Source of the DNA: a virus
Virus record (IMG/VR): IMGVR_UViG_3300034072_000879
Location: 1 to 54,889 of that record
Strand: one strand, 5' to 3'
DNA length: 54,889 bases
Shown here: piece after piece, positions 1-54,889 of the stretch
Numbering within the stretch: the stretch's first letter is position 1
Layout: each line of letters opens with the position of its first letter
Notes under the pieces: generated by a model
What the model was told of the DNA's origin: nothing
Databases searched by the model: none
What the model saw: only the letters and a program-made list of their open reading frames with translations
Made by a program: the position numbers and the translations under genes

Positions 1-2
1 AG

Positions 3-1385
3 ATTCAGACCGGTGCTATCAAGTTTGAGGGTGACAAAACTCGCGAGCGGATGATGCGCTGGATGGAAGCCAATTGCGATTGGTCGATGATTCTCGACTT
101 CCCAACTGGCGGTATTCAGATTGGTAATATTGACCAACATCTACAGCGACTTGAAAGTCCTTTAGATCCCAATATTGTGGATTCAGGAAACAAGGATGCT
201 CTGGATGACCTGATTATCAAAAATGGCGGAAACATCAACAATAAGAACGATCGTCTGTTCTATGCCTGTATGCTTCAGACTCTAATCAATAACGATTACT
301 TTGTGAAGAACAGGGTCCCTGGTGCTACTAAGTTTTTAAATGTGGTTCAGGGACGAAACGCCAGCGAGTCAAAAATATGGTATGAGAATGTCAAGCACTA
401 TCCCTTTGAGGGTTGGTCTCTTGCGTCTCATCACAAAGAGAACTTTGAGATGTCCCTGGGTCGAATCATTAATATGAGAGATGACGGAGTCCTACAGGAT
501 CGTGACTGGATGCACTTCTTGGGTGTTGGTAAGTTCCAACATGGTTGTGTCTACACGACCATTCAGAGACAAGTTCGTGAACAGATTAACCCCAATTTCA
601 CTATCTCGTATGACGTGAGCTCACCCTTTACTCTAGCTGCTTATGGTAAAGTTTTCCTTGGCTACAACTTGAACAAAGACAGCTGGAGTATTCAGGGTGA
701 GAAACTAGACGGTCGAAATTATCTCCCAACCAACACCTATATAGACGATGAGGGTGTTGAGCAGATTGGTTATGAGATGATTTCAACAGGCAAGGATCGC
801 ATCAAGTATTTGCTTGATGACAACGGCAATAAGATTCCTCTACCCAAGAAGGGAAAAGACGCTGATCGTCCATTCCTCGATGTGCTGGAAGAGATGTTTC
901 ATGAACGTCTAGACGGAGTTGATGGCTCTAGGTTTGTTAGAACTCAGATTGGTGAGCAGCTCAAGATGGGCGACATCTGTGTTAACGTGGATCCAAAGTT
1001 TACTTCAACGTGGGACGTAGTCACCTATGCGATGTTGATGAACCATAATGTCCAGGTTCACCTCGAGGGGGTTTACGAATCGCAGGATCTATATGACAAG
1101 GGCGACCCAGCGGCTGTTCCTCAGCAACTTCTTGAAATCAAATCGGTTGTTGAAGATGTATTCAATAGCGAAACTCCAATGTCTGTTATTGAGAGAAATC
1201 GCAAGGTTCTCAACTATCTAGCCAGTGACAACGCGGAAAGGGGAGTTTTGGATCTTCAGTTGTTTGAAGTTGCCAATCAAAAGGACCACGTCAATTTGTT
1301 AAAGGCTAAGAAAGAAGCAGAGGCACCGCATCTTGCTGAAAACAAGCCCAAAATGCAGATAGTAAACAACGGTCTCTTTGTCTGA
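3..1385 (+). CDS. DpdA-like tRNA-guanine transglycosylase family protein, 5' end outside window
   Basis: The frame is open to the left edge, so the start lies upstream; coding-like residues continue before the first ATG at 51. The protein resembles the phage DpdA branch of the tRNA-guanine transglycosylase (TIM barrel) family, which exchanges guanine in DNA for a 7-deazaguanine base. Seen (numbered from ATG 51): DWSMILDFPTGG at 10-21, VVQG at 98-101, GWSLAS at 121-126 where TGTs have the substrate loop, HFLGVG at 155-160 matching the family's LGvG strand, and SYDVSSP at 186-192 near the usual nucleophile strand. The C-terminal half is not recognised. The stop overlaps the primase start by one base (TGATG), so the two are co-transcribed. 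A QueD-like gene at 41665 would supply a 7-deazaguanine precursor step. The family call is fairly sure; the DNA substrate is inferred. Confidence 0.6.
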   Translation: MQTGAIKFEGDKTRERMMRWMEANCDWSMILDFPTGGIQIGNIDQHLQRLESPLDPNIVDSGNKDALDDLIIKNGGNINNKNDRLFYACMLQTLINNDYFVKNRVPGATKFLNVVQGRNASESKIWYENVKHYPFEGWSLASHHKENFEMSLGRIINMRDDGVLQDRDWMHFLGVGKFQHGCVYTTIQRQVREQINPNFTISYDVSSPFTLAAYGKVFLGYNLNKDSWSIQGEKLDGRNYLPTNTYIDDEGVEQIGYEMISTGKDRIKYLLDDNGNKIPLPKKGKDADRPFLDVLEEMFHERLDGVDGSRFVRTQIGEQLKMGDICVNVDPKFTSTWDVVTYAMLMNHNVQVHLEGVYESQDLYDKGDPAAVPQQLLEIKSVVEDVFNSETPMSVIERNRKVLNYLASDNAERGVLDLQLFEVANQKDHVNLLKAKKEAEAPHLAENKPKMQIVNNGLFV

Positions 1386-2410
1386 TGTCTACCCTCATCT
1401 ATAGTGCTCTAATGAGTTGTATACCTGGGGGTAAACAGACCCCCAGTCGCTGGACTACATTCAACGGTCCATGTTGTATTCATAATGGGCAGATGAGGGC
1501 AGACACCAAAAAGAGATCCGGTATCTTGTTTGACTCTGACGGCCGGACTTCAGTTTCCTGCTTTAACTGTGGATTCCGAGCCGGCTGGTCACCTGGTGCT
1601 CGATTTTCCCCAAAGTGGAAAAAGTATTTTGAATGGCTAGGCATGCCTAGTGAGAAGATCAGACGTCTCGACTTTGATGTATCTCTTCTCCGCAAGAATT
1701 TGCTCGAGGGTGGCGGGATTGAACAATCCTTTACCCGTCAAGCTTCCGCTTCTATTACCTTTGAATCTAGGAATCTACCAAAGTCGGCAAAGCCCATAAG
1801 CTTCTGGCTTGAAGAGAACTGTGAAGATCCTCATTTCCTAGAAGTTCTCACTTATGTTGCCAATAGAGGAGAGGATATTCTACTTTCCTATGACTATTAT
1901 TGGACCCCAGATACTACTGATCATATGAATCAGAGGGTCATCATACCATTCTACTGGGAAAATGAAATAGTAGGTTGGACAGCTAGAATAGTGAATGGGT
2001 CCAGTAGTCGCCGCTATTACAGTGACGTTCAACCTCATTATATCTTCAATACCGATATTGTCAAAGAGGATTGGGAATATCTTTTTATAAATGAAGGCCC
2101 GTTTGACGGAATCGCAGTAAATGGTGTTGCGATGCTAGGTGATAAAATAACACCTGAACAGATTCAGTGGTTGAATCAAACTGGTAAAACCAAAATTGTT
2201 GTCCCTGATCGCACCAATCAGGGCGGACGACTAGTTGATACGGCTCTAGCACAAGGATGGTATGTGTCCTTCCCTCGTTGGGATGAAGGAATAAAAGACG
2301 CAGCAGATGCCGTAAAAGCCTATGGTAAGCTCTATACGATATGGTCGATTATTGACGCCAGAACCAAAGATAGGTTATCAATAGGTATACAAAGGCAACG
2401 CTTAAAATAA
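1385..2410 (+). CDS. DNA primase, T4 gp61-like
   Basis: Makes RNA primers for lagging-strand synthesis with the helicase encoded next. An N-terminal zinc-binding region is visible: CC in FNGPCCIHNG (about 26-35) and CFNCGF (about 59-64). The Toprim catalytic part follows, with FINEGPFDG (about 232-240) carrying the conserved Glu, then a later Asp-rich strand (VVPDRTNQGG). At 341 residues it matches the T4 gp61 and cyanophage primase size. The ATG overlaps the upstream stop by one base, and the helicase starts 20 bases downstream behind a strong AGGAGGTC ribosome site. The primase-helicase order is typical of a T4-like replisome operon. Confidence 0.8.
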   Translation: MSTLIYSALMSCIPGGKQTPSRWTTFNGPCCIHNGQMRADTKKRSGILFDSDGRTSVSCFNCGFRAGWSPGARFSPKWKKYFEWLGMPSEKIRRLDFDVSLLRKNLLEGGGIEQSFTRQASASITFESRNLPKSAKPISFWLEENCEDPHFLEVLTYVANRGEDILLSYDYYWTPDTTDHMNQRVIIPFYWENEIVGWTARIVNGSSSRRYYSDVQPHYIFNTDIVKEDWEYLFINEGPFDGIAVNGVAMLGDKITPEQIQWLNQTGKTKIVVPDRTNQGGRLVDTALAQGWYVSFPRWDEGIKDAADAVKAYGKLYTIWSIIDARTKDRLSIGIQRQRLK

Positions 2411-2429
2411 TAAGAGACCAGGAGGTCCT

Positions 2430-3932
2430 GTGAGCCAAAGAAAAGAACAACAAGAGCTCAAGGAATATAGCGAAGAGGTCCAGAAGGTCCTCATTCAGTT
2501 CATGCTTACCGACAACAGCGCCTACGTTCGTTGTCAAAATATTGTTAAGCCAGAATATTGGAATGAGCGCCTTCGACCGGCCGTTCGCTTTATCAAAAAG
2601 TTCACTGAGCAATATCGAGCTCTGCCAACACCAGAACAGGTCAAGGCTGAAACAAATCTCGACTTGCCTATCATTCCTAATATCCAATCCAATCATATTG
2701 ATTGGTTCCTGGATGAGATTAGTGGGTTCTGTCGTCATAAAGCCATGGAAGCATTGGTTTATGATGGTCCTCAGCTGATAGCACAGGGTGATTATGCGGA
2801 ACTAGAGAGACGTTCAAAAGAAAACATGCTCATCAGTCTACAGACTGAACTGGGCACGGATTATTTTGAAAATCCACTAGAACGCCTTGAGCGAATGAGA
2901 GATAAAACTGATACTACCTCTACGGGCTGGAGAGATATCGACAGCAAGTTGTATGGTGGTATGAATCGCGGAGAGATAACCTTTTTCTGCGGTGGCCCAG
3001 GTACGGGTAAGAGTTTGTTTCTACAGAATCTAGCCCTGAATTGGGTTCAGATGGGTCTGAGTGTCATCTATATTACTATGGAACTAAGCGAAGAGCTAGT
3101 TGGACTACGGTATGACGCTATGATTACCGAGACACCAACTAAGATGATCTTCAAAGATATCAACGACGTCGCAATGCGACTGGGTATGATGAGAAAAGCT
3201 GGTGGCAAGACCCATAAATGGGGCAAGCTACAAATCAAGAAATTGCCAATGGCAGGAACTACCGCCAACGATATCAGGGCCTATCTACAAGAGTTTGAAA
3301 TCCAAACTGGAACTCGTCCTGATGCTATCGTGGTAGACTATCTGGATTTGATGCATCCAAATAGCGGAAAGATTAACGTCAGTGACCAGTTCATCAAGGA
3401 CAAGTTCACATCAGAAGAGCTTCGCGCGCTGGCAGTGGAATGGAACATTTTGTGCGCAACAGCGTCACAGCTCAACCGTGCTTCTATCCAAGAGCAGGAC
3501 TTTGATGCCAGTCACATTGCAGGTGGCATCTCGAAGATCAATACGGCTGACAATGTGCTCGCGATTCTTACAACCGCAGCAATGAAGGATCGTGGTGAAT
3601 ATCAGATCCAGTTCCTCAAGACGCGTTCGTCGTCCGGCGTTGGTCAAAAGATTTTCTTGAAGATTGATCCCAATACATTGAGGATTGAGGATGCTCCGCA
3701 GGAGATGCTAGAAGGGCGTGGCTCAGGGGTAGGTGGTCTTCAGGCCGGTTTGGCCAATAAAGTCACTACTGTCGTTCCCAAGAACATAGGCACGTCTTAC
3801 AGCCCCGATAAGGGGCCTACAGGGCCAGCAGCACAGAATCCTATACTAGCACGCCCTGAGGCTACTCCTCCGTCTAAGGTACAAGCCAACGGGGCTCAAC
3901 TACGCAACCTAGCTAGGAAGCTGAGCGACTAA
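2430..3932 (+). CDS. Replicative DNA helicase, DnaB/T4 gp41 family
   Basis: A hexameric 5'-3' helicase of the RecA/DnaB family that unwinds the fork and partners the primase upstream. Walker A GGPGTGKS lies at about residues 188-195 and Walker B VVDYLDLM at about 300-307. ATASQLNR (about 348) is the DnaB-type motif H3, and KTRSS (about 392) resembles motif H4. The N-terminal 150 residues would be the primase-interaction domain. The start is GTG, chosen because AGGAGGTC lies just before it. The C-terminus (about 440-500) is Pro/Gly rich and likely disordered. It ends 13 bases before a late-type promoter box. Confidence 0.85.
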   Translation: MSQRKEQQELKEYSEEVQKVLIQFMLTDNSAYVRCQNIVKPEYWNERLRPAVRFIKKFTEQYRALPTPEQVKAETNLDLPIIPNIQSNHIDWFLDEISGFCRHKAMEALVYDGPQLIAQGDYAELERRSKENMLISLQTELGTDYFENPLERLERMRDKTDTTSTGWRDIDSKLYGGMNRGEITFFCGGPGTGKSLFLQNLALNWVQMGLSVIYITMELSEELVGLRYDAMITETPTKMIFKDINDVAMRLGMMRKAGGKTHKWGKLQIKKLPMAGTTANDIRAYLQEFEIQTGTRPDAIVVDYLDLMHPNSGKINVSDQFIKDKFTSEELRALAVEWNILCATASQLNRASIQEQDFDASHIAGGISKINTADNVLAILTTAAMKDRGEYQIQFLKTRSSSGVGQKIFLKIDPNTLRIEDAPQEMLEGRGSGVGGLQAGLANKVTTVVPKNIGTSYSPDKGPTGPAAQNPILARPEATPPSKVQANGAQLRNLARKLSD

Positions 3933-3944
3933 ATTGGCATTAGG

Positions 3945-3951
3945 CTAAATA
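3945..3951 (+). promoter_or_regulatory. Late-type promoter box CTAAATA
   Basis: CTAAATA, 31 bases before the ATG at 3982. It resembles the T4 late -10 element TATAAATA and the cyanophage variants. No -35 hexamer is needed for this class. Confidence 0.5.
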
Positions 3952-3981
3952 TACAAAGCGCGCCATTTAGGAGAGTCATGA

Positions 3982-4266
3982 ATGTTCAGTCATCCAGATG
4001 ACATTAGGAGGTATATCAGACTTACTGAATCCTCTTCAGTGTCGGATGTTACCGAAGATATGACTTATGGGGGTATCCACGTTGAAGATGTGGATACCTC
4101 TGCCCTTTTGCTTGAAGATCTAAACGATATAGTTTTCAAGCTTCGCAGTTATGGAGAACCTGACGGTAATCTTGACTATGCTCGCGGCGTTGAAGAAGGA
4201 TTGGCACTTGCCGCCAACATGCTCGAAAGACTGTTGGAACGCCATTCTGGTTACTCCAGCAAGTAA
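3982..4266 (+). CDS. Small acidic protein, late region
   Basis: Not recognised. It has 94 residues and is acidic, beginning with DDIRRYIRLTES. That motif recurs in other late-region proteins here (DIRRLMSLVES at 4536). A TAGGAGAG ribosome site fixes the ATG at 3982; the ATG at 3978 is out of frame. It follows a late promoter box, so a virion or assembly role is a guess. Confidence 0.6.
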   Translation: MFSHPDDIRRYIRLTESSSVSDVTEDMTYGGIHVEDVDTSALLLEDLNDIVFKLRSYGEPDGNLDYARGVEEGLALAANMLERLLERHSGYSSK

Positions 4267-4276
4267 GGGAACCACG

Positions 4277-4546
4277 ATGAAAGACGGTCGCGTCAAAAGT
4301 CTAATAGAGGAACTTGATTTATTTGTTCCGCAAAGAGACAAACACCAGATTGTAGAAGCCCGCGCATCTAATGTGATTGCCGGGGCAGTCAATCTTTTGA
4401 ATCTTATATCTGAAAGCTTTAGTGACGAAGAAGCAGACGAACTACAGCGTCGATTCATCAATGCTATAAAGAACAAGGATCCTGATAAGTTCAATCGCAA
4501 GATTAGAGAGTATCGCAAGGTTGAGGAGAGCAAGCGTGGCAAATAA
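4277..4546 (+). CDS. Small helical protein
   Basis: 89 residues, charged and mostly helical, no recognised family. The start at 4277 (MKDGRVKSL) is preferred over a longer reading that would run through the previous gene; AAGGGA lies just upstream. The C-terminal end overlaps the next gene by 11 bases, so the two are translationally coupled. Confidence 0.6.
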   Translation: MKDGRVKSLIEELDLFVPQRDKHQIVEARASNVIAGAVNLLNLISESFSDEEADELQRRFINAIKNKDPDKFNRKIREYRKVEESKRGK

Positions 4547-5597
4547 TAGTTCTGACATCCGCCGCCTTATGAGCCTTGTAGAAAGCACGCAGGAGCCAGT
4601 TCTTCTTGAAGGATGGCTTACCAATCTCAAGAATAAGCGAATTCGTCGTCTTGGTAGTAAAGAGCGAGCCGAAATGGCACATCGTCTCAAGCAGGAATGG
4701 CTGAAATGGCTTGGTCAGACGGGACGTCAAGGAACTGACGATGACATGGATCGCTTTATGCGAGTTCGCATTGGATTTTCGGATAAAGATGTCGCCGTTG
4801 TAAAAGACAAAGTTTTTGACGACTCCAAGTCTCCTACTGAAAACAAACCCTCTGCTGACTCTCAGGAGCAATCTCCTCCTGAGCGTAAAATTGCTCGCGG
4901 CGGCGAAGTAGCAAGTGATCAAGAATCTGCTGATGAAAAAGAAGACGGTGTCCCTCTCCCCAAAGACTTGAATACTAAGCTGAGTGATTTTGGCAAAGTT
5001 GGCATTGATGTTGAAAAAGACGATGGAAAAAAGGATCATGGCGAAATCAAAGCTGATCCCAAAGATTATCGCTTATCAAACGGCGAATGGGATCGTGAGA
5101 AAATTTCAGCAAAATTAGCCAATATGCCAGTGGGAGACAAACTGATTCTCGGCAAAGCGTCGTTCTCTCGTTCAGTTGGTAAGCCTCAAAATCCACAGAC
5201 TAACGTTGAGTCAATCATGGAATCTGATTCACAGGTGTTGGATGACGATGTCGTGGATGAACTCATGGATGCCAGCGCAGGTCATATCAATGATGAATAT
5301 CTATTGAATGGCCCTGTCAACGACACTGCTGATGCTATGGCAGATTTAGCAAGCCAAAAAATGTCACAGGGTTCATCGTCTAGAAAGAGCTCTGATAAGT
5401 CCACCTCGGTAGGCCCATATGATATAACTGAGATGTCTAGTATTCTCAAGCGAGAGCTAGAGATCGGTGATTCCAAGCTCAAGCAGATTACCCAATATGT
5501 CAAAGATACTGCTGACAAAGGATATGGCCGTATGCAGGATAGCGACATTGATGTGTTGGCGAGAATTGGATATGCGCTTCTACGTTCTAGAATCTAA
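4536..5597 (+). CDS. Late-region protein with acidic, low-complexity centre
   Basis: Start GTG at 4536, set by GAGGAG 7 bases upstream; a longer TTG reading at 4521 has no such site. The N-terminus (SSDIRRLMSLVEST) resembles other late proteins in this window. Residues about 75-160 are rich in Asp, Glu, Lys, Ser and Pro and probably disordered. The C-terminal third is a compact helical region (MSSILKRELEIG...). The family is not recognised. Context suggests an assembly, core or internal virion protein. Confidence 0.65.
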   Translation: MANNSSDIRRLMSLVESTQEPVLLEGWLTNLKNKRIRRLGSKERAEMAHRLKQEWLKWLGQTGRQGTDDDMDRFMRVRIGFSDKDVAVVKDKVFDDSKSPTENKPSADSQEQSPPERKIARGGEVASDQESADEKEDGVPLPKDLNTKLSDFGKVGIDVEKDDGKKDHGEIKADPKDYRLSNGEWDREKISAKLANMPVGDKLILGKASFSRSVGKPQNPQTNVESIMESDSQVLDDDVVDELMDASAGHINDEYLLNGPVNDTADAMADLASQKMSQGSSSRKSSDKSTSVGPYDITEMSSILKRELEIGDSKLKQITQYVKDTADKGYGRMQDSDIDVLARIGYALLRSRI

Positions 5598-5600
5598 ATA
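5594..5600 (+). promoter_or_regulatory. Late-type promoter box CTAAATA
   Basis: CTAAATA, 37 bases before the ligase-like gene at 5637, overlapping the stop of the preceding gene. Confidence 0.45.
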
Positions 5601-5612
5601 ATGCGAACCGAT

Positions 5613-5636
5613 CCTCTGGTATGCTAGAGCCAGAGG
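5613..5636 (+). promoter_or_regulatory. Hairpin ending at a start codon
   Basis: CCTCTGG (5613-5619) can pair with CCAGAGG (5630-5636) around a 10-base loop. The 3' arm contains the only AGAGG-like ribosome site and abuts ATG 5637. If it forms, it would hide the ribosome site. Confidence 0.45.
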
Positions 5637-6806
5637 ATGGTTAGTATTCCCCATTATGAAGAACTAAGTGCCAGGGCCATATATGACAGCCTTGACTTAA
5701 TGTGGTGGCCGAGCGAAAAGCTTGATGGTAGCTTCTTGGGATTTGGTTTAGACGACGCTGGAAGATACTATAGTTACCGCAAAGGAGGTCAATTCTGCTA
5801 TTGTGTAGAAGATTGGCCAAATGAATGCTGGGCTTCGAGTTATCGTATTGCCCATAACGTTGGTGCCATGGTAGTCGAGGCACTGGTCAAGGAAAATCTC
5901 CTCAAACCTGGGCAGAAATTGGGTGCTGAAATCATCCACGGTAATATACCCAATACTATTCGATACCTGTTATCTAGTTCAATCAGCGGTCTTCTCATTA
6001 TCACTTCTGCTGACTTTGAATTCAACGAAGGGCATATAAGGCTCCTTGACGATTTCAAGTGTAAGCTTGAAGTTGAATACTATGGAAGTCCAGATGGACT
6101 TTCCAGAGAGCTTTTTAAAGAAAAGCAACGGTGGTTGACGTTTATAAACCCGCAGATGTCGAGGCAATTGGTCCAAGCTAGACTGTCAACCCACGCCAAG
6201 CAACTCAGAACGGTATTGGATCATTGGTTTCAGCAAGACACTAGGATTGAAGGCTTCAACGTTTTTGACATCCTAGATATCAACCTATCCAAGAAGCATC
6301 ACAAATGTGGTGATCGGAATTGGAATGATCTAAAGAAAGAGCTTTCAAAGGAACGTGACGACCTCAAGCAGGTATTCCGATCTATGATTCTGATGTTCAA
6401 AGATATTGCCTATCGAGTTCTAGTGCTTGAACAACCAAGTGCCATTGGAGCCGGCTCGTTTGTGGAAGGCGTTGTGGTTGAAAGTAATCAGGGCAAATTC
6501 AAAATAGTTGATCGAGAATCGTTCCAGGCAGCCAATCGCTTTACTCATTTTATCAAATACTGGTTGGTAGGGGGCCGTAGACCGGCTCGTCCCAGTTTCT
6601 TATCTAGAACCAAAGACTGGCCCAAGGAAGAGCGTCTGAAAAGACTAGATACGCTTCTCAAACGATATCTAGACAATCGACATATTCTACATCACGTTTA
6701 CAGGTTCGGAGCCAGGCAAGAATTACTGGTATATTCGGGACAATTACATCAACGAACATTGAATATGTTCAGCGATACTAGAAAAAGGATTGAAGATGGG
6801 CGGTAA
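5637..6806 (+). CDS. Polynucleotide (RNA/DNA) ligase-like nucleotidyltransferase
   Basis: Probably joins nucleic-acid ends through a lysine-AMP intermediate. The covalent nucleotidyltransferase motifs appear in order: motif I EKLDGS (about 27-32, Lys nucleophile followed by Asp-Gly), a motif Ia-like YSYRKGG, a motif III-like LGAEIIHG (about 96-103), motif IV EGVVVE (about 280-285) and motif V GKFKIVDR (about 290-297). At 389 residues it is longer than T4 RnlA/Rnl2, with an unassigned C-terminal part. The next gene, a nucleotidyltransferase, overlaps it by 11 bases, suggesting a joint RNA or DNA end-processing role. Whether the substrate is RNA or DNA cannot be read from the sequence. Confidence 0.6.
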   Translation: MVSIPHYEELSARAIYDSLDLMWWPSEKLDGSFLGFGLDDAGRYYSYRKGGQFCYCVEDWPNECWASSYRIAHNVGAMVVEALVKENLLKPGQKLGAEIIHGNIPNTIRYLLSSSISGLLIITSADFEFNEGHIRLLDDFKCKLEVEYYGSPDGLSRELFKEKQRWLTFINPQMSRQLVQARLSTHAKQLRTVLDHWFQQDTRIEGFNVFDILDINLSKKHHKCGDRNWNDLKKELSKERDDLKQVFRSMILMFKDIAYRVLVLEQPSAIGAGSFVEGVVVESNQGKFKIVDRESFQAANRFTHFIKYWLVGGRRPARPSFLSRTKDWPKEERLKRLDTLLKRYLDNRHILHHVYRFGARQELLVYSGQLHQRTLNMFSDTRKRIEDGR

Positions 6807-7710
6807 GGCATTTGAGGGTATTACACAGAGGATCGCCAAGGAGGACATACCCAAGACATTAGACTGGCTAACTAGAAACTGGAAGGATTCAAGCATCCAG
6901 GGTGGAAAATATATGAACCACCTACTTGGTAGTGCCGGTAAGAATCCAACGAGTGGCGACATTGATCTGAATATGCGAATTGAGCTATATGATCAGGAGA
7001 AGGTAGCACAACAGCTATCTGCTCTATTGGGACCGCAGTATGTCAAGGCTCGTCCGGGTAACAACCAGATCTTCACAGCGGTTCCAATCAAAGGAGACCC
7101 TAAAAACGGATATGTCCAGGTCGACTTCATGTTTGGCAATTATGAGTGGCAGAAGTTTAGCTATTTTTCACCTGAATACGATCCTACGTTTACTGATGGT
7201 TTCTATTATTGGGGACAAACATCAAGCAAAAGCTGCCTCAAAGGCCTATATAGAACTGAGCTCATCAAAGCATTAGTGGCATTCAATAGTGACTGGGTTT
7301 TAGAGGAAAATGGAGAGATGGTAGCCAGAGTAGGCCCCACCTTCTTCCATGATAAGGGGTGTGTCTGGAGATATAGACATCGTCCTATGCGAAAGGACGG
7401 AAATGGCAGAGTAAAGGAATTCAAGGAACTTACCAAAGAAGAGTTCTTGAAAATTTACCCAAGTGCCACCCCGGCTAGAACTGATATTATAGATGATCCA
7501 AAACAAGTGGTAGAGATGGTTTTTGATCAACATCTACCCTCAAAAATTTTGGATTATATGACGTCGTTTGAAACTATATCAGTTACCATGACATCAACAT
7601 ATACGATTCCTGAACGTTTGAAAATCTACAAAATCTATGTTGAGCGCTTAAATAACTTGAAAGTAGAAGTTCCCAAGGCGGAACTCAAACGGTTTGGTGT
7701 GAGGTTGTAA
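6796..7710 (+). CDS. Nucleotidyltransferase-fold protein (pol beta superfamily)
   Basis: The signature of the pol beta-like fold is near the N-terminus: HLLGSAGKNP followed by SGDIDLNM (about 42-58), i.e. G-S then D-x-D, with a third acidic strand VQVDFMFG (about 104-111). It could transfer NMP to an RNA end or to a protein. The start is ATG 6796, overlapping the ligase-like gene; a TTG two codons earlier is less likely. Pairing with a ligase suggests repair or modification of RNA, but the substrate is unknown. The C-terminal 150 residues are not recognised. Confidence 0.55.
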   Translation: MGGKAFEGITQRIAKEDIPKTLDWLTRNWKDSSIQGGKYMNHLLGSAGKNPTSGDIDLNMRIELYDQEKVAQQLSALLGPQYVKARPGNNQIFTAVPIKGDPKNGYVQVDFMFGNYEWQKFSYFSPEYDPTFTDGFYYWGQTSSKSCLKGLYRTELIKALVAFNSDWVLEENGEMVARVGPTFFHDKGCVWRYRHRPMRKDGNGRVKEFKELTKEEFLKIYPSATPARTDIIDDPKQVVEMVFDQHLPSKILDYMTSFETISVTMTSTYTIPERLKIYKIYVERLNNLKVEVPKAELKRFGVRL

Positions 7711-7711
7711 T

Positions 7712-7903
7712 ATGCGATGGAATGAGATTGTAGGTAAACCAATTTTAGAAACTGCTAGCAGCGGTGCTACAGCCGCAGGCGCAGTGGCAACCTCGGTGGG
7801 TGCCATTGGTGCAGGATTCGATTCAAATGGGCATAAGGGTATCTATGACGCTGCTGAGAAGAAGCGTAAGCCTCAATCCAAACCAACAGTTTTACGTCGC
7901 TAA
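7712..7903 (+). CDS. Short late protein with MRWNEIV start
   Basis: 63 residues, starting one base after the preceding stop. The first seven residues (MRWNEIV) are identical to those of the gene at 15659, although the rest differs. An Ala/Gly-rich hydrophobic centre (about 18-40) and a basic tail follow. Possibly an assembly or packaged protein; the function is unknown. Confidence 0.5.
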   Translation: MRWNEIVGKPILETASSGATAAGAVATSVGAIGAGFDSNGHKGIYDAAEKKRKPQSKPTVLRR

Positions 7904-7916
7904 AAGATGCTCTTAG

Positions 7917-7923
7917 ATAAATA
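7917..7923 (+). promoter_or_regulatory. Late-type promoter box ATAAATA
   Basis: GATAAATA, 34 bases before the ATG at 7958, with a clear TAGGAG ribosome site between. Confidence 0.55.
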
Positions 7924-7957
7924 CTTCTAACAGAAACTCTCTATAGGAGAATTCACT

Positions 7958-8302
7958 ATGACTGAGAAAGTAAACGGCTTCGCTTCTGGCAATGACCAGT
8001 TCCTATCCGGCGCAGTTAAGCGTTATACTGTCACTGTTTCTAACTTTGACCTGACCGCTGATCCTGCAAACGGCACTTCTAACCTGGACAAGGTTATCGA
8101 AATCATCTCTACCCGCGCACAGCCAGTTATCCTGGGCGCAGTAACCGCAACTGGTTTTGCGTTTGCTGTTGAGCACGCTGATGTTTTCGGAACTTCGGTT
8201 GCTCCAAACACTCTGGCAGACTTCAATGCTGCCGGCCAGGCTGCTCTTCGCGCAACTGGTGCCTCAACTGCCACTTTCGTGGTAGCTGCCGCTGATTTCT
8301 AA
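7958..8302 (+). CDS. Ala/Thr-rich small protein, probable abundant virion protein
   Basis: 114 residues, rich in Ala, Thr, Val and Phe, without charged low-complexity parts; it looks like one compact beta-rich domain. No family is recognised. It has its own late promoter box, a good ribosome site and an excellent terminator directly after it. Its codons (GAA, GGC, CTG, GCA repeatedly) differ from its neighbours in a way typical of highly expressed genes. A head or tail decoration-type protein is a reasonable inference, not shown. Confidence 0.6.
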   Translation: MTEKVNGFASGNDQFLSGAVKRYTVTVSNFDLTADPANGTSNLDKVIEIISTRAQPVILGAVTATGFAFAVEHADVFGTSVAPNTLADFNAAGQAALRATGASTATFVVAAADF

Positions 8303-8320
8303 TCCTTGATTAGGATCTAA

Positions 8321-8354
8321 AAAAGAGCCCCGGAGGAAACTCCGGGGCTCTTTT
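8321..8354. terminator. Strong bidirectional terminator
   Basis: A 15-base-pair perfect stem (8321-8335 with 8340-8354) around a GAAA loop; A4 on one arm gives T4 on either strand. It serves the gene ending at 8302 (+) and the minus-strand genes ending at 8358. Confidence 0.85.
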
Positions 8355-8357
8355 GCG

Positions 8358-8453
8358 TCAGGAAGACTTGCGAGCTCGAATTGCCTCGATTGCCCGTCGT
8401 TCATGTTCCCGATCAATGATGATAGTATAGATTCCGCGTTTGATAATTTCCAT
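8358..8453 (-). CDS. 31-residue protein, early-type small gene
   Basis: A short ORF beginning MEIIKRGIYT and ending in an Arg-rich helix (ERRAIEAIRARKSS). Support: AGAGGAG 6-7 bases before the ATG, an early-type promoter at 8474-8501, and the strong terminator directly after it. The function is unknown. A small basic helical protein under early control could bind a host protein, but nothing in it says which. Confidence 0.5.
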   Translation of the reverse strand: MEIIKRGIYTIIIDREHERRAIEAIRARKSS

Positions 8454-8473
8454 GTGCGTCTCCTCTAATCAAA

Positions 8474-8501
8474 GAGATAGCATCTAGAACTCTGGGGTCA
8501 A
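8474..8501 (-). promoter_or_regulatory. Early-type sigma70 promoter
   Basis: On the minus strand, TTGACC (8496-8501), a 16-base spacer, then TATCTC (8474-8479). It lies at the 3' end of the PAS-protein gene and points to the 31-residue gene. Confidence 0.45.
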
Positions 8502-8504
8502 GTG

Positions 8505-10175
8505 TTATTGACTGGGAATCAGATGTGTGATGTCACGTATGACGCTTTGAACTTCTATCAAGATACCTTCTTCATCAAAAATTCCTCGATCGATCCAGTC
8601 CTGCCAGCGTATCTCGTCATGTCTCTTGACCCTATGAACTCCGCGGCGAATCTCTTGGCCCGGTAGAACCTCCAACATATATTTGATGAATTTCTGGTGG
8701 TCTGACTCGGGTATGATCTCCAAGAGACTAAAACCGTTTATGTCTTCAACCTCTACATCAAAGTAATCACGAAATGTTTGATTTGAAAAAGTAATTTCAA
8801 AGTTTTTATTAAAGCAAACAATGAGATCAATGGTGTTGTCCACTACCGTCTTATATCGTTCTCTTGATGTTTTGAGTTGAGTTTCCACATCCTTGAATGC
8901 CGTGACATCTCTGACGATAGCAATTCGGGCCTCGGTGTTGTCCCACTCAATTGGCTTACTGTTGATTGCCACATCCTTTACTTCACCACTCTTGGTGAGG
9001 AACAGGGTCTCGTATGAGGAATCTTCGACTTCATTCTTCTTGAATAGCATTCTCTCTCTTTCAAGAGGATGAAGTAAATCAGAAGGATTCATAGTTTCAA
9101 GTTCCGAGTCTGAATATCCTGTCAAGAGTATGACTCGGTCATTCCATTCCATTAGGCGCGTATGGTCATGAATGATCAAACTTTCAGAGCTAGCGTCACT
9201 GAATGCTTTGAATGTAGCTTGGCTTTTTCCAAGTTCTTGGTAGGCTTTCTTTAACTCAGTTGTTTCATAAAAAACCAATATCCATTGAACCGGATTGGGT
9301 CCCTTCTTCACTGGTGTCAAATGGACCTCGAAAACAACCGTCTGGCTGACCCCGATATCAAACTGTATTTCGTGACGTCCTTCGACCCCTTCAAGTAAAG
9401 TTCTGCAAATGGTCCAGAAGGTAGAATCTGTTCCAAACAGATCCCTGAGATTCATCTTTTTTATAGCGGATCGTTTGAAACCAATAAGCTTGGCAAATCC
9501 TTCATTTACAAAGCTTATGCTGAAGTCAGAACCATCTGGATTGAGAATCATAAATCCGGTGCTAGACGCATCAATCGTAGTGAGCAGTTCTTGATTATGC
9601 TCAGCTAATTCTCGAATCATTTTGCTATTGTTGACCTGATGTGTGACATCTCTGACCAACATGATATAGTAAACTTTTTTGTCGCTGCGAACTACTTTAC
9701 TAGCGGAGACGTCTATGTAGATGATACTACCGTCTTTTCGTATACCCATAAAATCTTCATAATTTACACTGGTAAACTCGTCATTGATATTCACCTGAGT
9801 TACCAGAGATTCCATGAAGCTAACGTCTAGTTCGGTTTCTTTTGGGAATTGAAAAAGGAGACTAATCTTCTTGCCAATTACTTCCCTCTTTTTCCAGCCA
9901 AACATGGATTCAGCTGCTGGATTATAACTCTGTATTTCGCCTTCTGGACTTACCAACATCAGGGCGTCATTCAGCAGTCTTGCTGTCTGATCAATTTGAG
10001 TCGTGTAGTCATCAATTCTGGCCTGCAGAGTTTCTGTTACATCAGCCGCAAGATCCAAAGTTCCTTTGGCGGCTTTTTCAAGAGCTTCACTGGATTCCAG
10101 AGCCGCTTTCAAGGTCTCAGCACGCAACGTCCGTTTGGCAGCAGCTTCTTTGCTTTCAAACAGCCATTTCATCAT
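8505..10175 (-). CDS. Four-PAS-domain sensory protein
   Basis: 556 residues. A short N-terminal helical stretch (about 10-65) is followed by four PAS domains at about 62-183, 195-310, 318-430 and 433-553. Typical PAS features are seen: LNDALMLVSPEGEIQSYN, GWKKREVIGK, and the closing strand plus linker VRDVTHQ, VRDVTAF, IRDITHL. No kinase, GGDEF, EAL or methyl-accepting domain follows the last PAS, so it is a sensor or scaffold without an output domain. It starts where the stop of the membrane-protein gene lies (one-base overlap), so the pair forms an operon. PAS proteins are common in bacteria and rare in phages; ligand and partner are unknown. Confidence 0.85.
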   Translation of the reverse strand: MMKWLFESKEAAAKRTLRAETLKAALESSEALEKAAKGTLDLAADVTETLQARIDDYTTQIDQTARLLNDALMLVSPEGEIQSYNPAAESMFGWKKREVIGKKISLLFQFPKETELDVSFMESLVTQVNINDEFTSVNYEDFMGIRKDGSIIYIDVSASKVVRSDKKVYYIMLVRDVTHQVNNSKMIRELAEHNQELLTTIDASSTGFMILNPDGSDFSISFVNEGFAKLIGFKRSAIKKMNLRDLFGTDSTFWTICRTLLEGVEGRHEIQFDIGVSQTVVFEVHLTPVKKGPNPVQWILVFYETTELKKAYQELGKSQATFKAFSDASSESLIIHDHTRLMEWNDRVILLTGYSDSELETMNPSDLLHPLERERMLFKKNEVEDSSYETLFLTKSGEVKDVAINSKPIEWDNTEARIAIVRDVTAFKDVETQLKTSRERYKTVVDNTIDLIVCFNKNFEITFSNQTFRDYFDVEVEDINGFSLLEIIPESDHQKFIKYMLEVLPGQEIRRGVHRVKRHDEIRWQDWIDRGIFDEEGILIEVQSVIRDITHLIPSQ

Positions 10176-10420
10176 TAGAGTTTTGCCTTGATCTCAATTA
10201 GAACCAGTTTGAGGCCATTCATGGCTTCAGTTATGGTAATGTTGTTTTTTGAATAGTCATCGATAATCTTGTAAATCTTTTCGTCTTTCTTTTCCAATTG
10301 CTTGGTCAAGCGAAAACAATACCAACCCAAGACCCCAATGATACCAAGGAGAAGAGCCGTTAAAGCCCCTCCGTCTCCTTTAGCGATCATCTCGACTACA
10401 CTCTTGATTATATCACCCAT
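10175..10420 (-). CDS. Single-span membrane protein with coiled-coil tail
   Basis: 81 residues. One hydrophobic span, ALTALLLGIIGVLGWYCF (about 19-36), is followed by a charged helical region (LEKKDEKIYKII...). The layout fits a holin or spanin-like protein or a small membrane anchor. Its operon with the PAS protein makes a membrane partner of that protein equally plausible. A late-type box lies 33 bases upstream. Confidence 0.6.
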   Translation of the reverse strand: MGDIIKSVVEMIAKGDGGALTALLLGIIGVLGWYCFRLTKQLEKKDEKIYKIIDDYSKNNITITEAMNGLKLVLIEIKAKL

Positions 10421-10452
10421 GAAGGTAGTCTCCCGATACGCGACTTGCGTGA

Positions 10453-10460
10453 TATTTATT
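10453..10460 (-). promoter_or_regulatory. Late-type promoter box AATAAATA (minus)
   Basis: AATAAATA on the minus strand, 33 bases before the start of the membrane-protein gene at 10420. Confidence 0.5.
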
Positions 10461-10526
10461 CAAAGTCCAATGAATACACTCACTTGCTTTAACTACCCAC
10501 ATTCTGTTCAACTTGATAGTAATACG

Positions 10527-10533
10527 CTAAATA
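10527..10533 (+). promoter_or_regulatory. Late-type promoter box CTAAATA
   Basis: CTAAATA, 30 bases before ATG 10563. Back to back with the minus-strand box at 10453, giving a divergent late promoter pair. Confidence 0.5.
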
Positions 10534-10562
10534 CCAAAGGATATCCTAATTGTGAGAAATCA

Positions 10563-10739
10563 ATGACTCTTTCTGAGCTCTTTGGGGACGACCCTCTTTC
10601 TATATCTGTTGAGGAACGAAAGTTCCTAGAACAGGCATCAGTGTTATGGGCTCGTCAGTTTGACGGCATAATTCGTGAATCTCGTGGACCGAAGATCAAG
10701 ACTCGCATCGTAGTCAAAAAGGCGAAGAAACATGGATAA
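10563..10739 (+). CDS. Short late protein
   Basis: 58 residues beginning MTLSELFGDDPLS. The start is placed at 10563 because the late box is 30 bases upstream; a longer open frame reaching 10302 would run through the divergent promoters. Basic C-terminus. It overlaps the next gene by 8 bases. The function is unknown. Confidence 0.5.
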   Translation: MTLSELFGDDPLSISVEERKFLEQASVLWARQFDGIIRESRGPKIKTRIVVKKAKKHG

Positions 10740-12111
10740 GATGGATATTGCCGATGAACTGATTCGTCGAGGAGTAGACGAAAAAGCTGCTGAGCGCTTC
10801 AAAGGTGAAGTAAACGGCAATGACCTTATGAATTTGGTTCAAGCTTTCAAAAACACAAGCCGACCCTATCAGGGCCAGGTCGAAGCCGAAAAATTACTTG
10901 GTAAATATGGTATCAAGCTGGGGAGAACCACAATGAGCGATGATTATCTGAACGCAAAGTTTGAAAGTCTACGTTCAGGCGAGACCCTGGATGAGACATT
11001 CGGATGTATGACAAAACTTGATGAAGGATTTTCATACTCCGTTGAGGTTTCTGAACAAACCAGGGATAGAGTTCTTGACTGGTTGGATGAAAACCAGGTA
11101 GAATACCAGGCTACCAACCCTGTTGCTTACCGTATTGAATGTGGTGATCGCAACACGGCATATCGCACTGGACGAGCTCTCTCAGAAATCCTCAGAAAGC
11201 AGACAGTTCGCGATTCTGTTGAAATAGAGGAAAAGATGAGCAAGAAGCCAGAAAAGCGCGCCAAAGACGCCAAGAAAAAGATTGAACTCATGAAACCACG
11301 TAACCCAGTAGTGGCCGCAGTAAAGACTCGCGGCGGTGCTGGTGCGCATGACGCTGGTAAGGATCCTCGTAAGGTAGACAAGTTTGGACGCGGTGCCAAA
11401 CACAAGCCTCGCTTTGATGAGGAGATCGAATTTGAAATCGGTGAGGATGTCATGGTCGGCGAAGCTGTCGGACAGATCAAAATTCCTCACGGACCTAATG
11501 GAACCATTGGTGTTATTATGAACGGTCAACTAGAAATGGTGGCTGAATCAGAAGTAAGCCGTTTAGACGAGGGAGTGATAGGCATGATGAAGCCAGTGAA
11601 TCCGCTATTCCGCCTGCGCGAACTTGCAGGTCTGCCACTAGAAAATGACGACTTTGCCGGTATTGAAGTCGTAGAAGCGCCTGAAATTGATCCCGAAGGT
11701 GTGCTTGCTGCCGGACCAGTTGGTGATGAAATTGAAGATATGGAACTGGACGGTATTGGTGCTGACCCAGTAGAAGAACCAATGGCCGACATGGACGGTG
11801 GTATGGAAGAACCAGAGGTTCTTTCCTTTGATGTTCCTGTTGATGATATGGAAACTACCGGAACTTTGGATCTACCCGCAGATGCTGGTGTTCCCGGCGC
11901 GGTGGGCAGTGACCCAGTTATGGCCGTTGGCAACATCCCTTCACAGAGTGAAGCAATGGCTCAAATTGAAGATGCTCTAAATAGCATCCAGGCCGGTCTT
12001 GCTGATATTCGTCTTTCTGAATATAAGTCCCTTATCCAGAAGCTACAGGATCTAACAAATCAGGCTCAGATGATGGGTCGTGATTATCTCGGCGAACGTC
12101 GCAAGAAGTAA
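10732..12111 (+). CDS. Large late protein with acidic linker
   Basis: 459 residues, no recognised enzyme motif. The N-terminal third is helical and charged. A basic stretch (KKPEKRAKDAKKK, about 169-183) precedes a small beta-rich unit (about 235-280, GEDVMVGEAVGQIKIPHGPNG). Residues about 310-400 are strongly acidic with Met, Pro and Gly and probably disordered, and the C-terminal 60 residues look coiled-coil. This profile is common in T4-like prohead core or internal virion proteins. Processing by a prohead protease is possible but not shown. Confidence 0.6.
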   Translation: MDKMDIADELIRRGVDEKAAERFKGEVNGNDLMNLVQAFKNTSRPYQGQVEAEKLLGKYGIKLGRTTMSDDYLNAKFESLRSGETLDETFGCMTKLDEGFSYSVEVSEQTRDRVLDWLDENQVEYQATNPVAYRIECGDRNTAYRTGRALSEILRKQTVRDSVEIEEKMSKKPEKRAKDAKKKIELMKPRNPVVAAVKTRGGAGAHDAGKDPRKVDKFGRGAKHKPRFDEEIEFEIGEDVMVGEAVGQIKIPHGPNGTIGVIMNGQLEMVAESEVSRLDEGVIGMMKPVNPLFRLRELAGLPLENDDFAGIEVVEAPEIDPEGVLAAGPVGDEIEDMELDGIGADPVEEPMADMDGGMEEPEVLSFDVPVDDMETTGTLDLPADAGVPGAVGSDPVMAVGNIPSQSEAMAQIEDALNSIQAGLADIRLSEYKSLIQKLQDLTNQAQMMGRDYLGERRKK

Positions 12112-12112
12112 G

Positions 12113-12343
12113 ATGCGTTTTCTAGAGATTCGAGGCGGAATACAGATTCCTGTTTCTAGTGAGGAACAGGAATTGCTTGATATGATCGAATCTCAAGAAG
12201 GTCAGATCATTAAGAGACAAGAGCTCGATGAGCGACAGAGAGAGCTTGCTAGAAAGATGGTAAGTAGGGGTATTCTAGAAAGATCACAACGTGAAGGATC
12301 CCTCTTTTATGTTGTAAGTGGTCTAGAGGACCTTTGGAGATAA
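12113..12343 (+). CDS. Small winged-helix-like protein
   Basis: 76 residues beginning MRFLEIRGG; the start lies two bases after the preceding stop. The pattern of helix, then LARKMVSRGILERS and a hairpin EGSLFYVV, matches a winged-helix fold. It could bind DNA or simply be a structural adaptor; it sits inside a run of late genes. Confidence 0.5.
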   Translation: MRFLEIRGGIQIPVSSEEQELLDMIESQEGQIIKRQELDERQRELARKMVSRGILERSQREGSLFYVVSGLEDLWR

Positions 12344-12344
12344 A

Positions 12345-13052
12345 ATGTCAAACGATCTAATTCCCTCAAACATGCCTAGTGCTCGAGATATCCAAGAAAT
12401 GGCCAGACTGAGAGCCATTATGGAAGGCACGAATGTTCCAGCAGTTCAGCAGCCCCAGCAAGCCTTTTATACTGGCGGTAATCAGCCTTTGAGAGAAAGT
12501 CACAACACTACCCATTATTCCCCTTCAGTTGGCACTAGTCGAGAAGACATAGATGCTATGAAAAATATCCTTGCCAAACTCAACAACATCAATGGTGAGG
12601 ATCAGATTTCAGAACAAGCTTCACCTACAGTTGGTCGAACCACTTTAACTGAAACTAGTTCAGCACAGAAAGCCAAGTCCGGATCTTTTGAAGTCTTGAT
12701 CTCTCTAAAAGAGAGCAATGGCAAAGAGATTAGAACCTACAATGTAGTGGATAGTAATCGTCGCGATATTGTGAGCAATCTGAGACTTCAGGAGTCAGCT
12801 CAAGCCATTATGAAGCTCATGAACAAAGGTTTGAGCTTTGATTCTTCTAGGGTTCAAGAAGTAATTGATCTAGAAGAAGACTTTAATCGAAATCGTCTTG
12901 AAACAGCAAAGCATAAAGCTCGCTATACTCGTTCAATGGAATTAAACGAGACAGCGGCAGCTGAAGTATTCAAAAATAGATTCAATGTGGCAAAAGCCAA
13001 TGCTCTGGTAGCCCAGGATCAGATCAAGAGCATATTAGAATCTCTCCGTTAA
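12345..13052 (+). CDS. Late-region helical protein
   Basis: 235 residues with a Gln/Pro-rich N-terminus (about 30-60) and a disordered middle. A short beta segment (SGSFEVLISLKES, about 107-119) precedes a long C-terminal helical region. No family is recognised with confidence. Its position in the late operon suggests an assembly or virion role. Confidence 0.55.
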   Translation: MSNDLIPSNMPSARDIQEMARLRAIMEGTNVPAVQQPQQAFYTGGNQPLRESHNTTHYSPSVGTSREDIDAMKNILAKLNNINGEDQISEQASPTVGRTTLTETSSAQKAKSGSFEVLISLKESNGKEIRTYNVVDSNRRDIVSNLRLQESAQAIMKLMNKGLSFDSSRVQEVIDLEEDFNRNRLETAKHKARYTRSMELNETAAAEVFKNRFNVAKANALVAQDQIKSILESLR

Positions 13053-13061
13053 GCAACAGAC

Positions 13062-13086
13062 TGTTACTGGTGGTTAACCAGTAACA
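13062..13086 (+). terminator. Hairpin after late gene
   Basis: TGTTACTGG (13062-13070) pairs with CCAGTAACA (13078-13086) around 7 bases. There is no real T-run, so it may end or stabilise the transcript. Confidence 0.4.
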
Positions 13087-13112
13087 TCTTGCTGACTGAA
13101 TGACTTACCTGA

Positions 13113-13119
13113 CTAAATA
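13113..13119 (+). promoter_or_regulatory. Late-type promoter box CTAAATA
   Basis: CTAAATA, 37 bases before ATG 13157. It lies inside a longer open frame starting at 13100, which argues for the shorter gene. Confidence 0.5.
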
Positions 13120-13156
13120 TACAGAATATCGCAGCTTACCTACCTGGAAGGATGCC

Positions 13157-13456
13157 ATGGTTATTGATGAACTCAACACCAGCGCAAGTTATCGTCTCTC
13201 AAGGGTCTTAACCGTCCTTGAGTCTCTCTACGGATTGACGATAGATTTTGATGCTGCCGAAAGCTTGGCTCAACTCCAAAGCATCTATGAGATGTATGGT
13301 CTTGAACGCAGCAGGATTGTCAAGGAGTCTGCTTTTAACTCCTACAACAATGATCCATCCTACACCAAAGCCGTTTTAATCCAGGAAGCAATTGGCATCT
13401 TTCTCAGCGAAGTTGCCCCAAAGCGTATCAAGCGATCCAAGAAGACTTCCGCGTAA
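13157..13456 (+). CDS. Small late protein
   Basis: 99 residues from ATG 13157, chosen for GGAAGG six bases upstream and the late box at 13113; a start at 13100 would add 19 residues but lacks a ribosome site. Helical, with a basic end (KRIKRSKKTSA). The family is not recognised. Confidence 0.55.
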   Translation: MVIDELNTSASYRLSRVLTVLESLYGLTIDFDAAESLAQLQSIYEMYGLERSRIVKESAFNSYNNDPSYTKAVLIQEAIGIFLSEVAPKRIKRSKKTSA

Positions 13457-13468
13457 GGAGCAAACCAT

Positions 13469-15577
13469 ATGACAGACACCAAAATGAAAAGGCTGCTGGC
13501 GATCAAGGAGGAGTTTGCTCGAACGCAGGCTGCTCTTATGAAGGCTCGTCAGCTTGAAGAAGCTGCTAAGCCAGTTAGCTTGTCAACTCTACTAGAGAAC
13601 GACCTGGACCAGGCCGAACTTATTCTAGCTGCTCAAGATCTGATGCATAAGCTTCAGAATATGGCTGAAGATCTAGCAAAGATGAATGCTCAGGATCTTT
13701 TCCCTCTTGTCGATAAGATGAAGGGTGCCTTTGGGCCAGAAGCCGCTCATGCCTTTGAAGTTACTTCACAGCAAGCAATTTCGGACGCCATGAATACAGT
13801 TCGTCACGCCAAAGATGAACTTGGTAATGCCGTTCTAAAGCTAGAAGGTAAAATTCCAGCAAATGATATGGCATCTGATGAGATGGCCCCCTCAGATGAA
13901 ATGGCACCAGCAGATGACACTGATGCCGTTGACGCAGCAATGGATGATTTTGGAGCAGCTGATGCGGCTGCCGGTCCAGAAGACGAACCTCTGGGTCGTG
14001 CTCGTAAAGAATCAGTTGAAGGTGGAAAAGCCCTCAATGAGTCTCTTATTCTTGAATCTGCTGGTCGTAGACTAATTAAGGAAGAGGGCTTGAGCTCTCT
14101 TATTAGTTGGGTTCTAAATGAGGCGGCAGCAGGCATGCCAGAGGAACATTTTAGATCATTTGCCACTAGCATTGCTCAAAAAGCAGCTAGCGATCCTGCG
14201 AAACTAGCCGGTTGGATTGGTAAAAAGAAGCACGGCATGGCGGCAATGGTTCAACTTGCTGAGCCAACATTCACCCAAGACCGTACCCCTGATCTCGGTC
14301 TTGTTGAATCAAGAGCCAGTAAGTCTGATTGCTATGGTCCATTTACCAGCAAAATGGCAGCTAGAGCTGACGCCAAGAGTGAAATTGGTGGCGGGTCTGA
14401 AGGAACTAATTTCTCGATCATGAAGAAAGAAGATGGCTGGTATTGGTCAGAATCTGTCAATGAGGGAAAGACCTACAAGCGCGGCGAAGATGCTGATATG
14501 GACGATGTTAGATCCAGAGATGTTGAACGCAAGGCTGCTCGTAGACGCAAGGGTGACGACAAGGTTGACGAAGGAAAAACCTACAAGGCCAACGACGACG
14601 AAGATTCTTGGGAAAAGAAGTCCAAAGACGTTGAACGCAAAAGTGCCCGCAAGCGTAAGGGTGACGATAAGCTAGATGAAACCGTTCTTGCGGCCCATGC
14701 GATTGCTAGATTGATTGAAGCTTCAATCAAGCGTGAAAACAAAGGCAATGCTGCCAAAGCTGTAAAAGAAGCAGTTTCCTATCTAGCTGGTAAGAATCTA
14801 GTTGAAGGAAGCGAAGACCTAGAAGCTATTGTGGTAGAAGCATTTGTTTCTGAATTTGGAATGAAACCAGCTGCCTATAGTGTTTCAAAGCTTCGTGAGT
14901 TTTCCACTCTGAATCCAATGGACAAGAAAAATGGAAACTCTGCCCTAGCCAAGCTGGGAAGCGCCATGGGGAACGATAAAACCGCAGCCACAAAGAGTGT
15001 TTCAAGTGCTATGACTGGTCTAACTGGTCAAGAACGCACCGCTGCTACCAAGATTCTTAATCAGTTGAAAAAGGATGGCAACGCTCCTAAGAATGCTGGT
15101 GACTTTGCGCAGAAGGCAGCAAGCCTAGTTTCTGATGACAAGAAGCCAGGCATGAACGAATCTGAAGACCCCAACGGTGGTTGGGTAGGCAAAGTTCGTG
15201 CGTATGGTCTAATGGGCACAAACAACAAGCGTTTTGATAAGACTTTCAAGAATGGCGCAGCTTTTATTGCTTGGGCAGACAAGAACGAAGGCAATGTTGA
15301 TATCCAAGGTGTAACTGACGAAAGCAGCCGAGAGTTGGATGAAAATATCAATGCTGCTCATTGGCCAGTCGACACTATGGGTCAGTACAAAGGAGAACCT
15401 TTCTCCACTGATTACGGTAAGCTCAAAGCAAACCCAAGCGGCGCTGCTAAGACCGAAGGTGGTGCTCCTGAACCAAAGGTAGAGGAAGCTCCTAAGGAAG
15501 AGTCAAAGGCCGAGAAGCCAAAGACTAATCCTTTTGTGAAGAATGAAGAATCGGATAACGAAGCTTCTGACAAGTAA
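13469..15577 (+). CDS. Large late protein with internal repeat, probable prohead/virion protein
   Basis: 702 residues. A helical N-terminal domain (about 1-130) has AELILAAQDLMHKLQNM and MKGAFGPEAAHAF, a pattern I associate with conserved structural-type proteins of T4-like marine phages. An acidic Met/Ala/Asp linker (about 132-175) follows. Residues about 325-410 contain two copies of a charged repeat built on GKTYK, then DVERK-AR-RKGDDK. The C-terminal part has a Lys/Pro/Glu-rich tail. The ATG has AAGGAG about 10 bases upstream. A terminator follows closely. A core or internal head role is likely but inferred. Confidence 0.6.
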   Translation: MTDTKMKRLLAIKEEFARTQAALMKARQLEEAAKPVSLSTLLENDLDQAELILAAQDLMHKLQNMAEDLAKMNAQDLFPLVDKMKGAFGPEAAHAFEVTSQQAISDAMNTVRHAKDELGNAVLKLEGKIPANDMASDEMAPSDEMAPADDTDAVDAAMDDFGAADAAAGPEDEPLGRARKESVEGGKALNESLILESAGRRLIKEEGLSSLISWVLNEAAAGMPEEHFRSFATSIAQKAASDPAKLAGWIGKKKHGMAAMVQLAEPTFTQDRTPDLGLVESRASKSDCYGPFTSKMAARADAKSEIGGGSEGTNFSIMKKEDGWYWSESVNEGKTYKRGEDADMDDVRSRDVERKAARRRKGDDKVDEGKTYKANDDEDSWEKKSKDVERKSARKRKGDDKLDETVLAAHAIARLIEASIKRENKGNAAKAVKEAVSYLAGKNLVEGSEDLEAIVVEAFVSEFGMKPAAYSVSKLREFSTLNPMDKKNGNSALAKLGSAMGNDKTAATKSVSSAMTGLTGQERTAATKILNQLKKDGNAPKNAGDFAQKAASLVSDDKKPGMNESEDPNGGWVGKVRAYGLMGTNNKRFDKTFKNGAAFIAWADKNEGNVDIQGVTDESSRELDENINAAHWPVDTMGQYKGEPFSTDYGKLKANPSGAAKTEGGAPEPKVEEAPKEESKAEKPKTNPFVKNEESDNEASDK

Positions 15578-15583
15578 AATAGT

Positions 15584-15609
15584 GAAGCCCTGGAGCATTC
15601 CAGGGCTTC
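15584..15609 (+). terminator. Hairpin terminator
   Basis: An 11-base-pair perfect stem (15584-15594 with 15599-15609) with a GCAT loop, just after the stop at 15577. No T-run follows. Confidence 0.6.
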
Positions 15610-15630
15610 GCCGTCTCTGAACGATATACG

Positions 15631-15637
15631 GTAAATA
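15631..15637 (+). promoter_or_regulatory. Late-type promoter box GTAAATA
   Basis: GTAAATA, 21 bases before ATG 15659, with TTAGGAGA between as ribosome site. Confidence 0.45.
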
Positions 15638-15658
15638 GTATGAAATTAGGAGACGTTT

Positions 15659-16024
15659 ATGCGCTGGAACGAGATAGTTACAGAAGAGATGAGTGTCGTG
15701 ACTATGGCCAAGAGCTATATCATGGATATCATCGCGCCGTTAAAGGCACAAGGCATGGACAGTATTACCGTTCAGCAGGTAATCGATCAGCTAAACAAAT
15801 CACCAGACTTTGAAGGCTTTCGTTTGGAATCTGATTTGGTGAATCAAGCTCTTGCTAATACCAAGGGTATCAAGATTGAAACAGACCCAGAAACTGGACA
15901 AATGACTATATTTTGGGAAAATCCGACGGCCGGCCGTCAGGTTGATCAAAAGCAAGCTGAGAAGGATGAAAAGAATATTCGCTCAGCCGCCCTTCGTTCC
16001 GTAGAAAGGAATAATAGCGAATGA
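15659..16024 (+). CDS. Late protein with MRWNEIV start
   Basis: 121 residues. It begins with the same MRWNEIV as the gene at 7712. The rest (about 15-85) is a helix-strand mix that resembles a small winged-helix domain (MDSITVQQVIDQL... GIKIETDPETGQMTIFW), followed by a charged tail. The stop overlaps the next start by four bases (ATGA). The function is unknown. Confidence 0.55.
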   Translation: MRWNEIVTEEMSVVTMAKSYIMDIIAPLKAQGMDSITVQQVIDQLNKSPDFEGFRLESDLVNQALANTKGIKIETDPETGQMTIFWENPTAGRQVDQKQAEKDEKNIRSAALRSVERNNSE

Positions 16025-16371
16025 GCACCTTTCCTACCGCAGCAGAAGCAAGAGCAGGCTCTCGCAACAATCTAATCATCCACGCGGAAATCAGAGCAAT
16101 TGAGCAAGCCATCTATCAGGCGATAGAGCAAGGTGAATATGAGGTTGAGGTTTCAACTAGTCCAATGACTAATCCATTGGATGTGAATTATCAAAATGAG
16201 GATGTGGTTGATCCAAGCGACTATTTCGCAACTCTTTTCACTGATGTGAACATTAGAACTTTGACCGAGCAGATTGACATCGTCCGCAAGACATTTGTGG
16301 ATCTAGGTTATCAAGTGACACCTCTGAAGGCCAACACTGGTAACACCTTTAAATGGAGGATACTCTGGTAA
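16021..16371 (+). CDS. Conserved-looking late protein
   Basis: 116 residues, starting inside the stop of its neighbour (ATGA). A helical N-terminus (NLIIHAEIRAIEQAIYQAI) is followed by an alternating strand region and ends FKWRILW. It resembles small structural-type proteins of T4-like phages, but I cannot name it. The stop overlaps the next ATG by one base. Confidence 0.5.
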   Translation: MSTFPTAAEARAGSRNNLIIHAEIRAIEQAIYQAIEQGEYEVEVSTSPMTNPLDVNYQNEDVVDPSDYFATLFTDVNIRTLTEQIDIVRKTFVDLGYQVTPLKANTGNTFKWRILW

Positions 16372-18020
16372 TGGACTTTATTAAGAGCCTTAATGAAGCC
16401 AAGCTTCATCGCCACATGAACTTCGAAGGTCTGGATATCAGCATTGAGGTTCCTGCTGACGGATTCAGAAGAGGCAAAAACAAAAAGACTGGTGAGGAAT
16501 GGGCAGTCAAAATACCAGCCCACTACGGTTATATCAAAGGAACTCATAGTCCTGATGGCGAGCATTTAGATTGCTATGTTAGAAAGAATCCAAAGAAGGA
16601 TGCCAAAGTATACGTCATGCACCAGATGACGGTTGATGGTTCCAAGTTTGATGAAGACAAAGTCATGCTGGGTTATTCTAACAAAAATGAAGCTATCAAA
16701 GCTTTCAAGAGCATGACCTTTAAACCAACTACGATGTATGGTGGTTGTACTGAATTTGACATGGAACATTTCCAGGTCATTGCTTTTAGTGCTTCTAAAA
16801 GTCACGCCATGTTGGCTCGTCAAGAAACATACGCTGATTTTAAAAAGCGAGGCTTATTGGGAAAAAACATCAAAAGCCCAATTATGGTAGCCCGTAAAGT
16901 TTCAGAAAGCCTAGCAGAAGGTCTGAGTGAAATAGCAGAATGCTTGAATCGCGGAGACGTACAAGAGTGTCTTGAATGGGGCGGCTTGGATGAAAACGCT
17001 GATGTGGAAACTGTGTTGGATCTAGGATACCAACATTATAAGGAAACTCCCCACATGCGCGATTCTGGTACACTATCTGAAGACGAGTTTCGTGATCGCG
17101 CTTTGAAATATATCATGGAGACTGATGCCCTCCTTACTGATGTAGAGGACCAGTTCTATGAAGATACTATTCAGGAAGATAACAGACTTGATGTTGATCT
17201 GTTTGATGATAATTTGGACCTCCCTGTTTGTGAGGCCAGCGTTGAAGAAAAACTATCTGAGGAGGAAGCTGTAATGGAATCCAATAATTTTGTGGTCGTC
17301 GTCCACACGCAGATCATGGAGAACATTGGTTCGGCTGTGAATCCTAGCTGGGCAACGGCAGGCACTAAAACAATTCTAGTCCAAGAAGGCTTTGCCGATT
17401 ATGGCTCAGCTCGCGCAGTCGCCGCCCAGGTATCCGCCGGGACCGTCCCTGTAACCTTGTCAGAGGGCGCATATGTTCTTGGTATCGATGTCTTACCCAT
17501 TGGTGAGTATCGTCAGTTTTATGAAGATGCCAACTCTGAACCTGCTGAAGAGATTGTTGATGAAACTACGGAGGAAGTATTCTTCCAACAGCAAATCATG
17601 GAAGCTCAGAGACTCGCAGGGGTCCGTCACGGGGCCTCTCCAGTTTCCTCTACACCTACAGTCCATGAAACAAGAGCGCGCCTAGAAGAGCTATCTAAGG
17701 GCTTTTTTGAAGCTATTCATGCTGAGACTCATGAGGAAGAAGTCAACGAGCGCATGATGAAAGGTTATAAGCTCACAGTTGGTCAGATAGCTCATGCTCT
17801 GAGGGTTGTGCGGGCAACCATCAAGAAGAATCCACAGTCCCACATCAATCAGGTCATCAAGGCGGTTTGCGCAAAGCTTTTTGGTGACCCCAAACTTGAT
17901 GGTGAAATAATCAAGCAAGCTGAATTTGAATATGGTTCTCTTGAGGAATTTGATAACGATGCCCGCTCTAAAAAGCAAGCATCTCCAAAGGTAATCACAA
18001 AGAAGATATCAGAGCGCTAA
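16371..18020 (+). CDS. Multi-domain late protein with phage inorganic-pyrophosphatase-like domain
   Basis: 549 residues from ATG 16371 (TAATG overlap); GGAGG lies 11 bases upstream. Residues about 15-165 match the InPase-like domain found in phage polyproteins: GLDISIEVPADG, then AHYGYIKGT, DGEHLDCYV and FDEDKVMLGY in the family's order. That domain's role in phages is not established. Residues about 300-385 form a second compact region (FVVVVHTQIMENIG... YVLGIDVLPIG), and the C-terminal 110 residues are helical. Multi-domain make-up in a late operon suggests a virion-associated protein. Confidence 0.55.
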   Translation: MDFIKSLNEAKLHRHMNFEGLDISIEVPADGFRRGKNKKTGEEWAVKIPAHYGYIKGTHSPDGEHLDCYVRKNPKKDAKVYVMHQMTVDGSKFDEDKVMLGYSNKNEAIKAFKSMTFKPTTMYGGCTEFDMEHFQVIAFSASKSHAMLARQETYADFKKRGLLGKNIKSPIMVARKVSESLAEGLSEIAECLNRGDVQECLEWGGLDENADVETVLDLGYQHYKETPHMRDSGTLSEDEFRDRALKYIMETDALLTDVEDQFYEDTIQEDNRLDVDLFDDNLDLPVCEASVEEKLSEEEAVMESNNFVVVVHTQIMENIGSAVNPSWATAGTKTILVQEGFADYGSARAVAAQVSAGTVPVTLSEGAYVLGIDVLPIGEYRQFYEDANSEPAEEIVDETTEEVFFQQQIMEAQRLAGVRHGASPVSSTPTVHETRARLEELSKGFFEAIHAETHEEEVNERMMKGYKLTVGQIAHALRVVRATIKKNPQSHINQVIKAVCAKLFGDPKLDGEIIKQAEFEYGSLEEFDNDARSKKQASPKVITKKISER

Positions 18021-18027
18021 TAAATAT
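18019..18027 (+). promoter_or_regulatory. Possible late-type box TAATAAATA
   Basis: TAATAAATA at the end of the preceding gene, but 93 bases from the next start with a hairpin between, so its role is doubtful. Confidence 0.25.
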
Positions 18028-18028
18028 G

Positions 18029-18052
18029 AAGCGGATGGAAACATCCGCTTCA
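18029..18052 (+). terminator. GAAA-tetraloop hairpin
   Basis: A 10-base-pair perfect stem (18029-18038 with 18043-18052) closed by GAAA. No T-run. Likely an end or stability element for the late operon. Confidence 0.55.
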
Positions 18053-18120
18053 TCCATGAGCAGTAGATCGGATATAGACTCAGATTATCCAGAACCTATA
18101 TACTAGAAAGAAAAGAGCTC

Positions 18121-18816
18121 ATGATCCCCGTTAAAAAACATTTCAATTATCACACTCTTGAACGTGTGACGCACCCAGATGGCAATAGATTTTATGTTTG
18201 TCCTGAGGGTAATCAACTATCAAGTGTTACTACCATTCTGGGGGCGACTGAGGATAAAACCGGTCTCATGGAGTGGAGAGCGTGGGTAGGTGACAAAAAG
18301 GCTGATCAAATAAGAGACGAAGCCACCGGCCTAGGTTCTCTGATGCATACCCATTTGGAAAACTGGATGATGCAGATTGAAAGGCCAAGAGGCAATAATC
18401 TAGTGAGGCAGATGGCCAGCAATATGGCCGATGTCATTATCCACCGAGGACTTGTCAACGTAAGCGAAGTTTGGGCTATGGAGGAAATGCTATATTTTCC
18501 CAAACTCTATGCGGGAACTGCTGACCTAATTGGTATTCACAATGGTGAACCTGCTATCATGGATTATAAGACTACCAACAAGATGAAGAGCAAAGACAAA
18601 ATCAATAACTATGCTTGTCAGCTATCTGCGTATGCTCTTGCTCACAATGAGCTGTTTGGAACCGAAATCAAACGGGGCGTAATCTTTATGGTAGCTAGAG
18701 ATCTTAGCTTTCAAGAATTTGTTTTTGAAGGTGAAGAGTTTACCAAAGCAACAGATGAATGGTTGGAACGTCTTGATATATTCTTCAACCAATCTGCATC
18801 TGGCGAGCCGTCTTAA
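18121..18816 (+). CDS. PD-(D/E)XK nuclease (RecB/Cas4-like exonuclease family)
   Basis: 231 residues. The nuclease core is readable: LYAGTADLIG (about 130-139, metal-binding Asp), AIMDYKTTNK (about 146-155, D-x-K) and QLSAYALAH (about 167-175, the Q-x3-Y motif of RecB-type nucleases). The N-terminal SSVTTILGAT and LGSLMHTHLE are usual in phage members. Likely a DNA exonuclease for host DNA breakdown or recombination. It converges on, and overlaps by 32 bases, the antisense gene ending at 18785. Confidence 0.75.
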   Translation: MIPVKKHFNYHTLERVTHPDGNRFYVCPEGNQLSSVTTILGATEDKTGLMEWRAWVGDKKADQIRDEATGLGSLMHTHLENWMMQIERPRGNNLVRQMASNMADVIIHRGLVNVSEVWAMEEMLYFPKLYAGTADLIGIHNGEPAIMDYKTTNKMKSKDKINNYACQLSAYALAHNELFGTEIKRGVIFMVARDLSFQEFVFEGEEFTKATDEWLERLDIFFNQSASGEPS

Positions 18817-19198
18817 TATGCTTACACAGGCGACCATGTGAGCCAGCTTGGCAATTACAGGAAGCCTTTTCGCCATCTAGGACCACGATGTAGATATCGC
18901 CTTTGCTACCTTTGATCTCAAAGGTGTTGATGGCATTATCCATGGATGGTTCTTGGTTTGGCTTCGGATCCAGGATTTCTAGTCGTTTGACTCGATCAAT
19001 TGAAATAATGCTGTCATGTTTATGACGGGCCAGTGGGTCTTCTCGATTGGTTATTTTAAAGGTTCCTGGTTGGTCCCAGGGATTACTAGGGGCAATAATC
19101 CCAACGATAGCTGGCTTTGGGAAGTTCATCCATTCAATGGAATATTGTGTCTCAACTGAGACACTGGTTCCAATGGCGGGTATCTTTGTCATGGTCAT
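18785..19198 (-). CDS. SWIM zinc-finger protein
   Basis: 137 residues. The C-terminus carries a SWIM finger, CNCQAGSHGRLCKH (C-x-C-x8-C-x-H), a zinc-binding unit used for DNA or protein contacts. The first 90 residues hold two small beta-rich segments with no recognised family. It is driven by an early-type promoter whose predicted transcript start falls at or within 1-2 bases of the ATG, so the message may be leaderless; a second ATG lies two codons later. Convergent overlap with the nuclease gene. Confidence 0.65.
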   Translation of the reverse strand: MTMTKIPAIGTSVSVETQYSIEWMNFPKPAIVGIIAPSNPWDQPGTFKITNREDPLARHKHDSIISIDRVKRLEILDPKPNQEPSMDNAINTFEIKGSKGDIYIVVLDGEKASCNCQAGSHGRLCKHIKTARQMQIG

Positions 19199-19203
19199 TC
19201 CCT

Positions 19204-19231
19204 AGTGTAACAAAAGTGGCAAGATTGTCAA
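19204..19231 (-). promoter_or_regulatory. Early-type sigma70 promoter
   Basis: On the minus strand, TTGACA (19226-19231), 16-base spacer, TACACT (19204-19209). Serves the SWIM-finger gene with almost no leader. Confidence 0.6.
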
Positions 19232-19240
19232 GCCAAACGC

Positions 19241-19248
19241 AATAAATA
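19241..19248 (+). promoter_or_regulatory. Late-type promoter box AATAAATA
   Basis: AATAAATA, 22 bases before ATG 19271, with TTGGAGG as ribosome site. Confidence 0.55.
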
Positions 19249-19270
19249 CACTATAATTGGAGGTCAGGCA

Positions 19271-19873
19271 ATGGCGGTTTATCAGATCAGTCGTATTCAG
19301 CATCGCAGAGGTACCGCCAGTGAGCTACCAGACGCGTTGGCGGACGGCGAAATTGGAATGACCACTGATACTGGGGAAATATTCTACGGCGCACCTAATC
19401 ATCCGGCGGTGTCCGGACGTCGCTCCTATCCATATCAGAATATCAAGATCATTACTGAATTAGATGTTCAACGAGGCATAAAGGGCGATGTCTACCATCA
19501 TGGTGCCCTAGCGGCCGCGGAACTGCCATCTAATATTTCTAGCGTATTTGTCTCTTGTGTTCCTCTTTTTGCCCATGGCTCTAGAGAGTTCGCAATCTAT
19601 GACTTTGGGCTCAGTGCCAATAACGGCAATTTGAAAATTTTAGGTGAGCTATCAGTATGTGTTCACCCTAGCGATCCAGATTTATCACAGATCGGAGTAG
19701 TCTTTAAATCAACACTGGGTCAACCCGATACCAGTTCAGTTGAATTCAGACTTACTCGTTTATCGAGCGAGGGAACTGACAACGGTGTTTCATGGTTGAG
19801 TTGTAAAACAGGAATTTCTTCTGATTTTACCTTGACTATAAACGGTCGTGAGTGGTCAACACCTGTGGTATAA
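19271..19873 (+). CDS. Tail protein with Mtd-like N-terminal domain
   Basis: 200 residues. The first 45 residues show the pattern of the major-tropism-determinant N-terminal unit: RIQHRRGTASELP, then LADGEIGMTTDTGEIFYG. That unit occurs at the start of phage tail fibres and fibre-associated proteins and mediates attachment to the virion. The rest is beta-rich and unassigned. Under a late promoter box; a receptor-side or fibre-linked role is likely. Confidence 0.6.
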   Translation: MAVYQISRIQHRRGTASELPDALADGEIGMTTDTGEIFYGAPNHPAVSGRRSYPYQNIKIITELDVQRGIKGDVYHHGALAAAELPSNISSVFVSCVPLFAHGSREFAIYDFGLSANNGNLKILGELSVCVHPSDPDLSQIGVVFKSTLGQPDTSSVEFRLTRLSSEGTDNGVSWLSCKTGISSDFTLTINGREWSTPVV

Positions 19874-19892
19874 CTTCTCCTAGGGGAATAAC

Positions 19893-20345
19893 ATGAATCC
19901 GTTTCTTCTACCCAATAGTGAGCGTCTTGTTGAGTGGAGAGCATTTCGCCAAAGTCTTGAGCATCTAGAAGAGCACGAGCAGCTTGATCGTGTTGCCGAG
20001 TGGGTTGCCATGGCACCGCTTTCAACTTACGTACTAGACATTTATGACTCTGCTTCTTGGCCAGGGCCTTGGGAATTGATCAATGGCGGTGATTTTGATG
20101 ATACCGCAAAAGCATATCTAATGGAACAGACCCTAATTATGGTAGGGTGGAATCCAGAACGACTTAGACTACACTACGTTAGAAATCAAAAAGAGAGCAT
20201 GGAGACTATGGTTCTTTTGGTGGATAACAAATGGGCTCTGAATTATATCCATTCAGAGGTCCTGAATTTTGACACAGAGCGGGCAAATTGTACATACTTG
20301 GTGAGTTACCGCGTGAACCCCGAGGGTGGACACACGGAAGTCTAA
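19893..20345 (+). CDS. Late-region protein next to tail gene
   Basis: 150 residues, 19 bases after the tail gene, with a TAGGGG ribosome site. Compact and rich in Trp (PGPWELINGGDFDD, NKWALNY). It recalls a conserved small protein of T4-like phages, but I cannot name the fold with confidence. Co-transcribed with the tail protein. Confidence 0.5.
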   Translation: MNPFLLPNSERLVEWRAFRQSLEHLEEHEQLDRVAEWVAMAPLSTYVLDIYDSASWPGPWELINGGDFDDTAKAYLMEQTLIMVGWNPERLRLHYVRNQKESMETMVLLVDNKWALNYIHSEVLNFDTERANCTYLVSYRVNPEGGHTEV

Positions 20346-20397
20346 TTAGCATGGTTCTAGGTGTTCTAAATACCTGGAAAATGCTTGTTTTGACCCA

Positions 20398-20404
20398 CTA
20401 AATA
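20398..20404 (+). promoter_or_regulatory. Late-type box CTAAATA before nrdA
   Basis: CTAAATA 33 bases before ATG 20438; a second copy lies at 20366-20372. Two boxes in series before nrdA is unusual in this window. Confidence 0.45.
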
Positions 20405-20437
20405 TCTGCCCTAAAGATAAAAAGAACAAGGAAAAAC

Positions 20438-22753
20438 ATGGGCAACACACCAATTATGGTCGTCAAGCGTGACGGTCGCAGAGAGGCTTTGAACCTCGAA
20501 AAAATTCATAAGGTTGTGTTTTGGGCGTGCGAAGATCTGACTGGGGTTTCCCCATCTGAAGTTGAGTTGAGAGCTCAACTCCAGTTAGAAGATGGCGTCC
20601 GCAGCACTGATATTCATGAGCTTTTGGTAAAGAGCGCAAGTGAACTGATTAGTGAAGAAACTCCCAACTATCAGTTTGTGGCCAGTCGTCTAGCCAGCTA
20701 TCAATTGAGAAAAGAAGTCTATGGTCGATATGAACCTTGGACGGTCAAACAGGTAGTTGAGCATAATGTGGCGCTTGGTCATTATACCCAGGAACTTCTA
20801 GATAATTTCAGCGAGGACGATTGGAAAAAGATTGAGAAAATCGTCAAGCATTCTCGCGATGATCTAATAGCATATGCTGGAATGGAACAGTGGCGAGGAA
20901 AATACCTGGTAAAGGATCGTGTCACTGGCCAATTTTTTGAAACTCCACAGATTGCTCTAGTTCTGATTAGCGCTCTGGGCTTTATGTCTTATCCTGCTGA
21001 CACTCGTATGGAATACATCAAGGATTTCTACGATAGCATCAGTCAGTTTGATATCAGTCTACCGACTCCTATCATGGCCGGTCTACGAACTCCACAAAAG
21101 CAATTCAGCTCGTGCGTGACCATTTCAACTGATGACTCTCTTGATAGCTTGGCTGCCACTAACGTCAGTGTGGTAAAGTATATCAGTCAAAAGGCCGGTC
21201 TTGGTATTGACATGAGCCGTATCCGCGCATTGGGATCTAAGATTCGCAATGGTGATGCTGAGCATACTGGTCTTCTGCCATTCCTGCGTTGGATGCAGGC
21301 TGCGGTCAAGAGCTGCTCACAGGGTGGTGTTCGCGGTGGTGCTGCCACTGTTCACTTCCCACTATGGCACTTTGAATTCCCAAGCCTGGTGGTTCTCAAG
21401 AACAATAAGGGAACTGAATTCAATCGTATTCGTCAGTTGGACTATAGCTTCCTATTCAACCGCATGATGTATCAGCGTTTGGTCGAGGGTGGGGATATAA
21501 CCTTCTTTTCACCAAGAGATGTCCCAGGACTTCTTGATGCCTTTTATGCGGACCAGGACGAGTTTGATCGTCTCTATGTCAAGTATGAGAACGATCCTTC
21601 GATCCGCAAGCATTCCATGAAGGCTCTAGATGTTTTCGTTGCGTTCCTCACAGAGCGTAAGGAAACTGGTCGCATCTATCTCATGAACATCGACCACGCC
21701 AACACCCATGGTAGCTATCTACCAAAGTTGGCTCCGATTACGCAGAGCAACCTGTGCCAGGAGATCACTCTACCCACTCGTCCAATGCAGTTTCATGATG
21801 ATCCAGATGGACGAATCAGTCTTTGTACCTTGAGTGCTTTGAACTGGGGAAGGGTCAAGTCTCCACATGATTTTGAAAAGCCAGCAAAGCTGGTGGTTCG
21901 ATTCTTGGACGAAATCCTCAGCTATCAGAATTATCCAGTCAAAGCAGCAGAGCTAGCTACCAAGGAGTTAAGACCACTTGGTGTAGGCATTGTAAATCTG
22001 GCTTACTTTCTTGCTAAGAACGGCTTGAAATATGACGATGCTGCCCTTCCAATTATTGATGAATATATGGAAGGAATGGCTTACTATCTGATCAAAGCAT
22101 CAGCTGATTTGGCGGTGGAAAAGGGTGCCTGTTCGGGTGCTCATATGAGCAAATACAGCAAGGGTATTTTGCCAATTGATACCTACAAAAGCGATGTTGA
22201 TGAATTAGTTGTGCCAAAGCTTCGTATGCCTTGGGACGACCTTCGACAGCAGCTATTGGAAACAAGCATCCGCAATACAACGCTGATGGCCTTGATGCCT
22301 GCTGAAACTTCAGCTCAGCTATCAAATAGCACGAATGGTATTGAACCAGTAAGAGCTTTGGTTTCTGAAAAAGTTTCCAAGCATGGTATTCTCAAGCAGG
22401 TTGTTCCTGAGATTGGCAAGCTGAAGAACAAGTATGAGCTTCTCTGGGATCAGAAGAGTCCGCGTGGCTACTTGAAGGTGTCATGTGTTTTACTCAAGTA
22501 TATTGATCAGAGCGCAAGCGTAAACACCAGCTACAACCCTGATCATTATCCTGATCGTGAGATTTCCATGAAGGAAATGATCATGGATCTTCTTACCTTT
22601 TACAAATATGGCGGGAAGAATTTGTACTATTTTAACACCTATGATGGCCAGGAGGATGCGGCAGCAATCCAAACCATTGAAAGTGAAAAGATGGTAGAAG
22701 ACGAAGATCTTGAGCTTCTACAGGAAGAGGATTGCGACAGTTGTAAACTTTGA
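20438..22753 (+). CDS. nrdA: Ribonucleotide reductase class Ia, large subunit
   Basis: Reduces ribonucleoside diphosphates to deoxy forms with NrdB. An N-terminal ATP-cone begins VVKRDGRREALNLEKIHK (about 7-24), the allosteric activity site. Catalytic region: FSSCVTISTDDS (active-site Cys, about 225-236), LGIDMSRIRALGS, SNLCQEITLPT (about 443-453, Asn, Cys, Glu of the radical site), and NSTNGIEPVR. The tail ends DCDSCKL, the Cys pair that re-reduces the active site. At 771 residues it matches E. coli NrdA (761). nrdB and grx follow. With these three the phage can make its own dNTPs. Confidence 0.95.
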   Translation: MGNTPIMVVKRDGRREALNLEKIHKVVFWACEDLTGVSPSEVELRAQLQLEDGVRSTDIHELLVKSASELISEETPNYQFVASRLASYQLRKEVYGRYEPWTVKQVVEHNVALGHYTQELLDNFSEDDWKKIEKIVKHSRDDLIAYAGMEQWRGKYLVKDRVTGQFFETPQIALVLISALGFMSYPADTRMEYIKDFYDSISQFDISLPTPIMAGLRTPQKQFSSCVTISTDDSLDSLAATNVSVVKYISQKAGLGIDMSRIRALGSKIRNGDAEHTGLLPFLRWMQAAVKSCSQGGVRGGAATVHFPLWHFEFPSLVVLKNNKGTEFNRIRQLDYSFLFNRMMYQRLVEGGDITFFSPRDVPGLLDAFYADQDEFDRLYVKYENDPSIRKHSMKALDVFVAFLTERKETGRIYLMNIDHANTHGSYLPKLAPITQSNLCQEITLPTRPMQFHDDPDGRISLCTLSALNWGRVKSPHDFEKPAKLVVRFLDEILSYQNYPVKAAELATKELRPLGVGIVNLAYFLAKNGLKYDDAALPIIDEYMEGMAYYLIKASADLAVEKGACSGAHMSKYSKGILPIDTYKSDVDELVVPKLRMPWDDLRQQLLETSIRNTTLMALMPAETSAQLSNSTNGIEPVRALVSEKVSKHGILKQVVPEIGKLKNKYELLWDQKSPRGYLKVSCVLLKYIDQSASVNTSYNPDHYPDREISMKEMIMDLLTFYKYGGKNLYYFNTYDGQEDAAAIQTIESEKMVEDEDLELLQEEDCDSCKL

Positions 22754-22760
22754 GATTTGT

Positions 22761-22789
22761 GGGCCCATGGTTGAAAAAGCCATGGGCTC
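22761..22789 (+). terminator. Hairpin between nrdA and nrdB
   Basis: GGGCCCATGG (22761-22770) pairs with CCATGGGCTC (22780-22789), one G-T pair, around 9 bases. No T-run; probably attenuates or protects the nrd message. Confidence 0.45.
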
Positions 22790-22855
22790 ATCTGTCACAA
22801 ATAGACAAAACTGGTGAAATACAGTATTCTGACAAACATAAAAGAGAGGCAGAAA

Positions 22856-23986
22856 ATGTCCGTATTCAATCTAAATAAAGTTGATCACCTTACCGCCAAG
22901 ATGTTCTTCGACCCAAGTGGCCCGGTGGATATCCAGCGTTTCGACCAAGTCAAATATCCTGAGCTAGAGCATCTAACCAATCAGCAGTTGGGTTTCTTTT
23001 GGCGTCCTGAAGAAGTTGATCTCAATACAGATCGTGGTGACTTCGGTAAACTAACCGATCACGAAAAGCATATCTTTACCTCCAACCTCAAGCGTCAGAT
23101 CCTTTTGGATTCGGTGCAGGGTCGCTCACCAACTCAGGCCTTTGGCAATATTACATCGTTACCAGAAATGGAAACATGGGCACAGACTTGGGCGTTTATT
23201 GAAACTATCCATAGTCGTTCCTACACCCACATTATTCGTAATGTATATCCAAACCCTGGTGAGATCTTCGATTCAATGAAGGATATTCAGGAAATTGTGG
23301 ATTGCGCCAAAGACATCAGCAAGAACTATGATGAACTGATTGAAGCGTCCAAGTGGTATGAGCTGCTTGGTGTGGGAACTCACAACATCAACGGCAAGAA
23401 GATTACGGTTGATCTCTATGACCTCAAGAAAAAGCTCTGGCTCTGCCTCATGAGTGTCAATATCCTCGAGGGAGTTCGCTTCTATGTTTCGTTTGCCTGC
23501 TCATGGGCATTTGCTGAAACCAAGCGCATGGAAGGCAATGCCAAGTTGATCAAGTTCATTGCTCGTGATGAAAACCTTCACCTTGCTGGTTCTCAGAATC
23601 TACTTCGCAACATTCTCAAGCAGGATGATCCTGACTTCATCAAGATTGCTGCTGAGTGTGAAGAGCAGGCTATTGAAATGTATATGTCAGCTATTCGTCA
23701 GGAAAAAGAGTGGGCAAAATATCTGTTCAAAGATGGCAGCATCATTGGTCTCAATGAAGCACTCTTGAACGAATATGTGGACTACATTGCTGGAACTCGT
23801 ATGCGCGGTGTCGGCCTCAAGCCACCATTCACTGTTCCAGCTCGTAACCCACTACCTTGGACCAGCAGCTGGATTGCGAGCAAGAGCGTTCAGGTAGCCC
23901 CACAGGAAACTGAGATTTCCAGCTATGTGGTTGGTGGTGTCAAGCAGGACGCGCAGAACGACGACTTTAACACATTCAAGCTTTAA
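22856..23986 (+). CDS. nrdB: Ribonucleotide reductase class Ia, small (radical) subunit
   Basis: Carries the di-iron tyrosyl radical. Start ATG 22856 (MSVFNLNK), set by AGAGAGG upstream; an in-frame GTG at 22814 is unlikely. Iron ligands are readable in order: LTDHEKHIF, then FIETIHSRSYTHI (E-x2-H with the radical Tyr), and DENLHLAGSQ near residue 238. The protein is 376 residues, the same as E. coli NrdB. The C-terminal tail (DDFNTFKL) is the peptide that docks on NrdA. Confidence 0.95.
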   Translation: MSVFNLNKVDHLTAKMFFDPSGPVDIQRFDQVKYPELEHLTNQQLGFFWRPEEVDLNTDRGDFGKLTDHEKHIFTSNLKRQILLDSVQGRSPTQAFGNITSLPEMETWAQTWAFIETIHSRSYTHIIRNVYPNPGEIFDSMKDIQEIVDCAKDISKNYDELIEASKWYELLGVGTHNINGKKITVDLYDLKKKLWLCLMSVNILEGVRFYVSFACSWAFAETKRMEGNAKLIKFIARDENLHLAGSQNLLRNILKQDDPDFIKIAAECEEQAIEMYMSAIRQEKEWAKYLFKDGSIIGLNEALLNEYVDYIAGTRMRGVGLKPPFTVPARNPLPWTSSWIASKSVQVAPQETEISSYVVGGVKQDAQNDDFNTFKL

Positions 23987-23995
23987 GGAAATAAG

Positions 23996-24235
23996 ATGAC
24001 AGCTACCGTTTACAGCAAGCCCAATTGCCCATTCTGCGTTCGTGCCAAGAAGTTGCTCGACGAAAAGGGTATTGGTTACACTGAGGAAAGCGCAGTTGAT
24101 AAGCGCGATGAACTAATCGAGCGAGTCAAAGCAGCAACTGGTGCCGCTCCTCGAACAGTGCCTCAGATTTGGCTCAATGATGCCTATATTGGTGGATACA
24201 ACGAACTAGTGGAGCATTTTAAGAAAACCTCATGA
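23996..24235 (+). CDS. Glutaredoxin
   Basis: 79 residues with the redox motif CPFC at 10-13, the TVPQ cis-proline loop (about 60-63) and a C-terminal glycine pair (IGGYNEL). It is the expected electron donor for the reductase encoded just upstream. The stop overlaps the next gene by four bases (ATGA). Confidence 0.9.
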   Translation: MTATVYSKPNCPFCVRAKKLLDEKGIGYTEESAVDKRDELIERVKAATGAAPRTVPQIWLNDAYIGGYNELVEHFKKTS

Positions 24236-24753
24236 GGTCTCTTTACTCCAAAGATGAAATGCTGATAGCCGTGGCTAAGAAAAAGCCACGGCTACAGGCA
24301 CTAGTGGATAATATAGCCAATATGTCGTCCGATGACATAGCGGCCCTCAGTGAACCTCTCTGGGTCAAAGAGGCACTATCTACTCTCAAGTCTACCAACG
24401 GACTAGGTCAAAAGGCAAGAATCAATCAGATTCTTGAGAGATCTGAAACTTTAGCAGCAGAAGCTAGAGTTTTACCAACTCCAACATATGAAGTCCGGTT
24501 ATGGGATGGATCATCCGAGTTTGTAGGCACAAGCATGGAAGTTCATCACCACGGTTGGCAAATACAGGTCGACAACGGTGATACATTCATGATCATGGAT
24601 GACGATCTAGTTAGATTTGGCGATTCTGTCATAAGAGTTGATGAATGGAATCGCTATCCTCTTATGCTCAACAGTAGATTCATAGGTTATATGACATTGG
24701 AAAACTACAAAGGTTTTCACAAAGCTCTTTTGAATCAGCGTCACCAACTATAA
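24232..24753 (+). CDS. Uncharacterised protein downstream of grx
   Basis: 173 residues, translationally coupled to glutaredoxin. The N-terminal half is helical; about 80-130 is beta-rich with a triple His (MEVHHHGWQIQVDNGD). No family is recognised. Position alone suggests an accessory gene of the nrd operon. Confidence 0.55.
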   Translation: MRSLYSKDEMLIAVAKKKPRLQALVDNIANMSSDDIAALSEPLWVKEALSTLKSTNGLGQKARINQILERSETLAAEARVLPTPTYEVRLWDGSSEFVGTSMEVHHHGWQIQVDNGDTFMIMDDDLVRFGDSVIRVDEWNRYPLMLNSRFIGYMTLENYKGFHKALLNQRHQL

Positions 24754-24762
24754 TATACATGG

Positions 24763-24769
24763 ATAAATA
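24763..24769 (+). promoter_or_regulatory. ATAAATA box close to a start
   Basis: ATAAATA only 4 bases before ATG 24774, too close for a normal leader. A TATAAT at 24749-24754 is an alternative -10. The gene lacks a ribosome site, so a leaderless message is possible. Confidence 0.25.
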
Positions 24770-24773
24770 ACCA

Positions 24774-25070
24774 ATGTTAAAAGAAAAAACTCCGGACAAC
24801 ACTCAGGTAATTGCTGTAAAGCTTATAACTGGCGAAGAGATTATTGCTAGAAAACTAAGCGACGATGATAATCATCTAATTGTTAGTCGACCTCTAGCGA
24901 TGGTAATGGCTGAGAATCCTGAAAATCCTCAGCAAACTAGAGTTATGTTTACACCATGGATGGTGTCGGCTGGTAAAGAAGTCATCACTATCAAGAACGC
25001 TCATGTGGTAGCGGTTTCGCCTGCTAGGGAAGATGCTGCTGAACAATATGAACAAGCTATAATGAGCTGA
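24774..25070 (+). CDS. Small beta-rich (Sm-like) phage protein
   Basis: 98 residues starting MLKEKTPDNTQ. VIAVKLITGEEIIARKL (about 12-28) and the later strand RVMFTPWMVSAG resemble an Sm/LSm-like barrel seen in small proteins of T4-like marine phages. The role is unknown. No Shine-Dalgarno sequence is visible. Confidence 0.5.
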   Translation: MLKEKTPDNTQVIAVKLITGEEIIARKLSDDDNHLIVSRPLAMVMAENPENPQQTRVMFTPWMVSAGKEVITIKNAHVVAVSPAREDAAEQYEQAIMS

Positions 25071-25072
25071 CT

Positions 25073-25387
25073 ATGGGACTTATCAGCAGAGTAAAACTAG
25101 CATTACAGGTTTTGATGGCACCTAATGACTTAGAAAAAGTCACAAAAGGAAGTCCTATATTTTATGATCCTGTAAGTCAGAGACTGCTGATTACTGGAGA
25201 TTTCCAGATACACGCAACTGGTAACTTGATTTTAAGTTCCGATCAACATCTGGTTATCAACAGTGGAAATGATGGGATAGATTATACCCACCAGGTTCAT
25301 CTGAATCCACCTTTGGAGAGAGAAAATGACATCCAATTTACTCAACCGAGAAGCATTGGAAAACGGGCTCTACAATCCCCCGATTGA
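25073..25387 (+). CDS. Beta-repeat protein, possible spike or baseplate accessory
   Basis: 104 residues. The centre (FQIHATGNLILSSDQH, then LVINSG) has the short alternating repeats of beta-helical spike-type proteins. It overlaps the next gene by 62 bases and lies two genes before the PAAR tip. A baseplate-spike role fits but is inferred. Confidence 0.5.
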   Translation: MGLISRVKLALQVLMAPNDLEKVTKGSPIFYDPVSQRLLITGDFQIHATGNLILSSDQHLVINSGNDGIDYTHQVHLNPPLERENDIQFTQPRSIGKRALQSPD

Positions 25388-26195
25388 TCCTAGGGCAATA
25401 GCATTACAGGAAATCATGGAGACCCAACCTCCGGGGTCAAATACCAGCCTACAAGAGCCGAGAAAACCTGCCCTATTGAGCGTGAGTGATGTTCCTTTTG
25501 AACTCCGTGAGCATGTTGAACAGATCAATTCTCTTGGTGTCTATAATCCTTATCATGGGGTTTTGGCTAACCCAACCTCTTGCTTGATGGATCCTATAAG
25601 AGATGATCTAGTTTCCCTTGTCAATTATATGGATGGTCGTTTTAGCGATGACGGAACATGGACTACCTATAGAATTGAATTCTTGGAAGACGTCTATGGA
25701 CCGGATGGGGATAGTGGAATAATTGGTGATCTAGATTCTTTCGAAGACCATACTGATCGCCTGACCAATAACCTACCAAGTCTTGCTGGTATTGCCCAAG
25801 CGGCATTGGCTCTTGATACTGTTATGAATCTTCTCAGTAATCCATGTATTGGTCTAAGTGGATTTCTTGGATCCATTATGGATGAAGGAAAAGCCATACT
25901 CAACGACATAAAGAGTGAAATCAATAAAGCGTTGGAAGACGCTAGGGCATGGGTTGATGCTCAGATTGGACCTCTTATTGACGAAATCAAAGCGGCTATC
26001 GCGGTAGCCAAAGCTGAAATCGCAAAGTTGATTGCCATGGCAAAAGCAGAGGTGGAAAAGTTTGCCAAAGCGTTGTTGGCGCAAGCCCGACAAGGACTTG
26101 CGGATCTAATGGCAAATCTTCCTGATGATCCATGTCTCAGAAGTCTATTAGGAAGTGTGGCCACCGGAGCAGCGGCGGCGGTGATCGGTGGGTAA
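25326..26195 (+). CDS. Late protein upstream of the PAAR tip, coiled-coil C-half
   Basis: 289 residues. Gly/Pro-rich N-terminus, then helical; about 195-265 is an Ala/Lys/Glu-rich helix (IAVAKAEIAKLIAMAKAE) likely to form a coiled coil. A short Cys-containing end (DDPCLRSLLGS) and a small Gly/Ala tail follow. AGAGAGAAA precedes the ATG. The stop overlaps the PAAR gene. Probably a baseplate or spike component. Confidence 0.55.
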   Translation: MTSNLLNREALENGLYNPPIDPRAIALQEIMETQPPGSNTSLQEPRKPALLSVSDVPFELREHVEQINSLGVYNPYHGVLANPTSCLMDPIRDDLVSLVNYMDGRFSDDGTWTTYRIEFLEDVYGPDGDSGIIGDLDSFEDHTDRLTNNLPSLAGIAQAALALDTVMNLLSNPCIGLSGFLGSIMDEGKAILNDIKSEINKALEDARAWVDAQIGPLIDEIKAAIAVAKAEIAKLIAMAKAEVEKFAKALLAQARQGLADLMANLPDDPCLRSLLGSVATGAAAAVIGG

Positions 26196-26463
26196 GCCAG
26201 CGGCTCGCTTGGGTGATAAGTGTACCGGGCACGGCGACGCAAAGCCGCGACCAAATCTACAAGGCTCGCCTGATGTTTTTATAAATGGCAAACCTGCGCA
26301 TAGACAAGGTGATATGTGGGCTTTTCATAAAGATCACACCAGCAAGCTAGCCAGGGGCTCTAGCACTGTTTTTACTAACGGTCGGCAGCAGGGACGAAAA
26401 GGTGATCCGGTTATGTGTAAGAGCAAAGTAGCCACTGGTTCACCTAATGTTTTTGTAGGTTAA
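26188..26463 (+). CDS. PAAR-repeat spike tip protein (T4 gp5.4-like)
   Basis: 91 residues made of PAAR repeats: KPAARLGDKCTGHG at the start, FINGKPAHRQGD, FTNGRQQGRKGD and a final SPNVFVG. The family forms a sharp cone that caps the central spike of contractile tails, with a metal held by His and Cys. Start GTG at 26188, overlapping the preceding gene by 8 bases. It places the window firmly in a myovirus. Confidence 0.85.
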   Translation: MGKPAARLGDKCTGHGDAKPRPNLQGSPDVFINGKPAHRQGDMWAFHKDHTSKLARGSSTVFTNGRQQGRKGDPVMCKSKVATGSPNVFVG

Positions 26464-26466
26464 TGC

Positions 26467-26495
26467 TTGACACGAAGGGCCTGATTTGCTAAGTA
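26467..26495 (+). promoter_or_regulatory. Possible tmRNA promoter
   Basis: TTGACA (26467-26472), 17-base spacer and a weak TAAGTA (26490-26495), about 25-30 bases before the tmRNA acceptor piece. Confidence 0.35.
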
Positions 26496-26519
26496 TGTGT
26501 TGCTATTGTTGACTTTTGG

Positions 26520-26885
26520 TTAATAGCGCGGACTGGACCCGGGGGCGGAACCCGGCAGGTCCACCAAGGATAGTGGCATAAGATTGTGTCTTGTGTTGAA
26601 CTGCTAGGCAATGCCGGACCTTGCTTTTAGCGAGAAGTAGCTCACCCTAGCAGTGCCACTATCCTTGATGGGCCTGAATTAGGTATCGACAGACGGGCAA
26701 ACGCTAGAACGAGATAGCAGGGATGGCTCCCTCAAAAGGCCAACGACGTAACTGTCAACGACAACGATGTTGTCGAGGCGCTCGCTGCCTAAGGGTAGCG
26801 AGGTTAGGAAAAAGCTACGGTAGATTCCTATGCCTCAACAATCCCTAGGGGATCAACTCCCTAGGTGGCGCATGGTCCCGGCGTA
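26520..26885 (+). ncRNA. ssrA: Permuted two-piece tmRNA (ssrA)
   Basis: The acceptor half comes first. CAGGTCC-A-CCA (26556-26566) pairs perfectly with GGGCCTG (26670-26676), the start of the coding half, forming a 7-pair acceptor stem with the G3-U70 pair that alanyl-tRNA synthetase reads. A T-arm stem (26544-26548 with 26556's preceding five bases) has an odd loop, GGCGGAA. The linker is a 13-base inverted repeat (26566-26578 with 26654-26666), expected to be cut out. The coding half shows the tmRNA D-region (ATTAGGTATCGACAG), a PK1 pseudoknot (GGGA/TCCC 26720-26731, TGGC with GCCA 26739-26742) and a tag frame from GTC 26754 to TAA 26790: VNDNDVVEALAA. The stop sits in a helix (26781-26786 with 26797-26802). 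It rescues stalled ribosomes. Exact ends are estimates. Confidence 0.85.
26566..26666 (+). repeat. Inverted repeat of the tmRNA linker
   Basis: AAGGATAGTGGCA (26566-26578) and TGCCACTATCCTT (26654-26666) are perfect complements; an inner pair CTGCTAGG/CCTAGCAG lies within. It continues the acceptor stem and should present both cuts to tRNA-processing enzymes. Confidence 0.8.
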
Positions 26886-26906
26886 ACAACAGAACGGGCC
26901 GTTTTT
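26874..26906 (+). terminator. Probable tmRNA terminator
   Basis: GGTCC (26874-26878) can pair with GGGCC (26896-26900), followed by G and five T. A weak stem, but the only T-run behind the tmRNA. Nothing more was recognised up to the next gene at 27030. Confidence 0.35.
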
Positions 26907-27029
26907 CCTCTACTGATGATAGATACGCAGGTCTATTTCGGATCGTCGCAAAACCCTTCAAATATATTGATTCAGCCTGGTTACACCAGCTAGTAATCGT
27001 TTTCTAGCAAGAAACCAGTTGAGGTAATA

Positions 27030-27215
27030 ATGGTCGCAAATTCGTGGGTTATGCGGGCACGACCCGATTCCAAAACCAAAGTTGAAAAATGGCTTGAAGA
27101 CGAGCAAGTGCAGGGCTATGTCTTGAATCCGGCAGTTGACGGTTTAGAAGTTGGATTTTCAAACATCGACGATGCCTTCAAATTTCGTCTACAGTTTGAT
27201 AACGAACTAGTCTGA
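27030..27215 (+). CDS. FKL-tail family, shortest member
   Basis: 61 residues, ribosome site GAGG about six bases before the ATG. It shows the bare domain: strand SWVMRAR, helix VEKWLEDEQV, strand YVLNP, strand LEVGFSNIDD and the tail DAFKFRLQF, a variant of the FKL signature shared with about 20 other small proteins here (see 39272). It stands alone between the tmRNA and a terminator. The function is unknown. Confidence 0.6.
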   Translation: MVANSWVMRARPDSKTKVEKWLEDEQVQGYVLNPAVDGLEVGFSNIDDAFKFRLQFDNELV

Positions 27216-27225
27216 AATCTAAAAT

Positions 27226-27267
27226 CACAGAAAAGTGTGGGCCATCTCGACCCGCACTTTTTCTGTG
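27226..27267. terminator. Bidirectional hairpin terminator
   Basis: CACAGAAAAGTG... (from 27226) pairs with ...CACTTTTTCTGTG (to 27267) with one bulge and one G-T pair. A/T runs in the arms give a T-run on both strands. From here to 27452 nothing else was recognised. Confidence 0.65.
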
Positions 27268-27452
27268 AGTTTCAAAATGTCAAGAGCTAACAAACAGGCA
27301 ATATGTAAATTTTTTTAGACGGCTCCAGACTATCCACTAGACTCGTGGATCGTTAGGTTATAGATCATGCTTTAACAGCTATTAACGCATTCATGCTTTT
27401 TTAGTTGCGCTCTGCTAGCGTAGAAAATTGAAAAATTTCAAAGAGGTCGTAT

Positions 27453-27977
27453 ATGAGCCTTAACAATTACCAAACTGCGATGGGTCTGCTAAAAGCCATG
27501 GAAGATGGGCCGCAGTATGCCAAGGTGATTGCCGGGCCGCGAGCAGGAACAATCGGCCGAGTGATGCAGGTTTCCAGCAAATATTATAGCGCTCATGAAT
27601 ATAGGCTCTCGGTAAAGGGCAAGCGGCCCTTTTGGGTAAAGGGCTCGTTTCTTGAGCATTTGGTCAATTGGGCAGGTGGCACCTTTTTTGCTGAAGACAA
27701 AGCAACCCCATTCTATAATGACCTCATGGGTCGTCGTATTGAAATCGGCCACACAATCCTGTTTCCTCGCGGCACAGAAGGTGCTCGCGTTGATATGGTA
27801 ATGGGCACGGTAAAGCAAATCAGTGAAAAGGGAACCATTTATGCCAAGCTCTTTAAAAGTGGGCAAGGCAACGAAGACGTTCTTAGCGCATTGGTTCGTG
27901 TTGGTAAGCCCAGTAGCGCAATGATTATCGACAATGGCACAGTAAATCAGGTGATGTTGGCAAAGCTGATGTCCTAA
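27453..27977 (+). CDS. Uncharacterised protein with possible KOW-like segments
   Basis: 174 residues after AAAGAGG. VIAGPRAGTIGRVMQVSS (about 25-42) looks like a KOW/SH3-type segment, and a second similar part (IEIGHTILFPRG... VMGTVKQIS) follows at about 90-125. These often bind RNA or protein. No family is assigned. The receiver-domain gene follows 16 bases later. Confidence 0.5.
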   Translation: MSLNNYQTAMGLLKAMEDGPQYAKVIAGPRAGTIGRVMQVSSKYYSAHEYRLSVKGKRPFWVKGSFLEHLVNWAGGTFFAEDKATPFYNDLMGRRIEIGHTILFPRGTEGARVDMVMGTVKQISEKGTIYAKLFKSGQGNEDVLSALVRVGKPSSAMIIDNGTVNQVMLAKLMS

Positions 27978-27993
27978 CACAAAGGAGACTACC

Positions 27994-28347
27994 ATGGCTA
28001 AAGGCCGTGTTCTGCTCGTTGAGGATCAAATCTTGCTTCATCTCTTATAGGAAGACATTTGTGAAGACAACGAGCTGTCTCTTTTAGGACCTGCTACAAC
28101 CAACTCTGAAGCTGAAACTATCATCAAAGAGCAAGGGGATGAAATCTCTTGTGTGTTTCTTGATGTCGGTCTCAGGGACGAGTCCAGCATCGGAGCAGCC
28201 AATATGCTAGCGGCTCTCAATATTCCTGTTGTGGTATGTAGTGGCATGGATTCACAAGAGCTACCTACAGTATTTCAGCAATGGCCCATTTTAACTAAAC
28301 CCTATAGGGTCTGTGAGATAGAAAAACATCTCAACGCAATATTTTAA
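27994..28347 (+). pseudogene. CheY-like receiver domain gene interrupted by one amber codon
   Basis: A complete 118-codon reading frame except for TAG at 28048-28050 (codon 19). AAGGAGA precedes ATG 27994. All receiver residues are in place: E10-D11, phospho-acceptor D57 (CVFLDVGL), S83 (VVVCSG) and K102-P103 (LTKPY). The amber falls in helix 1 (HLL, stop, EDIC). The rest shows no decay, so either it arose very recently, is read through, or is a sequencing error; a GTG restart at 28153 would lose the acidic pocket. It has only the receiver domain, like CheY, so a role as phosphate sink or competitor of a host two-component system is possible. Confidence 0.75.
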
Positions 28348-28482
28348 CGTTACTTTATTGTTAATAATATTTGATTCACTGATTGTGAATAATCACACAG
28401 TTCGTCGCAAAAAGAGTTGCGCAATCATTTTTAGTTGCTAAACCTTAATTGGCGGTGGCAAACCCCTCTTTGCTAACCGTTT

Positions 28483-28522
28483 GGGGACCTGGGTCAGGGT
28501 CGCAAATTCTTCCCAGGTCCCC
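28483..28522 (+). promoter_or_regulatory. Strong hairpin upstream of DUF4326 gene
   Basis: GGGGACCTGGG (28483-28493) pairs perfectly with CCCAGGTCCCC (28512-28522) around 18 bases. A TATAAT (28529-28534) follows directly, without a good -35. It could end the upstream message or regulate the next gene. The rest of 28348-28544 shows nothing recognised. Confidence 0.45.
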
Positions 28523-28544
28523 TACCTCTATAATAAGTAGATCG

Positions 28545-28871
28545 ATGAAAGATGATCTATTCTCTTGGCCACCGCCCAGCACCACGGTAGTTAATCTCAA
28601 AGAAGATCATTATGACGTCCGTATTGATCGCAAGACCAAATGGGGTAATCCATTTGTGGTTGGTAGAGATGGCACCCGTGAAGAATGTATCAAACAATAT
28701 GCCGATTGGATTGTTGAGCAGCCGCATTTGATGGATGCCCTTCACGAGCTAAAGGGCAAACGTCTAGGTTGCTGGTGTCACCCACAGGCCTGTCATGGCC
28801 AAATATTAGCAAAATTGGCTGATTCAAAAATTATTCCAAAGACTAGTAGCGATTCAATTGACAAGAGGTAA
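28545..28871 (+). CDS. DUF4326-type protein
   Basis: 108 residues from ATG 28545; an in-frame GTG at 28449 would place the hairpin in the coding part and is rejected. The family pattern is clear: VVNLKEDHYDVRIDRKTKWG, NPFVVG, then KRLGCWCHPQACHG near the end, with Cys and His that could bind metal. The biochemical role of this family is not established; it is common in phages. Confidence 0.7.
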   Translation: MKDDLFSWPPPSTTVVNLKEDHYDVRIDRKTKWGNPFVVGRDGTREECIKQYADWIVEQPHLMDALHELKGKRLGCWCHPQACHGQILAKLADSKIIPKTSSDSIDKR

Positions 28872-28881
28872 ATCCTCTTGT
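28861..28881 (+). promoter_or_regulatory. Hairpin before the YqiJ-like gene
   Basis: ACAAGAGG (28861-28868) pairs with CCTCTTGT (28874-28881), spanning the previous stop and reaching two bases before ATG 28883. The AGAGG arm would be the ribosome site, so folding would hide it. Confidence 0.45.
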
Positions 28882-28882
28882 T

Positions 28883-29551
28883 ATGAAGTCCAGCATGGAC
28901 ATGCTGAATTTCATCACCGCAGCAGAAAACACTGCCTTTCTAATCGCCGGCTGTATTGTTATAGCCTTGCTCATCCTGGGAATGATTTCAATCATCTTTG
29001 GTATAGGTCATGACCTATTCCAGGTAGACGCTGAAATTGATTTTACCCTGGACGCTAACGGGAATGGTGTCCCGGATTATCTCGAAGCTGGTCATTCTTC
29101 AATTTTTCTATGGGTCAACCCTGGCCATGTTCCAAGCACTGTTTTTATTATTCTTTTCTCTGGTATCTACAGTATCTTGGGATATAGCGCACAATGGATC
29201 TATAATGGAATCGCTTCGGGTCTATTGCCGGCTCTTCTAGTAGGCCCGGTGGTTCTGGCCTGTACCTTACCAATCGTCAGGTCACTGTCTGCTTCCATCG
29301 CTCCGTTACTTCCAAAGGATGAAACAAGCGCGATCAAAGTTGAAAGCTTGATTGGATCAAGTGGAATACTGACTGCTGGACCCACGGGTCCAGTGGACTT
29401 TGGAATCGCTAGGTTCACCGATAATTTTGGGACTGATCATAATCTAGTAGTCTGTTCGGAAAGCAACGAACATATTGCTACTGGTTCACAGGTGGTGTTA
29501 CTAGGGCCACACAAGGATCGTGAAATTGCCTTTATAGTCCGTAAGATCTAA
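28883..29551 (+). CDS. YqiJ-like membrane protein (NfeD-like, OB-fold tail)
   Basis: 222 residues. Transmembrane spans at about 16-39 (FLIAGCIVIALLILGMISI), 84-100 and 115-135. The C-terminal soluble part (about 160-222) is an OB-like barrel with LIGSSGILTAGPTG and IATGSQVVLLGP, as in E. coli YqiJ. APLLPKDETSAI just before it is also YqiJ-like. Such proteins partner flotillins; here the flotillin starts 13 bases downstream, the same order as yqiJ-yqiK in E. coli. An ATG four codons later is an alternative start. Confidence 0.7.
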   Translation: MKSSMDMLNFITAAENTAFLIAGCIVIALLILGMISIIFGIGHDLFQVDAEIDFTLDANGNGVPDYLEAGHSSIFLWVNPGHVPSTVFIILFSGIYSILGYSAQWIYNGIASGLLPALLVGPVVLACTLPIVRSLSASIAPLLPKDETSAIKVESLIGSSGILTAGPTGPVDFGIARFTDNFGTDHNLVVCSESNEHIATGSQVVLLGPHKDREIAFIVRKI

Positions 29552-29564
29552 CAGGAGAAAGTTT

Positions 29565-31298
29565 TTGGAAAATCTAGCATTTATTGGTGGCATTGTGGTA
29601 GCGGCAATTGTCGTTATTATCACAATGGTTATCTTCATGACCAGGCTCTATCAGCGAGCTTCAAAGGAACAAGCATTCGTCCGAACTGGTATGGGCGGAC
29701 AGAAAGTCGTCAAGGATGGCGGCGCAATTGTGCTGCCAGTGTTTCATGAAACCATTCCTATCAATATGCAGACCCTGCGTCTGACTGTTGAGCGAAAGGC
29801 CAAGGACTCGCTTATCACCAAGGACCGTCTGCGCGTTGATGTCAAGGCTGAGTTCTATGTTCGGGTTTCGCCTGACGATGGCAGCATCGCAGCGGCAGCA
29901 CAGACACTGGGTCGCCGGACTATGAACCCCCAGCAGCTCAGTGAACTTATTGAAGGTAAGTTCGTTGACGTGCTTCGCGCAGTGGCAGCTGGAATGGACA
30001 TGCAGGACCTCCACACTCAGCGGGCTGAGTTTGTGAAGACGGTTAAGACCACGGCGGCCGAGGATCTCAAGGCCAACGGTCTTGAACTTGAATCGGTGTC
30101 GCTGACTGGTCTTGATCAGACTTCAGTGGAACACTTCAATCCCAACAACGCTTTCGACGCTGAAGGTCTTGCCAAGCTGACGTCGGTCACGGAAACGCGC
30201 AAGAAAGAGCGTAACGATATCGAGCAGGAAAACCGTGTTGCCATTGAGCAGCGCAATTTTGAGGCTAACAAGCGTTCTCTGGAAATTCGCCAGCAGGACG
30301 AATTTGCCACACTTGAACAGCAGCGTGAAGTTGAAACCCGTCGAGCAGCACAGGAAGCTGAACTTGCGCGAACCCGTGCTGATCGCCAGCGCGAAACTGA
30401 TCTTGCGGTAATTCATGCCGAGCAGGCCACTGAAGAAGCCAGGGTTGAAAGTGAGCGCAAGATTAAGATTGCGCAGGCTGAAGCTGCTCGAGATCTTGAA
30501 CTGGCAAGTCAGGATCAGCGAATCAAGGTCGCTGCCAAGTCTCAGGAAGAATCAGAAGCTCGCGCGGCAGCAGACGCAGCCAGGGCTGAAGCGGTTCGGG
30601 CCAGCGAAGAGGTTAAGACTGTTGAGGCTACGGCCAAGGCAGAACGAGACCAGCGTGTGGCGGTGATTGCGGCCGAGGGTCGCGCGCAGGAAGATGCAGC
30701 GGCAGTTCGTATTCGTGCTGAAGCTGAACTGGCAGCAGCAGATGCGTCGGCCAAGGCCAAGGAACGCCTCATCGAGGCAGAAGCCAAGCGGTATGAAGTT
30801 GAGTCGGAAGGTCAGCGCGCCCTCAACGAAGCGGCAAACACAATGTCGCCCGAACAGGCCGCCCTGCAGATTCGACTCAAGCTCATTGAAAAGCTGCCTG
30901 CTATTCTTGAGCAGATGGGCAAGCCCATCGAGAAGATTGATAGCTTCCGTGTAGTTCATATGAACGGCGGTATGGGCGGTCAGGCCTCTGGATCTGTTGA
31001 GGGAGAAACCGTGGGAAACGGCAGTCCTAATCTCCCTACTCAGATGACTGATGCGCTGCTGAATTATCGACTACAGGTTCCAGTAGTTGACACGCTGGCC
31101 AAGGAACTGGGGCTTGATCTAAGCCAGGGTATGAACGGTATGCTGAGCAGCATGGCCGAGGTTATTCCGGTCGGTGAAGCTGTTGCGGCAAAGGCTCCCG
31201 CAAAGTCTAATGCTCGTCGGGTCAAGGACGAACCTCTCGCCCCTACTGACAAGGAAGAGCTACAGCGACTTGCTGGGATTCACACTGACGACCAGTGA
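29565..31298 (+). CDS. Flotillin / YqiK-like SPFH protein
   Basis: 577 residues, TTG start chosen for AGGAGA six bases upstream. A single N-terminal span (about 5-27) anchors it in the inner membrane. The SPFH/PHB domain runs about 30-205 (MGGQKVVKDGGAIVLPVF... FYVRVSPDD). A very long Ala/Glu/Arg coiled coil follows (about 215-430), then a flotillin-type C-terminal domain (IRLKLIEKLPAILEQMGKPI). Flotillins form membrane microdomain scaffolds. Codons are richer in G+C than in the late genes, suggesting recent transfer from a bacterial host. A strong terminator follows. Confidence 0.85.
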   Translation: MENLAFIGGIVVAAIVVIITMVIFMTRLYQRASKEQAFVRTGMGGQKVVKDGGAIVLPVFHETIPINMQTLRLTVERKAKDSLITKDRLRVDVKAEFYVRVSPDDGSIAAAAQTLGRRTMNPQQLSELIEGKFVDVLRAVAAGMDMQDLHTQRAEFVKTVKTTAAEDLKANGLELESVSLTGLDQTSVEHFNPNNAFDAEGLAKLTSVTETRKKERNDIEQENRVAIEQRNFEANKRSLEIRQQDEFATLEQQREVETRRAAQEAELARTRADRQRETDLAVIHAEQATEEARVESERKIKIAQAEAARDLELASQDQRIKVAAKSQEESEARAAADAARAEAVRASEEVKTVEATAKAERDQRVAVIAAEGRAQEDAAAVRIRAEAELAAADASAKAKERLIEAEAKRYEVESEGQRALNEAANTMSPEQAALQIRLKLIEKLPAILEQMGKPIEKIDSFRVVHMNGGMGGQASGSVEGETVGNGSPNLPTQMTDALLNYRLQVPVVDTLAKELGLDLSQGMNGMLSSMAEVIPVGEAVAAKAPAKSNARRVKDEPLAPTDKEELQRLAGIHTDDQ

Positions 31299-31317
31299 GC
31301 CTCACAGGGCTTCTACG

Positions 31318-31347
31318 GGAAAGGGTGGCAATTTTGCCACCCTTTCC
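31318..31347 (+). terminator. Strong terminator after flotillin
   Basis: A 13-base-pair perfect stem (31318-31330 with 31335-31347), 4-base loop, followed by TTTCTT. Confidence 0.8.
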
Positions 31348-31364
31348 TTTCTTCCAAAGAAAAG

Positions 31365-31392
31365 TAGACACGTTGCTATTTAGGAGTATAAC
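31365..31392 (+). promoter_or_regulatory. Early-type sigma70 promoter
   Basis: TAGACA (31365-31370), 16-base spacer, TATAAC (31387-31392), 26 bases before ATG 31419. Makes XpaC-TelA a separate transcription unit. Confidence 0.55.
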
Positions 31393-31418
31393 TGAGTCTA
31401 AATTCAAAGAGGACTTCG

Positions 31419-32081
31419 ATGAAAAATAGCACGATTAGCAAGGTTGCTGCCCTAAGTGGAGCCGCATGTGTATTTGCCGGAGGTATGGCAGCTTTTCCAC
31501 TAGGCTTTGTAGCAGATCTCGCGCTGGCGACTCCGCTTGCCGCTGCTACTGGTCTAGGTATTTGGTACTGGTGGCCAGGTCGCCGTCCGGTGACGAGCCA
31601 AGAGATCAAAGATCTCTATGCCAAAATTGACGGCATTGCCAACACACAAAACAGTGGTGTTACCACTGCCGAGGTAGTGGAAGCTATCCGCGTTGGCACT
31701 GAAAAGCTTGAGCGGATCCAACACGAATCTCTTCAGATCCGAGCGCCAAACGTGACTCGTAGGATCAAACATATTGTTGCCCTGGGCTTTAAGATCGTTG
31801 AGGACTTCCGACAGGATCCCAAGGATGTCAGACTCGCACAGTCATGGCTCAACAGCTACCTTGATGAGACGATCAATCTGGTCAAGGGGTATGCTCAACT
31901 GAGTCGCACCGGTGCTCGCAGCATCGAAGCCCAAAAGCAAATGGCCCAATTCGACGAGCTTCTCGATACAATCGAGCAGAAGTTCCAGGAGTTGCTTGAT
32001 AAACTCTTGGCCAACGATGTCATGGATTTTGACGTCAATCTTACGGTTATGAAGGGCCGTCTCCAAAATGAAGGAATCTGA
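31419..32081 (+). CDS. XpaC-like membrane-associated protein
   Basis: 220 residues. Two hydrophobic stretches (about 8-30 and 34-53, ending WYWWPGRR) are followed by a cytoplasmic helical domain. The core matches the XpaC (5-bromo-4-chloroindolyl phosphate hydrolysis) family: DVRLAQSWLNSYLDETINLV and KGYAQLS. Its biochemical role is not known despite the name. In bacteria xpaC and telA are commonly neighbours, and telA follows here, which supports the call. Confidence 0.7.
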   Translation: MKNSTISKVAALSGAACVFAGGMAAFPLGFVADLALATPLAAATGLGIWYWWPGRRPVTSQEIKDLYAKIDGIANTQNSGVTTAEVVEAIRVGTEKLERIQHESLQIRAPNVTRRIKHIVALGFKIVEDFRQDPKDVRLAQSWLNSYLDETINLVKGYAQLSRTGARSIEAQKQMAQFDELLDTIEQKFQELLDKLLANDVMDFDVNLTVMKGRLQNEGI

Positions 32082-32085
32082 AATT

Positions 32086-33288
32086 ATGGCATCTGATCCT
32101 ACTAAGATCGGCGTGGCTACGGAAACCCCGTCGCTTACCGGTGAACTTCTCTCCACCCCAACTTCTGAGAACGCACTGATCGTTCCTGAAATTGGTTCAC
32201 AGGAAATCGTTTCGCTGAACGACCAGGCAGGTCGAGCCGGCTCCAAGGTTTCAGTGGAACGCGCCCGTGAACTGGCCAGCAAGATCAATCTGCGCGATAG
32301 CCAGTCCATCATCACGTTCGGCGTTGAAGCTCAAAAGGCAACCACTGCGGTATCGGAACAGATGCTCCAGGGAGTTCGCACCAAGGACACTGGCCCGGTG
32401 GGTGAACAGATGAACGCAATGGTCCGGGAAATGAAGGGCCTGGACTTTGGCGAGCTGGCTACTGGCAAAAAGCCCGGCTTCCTCAAAAAGCTATTCGGTG
32501 GCGCGAGCGTCCTCCAGAAGTTCTTGGACAAATACAAGACGGTTGAAGCTCAGCTGATTGCTAGCGCCAACATTCTCGAAGGTCACCGGGTTCAGATGCT
32601 CAAGGATATTGTGGCATTGGACAAGCAATACGAAGCGACCCTCGGACTTCTCGATGCGCTCGATGAACAGATTGCTGCTATCGATTATCTCTTGAATGAG
32701 GTCAACACCAAGGAAATCCCAGCACTACAGGCCAAGGCAAACGAAACGCAGGACATGAACGACACCCAGGCGGTGCGCGACATGACTGAAGCTCGTGATT
32801 CTCTGGAGCGTAAGCGGGCGGACCTGCTGCTCACTCGTAATGTGACGATCCAGGCACTGCCGAGCATTCGCATCGTTCAGTCCAACGACAAGGGATTGGC
32901 AGAGAAGATCCAGACTCAGCTGCTGACGTCGGTTCCCCTTTGGAAGCGCACGATGGCAGTCAGCATCGCAGCATGGCGGGCTGAAGAAGCTGGCAAGGCT
33001 TCCAAGGCGGCGACTGATTTTACCAACGATCTGTTGGTGACAAGTGCCAAGCAACTCAATCAGAGCAACAAGGTTGCTCGAACTGAAATCGAACGTGGCA
33101 TCTTTGATGTCGAAGCAGCGGTTCAGGCAAACGACTTGCTGATGCAGACGATCAATGACAGCATTGATCTTGCTGAACAGGGCAAGGCCAAGCGCGCTGC
33201 CGCTGAAACTGCCCTGCAGAGTGCGGAACAGAAGCTCAAGGAAACGCTGCTCAGCGCGGCAAATCGCCAAGCTGCTCTCCGAGCATAA
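32086..33288 (+). CDS. TelA-like toxic-anion resistance family protein
   Basis: 400 residues from ATG 32086, with AAGGA upstream; ATG 32068 overlapping the previous gene is an alternative. Almost entirely helical with many heptads. FGELATGKKPGFLKKLFGG (about 125-143), then LEGHRVQMLKDIVALD, the central VPLWKRTMAVSIA (about 278-290), and paired helices at the end, follow the TelA family from start to end. TelA is linked to tellurite and antibiotic/cell-envelope stress in bacteria; the mechanism is unknown. Closed by a terminator. Confidence 0.8.
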   Translation: MASDPTKIGVATETPSLTGELLSTPTSENALIVPEIGSQEIVSLNDQAGRAGSKVSVERARELASKINLRDSQSIITFGVEAQKATTAVSEQMLQGVRTKDTGPVGEQMNAMVREMKGLDFGELATGKKPGFLKKLFGGASVLQKFLDKYKTVEAQLIASANILEGHRVQMLKDIVALDKQYEATLGLLDALDEQIAAIDYLLNEVNTKEIPALQAKANETQDMNDTQAVRDMTEARDSLERKRADLLLTRNVTIQALPSIRIVQSNDKGLAEKIQTQLLTSVPLWKRTMAVSIAAWRAEEAGKASKAATDFTNDLLVTSAKQLNQSNKVARTEIERGIFDVEAAVQANDLLMQTINDSIDLAEQGKAKRAAAETALQSAEQKLKETLLSAANRQAALRA

Positions 33289-33293
33289 TCACC

Positions 33294-33323
33294 GGAAAGG
33301 CCCTGGGAAACTGGGGCCTTTCC
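33294..33323 (+). terminator. Terminator after telA
   Basis: GGAAAGGCCC (33294-33303) pairs with GGGCCTTTCC (33314-33323); loop TGGGAAACTG. The same loop recurs in the terminator at 35223. Confidence 0.7.
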
Positions 33324-33332
33324 CATGACTGG

Positions 33333-33361
33333 TTGACATTATAGGTGTTTGCCTATATAAG
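33333..33361 (+). promoter_or_regulatory. Early-type sigma70 promoter
   Basis: TTGACA (33333-33338), 17-base spacer, TATAAG (33356-33361). The expected transcript start (about 33367-33368) is at the ATG, so the message would have almost no leader. Confidence 0.65.
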
Positions 33362-33368
33362 GTCATGT

Positions 33369-33806
33369 ATGAAAAAGTTCACCATCTTGGCTGCTATGGC
33401 CTTCGCGTTCTTTGGATCAGCTACTGCTGACGCCAAACTGTCCCAAGCCCGCTATGAATACAATGTCACTGGCGTTTATGACGGTGACACCTTTTACATT
33501 GATATGCCAGGTCTTCCCCCGGAACTACGACGTATCGGTGTCCGGGTTCGCGGTATTGATACCGCGGAGATGCGGGGCAAGTGTAATGAAGAACGCCGGA
33601 CGGCGGCAGGAGCCAAGCTCTTTACTACTCGTATGCTCAAGCTGAGCGGCAATCGGGTCACTCTCCAAGGCCTAAAGTGGGACAAATACGGCGGACGAGT
33701 CGGCGCCGATGTTTATCTTTCTAATGGCGAGAGCCTGGCTCAACTGATGATCATACAGGGATATGCTCGCCCATATGCCGGTGGCAAACGCGCAGGATGG
33801 TGCTGA
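33369..33806 (+). CDS. Secreted thermonuclease-like (SNase) protein
   Basis: 145 residues from ATG 33369. The N-terminus is a Sec signal peptide: KK, then a hydrophobic core (FTILAAMAFAFFGSAT) with probable cleavage near ADA, about residue 22. The SNase fold follows: YDGDTFYID (about 38-46), RVRGIDTAEMRG (about 61-72, Arg and Asp of the active site region) and KYGGRVGADVYL (about 105-116). The mature enzyme would act in the periplasm, possibly on entering foreign DNA. NADAR follows one base later. Confidence 0.75.
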   Translation: MKKFTILAAMAFAFFGSATADAKLSQARYEYNVTGVYDGDTFYIDMPGLPPELRRIGVRVRGIDTAEMRGKCNEERRTAAGAKLFTTRMLKLSGNRVTLQGLKWDKYGGRVGADVYLSNGESLAQLMIIQGYARPYAGGKRAGWC

Positions 33807-33807
33807 T

Positions 33808-34341
33808 ATGACTGAAAAGTTCACATTCTTCTATGGTGGCTATGCCAGTCAGTGGGCCTCTAGCTTTTTCACTGTAGACGGGGTCGTCTACAATACCACC
33901 GAGCAATATATGATGGCGCAGAAAGCCATCCTCTTTGGCGATGACGACGCTCTTCAGATCATCATGGGGACCGATAACCCAAAGATACAGAAGGCGACAG
34001 GCCGGACGGTCAGGAACTTCGATCAGGAAACTTGGGAAAAGAACGCCAAGCTGTTTGTCTATCGTGCCAACTTTGCCAAGTTCACACAGAATGATGAATT
34101 TCTTGAGTGGCTTCTATCTACTGATGGAACCACATTGGTAGAAGCCAGTCCCTGGGATAAAATTTGGGGTATTGGTTTGGATTCTAGTGATCCTCGGGCT
34201 CTTGATCGTAGCACTTGGCAAGGAACCAACTGGCTGGGTGAGATCATCACACAAGTTCGCCGGGATATCATTACTCTACGCAAGTCGATGGCTCCTACGA
34301 CCCGACAGGGCTACTCGTTGAAGCCCAGCGCAGCCCTCTGA
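33808..34341 (+). CDS. NADAR (YbiA-like) domain protein
   Basis: 177 residues from ATG 33808; an upstream in-frame start at 33763 would overlap the nuclease gene. NADAR motifs: FFYGGYASQWASSF at the start, TTEQYMMAQKA (about 27-37), IWGIGL (about 120-125) and WQGTNWLGEI (about 140-149). The family cleaves N-glycosidic bonds, and some members remove ADP-ribose from guanine in DNA. In a phage, reversal of a DarT-type defence is an attractive inference. The stop overlaps the next start. Confidence 0.8.
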   Translation: MTEKFTFFYGGYASQWASSFFTVDGVVYNTTEQYMMAQKAILFGDDDALQIIMGTDNPKIQKATGRTVRNFDQETWEKNAKLFVYRANFAKFTQNDEFLEWLLSTDGTTLVEASPWDKIWGIGLDSSDPRALDRSTWQGTNWLGEIITQVRRDIITLRKSMAPTTRQGYSLKPSAAL

Positions 34342-34781
34342 TGTGCGACAGGACTGATCTCTACAAAGATATAGTCAAGCATCTACGGGTGGTCAGGAAT
34401 GTTTCCTTGGCCCATAAAAAAGCGCTCAACCTCAAGGAAATCGAGCCTGACAACATGACACCTTATGAGCGGGGGAGAATGACCCGTTCTTGTATCCGCT
34501 TGGGCTACCATCTGGAAACTTTATTTGTTGACGAAAGTCAGAAAAAGATAGTCTTTGCCTTTTTGACTTACCTAGACGGCATTGGTGTACAAGGCAGTCA
34601 ATTCAGCAAAGGTGGAATTATGTCTTGGAACAAGCTTTGGCAAAGTGGCGAAGATTTCATCATCAACAGCGACTTCAAATGTTCTGATTTTCAGAATATG
34701 ATCACTCATGTGGCCAACATGATAGATTCGCCACTAAGCGAAGTCCCTAGAAGGGTATTGCTTCTCAAACTCTCCGTGTAA
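34341..34781 (+). CDS. Uncharacterised helical protein
   Basis: 146 residues, starting in the stop of the NADAR gene (TGATG), so probably the same operon. Mostly helical with several Cys and Lys. No family recognised. Confidence 0.55.
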   Translation: MCDRTDLYKDIVKHLRVVRNVSLAHKKALNLKEIEPDNMTPYERGRMTRSCIRLGYHLETLFVDESQKKIVFAFLTYLDGIGVQGSQFSKGGIMSWNKLWQSGEDFIINSDFKCSDFQNMITHVANMIDSPLSEVPRRVLLLKLSV

Positions 34782-34793
34782 GCCCCAATCTCG

Positions 34794-34800
34794 CTAAATA
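34794..34800 (+). promoter_or_regulatory. Late-type promoter box CTAAATA
   Basis: CTAAATA, 34 bases before ATG 34835, with TAGGAGAG as ribosome site. Confidence 0.55.
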
Positions 34801-34834
34801 GTCTAAACACCCTACTCTATTAGGAGAGATTTTT

Positions 34835-35212
34835 ATGGGACGACCACTTAACAAGAAGTATTTTGGCACTGGTCCAGGTATGGATTTTCGTGTTCAGGCA
34901 AATATCGGATCGGGGCCAACTGAAGGCCATATCGTTCGTCAGCGCGGCTCCAAGCGTTTTGAAGTCAATGCTGGTGGTGACACTGGTGTATGCGCTCTCG
35001 TTGATAAAGACATTGCTGATCTACTAACAGGTGAAATGACCCTGAGCGTTCGCGACCTAGATGATAACATCCTGCGCGTTGTGAAGATTTCCGCGCATAA
35101 GGCCACGCTAGGCGATGGCAGCGTTGTTGGCTGGCACTTTGCTGATGCCACTGAAGATAAGGTAGAAATCGAAGAGGAAGCTGATACTTTCTCTGACGAA
35201 GAACCAGAATAA
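34835..35212 (+). CDS. Small conserved T4-like late protein
   Basis: 125 residues beginning MGRPLNKKYFG. GHIVRQRGSKRFEVNAGG (about 30-48) and VCALVDKDI follow a pattern I know from small, probably virion, proteins of marine and rhizobial T4-like phages. Beta-rich, with an acidic tail. It is a lone late gene among early ones, framed by its own box and terminator. Confidence 0.6.
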   Translation: MGRPLNKKYFGTGPGMDFRVQANIGSGPTEGHIVRQRGSKRFEVNAGGDTGVCALVDKDIADLLTGEMTLSVRDLDDNILRVVKISAHKATLGDGSVVGWHFADATEDKVEIEEEADTFSDEEPE

Positions 35213-35222
35213 ATCTAGAATA

Positions 35223-35254
35223 GAAAATGGTCCTGGGAAACTGGGACCATTTTC
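35223..35254 (+). terminator. Hairpin terminator
   Basis: GAAAATGGTCC (35223-35233) pairs with GGACCATTTTC (35244-35254); loop TGGGAAACTG identical to the terminator at 33294. Confidence 0.7.
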
Positions 35255-35270
35255 TTGAGTGAAATTCTGG

Positions 35271-35298
35271 TTGACATCTCCTCACCTGATTGTAGAAA
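35271..35298 (+). promoter_or_regulatory. Early-type sigma70 promoter
   Basis: TTGACA (35271-35276), 16-base spacer, TAGAAA (35293-35298), followed by GAGGAG and ATG 35325. Confidence 0.6.
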
Positions 35299-35324
35299 CA
35301 GGGCAACAGATGAGGAGATCAACA

Positions 35325-36452
35325 ATGGCAGAAGGCAAGACGTTCGACATTCCGGCAGCAGGTTTTGAATGGTTCAAGGACCAGATGACCCGTATTGGTA
35401 AGCGGGCCCAAAAACTTACCGGAGAGCGTCTCTTCATGACCGTTGTGGGTTTTCACTTCGAAGAATCCAAGGATTCCAAGTTCTTCAATCAGAAGATCAT
35501 GGAAGTATTTGTTTCTTGCCCTGAGCCCAAGCTGGCTGGGTGGGAGTTCGTGGCTCGTATCGACCACGCCAACGAAGCCGGTAATATCGTCCGCACCACT
35601 GATGTGCGCGAACTTCCCGAAGAATACCGAACCAGCGAACCCGTTTGCGACCACTGTGGTCACAAGCGTCGTCGGCGCGACACGTTTGTGGTCTTCAACG
35701 AAGCTGAAGGATTTCGACAGGTTGGCAGCTCGTGCCTCAAGGATTTCTTGGGGCACGGTGAGGCTGACAAGTGGGCCAAGATGGCTGAGCTTATTGCGAG
35801 CTTGGGTGAACTCAAGCGTATGGCCTGGAACAAGGGCGAAGACGGCAGCAGCCTGATCGATCATCGCTGGATTGGTACCGAGATGTTCCTTCAGCTTTGC
35901 GCTGAAAGTGTCTTGGATCGCGGCTGGACGAGTAAGAAGCAGGCCAAGGAAACCGGCGGCAAAAGCACTGCCGATGATGTATTCGCAAGAATGCACCAGC
36001 AGTTGCCTATTGTAAGCGAAGGTGCTCGTAACCTTGCTATCGCGGCTCGCGACTGGGCAAGCGAGCTCGACGGTGATCTCTCGGACTATGAGCACAATAT
36101 TCGCGTAGTGGCACTTGCTGAAGCTATCGAGCCTCGCAGCATTGGCATTGCGGCTTCTATCGTTGGTAGCTATTATGCCCGGATGCGTCCCAAGGGGGCT
36201 TCCTCCACTTTCCAGGGAGTCAAGGGACAGAAAATGGAGATCGAAGTAACAGTGGACGAAGTTCGCACCCTCGAATTCAGCTATCTCCATAAGATGCGCG
36301 ATGGGCATGGTAATCGCTTTACGTGGTTTGCCACCAAGCCGGCTCTCAAAAGCCACGTGGGCAAGACCATAAAGATCCGCGGAACGGTCAAGGACCATAA
36401 TGAATTCAAGGGTAACAAGAGCACAGTGTTGACAAGGGTTAAAGCTCTATGA
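35325..36452 (+). CDS. Zinc-ribbon and OB-fold nucleic-acid-binding-like protein
   Basis: 375 residues from ATG 35325 (GAGGAG 8 bases upstream). CDHCGHKRRRRDTF (about 104-117) with a later Cys in VGSSCLKDFLG (about 130-140) forms a zinc ribbon. The C-terminus (about 300-375) looks like an OB-type barrel: FTWFATKPALKSHVGKTIKI then RGTVKDHNEFKG. The same layout occurs in uncharacterised proteins of many large phages. Likely binds nucleic acid; no catalytic motif is seen. It overlaps the next gene by four bases. Confidence 0.6.
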   Translation: MAEGKTFDIPAAGFEWFKDQMTRIGKRAQKLTGERLFMTVVGFHFEESKDSKFFNQKIMEVFVSCPEPKLAGWEFVARIDHANEAGNIVRTTDVRELPEEYRTSEPVCDHCGHKRRRRDTFVVFNEAEGFRQVGSSCLKDFLGHGEADKWAKMAELIASLGELKRMAWNKGEDGSSLIDHRWIGTEMFLQLCAESVLDRGWTSKKQAKETGGKSTADDVFARMHQQLPIVSEGARNLAIAARDWASELDGDLSDYEHNIRVVALAEAIEPRSIGIAASIVGSYYARMRPKGASSTFQGVKGQKMEIEVTVDEVRTLEFSYLHKMRDGHGNRFTWFATKPALKSHVGKTIKIRGTVKDHNEFKGNKSTVLTRVKAL

Positions 36453-37162
36453 TCAGGAGTGTTTTGGATAACCGTAGATTCAGCTCATGGTTTGAATTCA
36501 GACAATTTGCTCTTTCAGTCAATAACGCTGTTTCTGATCGTCGGTGGTCAACCGCATCACCCGAGACCTATCGCCGTCTGCGAATGATTGTTGATCAGTA
36601 TAAGATTCATAGAAACAATCTCCAAAGCATCAATTCTTTAAAAGGGGTTGAGAATTGGCTTAATGCCAATCCATTGCCACTCAATAACGTGCCTTTGAAT
36701 CACCTTGACATGGACGAAAAGATATTTTTCCGTCCACGAAATATGGAATTTAGAAACATGGTTGTCGATGATATCGACACCATATTCTATATTGGATTGA
36801 ATGATGACGAAGAAGTCTTTGGTAAAGGATGGTCTGGCCAACTCAGAGTCAGATTTCCAGAAAATTCAAAAAATCTTACACAAAGGCTCAAACAGAGCCT
36901 AGGGGCGTATGGTATATACTCACTTGAGATAACCTATGTCCCTGATCTGGGAGATCCACATTATATCTTCTATGTTGCTTTGCTTGAGCGGGACTTTAAA
37001 TTTAAGAATTTCAATGAAGCGGAGTGGCATCAAATAGACCCCGAGGATGACGATTATTTTAATTCTTTGGGGATTGACGATATTGAAAAACATGAACTAG
37101 AGCGAATGTTTGACGACGACGCTCAATATTTTGATATGGGGTTTGATGATGGATTTGAGTAA
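36449..37162 (+). CDS. Uncharacterised acidic protein
   Basis: 237 residues, coupled to the preceding gene (ATGA). Basic N-terminus, strongly acidic C-terminus (DPEDDDYFNSLGIDD, DDDAQYFDMGFDDG). No family recognised. Confidence 0.55.
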   Translation: MIRSVLDNRRFSSWFEFRQFALSVNNAVSDRRWSTASPETYRRLRMIVDQYKIHRNNLQSINSLKGVENWLNANPLPLNNVPLNHLDMDEKIFFRPRNMEFRNMVVDDIDTIFYIGLNDDEEVFGKGWSGQLRVRFPENSKNLTQRLKQSLGAYGIYSLEITYVPDLGDPHYIFYVALLERDFKFKNFNEAEWHQIDPEDDDYFNSLGIDDIEKHELERMFDDDAQYFDMGFDDGFE

Positions 37163-37163
37163 T

Positions 37164-37355
37164 ATGTCATCCCGTCATATCGTCAAAACTGCGGTAGGAC
37201 GTAGAATGCGAGAAATAGAGTTTTGGCTAAGAGAAGCAAACTTGGAAATTGTCCAAGATTATGACTATCTGGGTCGTGAGAGAGCTCGAGATGTCTTTGC
37301 CTTTGAAAGCAAACAGACTGCTATTCTTTTCAAGTTGACCTTTGGTAGTGAATAG
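37164..37355 (+). CDS. FKL-tail family protein
   Basis: 63 residues from ATG 37164, just after the preceding stop; ATGs at 37146 and 37149 are alternatives. Helix MREIEFWLREANL, then DVFAFESKQTAILFKLTFGSE carrying the full signature. An isolated member between an acidic protein and an HNH gene. Confidence 0.6.
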   Translation: MSSRHIVKTAVGRRMREIEFWLREANLEIVQDYDYLGRERARDVFAFESKQTAILFKLTFGSE

Positions 37356-37372
37356 ACTACGGTTGTGATGCT

Positions 37373-38101
37373 ATGGAGATTTCAAAATGGAACATGGAAA
37401 GAATCGAGGAATTCAAGAACGACTCGTTGTTGGAGCAGTCCGATTCGTCATGTTTCCCATCTTCGTTCTACGAGACATCTACAATCATATCCCCAGTAAG
37501 CCAGACAAATAAGATTCATGCCGGTCATCTTGATCATATGACGTATAGTCAGGTTATACGAGCCGGTGTCAATCGAAAGTGGCCGACTTCCGAACAAAAG
37601 GAATGGTGGTATACCAAATTTACTATGAGCAGGCGTAAAAAGCTTATCAAACTCTTCAACCAACAGGATGGACGTTGCGTATTTTGTAATTGTCAAACCT
37701 GGCTACCTGTTGAGGGTGTTAAAAAACAGCGCCCACCCGAGGGTATGTTGGTCAAGCAAATGGCAACAGTGGATCATAAGATCCCTCAGATGTACGGTGG
37801 CACCGACAAGTTCAGCAACCTCGCTATGGCCTGCACTCGGTGCAACAGCGACCGGCAGACCGAACCCTTTGAAGATTTCCTCAAAGCTCGCAAGGATCCC
37901 ATTATTTGGGAAAAGCGTAACCGCAAGTTGATGCACCAACAGCAGGAGCGCGCCACCGACAGAAACAAAAAGTCTGAGGAGCGGAGACAGCAGCGTATTC
38001 GGCAGCTTGCTATGGTATTTTTGTTTCGCCCTGATCTTGCTGAAGAATTCAAAGCCAGAATGCTGACAATAAAATCAAATAGGTTGACGTCTCCCGAATA
38101 G
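37373..38101 (+). CDS. HNH endonuclease
   Basis: 242 residues. The HNH core is clear: CVFCNCQTW (about 101-109), MATVDHKIPQMYGGT (about 128-142, first His after Asp), and LAMACTRCNSDRQ (about 149-161), giving four zinc Cys. An unassigned N-terminus (about 1-90) and a highly basic coiled tail flank it. It could be a free-standing homing nuclease or cut host DNA. No good ribosome site at ATG 37373. Confidence 0.8.
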   Translation: MEISKWNMERIEEFKNDSLLEQSDSSCFPSSFYETSTIISPVSQTNKIHAGHLDHMTYSQVIRAGVNRKWPTSEQKEWWYTKFTMSRRKKLIKLFNQQDGRCVFCNCQTWLPVEGVKKQRPPEGMLVKQMATVDHKIPQMYGGTDKFSNLAMACTRCNSDRQTEPFEDFLKARKDPIIWEKRNRKLMHQQQERATDRNKKSEERRQQRIRQLAMVFLFRPDLAEEFKARMLTIKSNRLTSPE

Positions 38102-38111
38102 GTGTTAGAAC
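38084..38111 (+). promoter_or_regulatory. Early-type sigma70 promoter
   Basis: TTGACG (38084-38089), 16-base spacer, TAGAAC (38106-38111), then AGAGGAG and ATG 38139. Confidence 0.6.
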
Positions 38112-38138
38112 TACCCTTGTAACAAAGAGGAGATCGAA

Positions 38139-39272
38139 ATGCTGGACAAGCTGATGACATCGGAAACGCGCAAGCTGGGCAAGGCTTTCGACATGGCCGG
38201 TTTCGAGATCCGTTTTGTTGGTGGTTGTGTTCGCGATGCCCTGCTGGGTGTGGTTCCCAAGGATGTGGACTTCTGCACCGACGCAACGCCCGACGAGATG
38301 AAGGCCATTGCCAACACCAACAAGTTCAAGTTCCTGCCCACTGGCGTGGCGCACGGCACGGCAACGCTGGTCGTTGATGACGAACCCTTTGAAGTCACCA
38401 CCCTGCGGGTTGACGTTGACACTGACGGTCGACACGCCGAGGTTGAGTTCACGCGGTCCTTTGAGGTCGATGCTGAACGGCGCGACCTGACCATCAACGC
38501 AATGAGCATGGACTTCAACGGTCTGGTTTACGACTACTTTGGTGGTCGTGAGGATCTGAAGAATAAGGTTGTGCGCTTTGTTGGTGTTTCGGAACTGCGG
38601 GTCCAGGAGGATTACCTGCGTATCCTGCGCTATTTCCGTTTTGCTGCTCGCTTCGACAGCACGATGAGCCAGGACGATCTGGATCTGTTCAGCGATGCCG
38701 ACGTTCTGGACAAGCTGAATCTGGTCAGTGTGGAGCGGTTCTGGCAGGAAATGAGCAAGCTGCTGGATCCCAAGATGCCGGCTCGGGTTCGGATTGTTGA
38801 CGCGATGTTCAAGACGGGTGTCAACCGTGCGCTGGGTGTTTTCCGGTTCAACCCTGTTGAACTGGCTCGGTCAGACGATGCGGTTGCTGCTCTGTCGACG
38901 CTGATCGCCAACACCGATGAAGAGAACTTCTTCAAGTTCTGGAAGCTGAGCAGTGCCGAAGAAGCCAAGGTGCGCAACCTGATTCGCAATCGCGGTCTGA
39001 ACTGGACCGAAGAGCGGGTTGAGGTTATGCTGACTCGCGACAAGTTCCCCCTGGATCATGTGGTTTCCATGCTGGAGATCGCAGGCGAGCCCTCGCTGGC
39101 ACGTCATGCCGAGGCTTTCAAGGTTCCCACTTTCCCGGTAACGGGCAAGGACCTGCTGGCACTGGGTATGAAGCCTGGTCCGGCAATGGGTCAGCGTCTG
39201 CGGATGCTGGAAAATGCCTGGGTTTTCAGTCGGTTTACTCGAACCAAGGAAGAACTACTGGCTATCGAGTAA
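38139..39272 (+). CDS. cca: CCA-adding enzyme / tRNA nucleotidyltransferase family (class II)
   Basis: 377 residues. Adds or repairs the 3' CCA of tRNA-like RNAs. Motifs: VGGCVRDALLG (about 25-35), KDVDFCTDA (metal-binding D-x-D type, about 40-48), AERRDLTINAM (about 114-124) and YLRILRYFRFAARF (about 163-176), all typical of the class II CCA enzyme/poly(A) polymerase group. Codons are strikingly G+C rich (CTG for nearly every Leu), unlike neighbours, which points to recent acquisition. An early promoter drives it, and the FKL-tail cassette starts in its stop codon. A phage tmRNA in the same genome offers a possible substrate. Confidence 0.85.
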   Translation: MLDKLMTSETRKLGKAFDMAGFEIRFVGGCVRDALLGVVPKDVDFCTDATPDEMKAIANTNKFKFLPTGVAHGTATLVVDDEPFEVTTLRVDVDTDGRHAEVEFTRSFEVDAERRDLTINAMSMDFNGLVYDYFGGREDLKNKVVRFVGVSELRVQEDYLRILRYFRFAARFDSTMSQDDLDLFSDADVLDKLNLVSVERFWQEMSKLLDPKMPARVRIVDAMFKTGVNRALGVFRFNPVELARSDDAVAALSTLIANTDEENFFKFWKLSSAEEAKVRNLIRNRGLNWTEERVEVMLTRDKFPLDHVVSMLEIAGEPSLARHAEAFKVPTFPVTGKDLLALGMKPGPAMGQRLRMLENAWVFSRFTRTKEELLAIE

Positions 39273-39535
39273 TGGTTTCTGTCAGTGTTCCTAGATCCAA
39301 TACACGAGTCTGGGAACCTACTGGACGGGTCAAGCTAACTCAGGAAGCTGAGCAATGGCTTGAGACCACAGTAGGTTCCCAGCAGTTTCGCCATCCTGAT
39401 CAACCTGAATACTATCCAGTCCGATCACACTGGGTGATTATAAACTCATATCACAGCTTGTCTTCGGCTAACGGAACTCGCATTTTCTTCAGCGACAAAG
39501 ATCATGCGGTTCTATTCAAGTTGACGTTTCTATGA
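39272..39535 (+). CDS. FKL-tail family protein, cassette 1 gene 1
   Basis: 87 residues, starting in the stop of cca (TAATG). The reference member: strand VSVSVPR, helix QEAEQWLETTVGS, a strand with WVIINSY, then FFSDKDHAVLFKLTFL. Shared plan of the family: a Trp in the middle helix, then an aromatic strand, a short acidic turn, DA (here HA), two residues, FKL, one residue, and an aromatic. Alternating strands and helices suggest one small alpha/beta domain. No known family is recognised. The stop overlaps the next start by four bases. Confidence 0.6.
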   Translation: MVSVSVPRSNTRVWEPTGRVKLTQEAEQWLETTVGSQQFRHPDQPEYYPVRSHWVIINSYHSLSSANGTRIFFSDKDHAVLFKLTFL

Positions 39536-39759
39536 TCCTTAAAATTCTAATACCGCTACCTAATGATAGGGTCTATACGAATCTAGATCGAAATGGATTC
39601 CCACAGGAAATTCATCAAGATGTCAAAGACTGGTTTACTACCAATCTTCGCGGTTCTATGTATAGAAGATCTACCTATGTTGATGGGCTATATGTGGGTG
39701 AGACTTGGGTCTTCAGTGATGCCAATACCGCAATGCTGTTCAAGCTAACGTTCCTATGA
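39532..39759 (+). CDS. FKL-tail family protein, cassette 1 gene 2
   Basis: 75 residues. Strand LKILIPLP, helix QDVKDWFTTNL, strand GETWVFSD, tail ANTAMLFKLTFL. ATGA overlap with both neighbours. The codons for FKLTFL differ synonymously from gene 1, so the peptide itself is kept. Confidence 0.6.
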   Translation: MILKILIPLPNDRVYTNLDRNGFPQEIHQDVKDWFTTNLRGSMYRRSTYVDGLYVGETWVFSDANTAMLFKLTFL

Positions 39760-39986
39760 AAAAGTATCATGTCACAGTGCCGGCCAATAATCCAACGGTA
39801 ATCAGGGGACGAAGAAATAATCCAGTGGCGACTCCTTTATTCAAACAATGGATGAAGGATCACAATACTGGTCGAGTTACGACCTCGGGATGGAACTTAG
39901 TTAAAACACCTGAACCTCATTTTGTGGTAACTTGGTATTTTAAAAAGCTTGACCATGCTTTGCTGTTTAAACTAACTTTCCTATGA
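39756..39986 (+). CDS. FKL-tail family protein, cassette 1 gene 3
   Basis: 76 residues, basic. Strand YHVTVPA, helix PLFKQWMKDHN, strand FVVTWYF, tail LDHALLFKLTFL. ATGA overlaps on both sides. Confidence 0.6.
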   Translation: MKKYHVTVPANNPTVIRGRRNNPVATPLFKQWMKDHNTGRVTTSGWNLVKTPEPHFVVTWYFKKLDHALLFKLTFL

Positions 39987-40273
39987 ATATATTTCTTTAC
40001 AATCGCAGCGAAACATTCAGGAACAAGACTGGGTTTTTCTCTGTTACCCTACCAGTAAATCACCCTGAGATTGAATCGTCATCATCGGTGCCATCGTTAT
40101 CTGACGAGATGCGCAGGTGGATAAGGGACCACTGCGAAAATGATGTCTATGTTTCAACCTATGAGCCAATATACATCAATGGCAACGACATCGCTTTTCA
40201 ATTTGTGGTTGACATCTGGTTTTCTGATGTCAATGAAGCTATATTGTTCAAGTTGACATGGAGTGGGCAGTGA
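39983..40273 (+). CDS. FKL-tail family protein, cassette 1 gene 4
   Basis: 96 residues. Strand FSVTLPV, helix EMRRWIRDHC, strand FQFVVDIWFSD, tail VNEAILFKLTWSGQ. Carries the W-G-type ending seen in cassette 2. Overlaps the next gene by 16 bases. Confidence 0.6.
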   Translation: MNIFLYNRSETFRNKTGFFSVTLPVNHPEIESSSSVPSLSDEMRRWIRDHCENDVYVSTYEPIYINGNDIAFQFVVDIWFSDVNEAILFKLTWSGQ

Positions 40274-40557
40274 GTCGGAAATATTGGGATATCAAGCACC
40301 GGCTGACTCCCACAGACCACCAGCGTCTTAGTGTCTGGAGACATCCCCATCGCCAGTCCCTCAAATATTACCAATATCGGATTGGACTGGTTCGCAAACC
40401 CAATATGGAAGAAACCATTTGGTTGAACAAACATACCAAAGCTTGTTACTCCATTGATAATACGACGACACCTCTCAATATATCTTTTGAAAACAAGCAA
40501 GATGCTATCTATTTCAAGTTAGTATGGCTAGGAACGCTTGCCTGTAAAACCCATTAG
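40258..40557 (+). CDS. FKL-tail family protein, cassette 1 gene 5 (divergent)
   Basis: 99 residues. More divergent: the Trp helix is hard to place, but the end ISFENKQDAIYFKLVWLG keeps the signature, followed by an 8-residue extension. Last gene of the cassette. Confidence 0.55.
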   Translation: MEWAVSRKYWDIKHRLTPTDHQRLSVWRHPHRQSLKYYQYRIGLVRKPNMEETIWLNKHTKACYSIDNTTTPLNISFENKQDAIYFKLVWLGTLACKTH

Positions 40558-40571
40558 TCAGAGGATCAATT

Positions 40572-40928
40572 ATGTATGACATTGAGGTAATCGACGGATC
40601 CAACTACGCGGTGATAAGCGAAGGATCACCTGCCTATGAATTTCTCAAAGTCATGAATTCCAGGTTGGTAATGAAGAAGTTGGCAAGCGAACCAGGCCAA
40701 GAGCTTTTTCTAACAGTCAGGGAGGTTGCTCCTATCTGTCGAGGCTTCAGGATTACTGAACTTCGCCGCCTTGAAAAAATTGGACTGATCAAGTCTGGCA
40801 TAGATTGGAACTGGTCCGATGACGCCCCCAAACCTATCAGTATGGAAACCTATACGTTCACCCCATATGGTCTAGACATCATGCGTCATATCAAAGAAAA
40901 TGGCGGTGATGTAGAGATCGAGATTTAA
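40572..40928 (+). CDS. Winged-helix-like small protein
   Basis: 118 residues. FLTVREVAPICRGFRITELRRLEK reads as a helix-turn-helix and METYTFTPYGLDIM as the wing and last helix, so a MarR/DNA-binding-type fold is likely. No known family. Converges on the minus gene ending at 40925 (four-base overlap). Confidence 0.5.
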   Translation: MYDIEVIDGSNYAVISEGSPAYEFLKVMNSRLVMKKLASEPGQELFLTVREVAPICRGFRITELRRLEKIGLIKSGIDWNWSDDAPKPISMETYTFTPYGLDIMRHIKENGGDVEIEI

Positions 40929-41200
40929 GGTTTCTCACCTAGCGGGTGATCTGGGATACAGGAGTCCCGCTGAACGCAAAGCATACACTTATCGTAGGGC
41001 ACTGACGCTTTATCGATCGCATCGATGATTTGGTGCTTGAAAGCCTCGAGAGAGATCATGATCGCCCCAGAAATCATTTGATTGATTTGGCTCTCAATCT
41101 GCCCATTTGCGTATTTGGTACCAGAGTCAGCGTACATGGACGCCAAAGCTTCTTTGAGCTTATCAGCATCTATATAGCGGGTTTGATTGTTACTTCCCAT
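40925..41200 (-). CDS. Small protein downstream of Smr gene
   Basis: 91 residues from ATG 41200 (MGSNNQTRYIDADK); a longer reading from 41257 overlaps the Smr gene too far. A helical N-half and a Cys-rich end (CMLCVQRDSC) that may bind zinc. RYIDADKL is a pattern often seen in small phage and bacterial proteins. The function is unknown. Confidence 0.5.
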   Translation of the reverse strand: MGSNNQTRYIDADKLKEALASMYADSGTKYANGQIESQINQMISGAIMISLEAFKHQIIDAIDKASVPYDKCMLCVQRDSCIPDHPLGEKP

Positions 41201-41544
41201 GATCCACCGTTTGAGAGTTGTTTGACCGATCTTACCAGAGCGTTTTTCTCTAGCCATCTTGGTAGTTCTTGGTTGATTTGTCCGGAACGTCCGGTGATGA
41301 TAATCAACCTCTTATATCCATTCTGAGAACCCTGATAGATATGTTCCTGTACTCTACCAAAAGCGTCGTGTATTGTAGCGCCGTGTAGGTCCATACGAGG
41401 GCTAAAAGGAACGCTACGGGGCTCGGCTACCCTAAGTCGAGCGAGGTTCTCACAGGGCTTCTCTGGGCGATTATCCAGAGGTGTCACATCCTTGGTAACC
41501 TGATCCCAAATAGCTTGGTCCTGTGGTGTTAAATTCTGTGACAT
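41170..41544 (-). CDS. Smr-domain nuclease-like protein
   Basis: 124 residues from ATG 41544, with AAGG seven bases upstream. The Smr domain fills the C-half: MDLHGATIHDAFGRV (D-L-H-G motif), then LIIITGRSG (T-G-x-G like) and LPRWLEKN. Smr domains nick DNA or cut mRNA on stalled ribosomes; either could fit a phage that also encodes a tmRNA. Co-directional with the following small gene. Confidence 0.75.
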   Translation of the reverse strand: MSQNLTPQDQAIWDQVTKDVTPLDNRPEKPCENLARLRVAEPRSVPFSPRMDLHGATIHDAFGRVQEHIYQGSQNGYKRLIIITGRSGQINQELPRWLEKNALVRSVKQLSNGGSWEVTIKPAI

Positions 41545-41604
41545 ATTGGACCTTATATGGTTCAATTCTGGTGAAGTCTATATTGCAGATTTTTGTCCAG
41601 TTCT

Positions 41605-41612
41605 ATATAAAT
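41605..41612 (+). promoter_or_regulatory. Possible promoter of queD
   Basis: A TATAAATG-like box at about 41605-41612 (close to the late box). TTGCAG 17 bases before it could also make it sigma70-like. About 55 bases before the queD start. Confidence 0.3.
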
Positions 41613-41664
41613 GAATGATAGAGGACGACGACTCATCCCTCTTTAAAGATTCTGTGTCACGAAA

Positions 41665-42219
41665 ATGAGAACCATAAAAATGGCAAAGTTTCAATCTACC
41701 AAGACCTACGGAACCGACCGTGGTCTCTCCTGTTGCTTCCGTCAGTGGAAGGCAAATCACTCGCACTGTTCTACGCTTCACGGATATAGTCTGGGCTTCA
41801 AGTTTGTCTTTGAATCAGAGACCCTTGATGAAAAGAACTGGTGTTTTGATTTTGGCGGTATGAAGCCAATTAAGGAATACCTAGACTATATGTTTGATCA
41901 CACTATCTTGGTCGCCAAGGATGATCCGGCCCTTGAAAAGTTCAAAGAGCTAGCCAGCTTTTCCATTCATTCTGTTTACGATGGCCTAGAACCTGACTCC
42001 GAAGCTGAGCCTTTTGAAGAAGGAAGGGTATGTAACCTCAGGATCGTTCCTGGTGTAGGATGTGAACTAACAGCAAAGTTGGTTTATGACAAAGCATCTG
42101 AACTACTGGAAAAGATGAAGACTGGCGAATTGGGTCGTTATGCTGTCAATCCGGACGTTCGTCTTGTTTCGGTGGAATGTTTTGAACATGGTTCAAATTC
42201 AGCCTTGTATATTGGCTGA
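41665..42219 (+). CDS. QueD-like 6-carboxytetrahydropterin synthase
   Basis: 184 residues; ATG 41680 is an alternative start and neither has a strong ribosome site. QueD makes 6-carboxytetrahydropterin, the second step toward 7-deazaguanine (preQ0). Seen: ANHSHCSTLHGY (catalytic Cys and zinc His region), then WCFDFGGMK and MFDHTILVAKDDP, in the family's order. The usual H-G-H is H-G-Y here, a change in one expected zinc ligand. No QueC or QueE is in the window. With the DpdA-like gene it points to hypermodified phage DNA. Confidence 0.75.
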   Translation: MRTIKMAKFQSTKTYGTDRGLSCCFRQWKANHSHCSTLHGYSLGFKFVFESETLDEKNWCFDFGGMKPIKEYLDYMFDHTILVAKDDPALEKFKELASFSIHSVYDGLEPDSEAEPFEEGRVCNLRIVPGVGCELTAKLVYDKASELLEKMKTGELGRYAVNPDVRLVSVECFEHGSNSALYIG

Positions 42220-42244
42220 TTTATCAGACTATCCGAAAACTATA

Positions 42245-42271
42245 GAGCCCGCCCTTATTAGGGGCGGGCTC
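42245..42271. terminator. Strong terminator
   Basis: GAGCCCGCCC (42245-42254) pairs with GGGCGGGCTC (42262-42271), then TTCTTTCTTTT. Ends queD; may also catch minus-strand transcripts. Confidence 0.85.
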
Positions 42272-42297
42272 TTCTTTCTTTTGAGTTTGTGGAAATC

Positions 42298-42840
42298 CTA
42301 GTTGCTGCCAGGCAACCTCGCGAACCAGTGGGCTCCGATACGAACTTTGTTAACCAGGTTTCTAGCCCATGATTGATTGAGCGATCGACTAAAATGTGTC
42401 GCTCCGTTCGTAGGATCATTCATTCTCTCACCTGTAAGAATCAGGGCAGCTTTGCGTTGGCTTTCTGCCCATGCTGACTTCTCACGCGGTATCTGTGCTT
42501 TCATTGGCTTACGAGTCCAAGAGAACTGGCTTGGCGACCAAACAACAGCACAAACCGAACGAGCACGAAACGCGCTCCGTTTTGTTCTATTGATAGTCAC
42601 AAACGCCACCGCCCACTGATCTCGAGAAGTCCCCCCTCGAATCTCATGATAGATGTTAAGTGCCATACATAACATCTGGTCCTGATCGGTCGCATTGGCT
42701 TGCTGAATCTGAGGAATCAGTGGTCCAGCTTTGCGAACCGCAGTATGCAGCCCCTGGTATCTAGTAAGTGTTCCTGCTTCGGCTGGTTTTGGCGTTAGCA
42801 AACAGAACAAGAAAAGCATCATTAATCCAAAAAATCTCAA
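42298..42840 (-). CDS. SleB-type cell-wall hydrolase (probable endolysin) with signal peptide
   Basis: 180 residues. Start TTG 42840, chosen for GAGG six bases before it. A signal peptide (about 1-22, LFLFCLLTPKPAEA) directs it to the periplasm. The Hydrolase_2/SleB domain follows: CMALNIYHEIRGG (catalytic Glu), WAVAFVTINRTK, CAVVWSPSQFSWT, and DPTNGATHF. It cleaves peptidoglycan for lysis. Early-type promoter 30 bases upstream. Confidence 0.8.
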   Translation of the reverse strand: MRFFGLMMLFLFCLLTPKPAEAGTLTRYQGLHTAVRKAGPLIPQIQQANATDQDQMLCMALNIYHEIRGGTSRDQWAVAFVTINRTKRSAFRARSVCAVVWSPSQFSWTRKPMKAQIPREKSAWAESQRKAALILTGERMNDPTNGATHFSRSLNQSWARNLVNKVRIGAHWFARLPGSN

Positions 42841-42873
42841 CCATCACCTCATGAATTGTTGATCCGAACTCCC

Positions 42874-42903
42874 TTTATACCTCGGAGAGAGGTTGGATGT
42901 CAA
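42874..42903 (-). promoter_or_regulatory. Early-type sigma70 promoter
   Basis: On the minus strand, TTGACA (42898-42903), 18-base spacer, TATAAA (42874-42879), directed to the SleB gene. Confidence 0.5.
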
Positions 42904-42909
42904 CAAAAC

Positions 42910-43506
42910 CTACAAGGTATGTCGGTCATCCAAGCTCAGAAGTTGCTCACCTACGATGAGTTTGAACATGAGAACATCTGATAGCTTATCCAAATAGAGA
43001 AAGGTGCGTGGTTTTGTTACCAGCTTGACTGGGCCTGATAGCTTATCAAGTTCAGCAACATTGTCAGCATCCAATCCCCATTTTGAATCTTTAAACTCGA
43101 ACCGCCATCCGAACTCTCCATAAAACTTCGCTTTGGGGCGAGGCTTGGGAAGACTAAGATGCCAGCACGATCTGTCGACAATGCGGATATGATTGAATGT
43201 AAACATGGACTGATGACGGATGAACCAGCGAAGCATATTAGGATCGCTGGAAAAAGCATTAAACTGATAGGTCCGCTGATTGCTTTGAATTGTGGCATTC
43301 ATGGGTTCAAAAACTCCATGAAGAAATTGTTTGATTTCCCGCCAATCGCCCCAATGGGCCAGATTCAAAGATAAGCCAATACTATAGGCGTACTGCCCAA
43401 AGTATAGTGGTCTGCGAAGAGTCTCGATCTGTGACTCATCTAGCAGGCTACGATCTACCAACGCATTACACGCTTTATGGATTCTCTGTTCAAAGGTCCA
43501 AGGCAT
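42910..43506 (-). CDS. Long protein with FKL-like tail
   Basis: 198 residues, twice the usual length. The last 35 residues (RTFLYLDKLSDVLMFKLIVG plus a 13-residue extension) match the FKL-tail signature. The N-terminal half has a Trp/His-rich region (LAHWGDWREIKQFLHGVF) of unknown fold. It may be two fused units. The ATG has only a weak ribosome site. Confidence 0.55.
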   Translation of the reverse strand: MPWTFEQRIHKACNALVDRSLLDESQIETLRRPLYFGQYAYSIGLSLNLAHWGDWREIKQFLHGVFEPMNATIQSNQRTYQFNAFSSDPNMLRWFIRHQSMFTFNHIRIVDRSCWHLSLPKPRPKAKFYGEFGWRFEFKDSKWGLDADNVAELDKLSGPVKLVTKPRTFLYLDKLSDVLMFKLIVGEQLLSLDDRHTL

Positions 43507-43556
43507 TCGTTCTGTCTAGCAAAGTCTCCTTTCTATCACAATACTTATCTAGAAGC

Positions 43557-43584
43557 TTGACAGACGTTATCTAGAGTATACAAC
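43557..43584 (+). promoter_or_regulatory. Early-type sigma70 promoter
   Basis: TTGACA (43557-43562), 16-base spacer, TACAAC (43579-43584), then AGGAGG and ATG 43607. Confidence 0.6.
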
Positions 43585-43606
43585 CTGTCTTGTGATAGGA
43601 GGCTTC

Positions 43607-44059
43607 ATGGATACCGAGGTTGATACTCAATTACTGGATGAAATAAGTCAGCAGTTTCTGAGAGTAGTCAACCTTACGTTTGGAGCGGAGACCGCCAATC
43701 AAGCGATTTCTGCGCTTGAAGGAACGCTGGGCAAGGCATGGAAGGATCGTGTGGTCCTCAACAAGCTATCCAATCTATATCAAGTCACTAGCAGAATTTC
43801 ATTTCGCCTTGTTGATGATGCTCTTTATCGAAGCGGTGGATCCGGCATTGGATTCAAGATCCGGGCCATAAAGAGCCTGCGGAGCATGACCAATTTGGGC
43901 TTGGTGGCATCAAAGGCGGCTATCGAAAGAGCAGAGACATCAGTCCAAATTGCTGAACTGGAACGTTCGGCAGGTGAGGATTCGCTGGGTCGTGAAAAGA
44001 GTATACTGGACGGCATAGAAGAGCTGCGCCAGTGTGGATTTGAGGTCAACTTCGCATGA
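43607..44059 (+). CDS. Protein with bL12 C-terminal-domain-like fold
   Basis: 150 residues, AGGAGG before ATG 43607. GFKIRAIKSLRSMTNLGLVA then SKAAIERAE (about 81-110), and the end ILDGIEELRQCGFEVNF, match the helix pattern of ribosomal protein bL12's C-terminal domain (KxxVIKxVRxxTGLGLKEAK... ALEEAGAxVE). The N-terminal half does not look like the bL12 dimer domain; it may hold a second, worn copy. bL12 recruits translation factors, so a stalk mimic is possible. Confidence 0.5.
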   Translation: MDTEVDTQLLDEISQQFLRVVNLTFGAETANQAISALEGTLGKAWKDRVVLNKLSNLYQVTSRISFRLVDDALYRSGGSGIGFKIRAIKSLRSMTNLGLVASKAAIERAETSVQIAELERSAGEDSLGREKSILDGIEELRQCGFEVNFA

Positions 44060-44289
44060 GTATTCTTGCTGATATCCGTAAACAGTTGATGGGTAAATCT
44101 GAGTCAACTGAGCAGGAGATTCTTAGTGAGGGTTCTGCTATCACGGATATGTGGAATCAAATACAAGATCTCAAGCTGGAAATGAATCAAGCAAAACGAT
44201 TGGCAGCAGAAGAAGCCGCCAAACCATATCTTGAAGCAATCGAAAAGATCGAAAAGCGATATGCGATGTTTTTGAAACTTCAAAGCTAA
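44056..44289 (+). CDS. Small coiled-coil protein
   Basis: 77 residues, ATGA overlap with the bL12-like gene. The C-half is one long helix (MWNQIQDLKLEMNQAKRLAA...). Probably acts with its neighbour. The function is unknown. Confidence 0.55.
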   Translation: MSILADIRKQLMGKSESTEQEILSEGSAITDMWNQIQDLKLEMNQAKRLAAEEAAKPYLEAIEKIEKRYAMFLKLQS

Positions 44290-44300
44290 AAGAGGGATTT

Positions 44301-45176
44301 ATGAGTAAGATTTCAGCTGACAACAAAGATATCAAATTCCCTTCACATCATTATGTGGGGTTTCAAAGCCGCCCTTCTCAGGATAACTGCCCGCTTGGGT
44401 TTATGACTCCAGACGGCACTGACGCTGCGGCTAAGAAGCGCAAGGAAAGTGTCGACAAATGGGCAACTCCATATCAGTATCATGGTCAGCCCAAACAGGA
44501 AAAAGTCCCCAGTGTTACCTATGAAAACAAGCCCATGGTGGGTTTCAAGCTTTCACGAGAAATTCGGCGTTCAAGTAGCTTTGGGCAAGGAAATGTCAAA
44601 TGGCGGATTGAAGACCCGCGTGGGTTTGAGCTGGAAATTTCCAGCCCCAACTTTGCTCAGATCATCATGAACTGTACCCTGGAAAGGGGTGAGATTCAGG
44701 AACAGTTGATTTGGGGTCGGCTCGGATCAGAGAATGTTTTGGTTCCTGTTGATAGTGATGCCTATCGCGCCGCTCAGCAGAATACGGAGCGAGTAGCCAA
44801 GAAGGCCAGCCTCAAAGACCTCAAGCTTGGCGACAAAGTTGTCATGCAGAACGGCAACGAAGGAATCTTCTACGGAAAGTTTTATCTCATTTATAGCTCT
44901 TATAGCCACTCCAGTATTGCTCAGATACTAGGTGACAAACAACGCTGGCTCTTCAAGAACGGTGATAGCTGGGATAGCGTCGCAACGCCCAAGTTGGCTG
45001 AAATCATTCCCGGAGACGGCTCTCTGACGCAGGAAGCCGCCGAGAAAGAGATCAATGCGGCTTGTATCAAGACTATTAAGACCAACCATTATCATTCAGC
45101 TGTAAGCGAAACTAGCCCCAGCTACCGGGGTCGAATTTCAGCTGTAACAACCCAGCCGCCAAAAAAAGTGATCTGA
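44301..45176 (+). CDS. Uncharacterised protein of large phages
   Basis: 291 residues, AGAGGG before the ATG. MVGFKLSREIRRSSSFGQGN and WRIEDPRGFELEISS (about 78-115) recall uncharacterised proteins of other large phages. The middle (about 175-225) is KOW/SH3-like (LGDKVVMQNGNEGIFYG). No catalytic motif recognised. Confidence 0.5.
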   Translation: MSKISADNKDIKFPSHHYVGFQSRPSQDNCPLGFMTPDGTDAAAKKRKESVDKWATPYQYHGQPKQEKVPSVTYENKPMVGFKLSREIRRSSSFGQGNVKWRIEDPRGFELEISSPNFAQIIMNCTLERGEIQEQLIWGRLGSENVLVPVDSDAYRAAQQNTERVAKKASLKDLKLGDKVVMQNGNEGIFYGKFYLIYSSYSHSSIAQILGDKQRWLFKNGDSWDSVATPKLAEIIPGDGSLTQEAAEKEINAACIKTIKTNHYHSAVSETSPSYRGRISAVTTQPPKKVI

Positions 45177-45202
45177 TCATTATACCGGAGACTCTGCCGT
45201 TT

Positions 45203-45553
45203 GTGGAAGCCAGCAAATATAAAAAGGGGATATTCTTTGGCTTCATGCCTGGACAGAAAGATCGCTGGTGCTCTTTCTCGATGAATCAGTATCATGAAAC
45301 TTGTGCTCGAAATCGCAACGGTTTTGATAAAGTTTGGATCTATTCATGGGACAAGGACAAAATCGATAACGATTGTGAGTTTGTCAGCACCCAACCGGCA
45401 AGAACCCTTAGTTATGGATATAACCGAAGTCTACACGAGCCTGAACGTCAACCACATACCCACATGCCTGATGAGGTGACCAAGTATACTATCAAGATCA
45501 AGACCACCCATAGTGGAGATATCGTGTTGGTGGATGATAACTTTGATTACTGA
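45203..45553 (+). CDS. Small protein, GTG start
   Basis: 116 residues. Beta-rich first half with aromatic residues (GIFFGFMPGQKDRWCSF). Ends next to a bidirectional terminator. Start uncertain: GTG 45203 with a GGAG about 14 bases upstream. No family recognised. Confidence 0.45.
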   Translation: MEASKYKKGIFFGFMPGQKDRWCSFSMNQYHETCARNRNGFDKVWIYSWDKDKIDNDCEFVSTQPARTLSYGYNRSLHEPERQPHTHMPDEVTKYTIKIKTTHSGDIVLVDDNFDY

Positions 45554-45560
45554 TAAAGAA

Positions 45561-45583
45561 ATGGGGAGGCTGAGCCTCCCCAT
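45561..45583. terminator. Bidirectional terminator
   Basis: ATGGGGAGGC (45561-45570) pairs with GCCTCCCCAT (45574-45583), between the convergent genes ending at 45553 and 45588. Confidence 0.75.
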
Positions 45584-45587
45584 TTGC

Positions 45588-46937
45588 TTAGAACTTGGTC
45601 TTTTTTAGAGCCTCTACTTCTGATCGGTAGATGGACTTTCGCTCCTCAGGATCCTTTAGAATACGCTTGTATTCCTTAATGTTAGCTTCTAGCTCTTTGA
45701 TTTTGGCCAAAACATCACCATACGCATCCTTGGTCCAACGATGAGCTGGGAGATTGACGATGCGGTCAATACGCTTGTTATCAAGGGCAAGCTTTGATGT
45801 AACGTTGTTGACGTCCTGATCTAGTTCAGATCGACTCTTGATAGCACCTAGTCGAGCAGGAAGTTTATCATCAAAGCAAAGCTTGACCCCCTTCCAAAAA
45901 CCTAGTTCGTATTCGTCCTTGGCCACCTTGTTTTCATAACGGGTCTTATACCATCCCAGGCGCCATTCAACGAAGTCTTCAACGAGCTTTTCGGCGCTTT
46001 CATACTGACGAATAGAAGATCCATTCCAGTCGATAACGACAATACGCTCTGACTTCTTCTGTTTGAGTTTGAAATATTCAATAGCTCTAGTAAGAGACCA
46101 ACCCTTACAAGATCCTCTAGCCATTTTGATTGTGATATCAATGGTATCGGTTGAACGATCAGTATATGAAGAAATCTTATTTTCGTCTTCATAGGTGTTG
46201 AGACGTTCTTTGAATTTCTCTAACGTGAGTTCTGGAGGCAGTTCGGTAACTTTGATCGTGCTAGTATCAACAATCTCCAACTTACCAGTGAACTCCCAAG
46301 AATTATCCTCTAGGTGTTTGACCCCCACGTCGTAGAGATCATAGGAGGGAGGAATACGCTTGATCTTTTTTCCGTCTAAAATGGCCAATGTGGCGTCTAC
46401 GAGGCTCTTAAAGGATCTGGGTAAGATCTCGGTAGACCAACCAACAGCAATGCCTGAGACTCCATTTAAGAGCACTGTTGGGATGAGGGGAAGGAAGTTT
46501 TGGGGTTCGATAGTGGAACCGTCATAATTTTCTTTGACCGGTACGATATCAAGATCCATAAACATAAGATCTTGGGCCGCTTTTCCACGTTTGACATAGG
46601 TATATCGCGGAGCGCCGATACCGTCTACCGGTGCCACTCGGGTTCCAAACGAACCAATACCTTCCAAAAGTGGAACATTGTTAACATATGGAGCAGCCAA
46701 CATGCTGATAGCCCCGGCCGCACTTTGGTCACCGTGTAGATAAAGGCCACTGGAAATCATTTCACCGGCTAGCGAAACGGTTTTTGTTTTATCTGATCTA
46801 TTGCGAACCAACCATAACGCCTTACGTTGGGCGTCTTTGAGACCGTCAGCAACTTTTGGAATAGCCCTAGACTCACAGGTATAAACAGAATACTCTCTTG
46901 AAGTATCCAAAATGTATTGACTAGATGTCTGATTCAT
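45588..46937 (-). CDS. DNA topoisomerase II medium subunit (T4 gp52-like)
   Basis: 449 residues (T4 gp52 442). The DNA-cleaving A-type subunit. IPKVADGLKDAQRKALWLV (about 26-44) is the GyrA/ParC signature, GAPRYTYVKRG (about 109-119) holds the active-site Tyr, and LNGVSGIAVGWSTE follows. A coiled coil region is near the C-terminus. The gene starts inside the end of the homing endonuclease gene (17-base overlap). A diverged copy of its first 25 codons lies upstream at 47928, behind the original-looking promoter. Confidence 0.9.
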   Translation of the reverse strand: MNQTSSQYILDTSREYSVYTCESRAIPKVADGLKDAQRKALWLVRNRSDKTKTVSLAGEMISSGLYLHGDQSAAGAISMLAAPYVNNVPLLEGIGSFGTRVAPVDGIGAPRYTYVKRGKAAQDLMFMDLDIVPVKENYDGSTIEPQNFLPLIPTVLLNGVSGIAVGWSTEILPRSFKSLVDATLAILDGKKIKRIPPSYDLYDVGVKHLEDNSWEFTGKLEIVDTSTIKVTELPPELTLEKFKERLNTYEDENKISSYTDRSTDTIDITIKMARGSCKGWSLTRAIEYFKLKQKKSERIVVIDWNGSSIRQYESAEKLVEDFVEWRLGWYKTRYENKVAKDEYELGFWKGVKLCFDDKLPARLGAIKSRSELDQDVNNVTSKLALDNKRIDRIVNLPAHRWTKDAYGDVLAKIKELEANIKEYKRILKDPEERKSIYRSEVEALKKTKF

Positions 46938-47814
46938 TATTTATGCCTCTAAAAGGTTCACCAGTCTCCCATACTGCTATAACAGTATATCCGGCATTCT
47001 GGATATCGTTAATCCGATCAATAGTGTTCTGATAGAGTTCGCCGTAGGTCTTCTTAGTTACTCGGTTCATTTCAGTCTGATCAAAATATTTAGGATGACC
47101 GTGCCAGAAAATACCTAGGAACTCGTAGACGGTATCACCATCTAAGCCATCAACAAAATAGGACTTTCCACTCTTACCAACGACACCCTTCTGACGATGA
47201 TCTATACCTTGTTCGTCGAGCCATTTAGTTTCACCGTTGGAAACGTTCTTACAACGATTCTTTCCATATTTGCGCTCACAAGTAAGTATCATCTTCTGCC
47301 TGAATTCTTCACACTTTCCAGGATTGTCTACTCCATAGCGTTCAAGAAGAGTTGCCTTCAGTCTAGATTGAAACTCGTCAGTGCTGAACCAATGTTCTTT
47401 ACCAAAACTTTCTAGGTTACGCTGTCTTTGTTGATTCATCAGATCTGCATCTTTTGTCCAATGGTCGACACCGAGACGATTCAAATAGGTCTGACGTTTA
47501 CGTTCTTGAATCTCTTCAGAGAAAGATGGATTAGTCACACCATAGTTCTGCTTCAGCGTATCAGACGCCTTGGCTCTGAACATCTGACTAGTCACGACAT
47601 ACTCAGATCCATATTTAGAAAGATTTGTTTCTCGAACCTTTCTATTAATCTCCTCACTTTTGCGAGGATTGTCAACTCCATATTTGTCCAAGTATGCTTG
47701 CTTTTTCTTGTCCTTAACTGCGGAGCAACCATTGCTGCTCTTCGAGCAGCACCATTTACCAATCTTCAATTTGAAGATCGCGGGACTATTACAGCCATAT
47801 TCGCATTTGCTCAT
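46921..47814 (-). CDS. Homing endonuclease inserted at the gp52 locus
   Basis: 297 residues. N-terminal zinc cluster (CEYGCNS, CCSKSSNGC), then several repeats built on KYGVDNP or NYGVTNP (about 40-210), a DNA-contact unit seen in homing nucleases. The C-terminal nuclease domain has VDGLDGDTVYEFLGIFWHG and TYGELYQNTIDRI with VIAVWE, a PD-(D/E)XK/Vsr-like pattern shared with the gene at 53686. GAGG precedes the ATG. Its position between an abandoned 5' end of gene 52 and the intact gene marks it as a mobile element. Confidence 0.75.
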   Translation of the reverse strand: MSKCEYGCNSPAIFKLKIGKWCCSKSSNGCSAVKDKKKQAYLDKYGVDNPRKSEEINRKVRETNLSKYGSEYVVTSQMFRAKASDTLKQNYGVTNPSFSEEIQERKRQTYLNRLGVDHWTKDADLMNQQRQRNLESFGKEHWFSTDEFQSRLKATLLERYGVDNPGKCEEFRQKMILTCERKYGKNRCKNVSNGETKWLDEQGIDHRQKGVVGKSGKSYFVDGLDGDTVYEFLGIFWHGHPKYFDQTEMNRVTKKTYGELYQNTIDRINDIQNAGYTVIAVWETGEPFRGINNESDI

Positions 47815-47832
47815 AGATACCTCACTTAGAAG

Positions 47833-47839
47833 TATTTAT
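47833..47839 (-). promoter_or_regulatory. Late-type box ATAAATA (minus)
   Basis: ATAAATA on the minus strand, 18 bases before the endonuclease start and overlapping the stop of the gp52 remnant. Confidence 0.4.
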
Positions 47840-47928
47840 CACAAACATAGATGGCGGCTTTCACAAACGTAAATTGAGTATTCGCGACTGGTGTCTAGGA
47901 TATAATCTGATGAGCTATTTTGATTCAT
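47839..47928 (-). pseudogene. Remnant of the gp52 5' end
   Basis: 29 codons. Translation gives MNQNSSSD, then YILDTSREYS-I-Y-V-CESR, then four unrelated residues and TGA. The intact gp52 begins MNQTSSQ, then YILDTSREYS-V-Y-T-CESR. Of the shared residues nearly all use different synonymous codons. AGAGG sits six bases before its ATG, and a CTAAATA box lies 54 bases upstream, so it kept the expression signals. Confidence 0.8.
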
Positions 47929-47981
47929 TAGAGGCCTCTGTTTATGTGTGTATTTTACTTATTACACCAGGGGCACGTCTA

Positions 47982-47988
47982 TATTTAG
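47982..47988 (-). promoter_or_regulatory. Late-type box CTAAATA (minus)
   Basis: CTAAATA on the minus strand, 54 bases before the gp52 remnant; probably the original gp52 promoter. The 150 bases between hold only the remnant. Confidence 0.45.
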
Positions 47989-47989
47989 G

Positions 47990-48274
47990 TTAGCAGAGAT
48001 CTCCACCAGGACGAGGCACAGGATCGTTCTCCATAACAGATTCCTTGCTGGTCCAACTGAGTATGAATAATGCTGCTAGTCCACGGTTGGGCATATAGAA
48101 TTCAATATGACCAGGACAGGTGTTTATATCATATCGTGGACGCTTGCCCATATACTCAATAAACCATTCGACCATATCAGTTCTGAGGCCAACACTAACC
48201 ATTAGTTGGTTTATGTCATTAAAGTAGTGAAATCGCTGCGAGCAGAGATCATATGGGAGTCTACAGGTTATCAT
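47990..48274 (-). CDS. FKL-tail family protein, divergent, last of cassette 2
   Basis: 94 residues. Helix MVEWFIEYMG and strand GHIEFYMPN are kept, but the tail reads AALFILSWTS, losing the Lys, and a 20-residue Pro/Gly extension follows. Possibly relaxed selection at the cassette end. Overlaps the gene before it by 14 bases. Confidence 0.55.
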   Translation of the reverse strand: MITCRLPYDLCSQRFHYFNDINQLMVSVGLRTDMVEWFIEYMGKRPRYDINTCPGHIEFYMPNRGLAALFILSWTSKESVMENDPVPRPGGDLC

Positions 48275-48626
48275 ACCAGGTCAGCTTGAAAATTAAGGCT
48301 TTGTGACGATCCCTGATTCGGAAATCTAGATAAAGGCTTCCTCCCTTGAAGCTAGAATATCCTTTTTCCCATCTGCTTCCTTGGTATAGCCAATCACCAT
48401 GACCCTCCTCCCAGAAATGGTGAGGAGCAGTATCTCCAACATTTCTGTCTAACCAATCCTTGAGATCCAAAGAAAAGCCATGTCGATGAAAGCCGTTTAC
48501 TTTACCGCTATATGGGCTCTGAGAAGGTCCTGGAATGCTTATTTTGTATCCTTGGGTCAGTTTGATACTTTTGCCTATATGATCCGGTATTGAGCGACCG
48601 GTAGGCCCTATAGACGTCCCATCCAA
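48261..48626 (-). CDS. FKL-tail family protein, cassette 2
   Basis: About 121 residues. The open frame reaches ATG 48755, but that would overlap the preceding gene by 148 bases; TTG 48626 gives a 19-base overlap like its neighbours and is preferred, weakly. Helix LKDWLDRNVG, strand YLDFRIRDRH, tail KALIFKLTWYDNL. Confidence 0.5.
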   Translation of the reverse strand: MDGTSIGPTGRSIPDHIGKSIKLTQGYKISIPGPSQSPYSGKVNGFHRHGFSLDLKDWLDRNVGDTAPHHFWEEGHGDWLYQGSRWEKGYSSFKGGSLYLDFRIRDRHKALIFKLTWYDNL

Positions 48627-48967
48627 GTCAGTTTGAACAATAATGCCTGACTCGCTGATCTGAACTGGAGAGTCACGGTCTGTTGTGAGCGATTCTTGCG
48701 ACTCTGGCTTCCTAAATAAATCCACTGACCATCCTCGGGGTTTCCGTTGTCCCAAAGCTCACGATTTTGACATTGGGGGCCAAAGGTTTGCTTTAGCCAT
48801 TGATGAGCTTCATGGGATATACCATGTTTCCAATAGAAATTGCGTGAATCGAATCTATACTTGAATTTTTGATCGATGAATCCAATCCTCAGACGTGTTC
48901 CAGAGACTACCCTAACGGATACTCTCTCTGCGCCCTCATGCGCTGGGCCAGGCTCAATCTCCTCCAC
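48608..48967 (-). CDS. FKL-tail family protein, cassette 2
   Basis: 119 residues from GTG 48967. Helix AHQWLKQTFG, a strand with QWIYLGSQ, tail ASQALLFKLTWMGRL. Overlaps the preceding gene by 14 bases; the start codon is uncertain. Confidence 0.55.
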   Translation of the reverse strand: MEEIEPGPAHEGAERVSVRVVSGTRLRIGFIDQKFKYRFDSRNFYWKHGISHEAHQWLKQTFGPQCQNRELWDNGNPEDGQWIYLGSQSRKNRSQQTVTLQFRSASQALLFKLTWMGRL

Positions 48968-49319
48968 ACGCGATCTTTAGCATCAAGGCGTCCGCTTTCC
49001 TAGCCATATAGAATGGAGGCGGAGGACCAGCTATGATTTTCCCACCGTATGGTCCCGGAGCAGTGCTAAAGTCGACCCGTCTAGTCTGGTAGACATAGTC
49101 ACATGCCTTATATGAGATTCCAAAGAATGATGCTTCCGGCAAATTTACTAGAAAATTCTGAACCTTAGAGCGCATCACATAAAATGGTCCCTGAAGCTCT
49201 TCGCCCCTCAACGGACCACCTCCGGCCTGAGTCTGATGCTTGGCATAAGCCTCGCTCCAGTCAACTCGATAGGGTCTTAGGATTCGCCACCAAACCCTAG
49301 TTATTTTCATCTCGGACAC
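48954..49319 (-). CDS. FKL-tail family protein, cassette 2, altered tail
   Basis: 121 residues from GTG 49319, with GGAGG seven bases before it encoded by the previous gene's G-G-K end. The tail is KADALMLKIACGGD: Phe of FKL is Leu and Leu is Ile. The N-half has a Trp-rich strand (RVWWRILRPYRVDW). Confidence 0.55.
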   Translation of the reverse strand: MSEMKITRVWWRILRPYRVDWSEAYAKHQTQAGGGPLRGEELQGPFYVMRSKVQNFLVNLPEASFFGISYKACDYVYQTRRVDFSTAPGPYGGKIIAGPPPPFYMARKADALMLKIACGGD

Positions 49320-49589
49320 TTATTTGCCTCCAAACATCATCTTAAACAACACCGCTTCAGAAGTTTTGGCAAAAGACCACCGAGAATACCCGGCAGAATA
49401 CCACTCATGAGAGCAGTAGGTTTCGCACCATTCCTCCATTTCATAAAGCATCTGACGAACGGCCTCGCGTTCGTTTATGGCATTGAGAGAACGACCCGAC
49501 TGGGTATCGGGATAATGAATCGTGACTTCAGCAGCCTGTGGCCACTGGCTTCGTTTCCCCTTGTACTTACGGGGAGGGCTCCAAGACAT
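49320..49589 (-). CDS. FKL-tail family protein, cassette 2
   Basis: 89 residues, GGAG before ATG 49589. Helix MEEWCETYCSHEWY, strand RWSFAKT, tail SEAVLFKMMFGGK. First of a second sub-block, after an 83-base gap that contains a hairpin. Confidence 0.6.
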   Translation of the reverse strand: MSWSPPRKYKGKRSQWPQAAEVTIHYPDTQSGRSLNAINEREAVRQMLYEMEEWCETYCSHEWYSAGYSRWSFAKTSEAVLFKMMFGGK

Positions 49590-49601
49590 AATAATACTCC
49601 A

Positions 49602-49621
49602 GGAAGCGGGATTGCTTCCTA
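49602..49621 (-). terminator. Short hairpin in the cassette gap
   Basis: AGGAAGC pairs with GCTTCCT around six bases (about 49602-49621), in the gap splitting cassette 2. No T-run. Confidence 0.35.
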
Positions 49622-49672
49622 GTGTTCGCTGTGAAGGGCTGCTCGATAACTCATATGCCCTCTTCTAAGCTC

Positions 49673-49873
49673 TTACTTGATTACGTCAACCGATACTATG
49701 GTATCAATGGACTCGCCGTTGTTTTCGTTCTTGATCCATCGCTTTGCGGCAGCTCTTGCTTTGTGCTCATCAAAATTATAAGCCCAAAAGACGTTTCTGA
49801 CGTTGTTACCGTTTGGAAACAATGATGAAATCGTAATTTTCCATAATCTACAACTAAACATAATGTTACCCAT
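49673..49873 (-). CDS. Small protein inside cassette 2, no FKL tail
   Basis: 66 residues, overlapping the previous gene by 8 bases; ATG 49861 is an alternative. NVFWAYNFDEHKARAAAKRW is a strand plus helix different from the FKL plan, and it ends SVDVIK. The only non-family gene in the cassette. Confidence 0.45.
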   Translation of the reverse strand: MGNIMFSCRLWKITISSLFPNGNNVRNVFWAYNFDEHKARAAAKRWIKNENNGESIDTIVSVDVIK

Positions 49874-50147
49874 GGGTTAACTTAAAAAGCAATGCGTCAC
49901 TTGGGTTATCAAACCAAATCTCTAATCTAGAGGTGGGGTTGAGTTGATAGCTTCCTGAACAATTTTCAAAGCACCATTGACCACACGTATCTAGTATTTC
50001 ATCAGCTAGATTACTCAAACTCATAGGGCATCGGCCTTCTAGCTTGGCATTGTCTAAAAGGCGCGAAGCTATAGACGAGCCAAGACCTACAGAAATAATC
50101 CAGTAATGTTTGTTATCAACATCACATTCAAAGACACTGCTACTCAA
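49866..50147 (-). CDS. FKL-tail family protein, cassette 2
   Basis: 93 residues from TTG 50147, favoured because GGGGAGG lies six bases before it; ATG 50162 is the alternative. Strand HYWIISVG, helix TCGQWCFENC, strand RLEIWFDNP, tail SDALLFKLTHG. Confidence 0.55.
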   Translation of the reverse strand: MSSSVFECDVDNKHYWIISVGLGSSIASRLLDNAKLEGRCPMSLSNLADEILDTCGQWCFENCSGSYQLNPTSRLEIWFDNPSDALLFKLTHG

Positions 50148-50440
50148 GGGGAACCTCCCCATCTAAGCTTGAAAATCATAGCATCTTGCTCATCGGCAAA
50201 ATATACTCTGAACTGATGTCTTTGAATAGAACTAAACATATTCGTGGGATGGTCCTCAGTGCCACATCGTGGCATCTTGCCCTGGCCGCTTATGACGACA
50301 ATACTATTGGTCATTTCTTCTAGCCATTCCCTGACTTCTCGCTTTTTATCCTTTAGGTTAAGGCAAAAGCTTATGGTTTCAGGATCCAGATACCAACCTA
50401 CTTGATCTTCCCGATCCACTATGTAGATTTTCTGATTCAT
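50144..50440 (-). CDS. FKL-tail family protein, cassette 2
   Basis: 98 residues from ATG 50440, which overlaps the previous stop as ATGA. Helix VREWLEEMTN, strand FRVYFADE, tail QDAMIFKLRWGGSP. The codons of W-G-G spell the ribosome site of the next gene. Confidence 0.6.
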   Translation of the reverse strand: MNQKIYIVDREDQVGWYLDPETISFCLNLKDKKREVREWLEEMTNSIVVISGQGKMPRCGTEDHPTNMFSSIQRHQFRVYFADEQDAMIFKLRWGGSP

Positions 50441-50688
50441 TGGAACCACGCTAACTCAAAACGTTCAGCGTCCGTTTTGGTTTGAAACCAAGCAGTGAAT
50501 TCAACAGATCTGTTGAGCTTTCCCTTGGAACCATTAAACAACACAAAATCATATTGCATATGATGAACCAGGTGTTCCCGAGCCCATTTACAAATGATTT
50601 CCTCATTGAATTTCATGTCAGAGAACGTGATTACTTTTTTGAATAGCAGCTTTTTTGGCGGAGTGCCATTTCGGTGAACCGTTCCCAT
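50437..50688 (-). CDS. FKL-tail family protein, cassette 2, altered tail
   Basis: 83 residues from ATG 50688 (a GTG one codon earlier is possible). Helix IICKWAREHL, strand VEFTAWFQT, tail KTDAERFELAWFQ: Lys of FKL is Glu. Confidence 0.55.
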   Translation of the reverse strand: MGTVHRNGTPPKKLLFKKVITFSDMKFNEEIICKWAREHLVHHMQYDFVLFNGSKGKLNRSVEFTAWFQTKTDAERFELAWFQ

Positions 50689-50891
50689 CACAACCTCAAC
50701 TTGAAAATCATTGCGTGTTCTTTCGAAGGAAAGGCCAGACCGTGGAGATCTTGTCTTCCTCTGTAGATAAAGGCCACCTTGTTTTTGATACCCATATCTT
50801 CCAGTAGGGCCCAGGCTCGAAAATATTGATCAGATCCCAAAGATATAGGGGGATTGAATCTTAGATATCCAGGATCGGGCGGTCTAGGCAT
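50688..50891 (-). CDS. FKL-tail family protein, cassette 2, short
   Basis: 67 residues. Strand/turn GYLRFNPP, helix YFRAWALLEDMG, strand LHGLAFPS, tail KEHAMIFKLRL. Overlaps the previous gene by 8 bases. Confidence 0.6.
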   Translation of the reverse strand: MPRPPDPGYLRFNPPISLGSDQYFRAWALLEDMGIKNKVAFIYRGRQDLHGLAFPSKEHAMIFKLRL

Positions 50892-51162
50892 TGTGCCATC
50901 TCAACTTAAAAAGCATAGCATCTGCTGATTCAGCAAATGTTATTTGAATAGCGATCTGAGTATAGCCAAGACCAAAATGTCTTATTCCACTATTCTTACA
51001 CCAGTGACTTAGTTCGTCAATAATTCTGGTAGCAAATTGGTTCCACGATTTTTCATAGGTTTCTAGAATTTGAAATTCTACACCCAAGAGTTCGCCTAGT
51101 CGCCAGGCATTAATAGAGCTTCCTGCATCTTGGCGACTTCTGGTGAAAACAAACTGCTTCAC
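50884..51162 (-). CDS. FKL-tail family protein, cassette 2
   Basis: 92 residues from GTG 51162, which overlaps the previous stop as GTGA and follows GGGGAGGAGA; a TTG at 51174 is less likely. Helix ELSHWCKNSG, strand IAIQITFAES, tail ADAMLFKLRWHNA. Confidence 0.6.
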   Translation of the reverse strand: MKQFVFTRSRQDAGSSINAWRLGELLGVEFQILETYEKSWNQFATRIIDELSHWCKNSGIRHFGLGYTQIAIQITFAESADAMLFKLRWHNA

Positions 51163-51449
51163 TCTCCTCCCCAAATCAGTTTGAAAAGTAAAGCTTTTCT
51201 TCTATCTTTGAACATGAATTTTCTATAATCTGATAGTCTGCCATCTTGCCATTCAAACCCTAGATAACACCATTGATAATCATCGTCGTCATGTGATAGA
51301 AGCCAAGCGTGAAAATTGTAGAGGCCTTTACCAACATTAGTCTCTAGCCATTCAACACACTCGTTGCTCAACTTTGATGGGGCATAGTCGTTGTTTGATG
51401 GACTCCTAGATGCCATCCAAATTGTTATGTAGTCGTAATCTGATTCCAT
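51159..51449 (-). CDS. FKL-tail family protein, cassette 2
   Basis: 96 residues, ATG in the previous stop (TAATG). Strand YITIWMAS, helix CVEWLETNVG, strand RKFMFKD, tail RRKALLFKLIWGGE. Confidence 0.6.
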   Translation of the reverse strand: MESDYDYITIWMASRSPSNNDYAPSKLSNECVEWLETNVGKGLYNFHAWLLSHDDDDYQWCYLGFEWQDGRLSDYRKFMFKDRRKALLFKLIWGGE

Positions 51450-51733
51450 TATCCACCCCAGGTAAGCTTAAACAGAACCGCGTCAGACTGGTTTGTAAAG
51501 GCAAAGCCTGATTTACCCCTGATATTGACCGGTCTTGGAACCGAAGAGCAGTGGTGTCGACACCATCTCTGTATGACAGCAAGACCATAGTTTATCTGGT
51601 GGGCGTCAACCCCATTGGGGGTGTTGGAAAGATCAACACCCCCAATTTCCGCAATTCGCTCTAGTGTTATAAAGGCAATTATGTCATCTTCACTAGGGGA
51701 ATACCATATTGAAAGCCAGTCATGATAGCTCAT
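51449..51733 (-). CDS. FKL-tail family protein, first of cassette 2
   Basis: 94 residues. Strand WLSIWYSP, helix AVIQRWCRHHC, strand SGFAFTNQ, tail SDAVLFKLTWGG. It starts 13 bases after the stop of the topoisomerase large subunit, so the cassette is read from that operon. Confidence 0.6.
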   Translation of the reverse strand: MSYHDWLSIWYSPSEDDIIAFITLERIAEIGGVDLSNTPNGVDAHQINYGLAVIQRWCRHHCSSVPRPVNIRGKSGFAFTNQSDAVLFKLTWGG

Positions 51734-51746
51734 TGGTCACCAAGAT

Positions 51747-53630
51747 TCAGAGTCCAATCCACGCCTTGCGATCGTCTGAACGTTTGCTATTGAAAATCAA
51801 ATCTAGAGTTTCACCAATTTTGCCATCATCCAAGACCGGATATACTTCTGGGTTCTTTAAGCTATATTCCCAATCTTCCCTAGTTAGCGTTCCAAGCCCC
51901 TTGGCCCGCGTGATGGTCCAACCACTATATTCTTCAGGTTTGAACTCATGATAGTTGTGGGCATACCAATATTTGCGAGTCTTACCCTTTTCCGCAATAA
52001 TAAAGGGAGTTCGGAAAATATGAACAAAGGGTTCCTGATTGGGATCAAACAGCTCAGGCCAATAAGTGTGGAAAAAGTTGATCATCAAAGCGCCAATGTT
52101 CAAACCGTCAGGATCCATGTCGTGCGCAATGTAAACCTTACCATAACGCAAAGCACCACGGTGCGCCTTTTGGCCAATAATCAGCCCCAAGCAATTCATG
52201 ATGTCAGCGAGCTCTTTGTTCTCGATAACCCTCTTGGGCATTTCACCGTTAACGTTGAGAACCTTGCCTTTCATGCCGAGACCGCCATGTAGATCAGGAT
52301 CGCGGGCGGCACCCATTCCTGAGATGGCTGATTCACCCTCTGCTAGAAATAGGATACATTTGGATCTATCTTGACCCGCAGCGTCCATGAGACGAGGAAC
52401 CTTATTACGAAGGTTCTTCTTAGCAGCCTTTGCTAAATCCCCAAGATCCTTTTTCATCGTACGCTCTGCGCAACGCTTGTAGATCTCTTCAATCCACTCT
52501 TTGTTCTTCTTGATGAAGTCCTTGTAGAGTTCTGGGTTATCGAGGTGATCCTTGAGGATCTTACCTACCTCTTCGTTGATCAGTCGAGTCTTGCTCTGGC
52601 TGTCAAAGTTAGGGGCGCGCATGTTTGTGATATTATAAATCAGAACACCCTCAGTGACGTCACTGCGGTTTGGGCTCAGCTTGCGACGCTTGCTTTCACG
52701 CTCCAGCGCGGTCAGAAGATTTCCATAGAACAAACGACGGAATGTGTCGATGTGAACCCCGCCGTTGAACGCGGGAATGTTGTTTACAATCGTGTGAACG
52801 TGTTCACCGCCATCAATCCAGTTAGGCACAATCCAAAAGCGCGAACGGAACGTGTCTTCCTTTACCTCAAGAGCAATAGGCTTCAAACCAGGAAACAAAC
52901 TTTGCTCTGGGCGGGGCTTTACCTTGATCTGTTCACCATTGTAATAGACTTTGATAAGAGGATTACAGATCGCGACCTCTGTTACTCTGGTCCTGATGAA
53001 TTCCTCAGGTAGTGTTAGGTCAGGAAATACTTCGTCTGAAAGTTTGAATGTAATCTTGGTTCCGTTCTTACCTTGCTTCTTGGTGATTTTAGCTTTACCA
53101 ACTTGAAGCTCATCACCGAAAACCGCATTGCCTTGCGTGAACTCTTGTTGAAAACGTTCACCGTCCTTGTTGATTTCCATTCGGAAATATTCTGAACAAA
53201 AGTTTACAACCGACGCACCAATACCATTGGTGCCTGCTACTTCGCCACGCTCCTCAAAGTTTCGACCAGCTCGCGCTTCGGTCATAACCAAGGTAGCAAG
53301 ATGCATCTTATGTGATTCATCATAGGTAAAGGGGATACCACGCCCGTCATCAGAAATACTGATTTCCCTAGTCTTGACGTCGTAGTTTACGTCAATCCTG
53401 GATCCGTGTCCATGGCCTACCACCTCATCCAAGGCATTGTCTAGAACTTCTCTGAAAGCCGTATAGGTTGCCGGAACCCAACTTGTTTCAACTGGCTTAG
53501 GAACACCATCTACAAACTGTAGGACGCTTTGGGTATGAAGCGCTCTTGAGCCCAGATACATCTCTGTTCTGAGTCGGGCATGGGCATAGTCGGTGAGCTT
53601 TTTGATATTGTTACTTTTGTCATCAGACAT
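51747..53630 (-). CDS. DNA topoisomerase II large subunit (T4 gp39+gp60-like, unsplit)
   Basis: 627 residues. GHKL ATPase at the front: FREVLDNALDEV (about 61-72), SDDGRGIPF (about 93-101), GTNGIGASVVNF (about 133-144). Toprim domain behind: LFLAEGESAISG (about 433-444) and AHDMDPDGLNIG (about 508-519). In T4 this protein is split into genes 39 and 60; here it is one chain. Together with the gp52-like subunit it relaxes DNA during replication. The weak AAAGAA is the only ribosome site. A homing endonuclease gene lies divergently upstream. Confidence 0.9.
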   Translation of the reverse strand: MSDDKSNNIKKLTDYAHARLRTEMYLGSRALHTQSVLQFVDGVPKPVETSWVPATYTAFREVLDNALDEVVGHGHGSRIDVNYDVKTREISISDDGRGIPFTYDESHKMHLATLVMTEARAGRNFEERGEVAGTNGIGASVVNFCSEYFRMEINKDGERFQQEFTQGNAVFGDELQVGKAKITKKQGKNGTKITFKLSDEVFPDLTLPEEFIRTRVTEVAICNPLIKVYYNGEQIKVKPRPEQSLFPGLKPIALEVKEDTFRSRFWIVPNWIDGGEHVHTIVNNIPAFNGGVHIDTFRRLFYGNLLTALERESKRRKLSPNRSDVTEGVLIYNITNMRAPNFDSQSKTRLINEEVGKILKDHLDNPELYKDFIKKNKEWIEEIYKRCAERTMKKDLGDLAKAAKKNLRNKVPRLMDAAGQDRSKCILFLAEGESAISGMGAARDPDLHGGLGMKGKVLNVNGEMPKRVIENKELADIMNCLGLIIGQKAHRGALRYGKVYIAHDMDPDGLNIGALMINFFHTYWPELFDPNQEPFVHIFRTPFIIAEKGKTRKYWYAHNYHEFKPEEYSGWTITRAKGLGTLTREDWEYSLKNPEVYPVLDDGKIGETLDLIFNSKRSDDRKAWIGL

Positions 53631-53645
53631 GGTAGCATTCTTTCT

Positions 53646-53652
53646 GGTAAAT
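53646..53652 (+). promoter_or_regulatory. Late-type promoter box GTAAATA
   Basis: GTAAATA, 33 bases before ATG 53686 of the endonuclease gene. Confidence 0.45.
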
Positions 53653-53685
53653 ACAAGTGTATCAATTACTTAGCGTTGTGACACC

Positions 53686-54459
53686 ATGTTTTCTGACTTC
53701 TTGCTTCAAGCTCAATCAATCCATGGTTACAGGTATAGTTATCATATGGTCCAATACGTGAACATGGTTACCAAAGTCAAAATTGAATGCCCGATCCACG
53801 GAGAGTTCGATCAATATCCATTTCATCATGTAAAAGGGGCTGGCTGTAAGAAATGTGGCATACTTCAGAGGATCGCTAAACAAAAGATTTCAAATGATGA
53901 GCTTGAAAGACGTAGACTAGAGCACGAATCTAAGAAATCTGTCGCCAAAACTGAACTATTATCTGTAAGGGCTCTATCTTTTATAGAACGAGCATCAAAG
54001 GTTCATAATAATCATTACGACTATTCGTTGGTTGACTACCAATCTCTACAGACTCCAGTGGAAATCATCTGTCCTAACCATGGGACATTTAATCAAAGAC
54101 CAGCCAATCACTATCGAGGGCAAGGATGCCCTCGATGCGTAGGCCATGTTAGTCGCATGGAAATTGAATGGCTTGACAGTCTAGGAATCAAGGATCGTCA
54201 AGTTTGCCATTTCGTAAATGGAAAGAAGTTCATCTTCGATGGATATGACTCAGAGACTAATACGGTCTACCTATTTCATGGCGACTACTGGCACGGCAAC
54301 CCGAAAATATACGAAGCTTCGAAAATACATCCTGTTATCAAGAAGACATTTGGAGAGTTGTATATCAAGACTTTAGAAGAGGAACACCTTCTAAAGAAAT
54401 CAGGTTATAAAATAGTATCTATATGGGAAACAGATTTCAAAGCCAAGCTGATAAAGTGA
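53686..54459 (+). CDS. Homing endonuclease at the gp39 locus
   Basis: 257 residues. Two zinc-type repeats (IECPIHGEFDQY... CKKCG, about 32-60; IICPNHGTFNQR... CPRC, about 124-151). The C-terminal nuclease domain is homologous to that at 46921: FDGYDSETNTVYLFHGDYWH, TFGELYIKTLEEE, IVSIWE. The Glu expected in Y-E-F is Leu here, so activity is doubtful. No clear ribosome site. It lies divergent from the topoisomerase gene, in the place of a free-standing homing gene. Confidence 0.7.
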   Translation: MFSDFLLQAQSIHGYRYSYHMVQYVNMVTKVKIECPIHGEFDQYPFHHVKGAGCKKCGILQRIAKQKISNDELERRRLEHESKKSVAKTELLSVRALSFIERASKVHNNHYDYSLVDYQSLQTPVEIICPNHGTFNQRPANHYRGQGCPRCVGHVSRMEIEWLDSLGIKDRQVCHFVNGKKFIFDGYDSETNTVYLFHGDYWHGNPKIYEASKIHPVIKKTFGELYIKTLEEEHLLKKSGYKIVSIWETDFKAKLIK

Positions 54460-54784
54460 GTTTGAACATCATTGCTTCGCGTGCATCCTCAAATAAAACC
54501 AGTGCCTCTTTATCGTAATAGGGCATGTGAGGTCTAAAGCTATATTCATGCTTACAGTTTTGTTTCAGCCATTTCGCCAAACCCTCAGGTAGTTTGTATT
54601 TTGGTTGGTCGAAAAGGCCTCGGTTTTTAGGTGGTCGAATACCCTTGAACAATAAATCTACTGAACTTAGCATCATTACCTTCCAAGGTGAATAGGTTCC
54701 ATTCTCAACCAATGTATCGCTTATATCTACAACATATCGACCATCTATTAATTGAAAACTACGTTTCTTAATGTTATTGGACAT
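54437..54784 (-). CDS. FKL-tail family protein with gp39-like first residues
   Basis: 115 residues, AGAGG before ATG 54784. Helix LAKWLKQNCK, strand EALVLFED, tail AREAMMFKLTLSAWL. Its start, M-SNNIKK, repeats residues 6-11 of the topoisomerase large subunit with different codons. It converges on the endonuclease gene (23-base overlap). Confidence 0.6.
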   Translation of the reverse strand: MSNNIKKRSFQLIDGRYVVDISDTLVENGTYSPWKVMMLSSVDLLFKGIRPPKNRGLFDQPKYKLPEGLAKWLKQNCKHEYSFRPHMPYYDKEALVLFEDAREAMMFKLTLSAWL

Positions 54785-54874
54785 CTCTTGCCTCTGCTTA
54801 TGAATTCTTTTTACAGGTATAGAACCCTAGAAGTCTATTTCTACCAGGATACAGAACGATTTATCAAATCAAGG

Positions 54875-54880
54875 TTGACG
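54875..54880 (+). promoter_or_regulatory. Possible early promoter -35 at the right edge
   Basis: GGTTGACGTCT repeats the -35 context of the promoter at 38084; the -10 would lie outside the window. Confidence 0.3.
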
Positions 54881-54889
54881 TCTATCATT

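Follow-up and report, generated by a model that had tools for sequence, protein, structure and literature searches.

What are the small genes that crowd a 54,889-nt stretch of viral DNA (IMGVR_UViG_3300034072_000879; this whole stretch is called the window below), where tandem ORFs share a C-terminal strand followed by (D/E)A-x-x-FKL-x-W/F, and what could they be for? The window belongs to the T4-like jumbo phages of Alphaproteobacteria, with Sinorhizobium phage Phosso as the nearest isolate, and was compared with genomes of related phages (near-complete ones, and G002, G003 and G004 among the relatives) and with the isolates Phosso and Atu_ph07. The tandem ORFs and their tail are present where the original prediction had placed them. 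Judged from their sequences, and with computational support, the tail-bearing ORFs probably form a single family of homologous small proteins with one domain each, for which we use the provisional name FKL domain.

Using profile seeds that were picked by the tail alone, and a threshold of E <= 0.01 for membership, we found 18 FKL-domain members in the window; reversed proteins gave none, so that a profile of the tail-bearing ORFs, a check proposed along with the prediction, recovers one family. The earlier list of at least 21 ORFs is reduced accordingly: a gene at 42910..43506 (minus strand) has a profile E-value of 2.8 and is probably not a member (it is a conserved gene in relatives, with 37% identity in Phosso), an ORF of 61 a.a. 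at 27030..27215 (plus strand, adjoining the tmRNA gene) is borderline (E 0.03; it has a homolog in G002), and an ORF at 49673..49873 (minus strand) lacks the tail. The seeds also share a feature that played no part in their selection: a Trp followed by a hydrophobic residue is found upstream of the tail in 93% of 347 tail-only seeds, vs 59% of shuffled sequences and 32% of control ORFs. This enrichment lends independent support to the family and bears out the proposed Trp-bearing middle helix. At the DNA level, exact matches to the A-x-x-F-K-L pattern number 24–55 in each of five near-complete relatives tested (the backward pattern gives 0–1).

On the plus strand, a member of 63 a.a. (37164..37355, start picked by eye; its G003 ortholog is 93% identical) precedes a cassette of five genes, all matched by the profile: 39272..39535, 39532..39759, 39756..39986, 39983..40273 (E 1.8e-14) and 40258..40557 (G003 ortholog, 94%). 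The larger cassette (47990–51733, minus strand) lies between the genes of two topoisomerase subunits, the small, subunit A-like one at 45588..46937 (Pfam DNA_topoisoIV) and the large one at 51747..53630 (70% identity to an annotated Phosso protein), both on the minus strand. Its first gene, after the large subunit, is at 51449..51733 (E 1.6e-11; 99% identity in G003), and is followed by genes at 51159..51449 (E 1.8e-13), 50884..51162 (E 3.7e-11), 50688..50891 (67 a.a., the shortest of the cassette; E 0.003), 50437..50688 (tail RFELAW; profile round 2, E 1.6e-4; G004 ortholog, 69%), 50144..50449 (E 4.5e-12; strongly conserved, with 98% identity in G003 and a dN/dS of 0.02), 49866..50162 (E 1.9e-12), the tail-less ORF already mentioned, which has the Trp helix and homologs in G002, G003 and G004 without a profile match and is a doubtful member, 49320..49589 (E 5.5e-14; G004 ortholog, 54%), 48954..49319, 48608..48967 (E 6.5e-11), 48261..48626 (E 1.9e-10) and 47990..48274 (degenerate tail LFILSW; profile round 2, E 1.7e-5). 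The gene at 48954..49319 (tail MLKIACGG) has no profile match, yet it is homologous to a clear G002 member with a canonical tail (G002_236143, E ~6e-9), and we regard it as a diverged member. An isolated member of 115 a.a. is found at 54437..54784 on the minus strand (E 1.5e-12). Several members start downstream of the longest-ORF start: the gene at 48261 probably uses a TTG near 48626 (its longest ORF extends to 48755), and the one at 50884 a GTG at 51162, after a GGGGAGG that lies within the WGG codons of the preceding gene.

Could the tail be chiefly a nucleotide signal that couples the translation of one overlapping gene to the next, rather than a protein feature? WGG codons can form a Shine–Dalgarno sequence for the next gene (e.g. 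at 51162), and Shine–Dalgarno-like bases are commoner in the tail DNA of tandem genes (52%) than in that of other members (34%) or of control ORFs (26%). But the FKL codons differ synonymously among members, as predicted, the canonical tail is almost as common in non-tandem members (70%) as in tandem ones (79%), and it is accompanied by a Trp helix further upstream, as well as by a predicted fold. These bases do not account for the FKL residues; the codon variation and the retention of the tail in isolated members rule out a nucleotide signal as its sole cause, and even as its chief cause such a signal is scarcely credible.

Structure prediction gives two divergent paralogs (39756–39986 and 39983–40273) the same beta-alpha-beta-beta-alpha fold, with medium-confidence models (pLDDT 77 and 79, respectively) in which most alignment rows are common to both; the single alpha/beta domain that the original prediction proposed to look for is thus predicted for this pair. 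As modeled, the FKL domain begins with a strand at the N-terminus; a helix follows, whose Trp is nearly invariant, then come two strands, and A-x-x-F-K-L-x-W lies in the helix that closes the domain. All conserved positions are hydrophobic, with the single exception of the nearly invariant Lys of FKL. As no catalytic-looking residues are conserved, a small binding scaffold is most likely, rather than an enzyme. That the proteins fit no named family agrees with our searches: Pfam, PHROGs, NCBIfam and PADLOC gave no convincing match (isolated weak matches only, each in one member), and the PDB holds no significant relative (best E 0.99 by profile search and 0.36 by Foldseek). In a structure search of BFVD, small uncharacterised phage proteins are among the top matches (Foldseek probability up to 0.99; none at E 0.001), with A0A6J5LK55 and A0A6J5L5R8 among those of both models; another structure match is A0A482MMM8 of BcepSauron, yet this phage has no profile match. 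Literature searches found no published description of such a family.

The expansion claimed from the window is even more evident in whole genomes: near-complete relatives have 62–106 FKL-domain copies each (4.6–8.4% of the genome; the reversed control gave 0), vs 4–5 copies in Atu_ph07, 1–3 in some prophages, and none in the seven other phages tested (T4, P-HM2, BcepSauron, phiM12, phiM9, phiCbK and RaK2), which makes this a lineage-specific gene family expansion in jumbo phages. A tblastn search of 50,697 phage records with single members reached real members in Phosso only; its weak hits in Pectobacterium and other phages appear fortuitous. In bacteria, loci found by the DNA pattern contain clear members in two out of seven cases, the remainder being chance or doubtful. 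A profile scan of 398 genomes from the order of the Rhizobium carrier gave no match at E <= 1e-5 (even the known carrier reaches only 1.3e-5), and shows at best that the family is rare in that order.

The bodies of these proteins had been described as highly variable, but free variation is not supported by the comparison among related phages: reciprocal orthologs exist for about half of the family, mostly in conserved order, and the pooled dN/dS of members is 0.18 (vs 0.054 for core genes), indicating purifying selection with a rate raised relative to the core. Four phages have the 47990–51733 cassette between their genes for the two topoisomerase subunits; it is absent from Atu_ph07. A hypervariable or shuffling arsenal is ruled out by this orthology, gene order and dN/dS; the retention of many copies as distinct, order-conserved genes implies that they have different jobs.

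Outside the window, some FKL copies are fused to ∼20–55 residues of the major capsid protein gp23 (the members within the 54,889 nt have no such fusion). The pieces come from two regions of gp23, both among its best-conserved parts in our alignment, and are attached at either end of the domain; one of them, region A, is homologous to residues 98–132 of T4 gp23. Several carriers exceed the cut-off of the Pfam family Gp23 (PF07068), over only ∼38–63 residues of the protein, against a 376-position profile. We rejected them as capsid proteins, since they hold fragments and not the whole capsid fold. Conservation in six carriers is higher for the peptide than for the domain that bears it (61% vs 39%), and grafting of gp23 peptides onto the FKL domain apparently took place more than once. 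When all members were compared by BLAST with the other proteins of the same phages, the capsid protein alone stood clearly above shuffled sequences (best shuffled E 0.065); one further weak case (E 0.017) may have a non-capsid donor. One region-A carrier locus adjoins genes that resemble, by eye, those of a Clp ATPase and DnaJ.

The recurrence of two separate, well-conserved gp23 regions on FKL proteins would also fit a structural or morphogenetic family, whose members decorate the large capsid, set its size or assist its folding while the gp23 pieces dock or compete in assembly. We consider this distinctly unlikely: the fused pieces are too short to make up a capsid subunit, members are few or absent in phages of this clade whose capsid protein is of the same kind (Atu_ph07), and a hundred distinct decoration proteins would be unusual. 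The proteins could instead be adaptors whose common docking helix brings many targets to one shared machine, e.g. phage-encoded Clp-type proteases; there is almost no variation at the FKL Lys, which a core position would not need, Clp-family proteins number six or seven in Atu_ph07 and AP-J-162 (PMC6102473, PMC11242549), and the locus with Clp- and DnaJ-like neighbors points the same way. But no direct link was seen, and Atu_ph07 has Clp genes with just 4–5 members. The common docking tail of the original prediction survives only in part, since the tail forms the final helix of the predicted domain and not a separate flexible piece, though its Lys leaves docking possible; with the tail inside the fold rather than free, we give the adaptor role only a small chance.

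The account we favor, at roughly even chances, is that a binding scaffold was multiplied for accessory roles in host takeover or defence evasion, with some copies presenting capsid peptides. The FKL domain would have multiplied in the forebears of a single T4-like group among the jumbo phages of Alphaproteobacteria, each copy using variable loops and extensions to bind a separate target in the host or the phage and serving an accessory takeover or evasion programme; the common last helix would fold the domain and may double as a shared interface, and gp23-fused copies would interact with the factor by which the capsid protein is recognised, be it a sensor, a chaperone or a translation factor. 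The computations support homology, the predicted fold, copy number, conserved gene order, purifying selection and the gp23 fusions, whereas we infer the binding role, targets, timing and benefit. Anti-defence or host takeover is plausible; the gp23 fusions alone give a specific lead in that direction. Conserved order and purifying selection are unlike what is expected of fast-moving anti-defence genes, and the expansion of a single family need not equal a single functional theme. A more specific proposal, which we think unlikely, makes the FKL domain a general scaffold for peptides copied from the phage's own proteins (e.g. the two gp23 regions), which would occupy host sensors or factors that recognise the capsid protein before any real capsid protein is made, as a decoy system of up to ∼100 copies. 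As most members have no recognisable peptide and the window has no fusion, the fusions may represent an exceptional minority. Hundreds of hypothetical proteins are hereby assigned to a family with a predicted fold and an accessory role that can be tested, and the expansion suggests a large, hitherto undescribed kit for handling the host cell.

The closest precedent for the expansion is Bacillus phage G, with ∼35 copies of a zinc ribbon (PMC7824862), where one small domain of a jumbo phage has likewise expanded in a single lineage; the FKL proteins differ in having no zinc-binding cysteines (Cys makes up 1.3% of residues, equal to background, and the consensus has no conserved Cys), up to 106 copies and different hosts. 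We found no description of a larger family in any phage in the literature searched, and the articles on Atu_ph07 and AP-J-162, isolates of the same group, do not mention the FKL family (PMC6102473, PMC11242549). The phage G ribbons, and the large set of small alpha/beta proteins itself, could suggest that the FKL proteins bind nucleic acids and regulate genes of the phage or its host, with an expansion comparable to that of transcription-factor-like families in other jumbo phages. This is very unlikely, given a mean net charge of -0.7 (above +3 in 18% only), the lack of Cys enrichment, and no match to a DNA-binding family at curated cut-offs.

For the fusions, the nearest comparison is the Gol region of T4 gp23, a trigger of the Lit protease that covers 29 residues in the first quarter of gp23 (PMC3014915). 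Region A likewise lies in the first quarter (Gol being placed to the quarter, not to exact borders), but sits on a separate small protein. A Gol/Lit decoy would lead one to expect Lit-type proteases to be common in the hosts, an expectation at odds with the single Peptidase_U49 of this type among 151 genomes of the Rhizobium carrier's family, the Rhizobiaceae (the hosts of the metagenome phages may be others). Literature searches found no capsid decoys of the FKL-carrier type. Bacteria do recognise major capsid proteins, through CapRel (PMC9712102) and staphylococcal Thoeris (PMC11312562); these are host defences, unlike the phage-encoded FKL carriers, whose grafted capsid peptides pose a testable question: do phages carry decoys that mimic the proteins sensed by bacterial defences?

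The original prediction described a family of small proteins encoded by tandem ORFs, with a common C-terminal tail, (D/E)A-x-x-FKL-x-W/F, and an upstream helix bearing a tryptophan. Both features were borne out: FKL-tailed tandem ORFs are found on the + and − strands of the window, and the Trp helix was recovered by a profile whose 347 seeds were selected on the tail motif only. After one round, this profile picked up 18 ORFs of the window at E ≤ 0.01, and no reversed protein in the same search. A tryptophan plus a hydrophobic residue is found upstream in 93% of the tail-only seeds (versus 59% of shuffled sequences and 32% of other ORFs), so the Trp helix does not arise from composition alone. 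The predicted member list held for the most part (ORFs are labelled by their start coordinates): besides the 18 ORFs matched by the profile, 48954 is a diverged member, recognized through its homologs; 27030 is borderline by the profile, 42910 fails it, and 49673 lies inside the cassette without an FKL tail. The FKL domain is absent from the libraries searched (Pfam, PHROGs, NCBIfam, PADLOC and PDB), in agreement with the earlier statement that no named family was recognized, and a term search of the Atu_ph07 and AP-J-162 papers (PMC6102473, PMC11242549) brought up no such family.

The window, a virus record of 54,889 bases, carries T4-like genes. Ribonucleotide reductase, helicase and primase were assigned by eye (the reductase also matches phage records), and the topoisomerase assignment is backed by database matches; the topoisomerase places Sinorhizobium phage Phosso closest among isolates (70%), followed by Agrobacterium phage Atu_ph07 (60%). 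Of the related phage records compared (given G numbers here), the metagenome phage G003 (436 kb) is a near sibling, sharing a median 99% identity across 29 core genes. The window also encodes a permuted, alphaproteobacterial-type tmRNA (26463–26883, +; Rfam RF04321 and RF01849), for which ARAGORN's call of the tag peptide may not be reliable; consecutive YqiJ-like, flotillin and TelA (toxic anion resistance) proteins (28883–33288, +; Pfam), a possible membrane or stress module; and a sensor-like protein of 556 residues (8505–10175, −), in which Pfam matched several PAS domains and no kinase.

A DNA pattern for DA-x-x-FKLTW is found in 92 stretches in IMG/VR, many from contigs of 277–524 kb. 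The near-complete relatives have 106 (G004), 91 (G002), 88 (G003) and 62 (Phosso) members at E ≤ 0.01, which make up 8.4, 6.0, 6.3 and 4.6% of the respective records; in the Phosso stretches inspected, the depositors labelled member ORFs as hypothetical proteins. A second profile found 26 to 57 members in each of seven further records and 50 on a 524 kb contig. Atu_ph07 has 4–5, and the profile scan found none in T4, P-HM2, BcepSauron, phiM12, phiM9, phiCbK and RaK2. Some prophages and provirus contigs, including those of Rhizobium and Novosphingobium, hold one to three copies each, several of them close to genes that by eye resemble tail-fibre or lysozyme genes.

Members form head-to-tail arrays of overlapping genes, the largest of which (51 genes over 16 kb in G004, 39 in G002 and 35 in G003) has two arms that converge. 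The 47990–51733 cassette sits between the two topoisomerase subunit genes in the window, G002, G003 and G004, and members are also present in this gap in Phosso; the two genes are directly adjacent, without the cassette, in Atu_ph07. Near the cassette, a 29-codon ORF (MNQNSSSDYILDTSREYSIYVCESRHLCL; 47841–47928, −) duplicates the start of the topoisomerase small subunit (45588–46937), from which it is separated by a DUF7487 gene (46921–47814); this repeat is perhaps a trace of a mobile-element insertion. Reciprocal best hits among G002, G003 and G004 (45–52 pairs) are only about 39% identical at the median and mostly keep their gene order, and only about one-third of the members in any one genome find a fellow member at E < 1e-5, so judging from these sequences the expansion probably predates the split of the three lineages. 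The dN/dS ratio is 0.18 for 13 window–G003 member pairs versus 0.054 for core genes: members are under purifying selection, about three-fold more relaxed than that on core genes.

Structure prediction agrees with the proposed single alpha/beta domain: AlphaFold2 models of 39983–40273 (pLDDT 79, pTM 0.69) and 39756–39986 (pLDDT 77, pTM 0.60) both have a predicted beta-alpha-beta-beta-alpha order with FKL in the last helix, the two models being not fully independent since their alignments have many sequences in common. No significant structural match was found in PDB (Foldseek, best E 0.36), and the top viral structure matches, below significance, are uncharacterized small phage proteins. Conserved positions are all hydrophobic except the lysine. 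A small number of members have extra length or a weak second domain match. FKL-like C-terminal ends are also seen on larger proteins (G004 381432–383045, 534 aa, without a Pfam match and with relatives in G002 and G003; Phosso 404633–405685, 336 aa), which might show the origin of the domain.

Comparison of all members with other proteins of the same phages revealed one clear peptide donor, the major capsid protein gp23. Region A (residues about 80–120 of the phages' own gp23 ORF; 98–132 of T4 gp23) follows the FKL domain in G001, G002, G004, G008, G010 and G011 (the FKL part is weak in the last three, E 0.035–0.11, and was judged from alignment with the others), and precedes it in G006 and G020; in Phosso, G007 and G012, region A is carried by small proteins in which no FKL domain was detected. 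Region B, around the APYVPL motif, comes after the domain in G001 (FKL match very weak, E 1.3, judged from alignment), G002, G003, G004, G010 and G011, and before it in Phosso. Eight FKL-bearing or FKL-like carriers of these segments and one stand-alone small ORF pass the curated Pfam Gp23 cut-off, with matches spanning about 38–63 residues each; most region-B cases are too short for this cut-off, and their support is recurrence. Among six region-A carriers the peptide is better conserved than the FKL domain (pairwise identity 61% versus 39%), evidence against its being a decaying remnant. No carrier of either region was seen in the window; in its sibling G003, a carrier of region B was found and none of region A. 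In G012, two neighbouring ORFs without an FKL domain (L240 and L220; 82072–82324; 76 and 68 aa) carry regions B and A, respectively, share the C-terminus NPK-H/N-CYE and follow the true capsid gene at a distance of 2.5 kb. Clp ATPase-like and DnaJ-like genes (by eye) adjoin the region-A carrier on the opposite strand in G004 (157726–161073) and G002 (445956–449816). A candidate third peptide, FKK-x-x-LN-x-x-YG, is common to an FKL protein and another small protein (G002 450565–451200, G003 422392–423054; E 0.017 versus 0.065 for the best shuffled).

As none of the conserved residues looks catalytic, the simplest reading of the sequences is that the FKL domain would be a binding scaffold, and its scattered occurrence, with most of the related phages tested lacking it, suggests accessory functions. 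Among bacterial defences, Lit (by way of Gol), CapRel and staphylococcal Thoeris sense phage capsid proteins (PMC3014915, PMC9712102, PMC11312562); accessory proteins with capsid peptides could be decoys for capsid-sensing defences. A Lit-specific version is weakened by the rarity of Lit, found in only one of 151 genomes from the family to which the Rhizobium carrier belongs, and the partners may equally be EF-Tu, a chaperone or assembly factors. The fusions may be a specialized minority, since most members have no recognizable peptide. Gene-family expansion in phages is already known, and the FKL family is new in the sense of being absent from the libraries and papers searched; nearest to it in scale comes the zinc ribbon of phage G, with 35 copies, there called unprecedented (PMC7824862).
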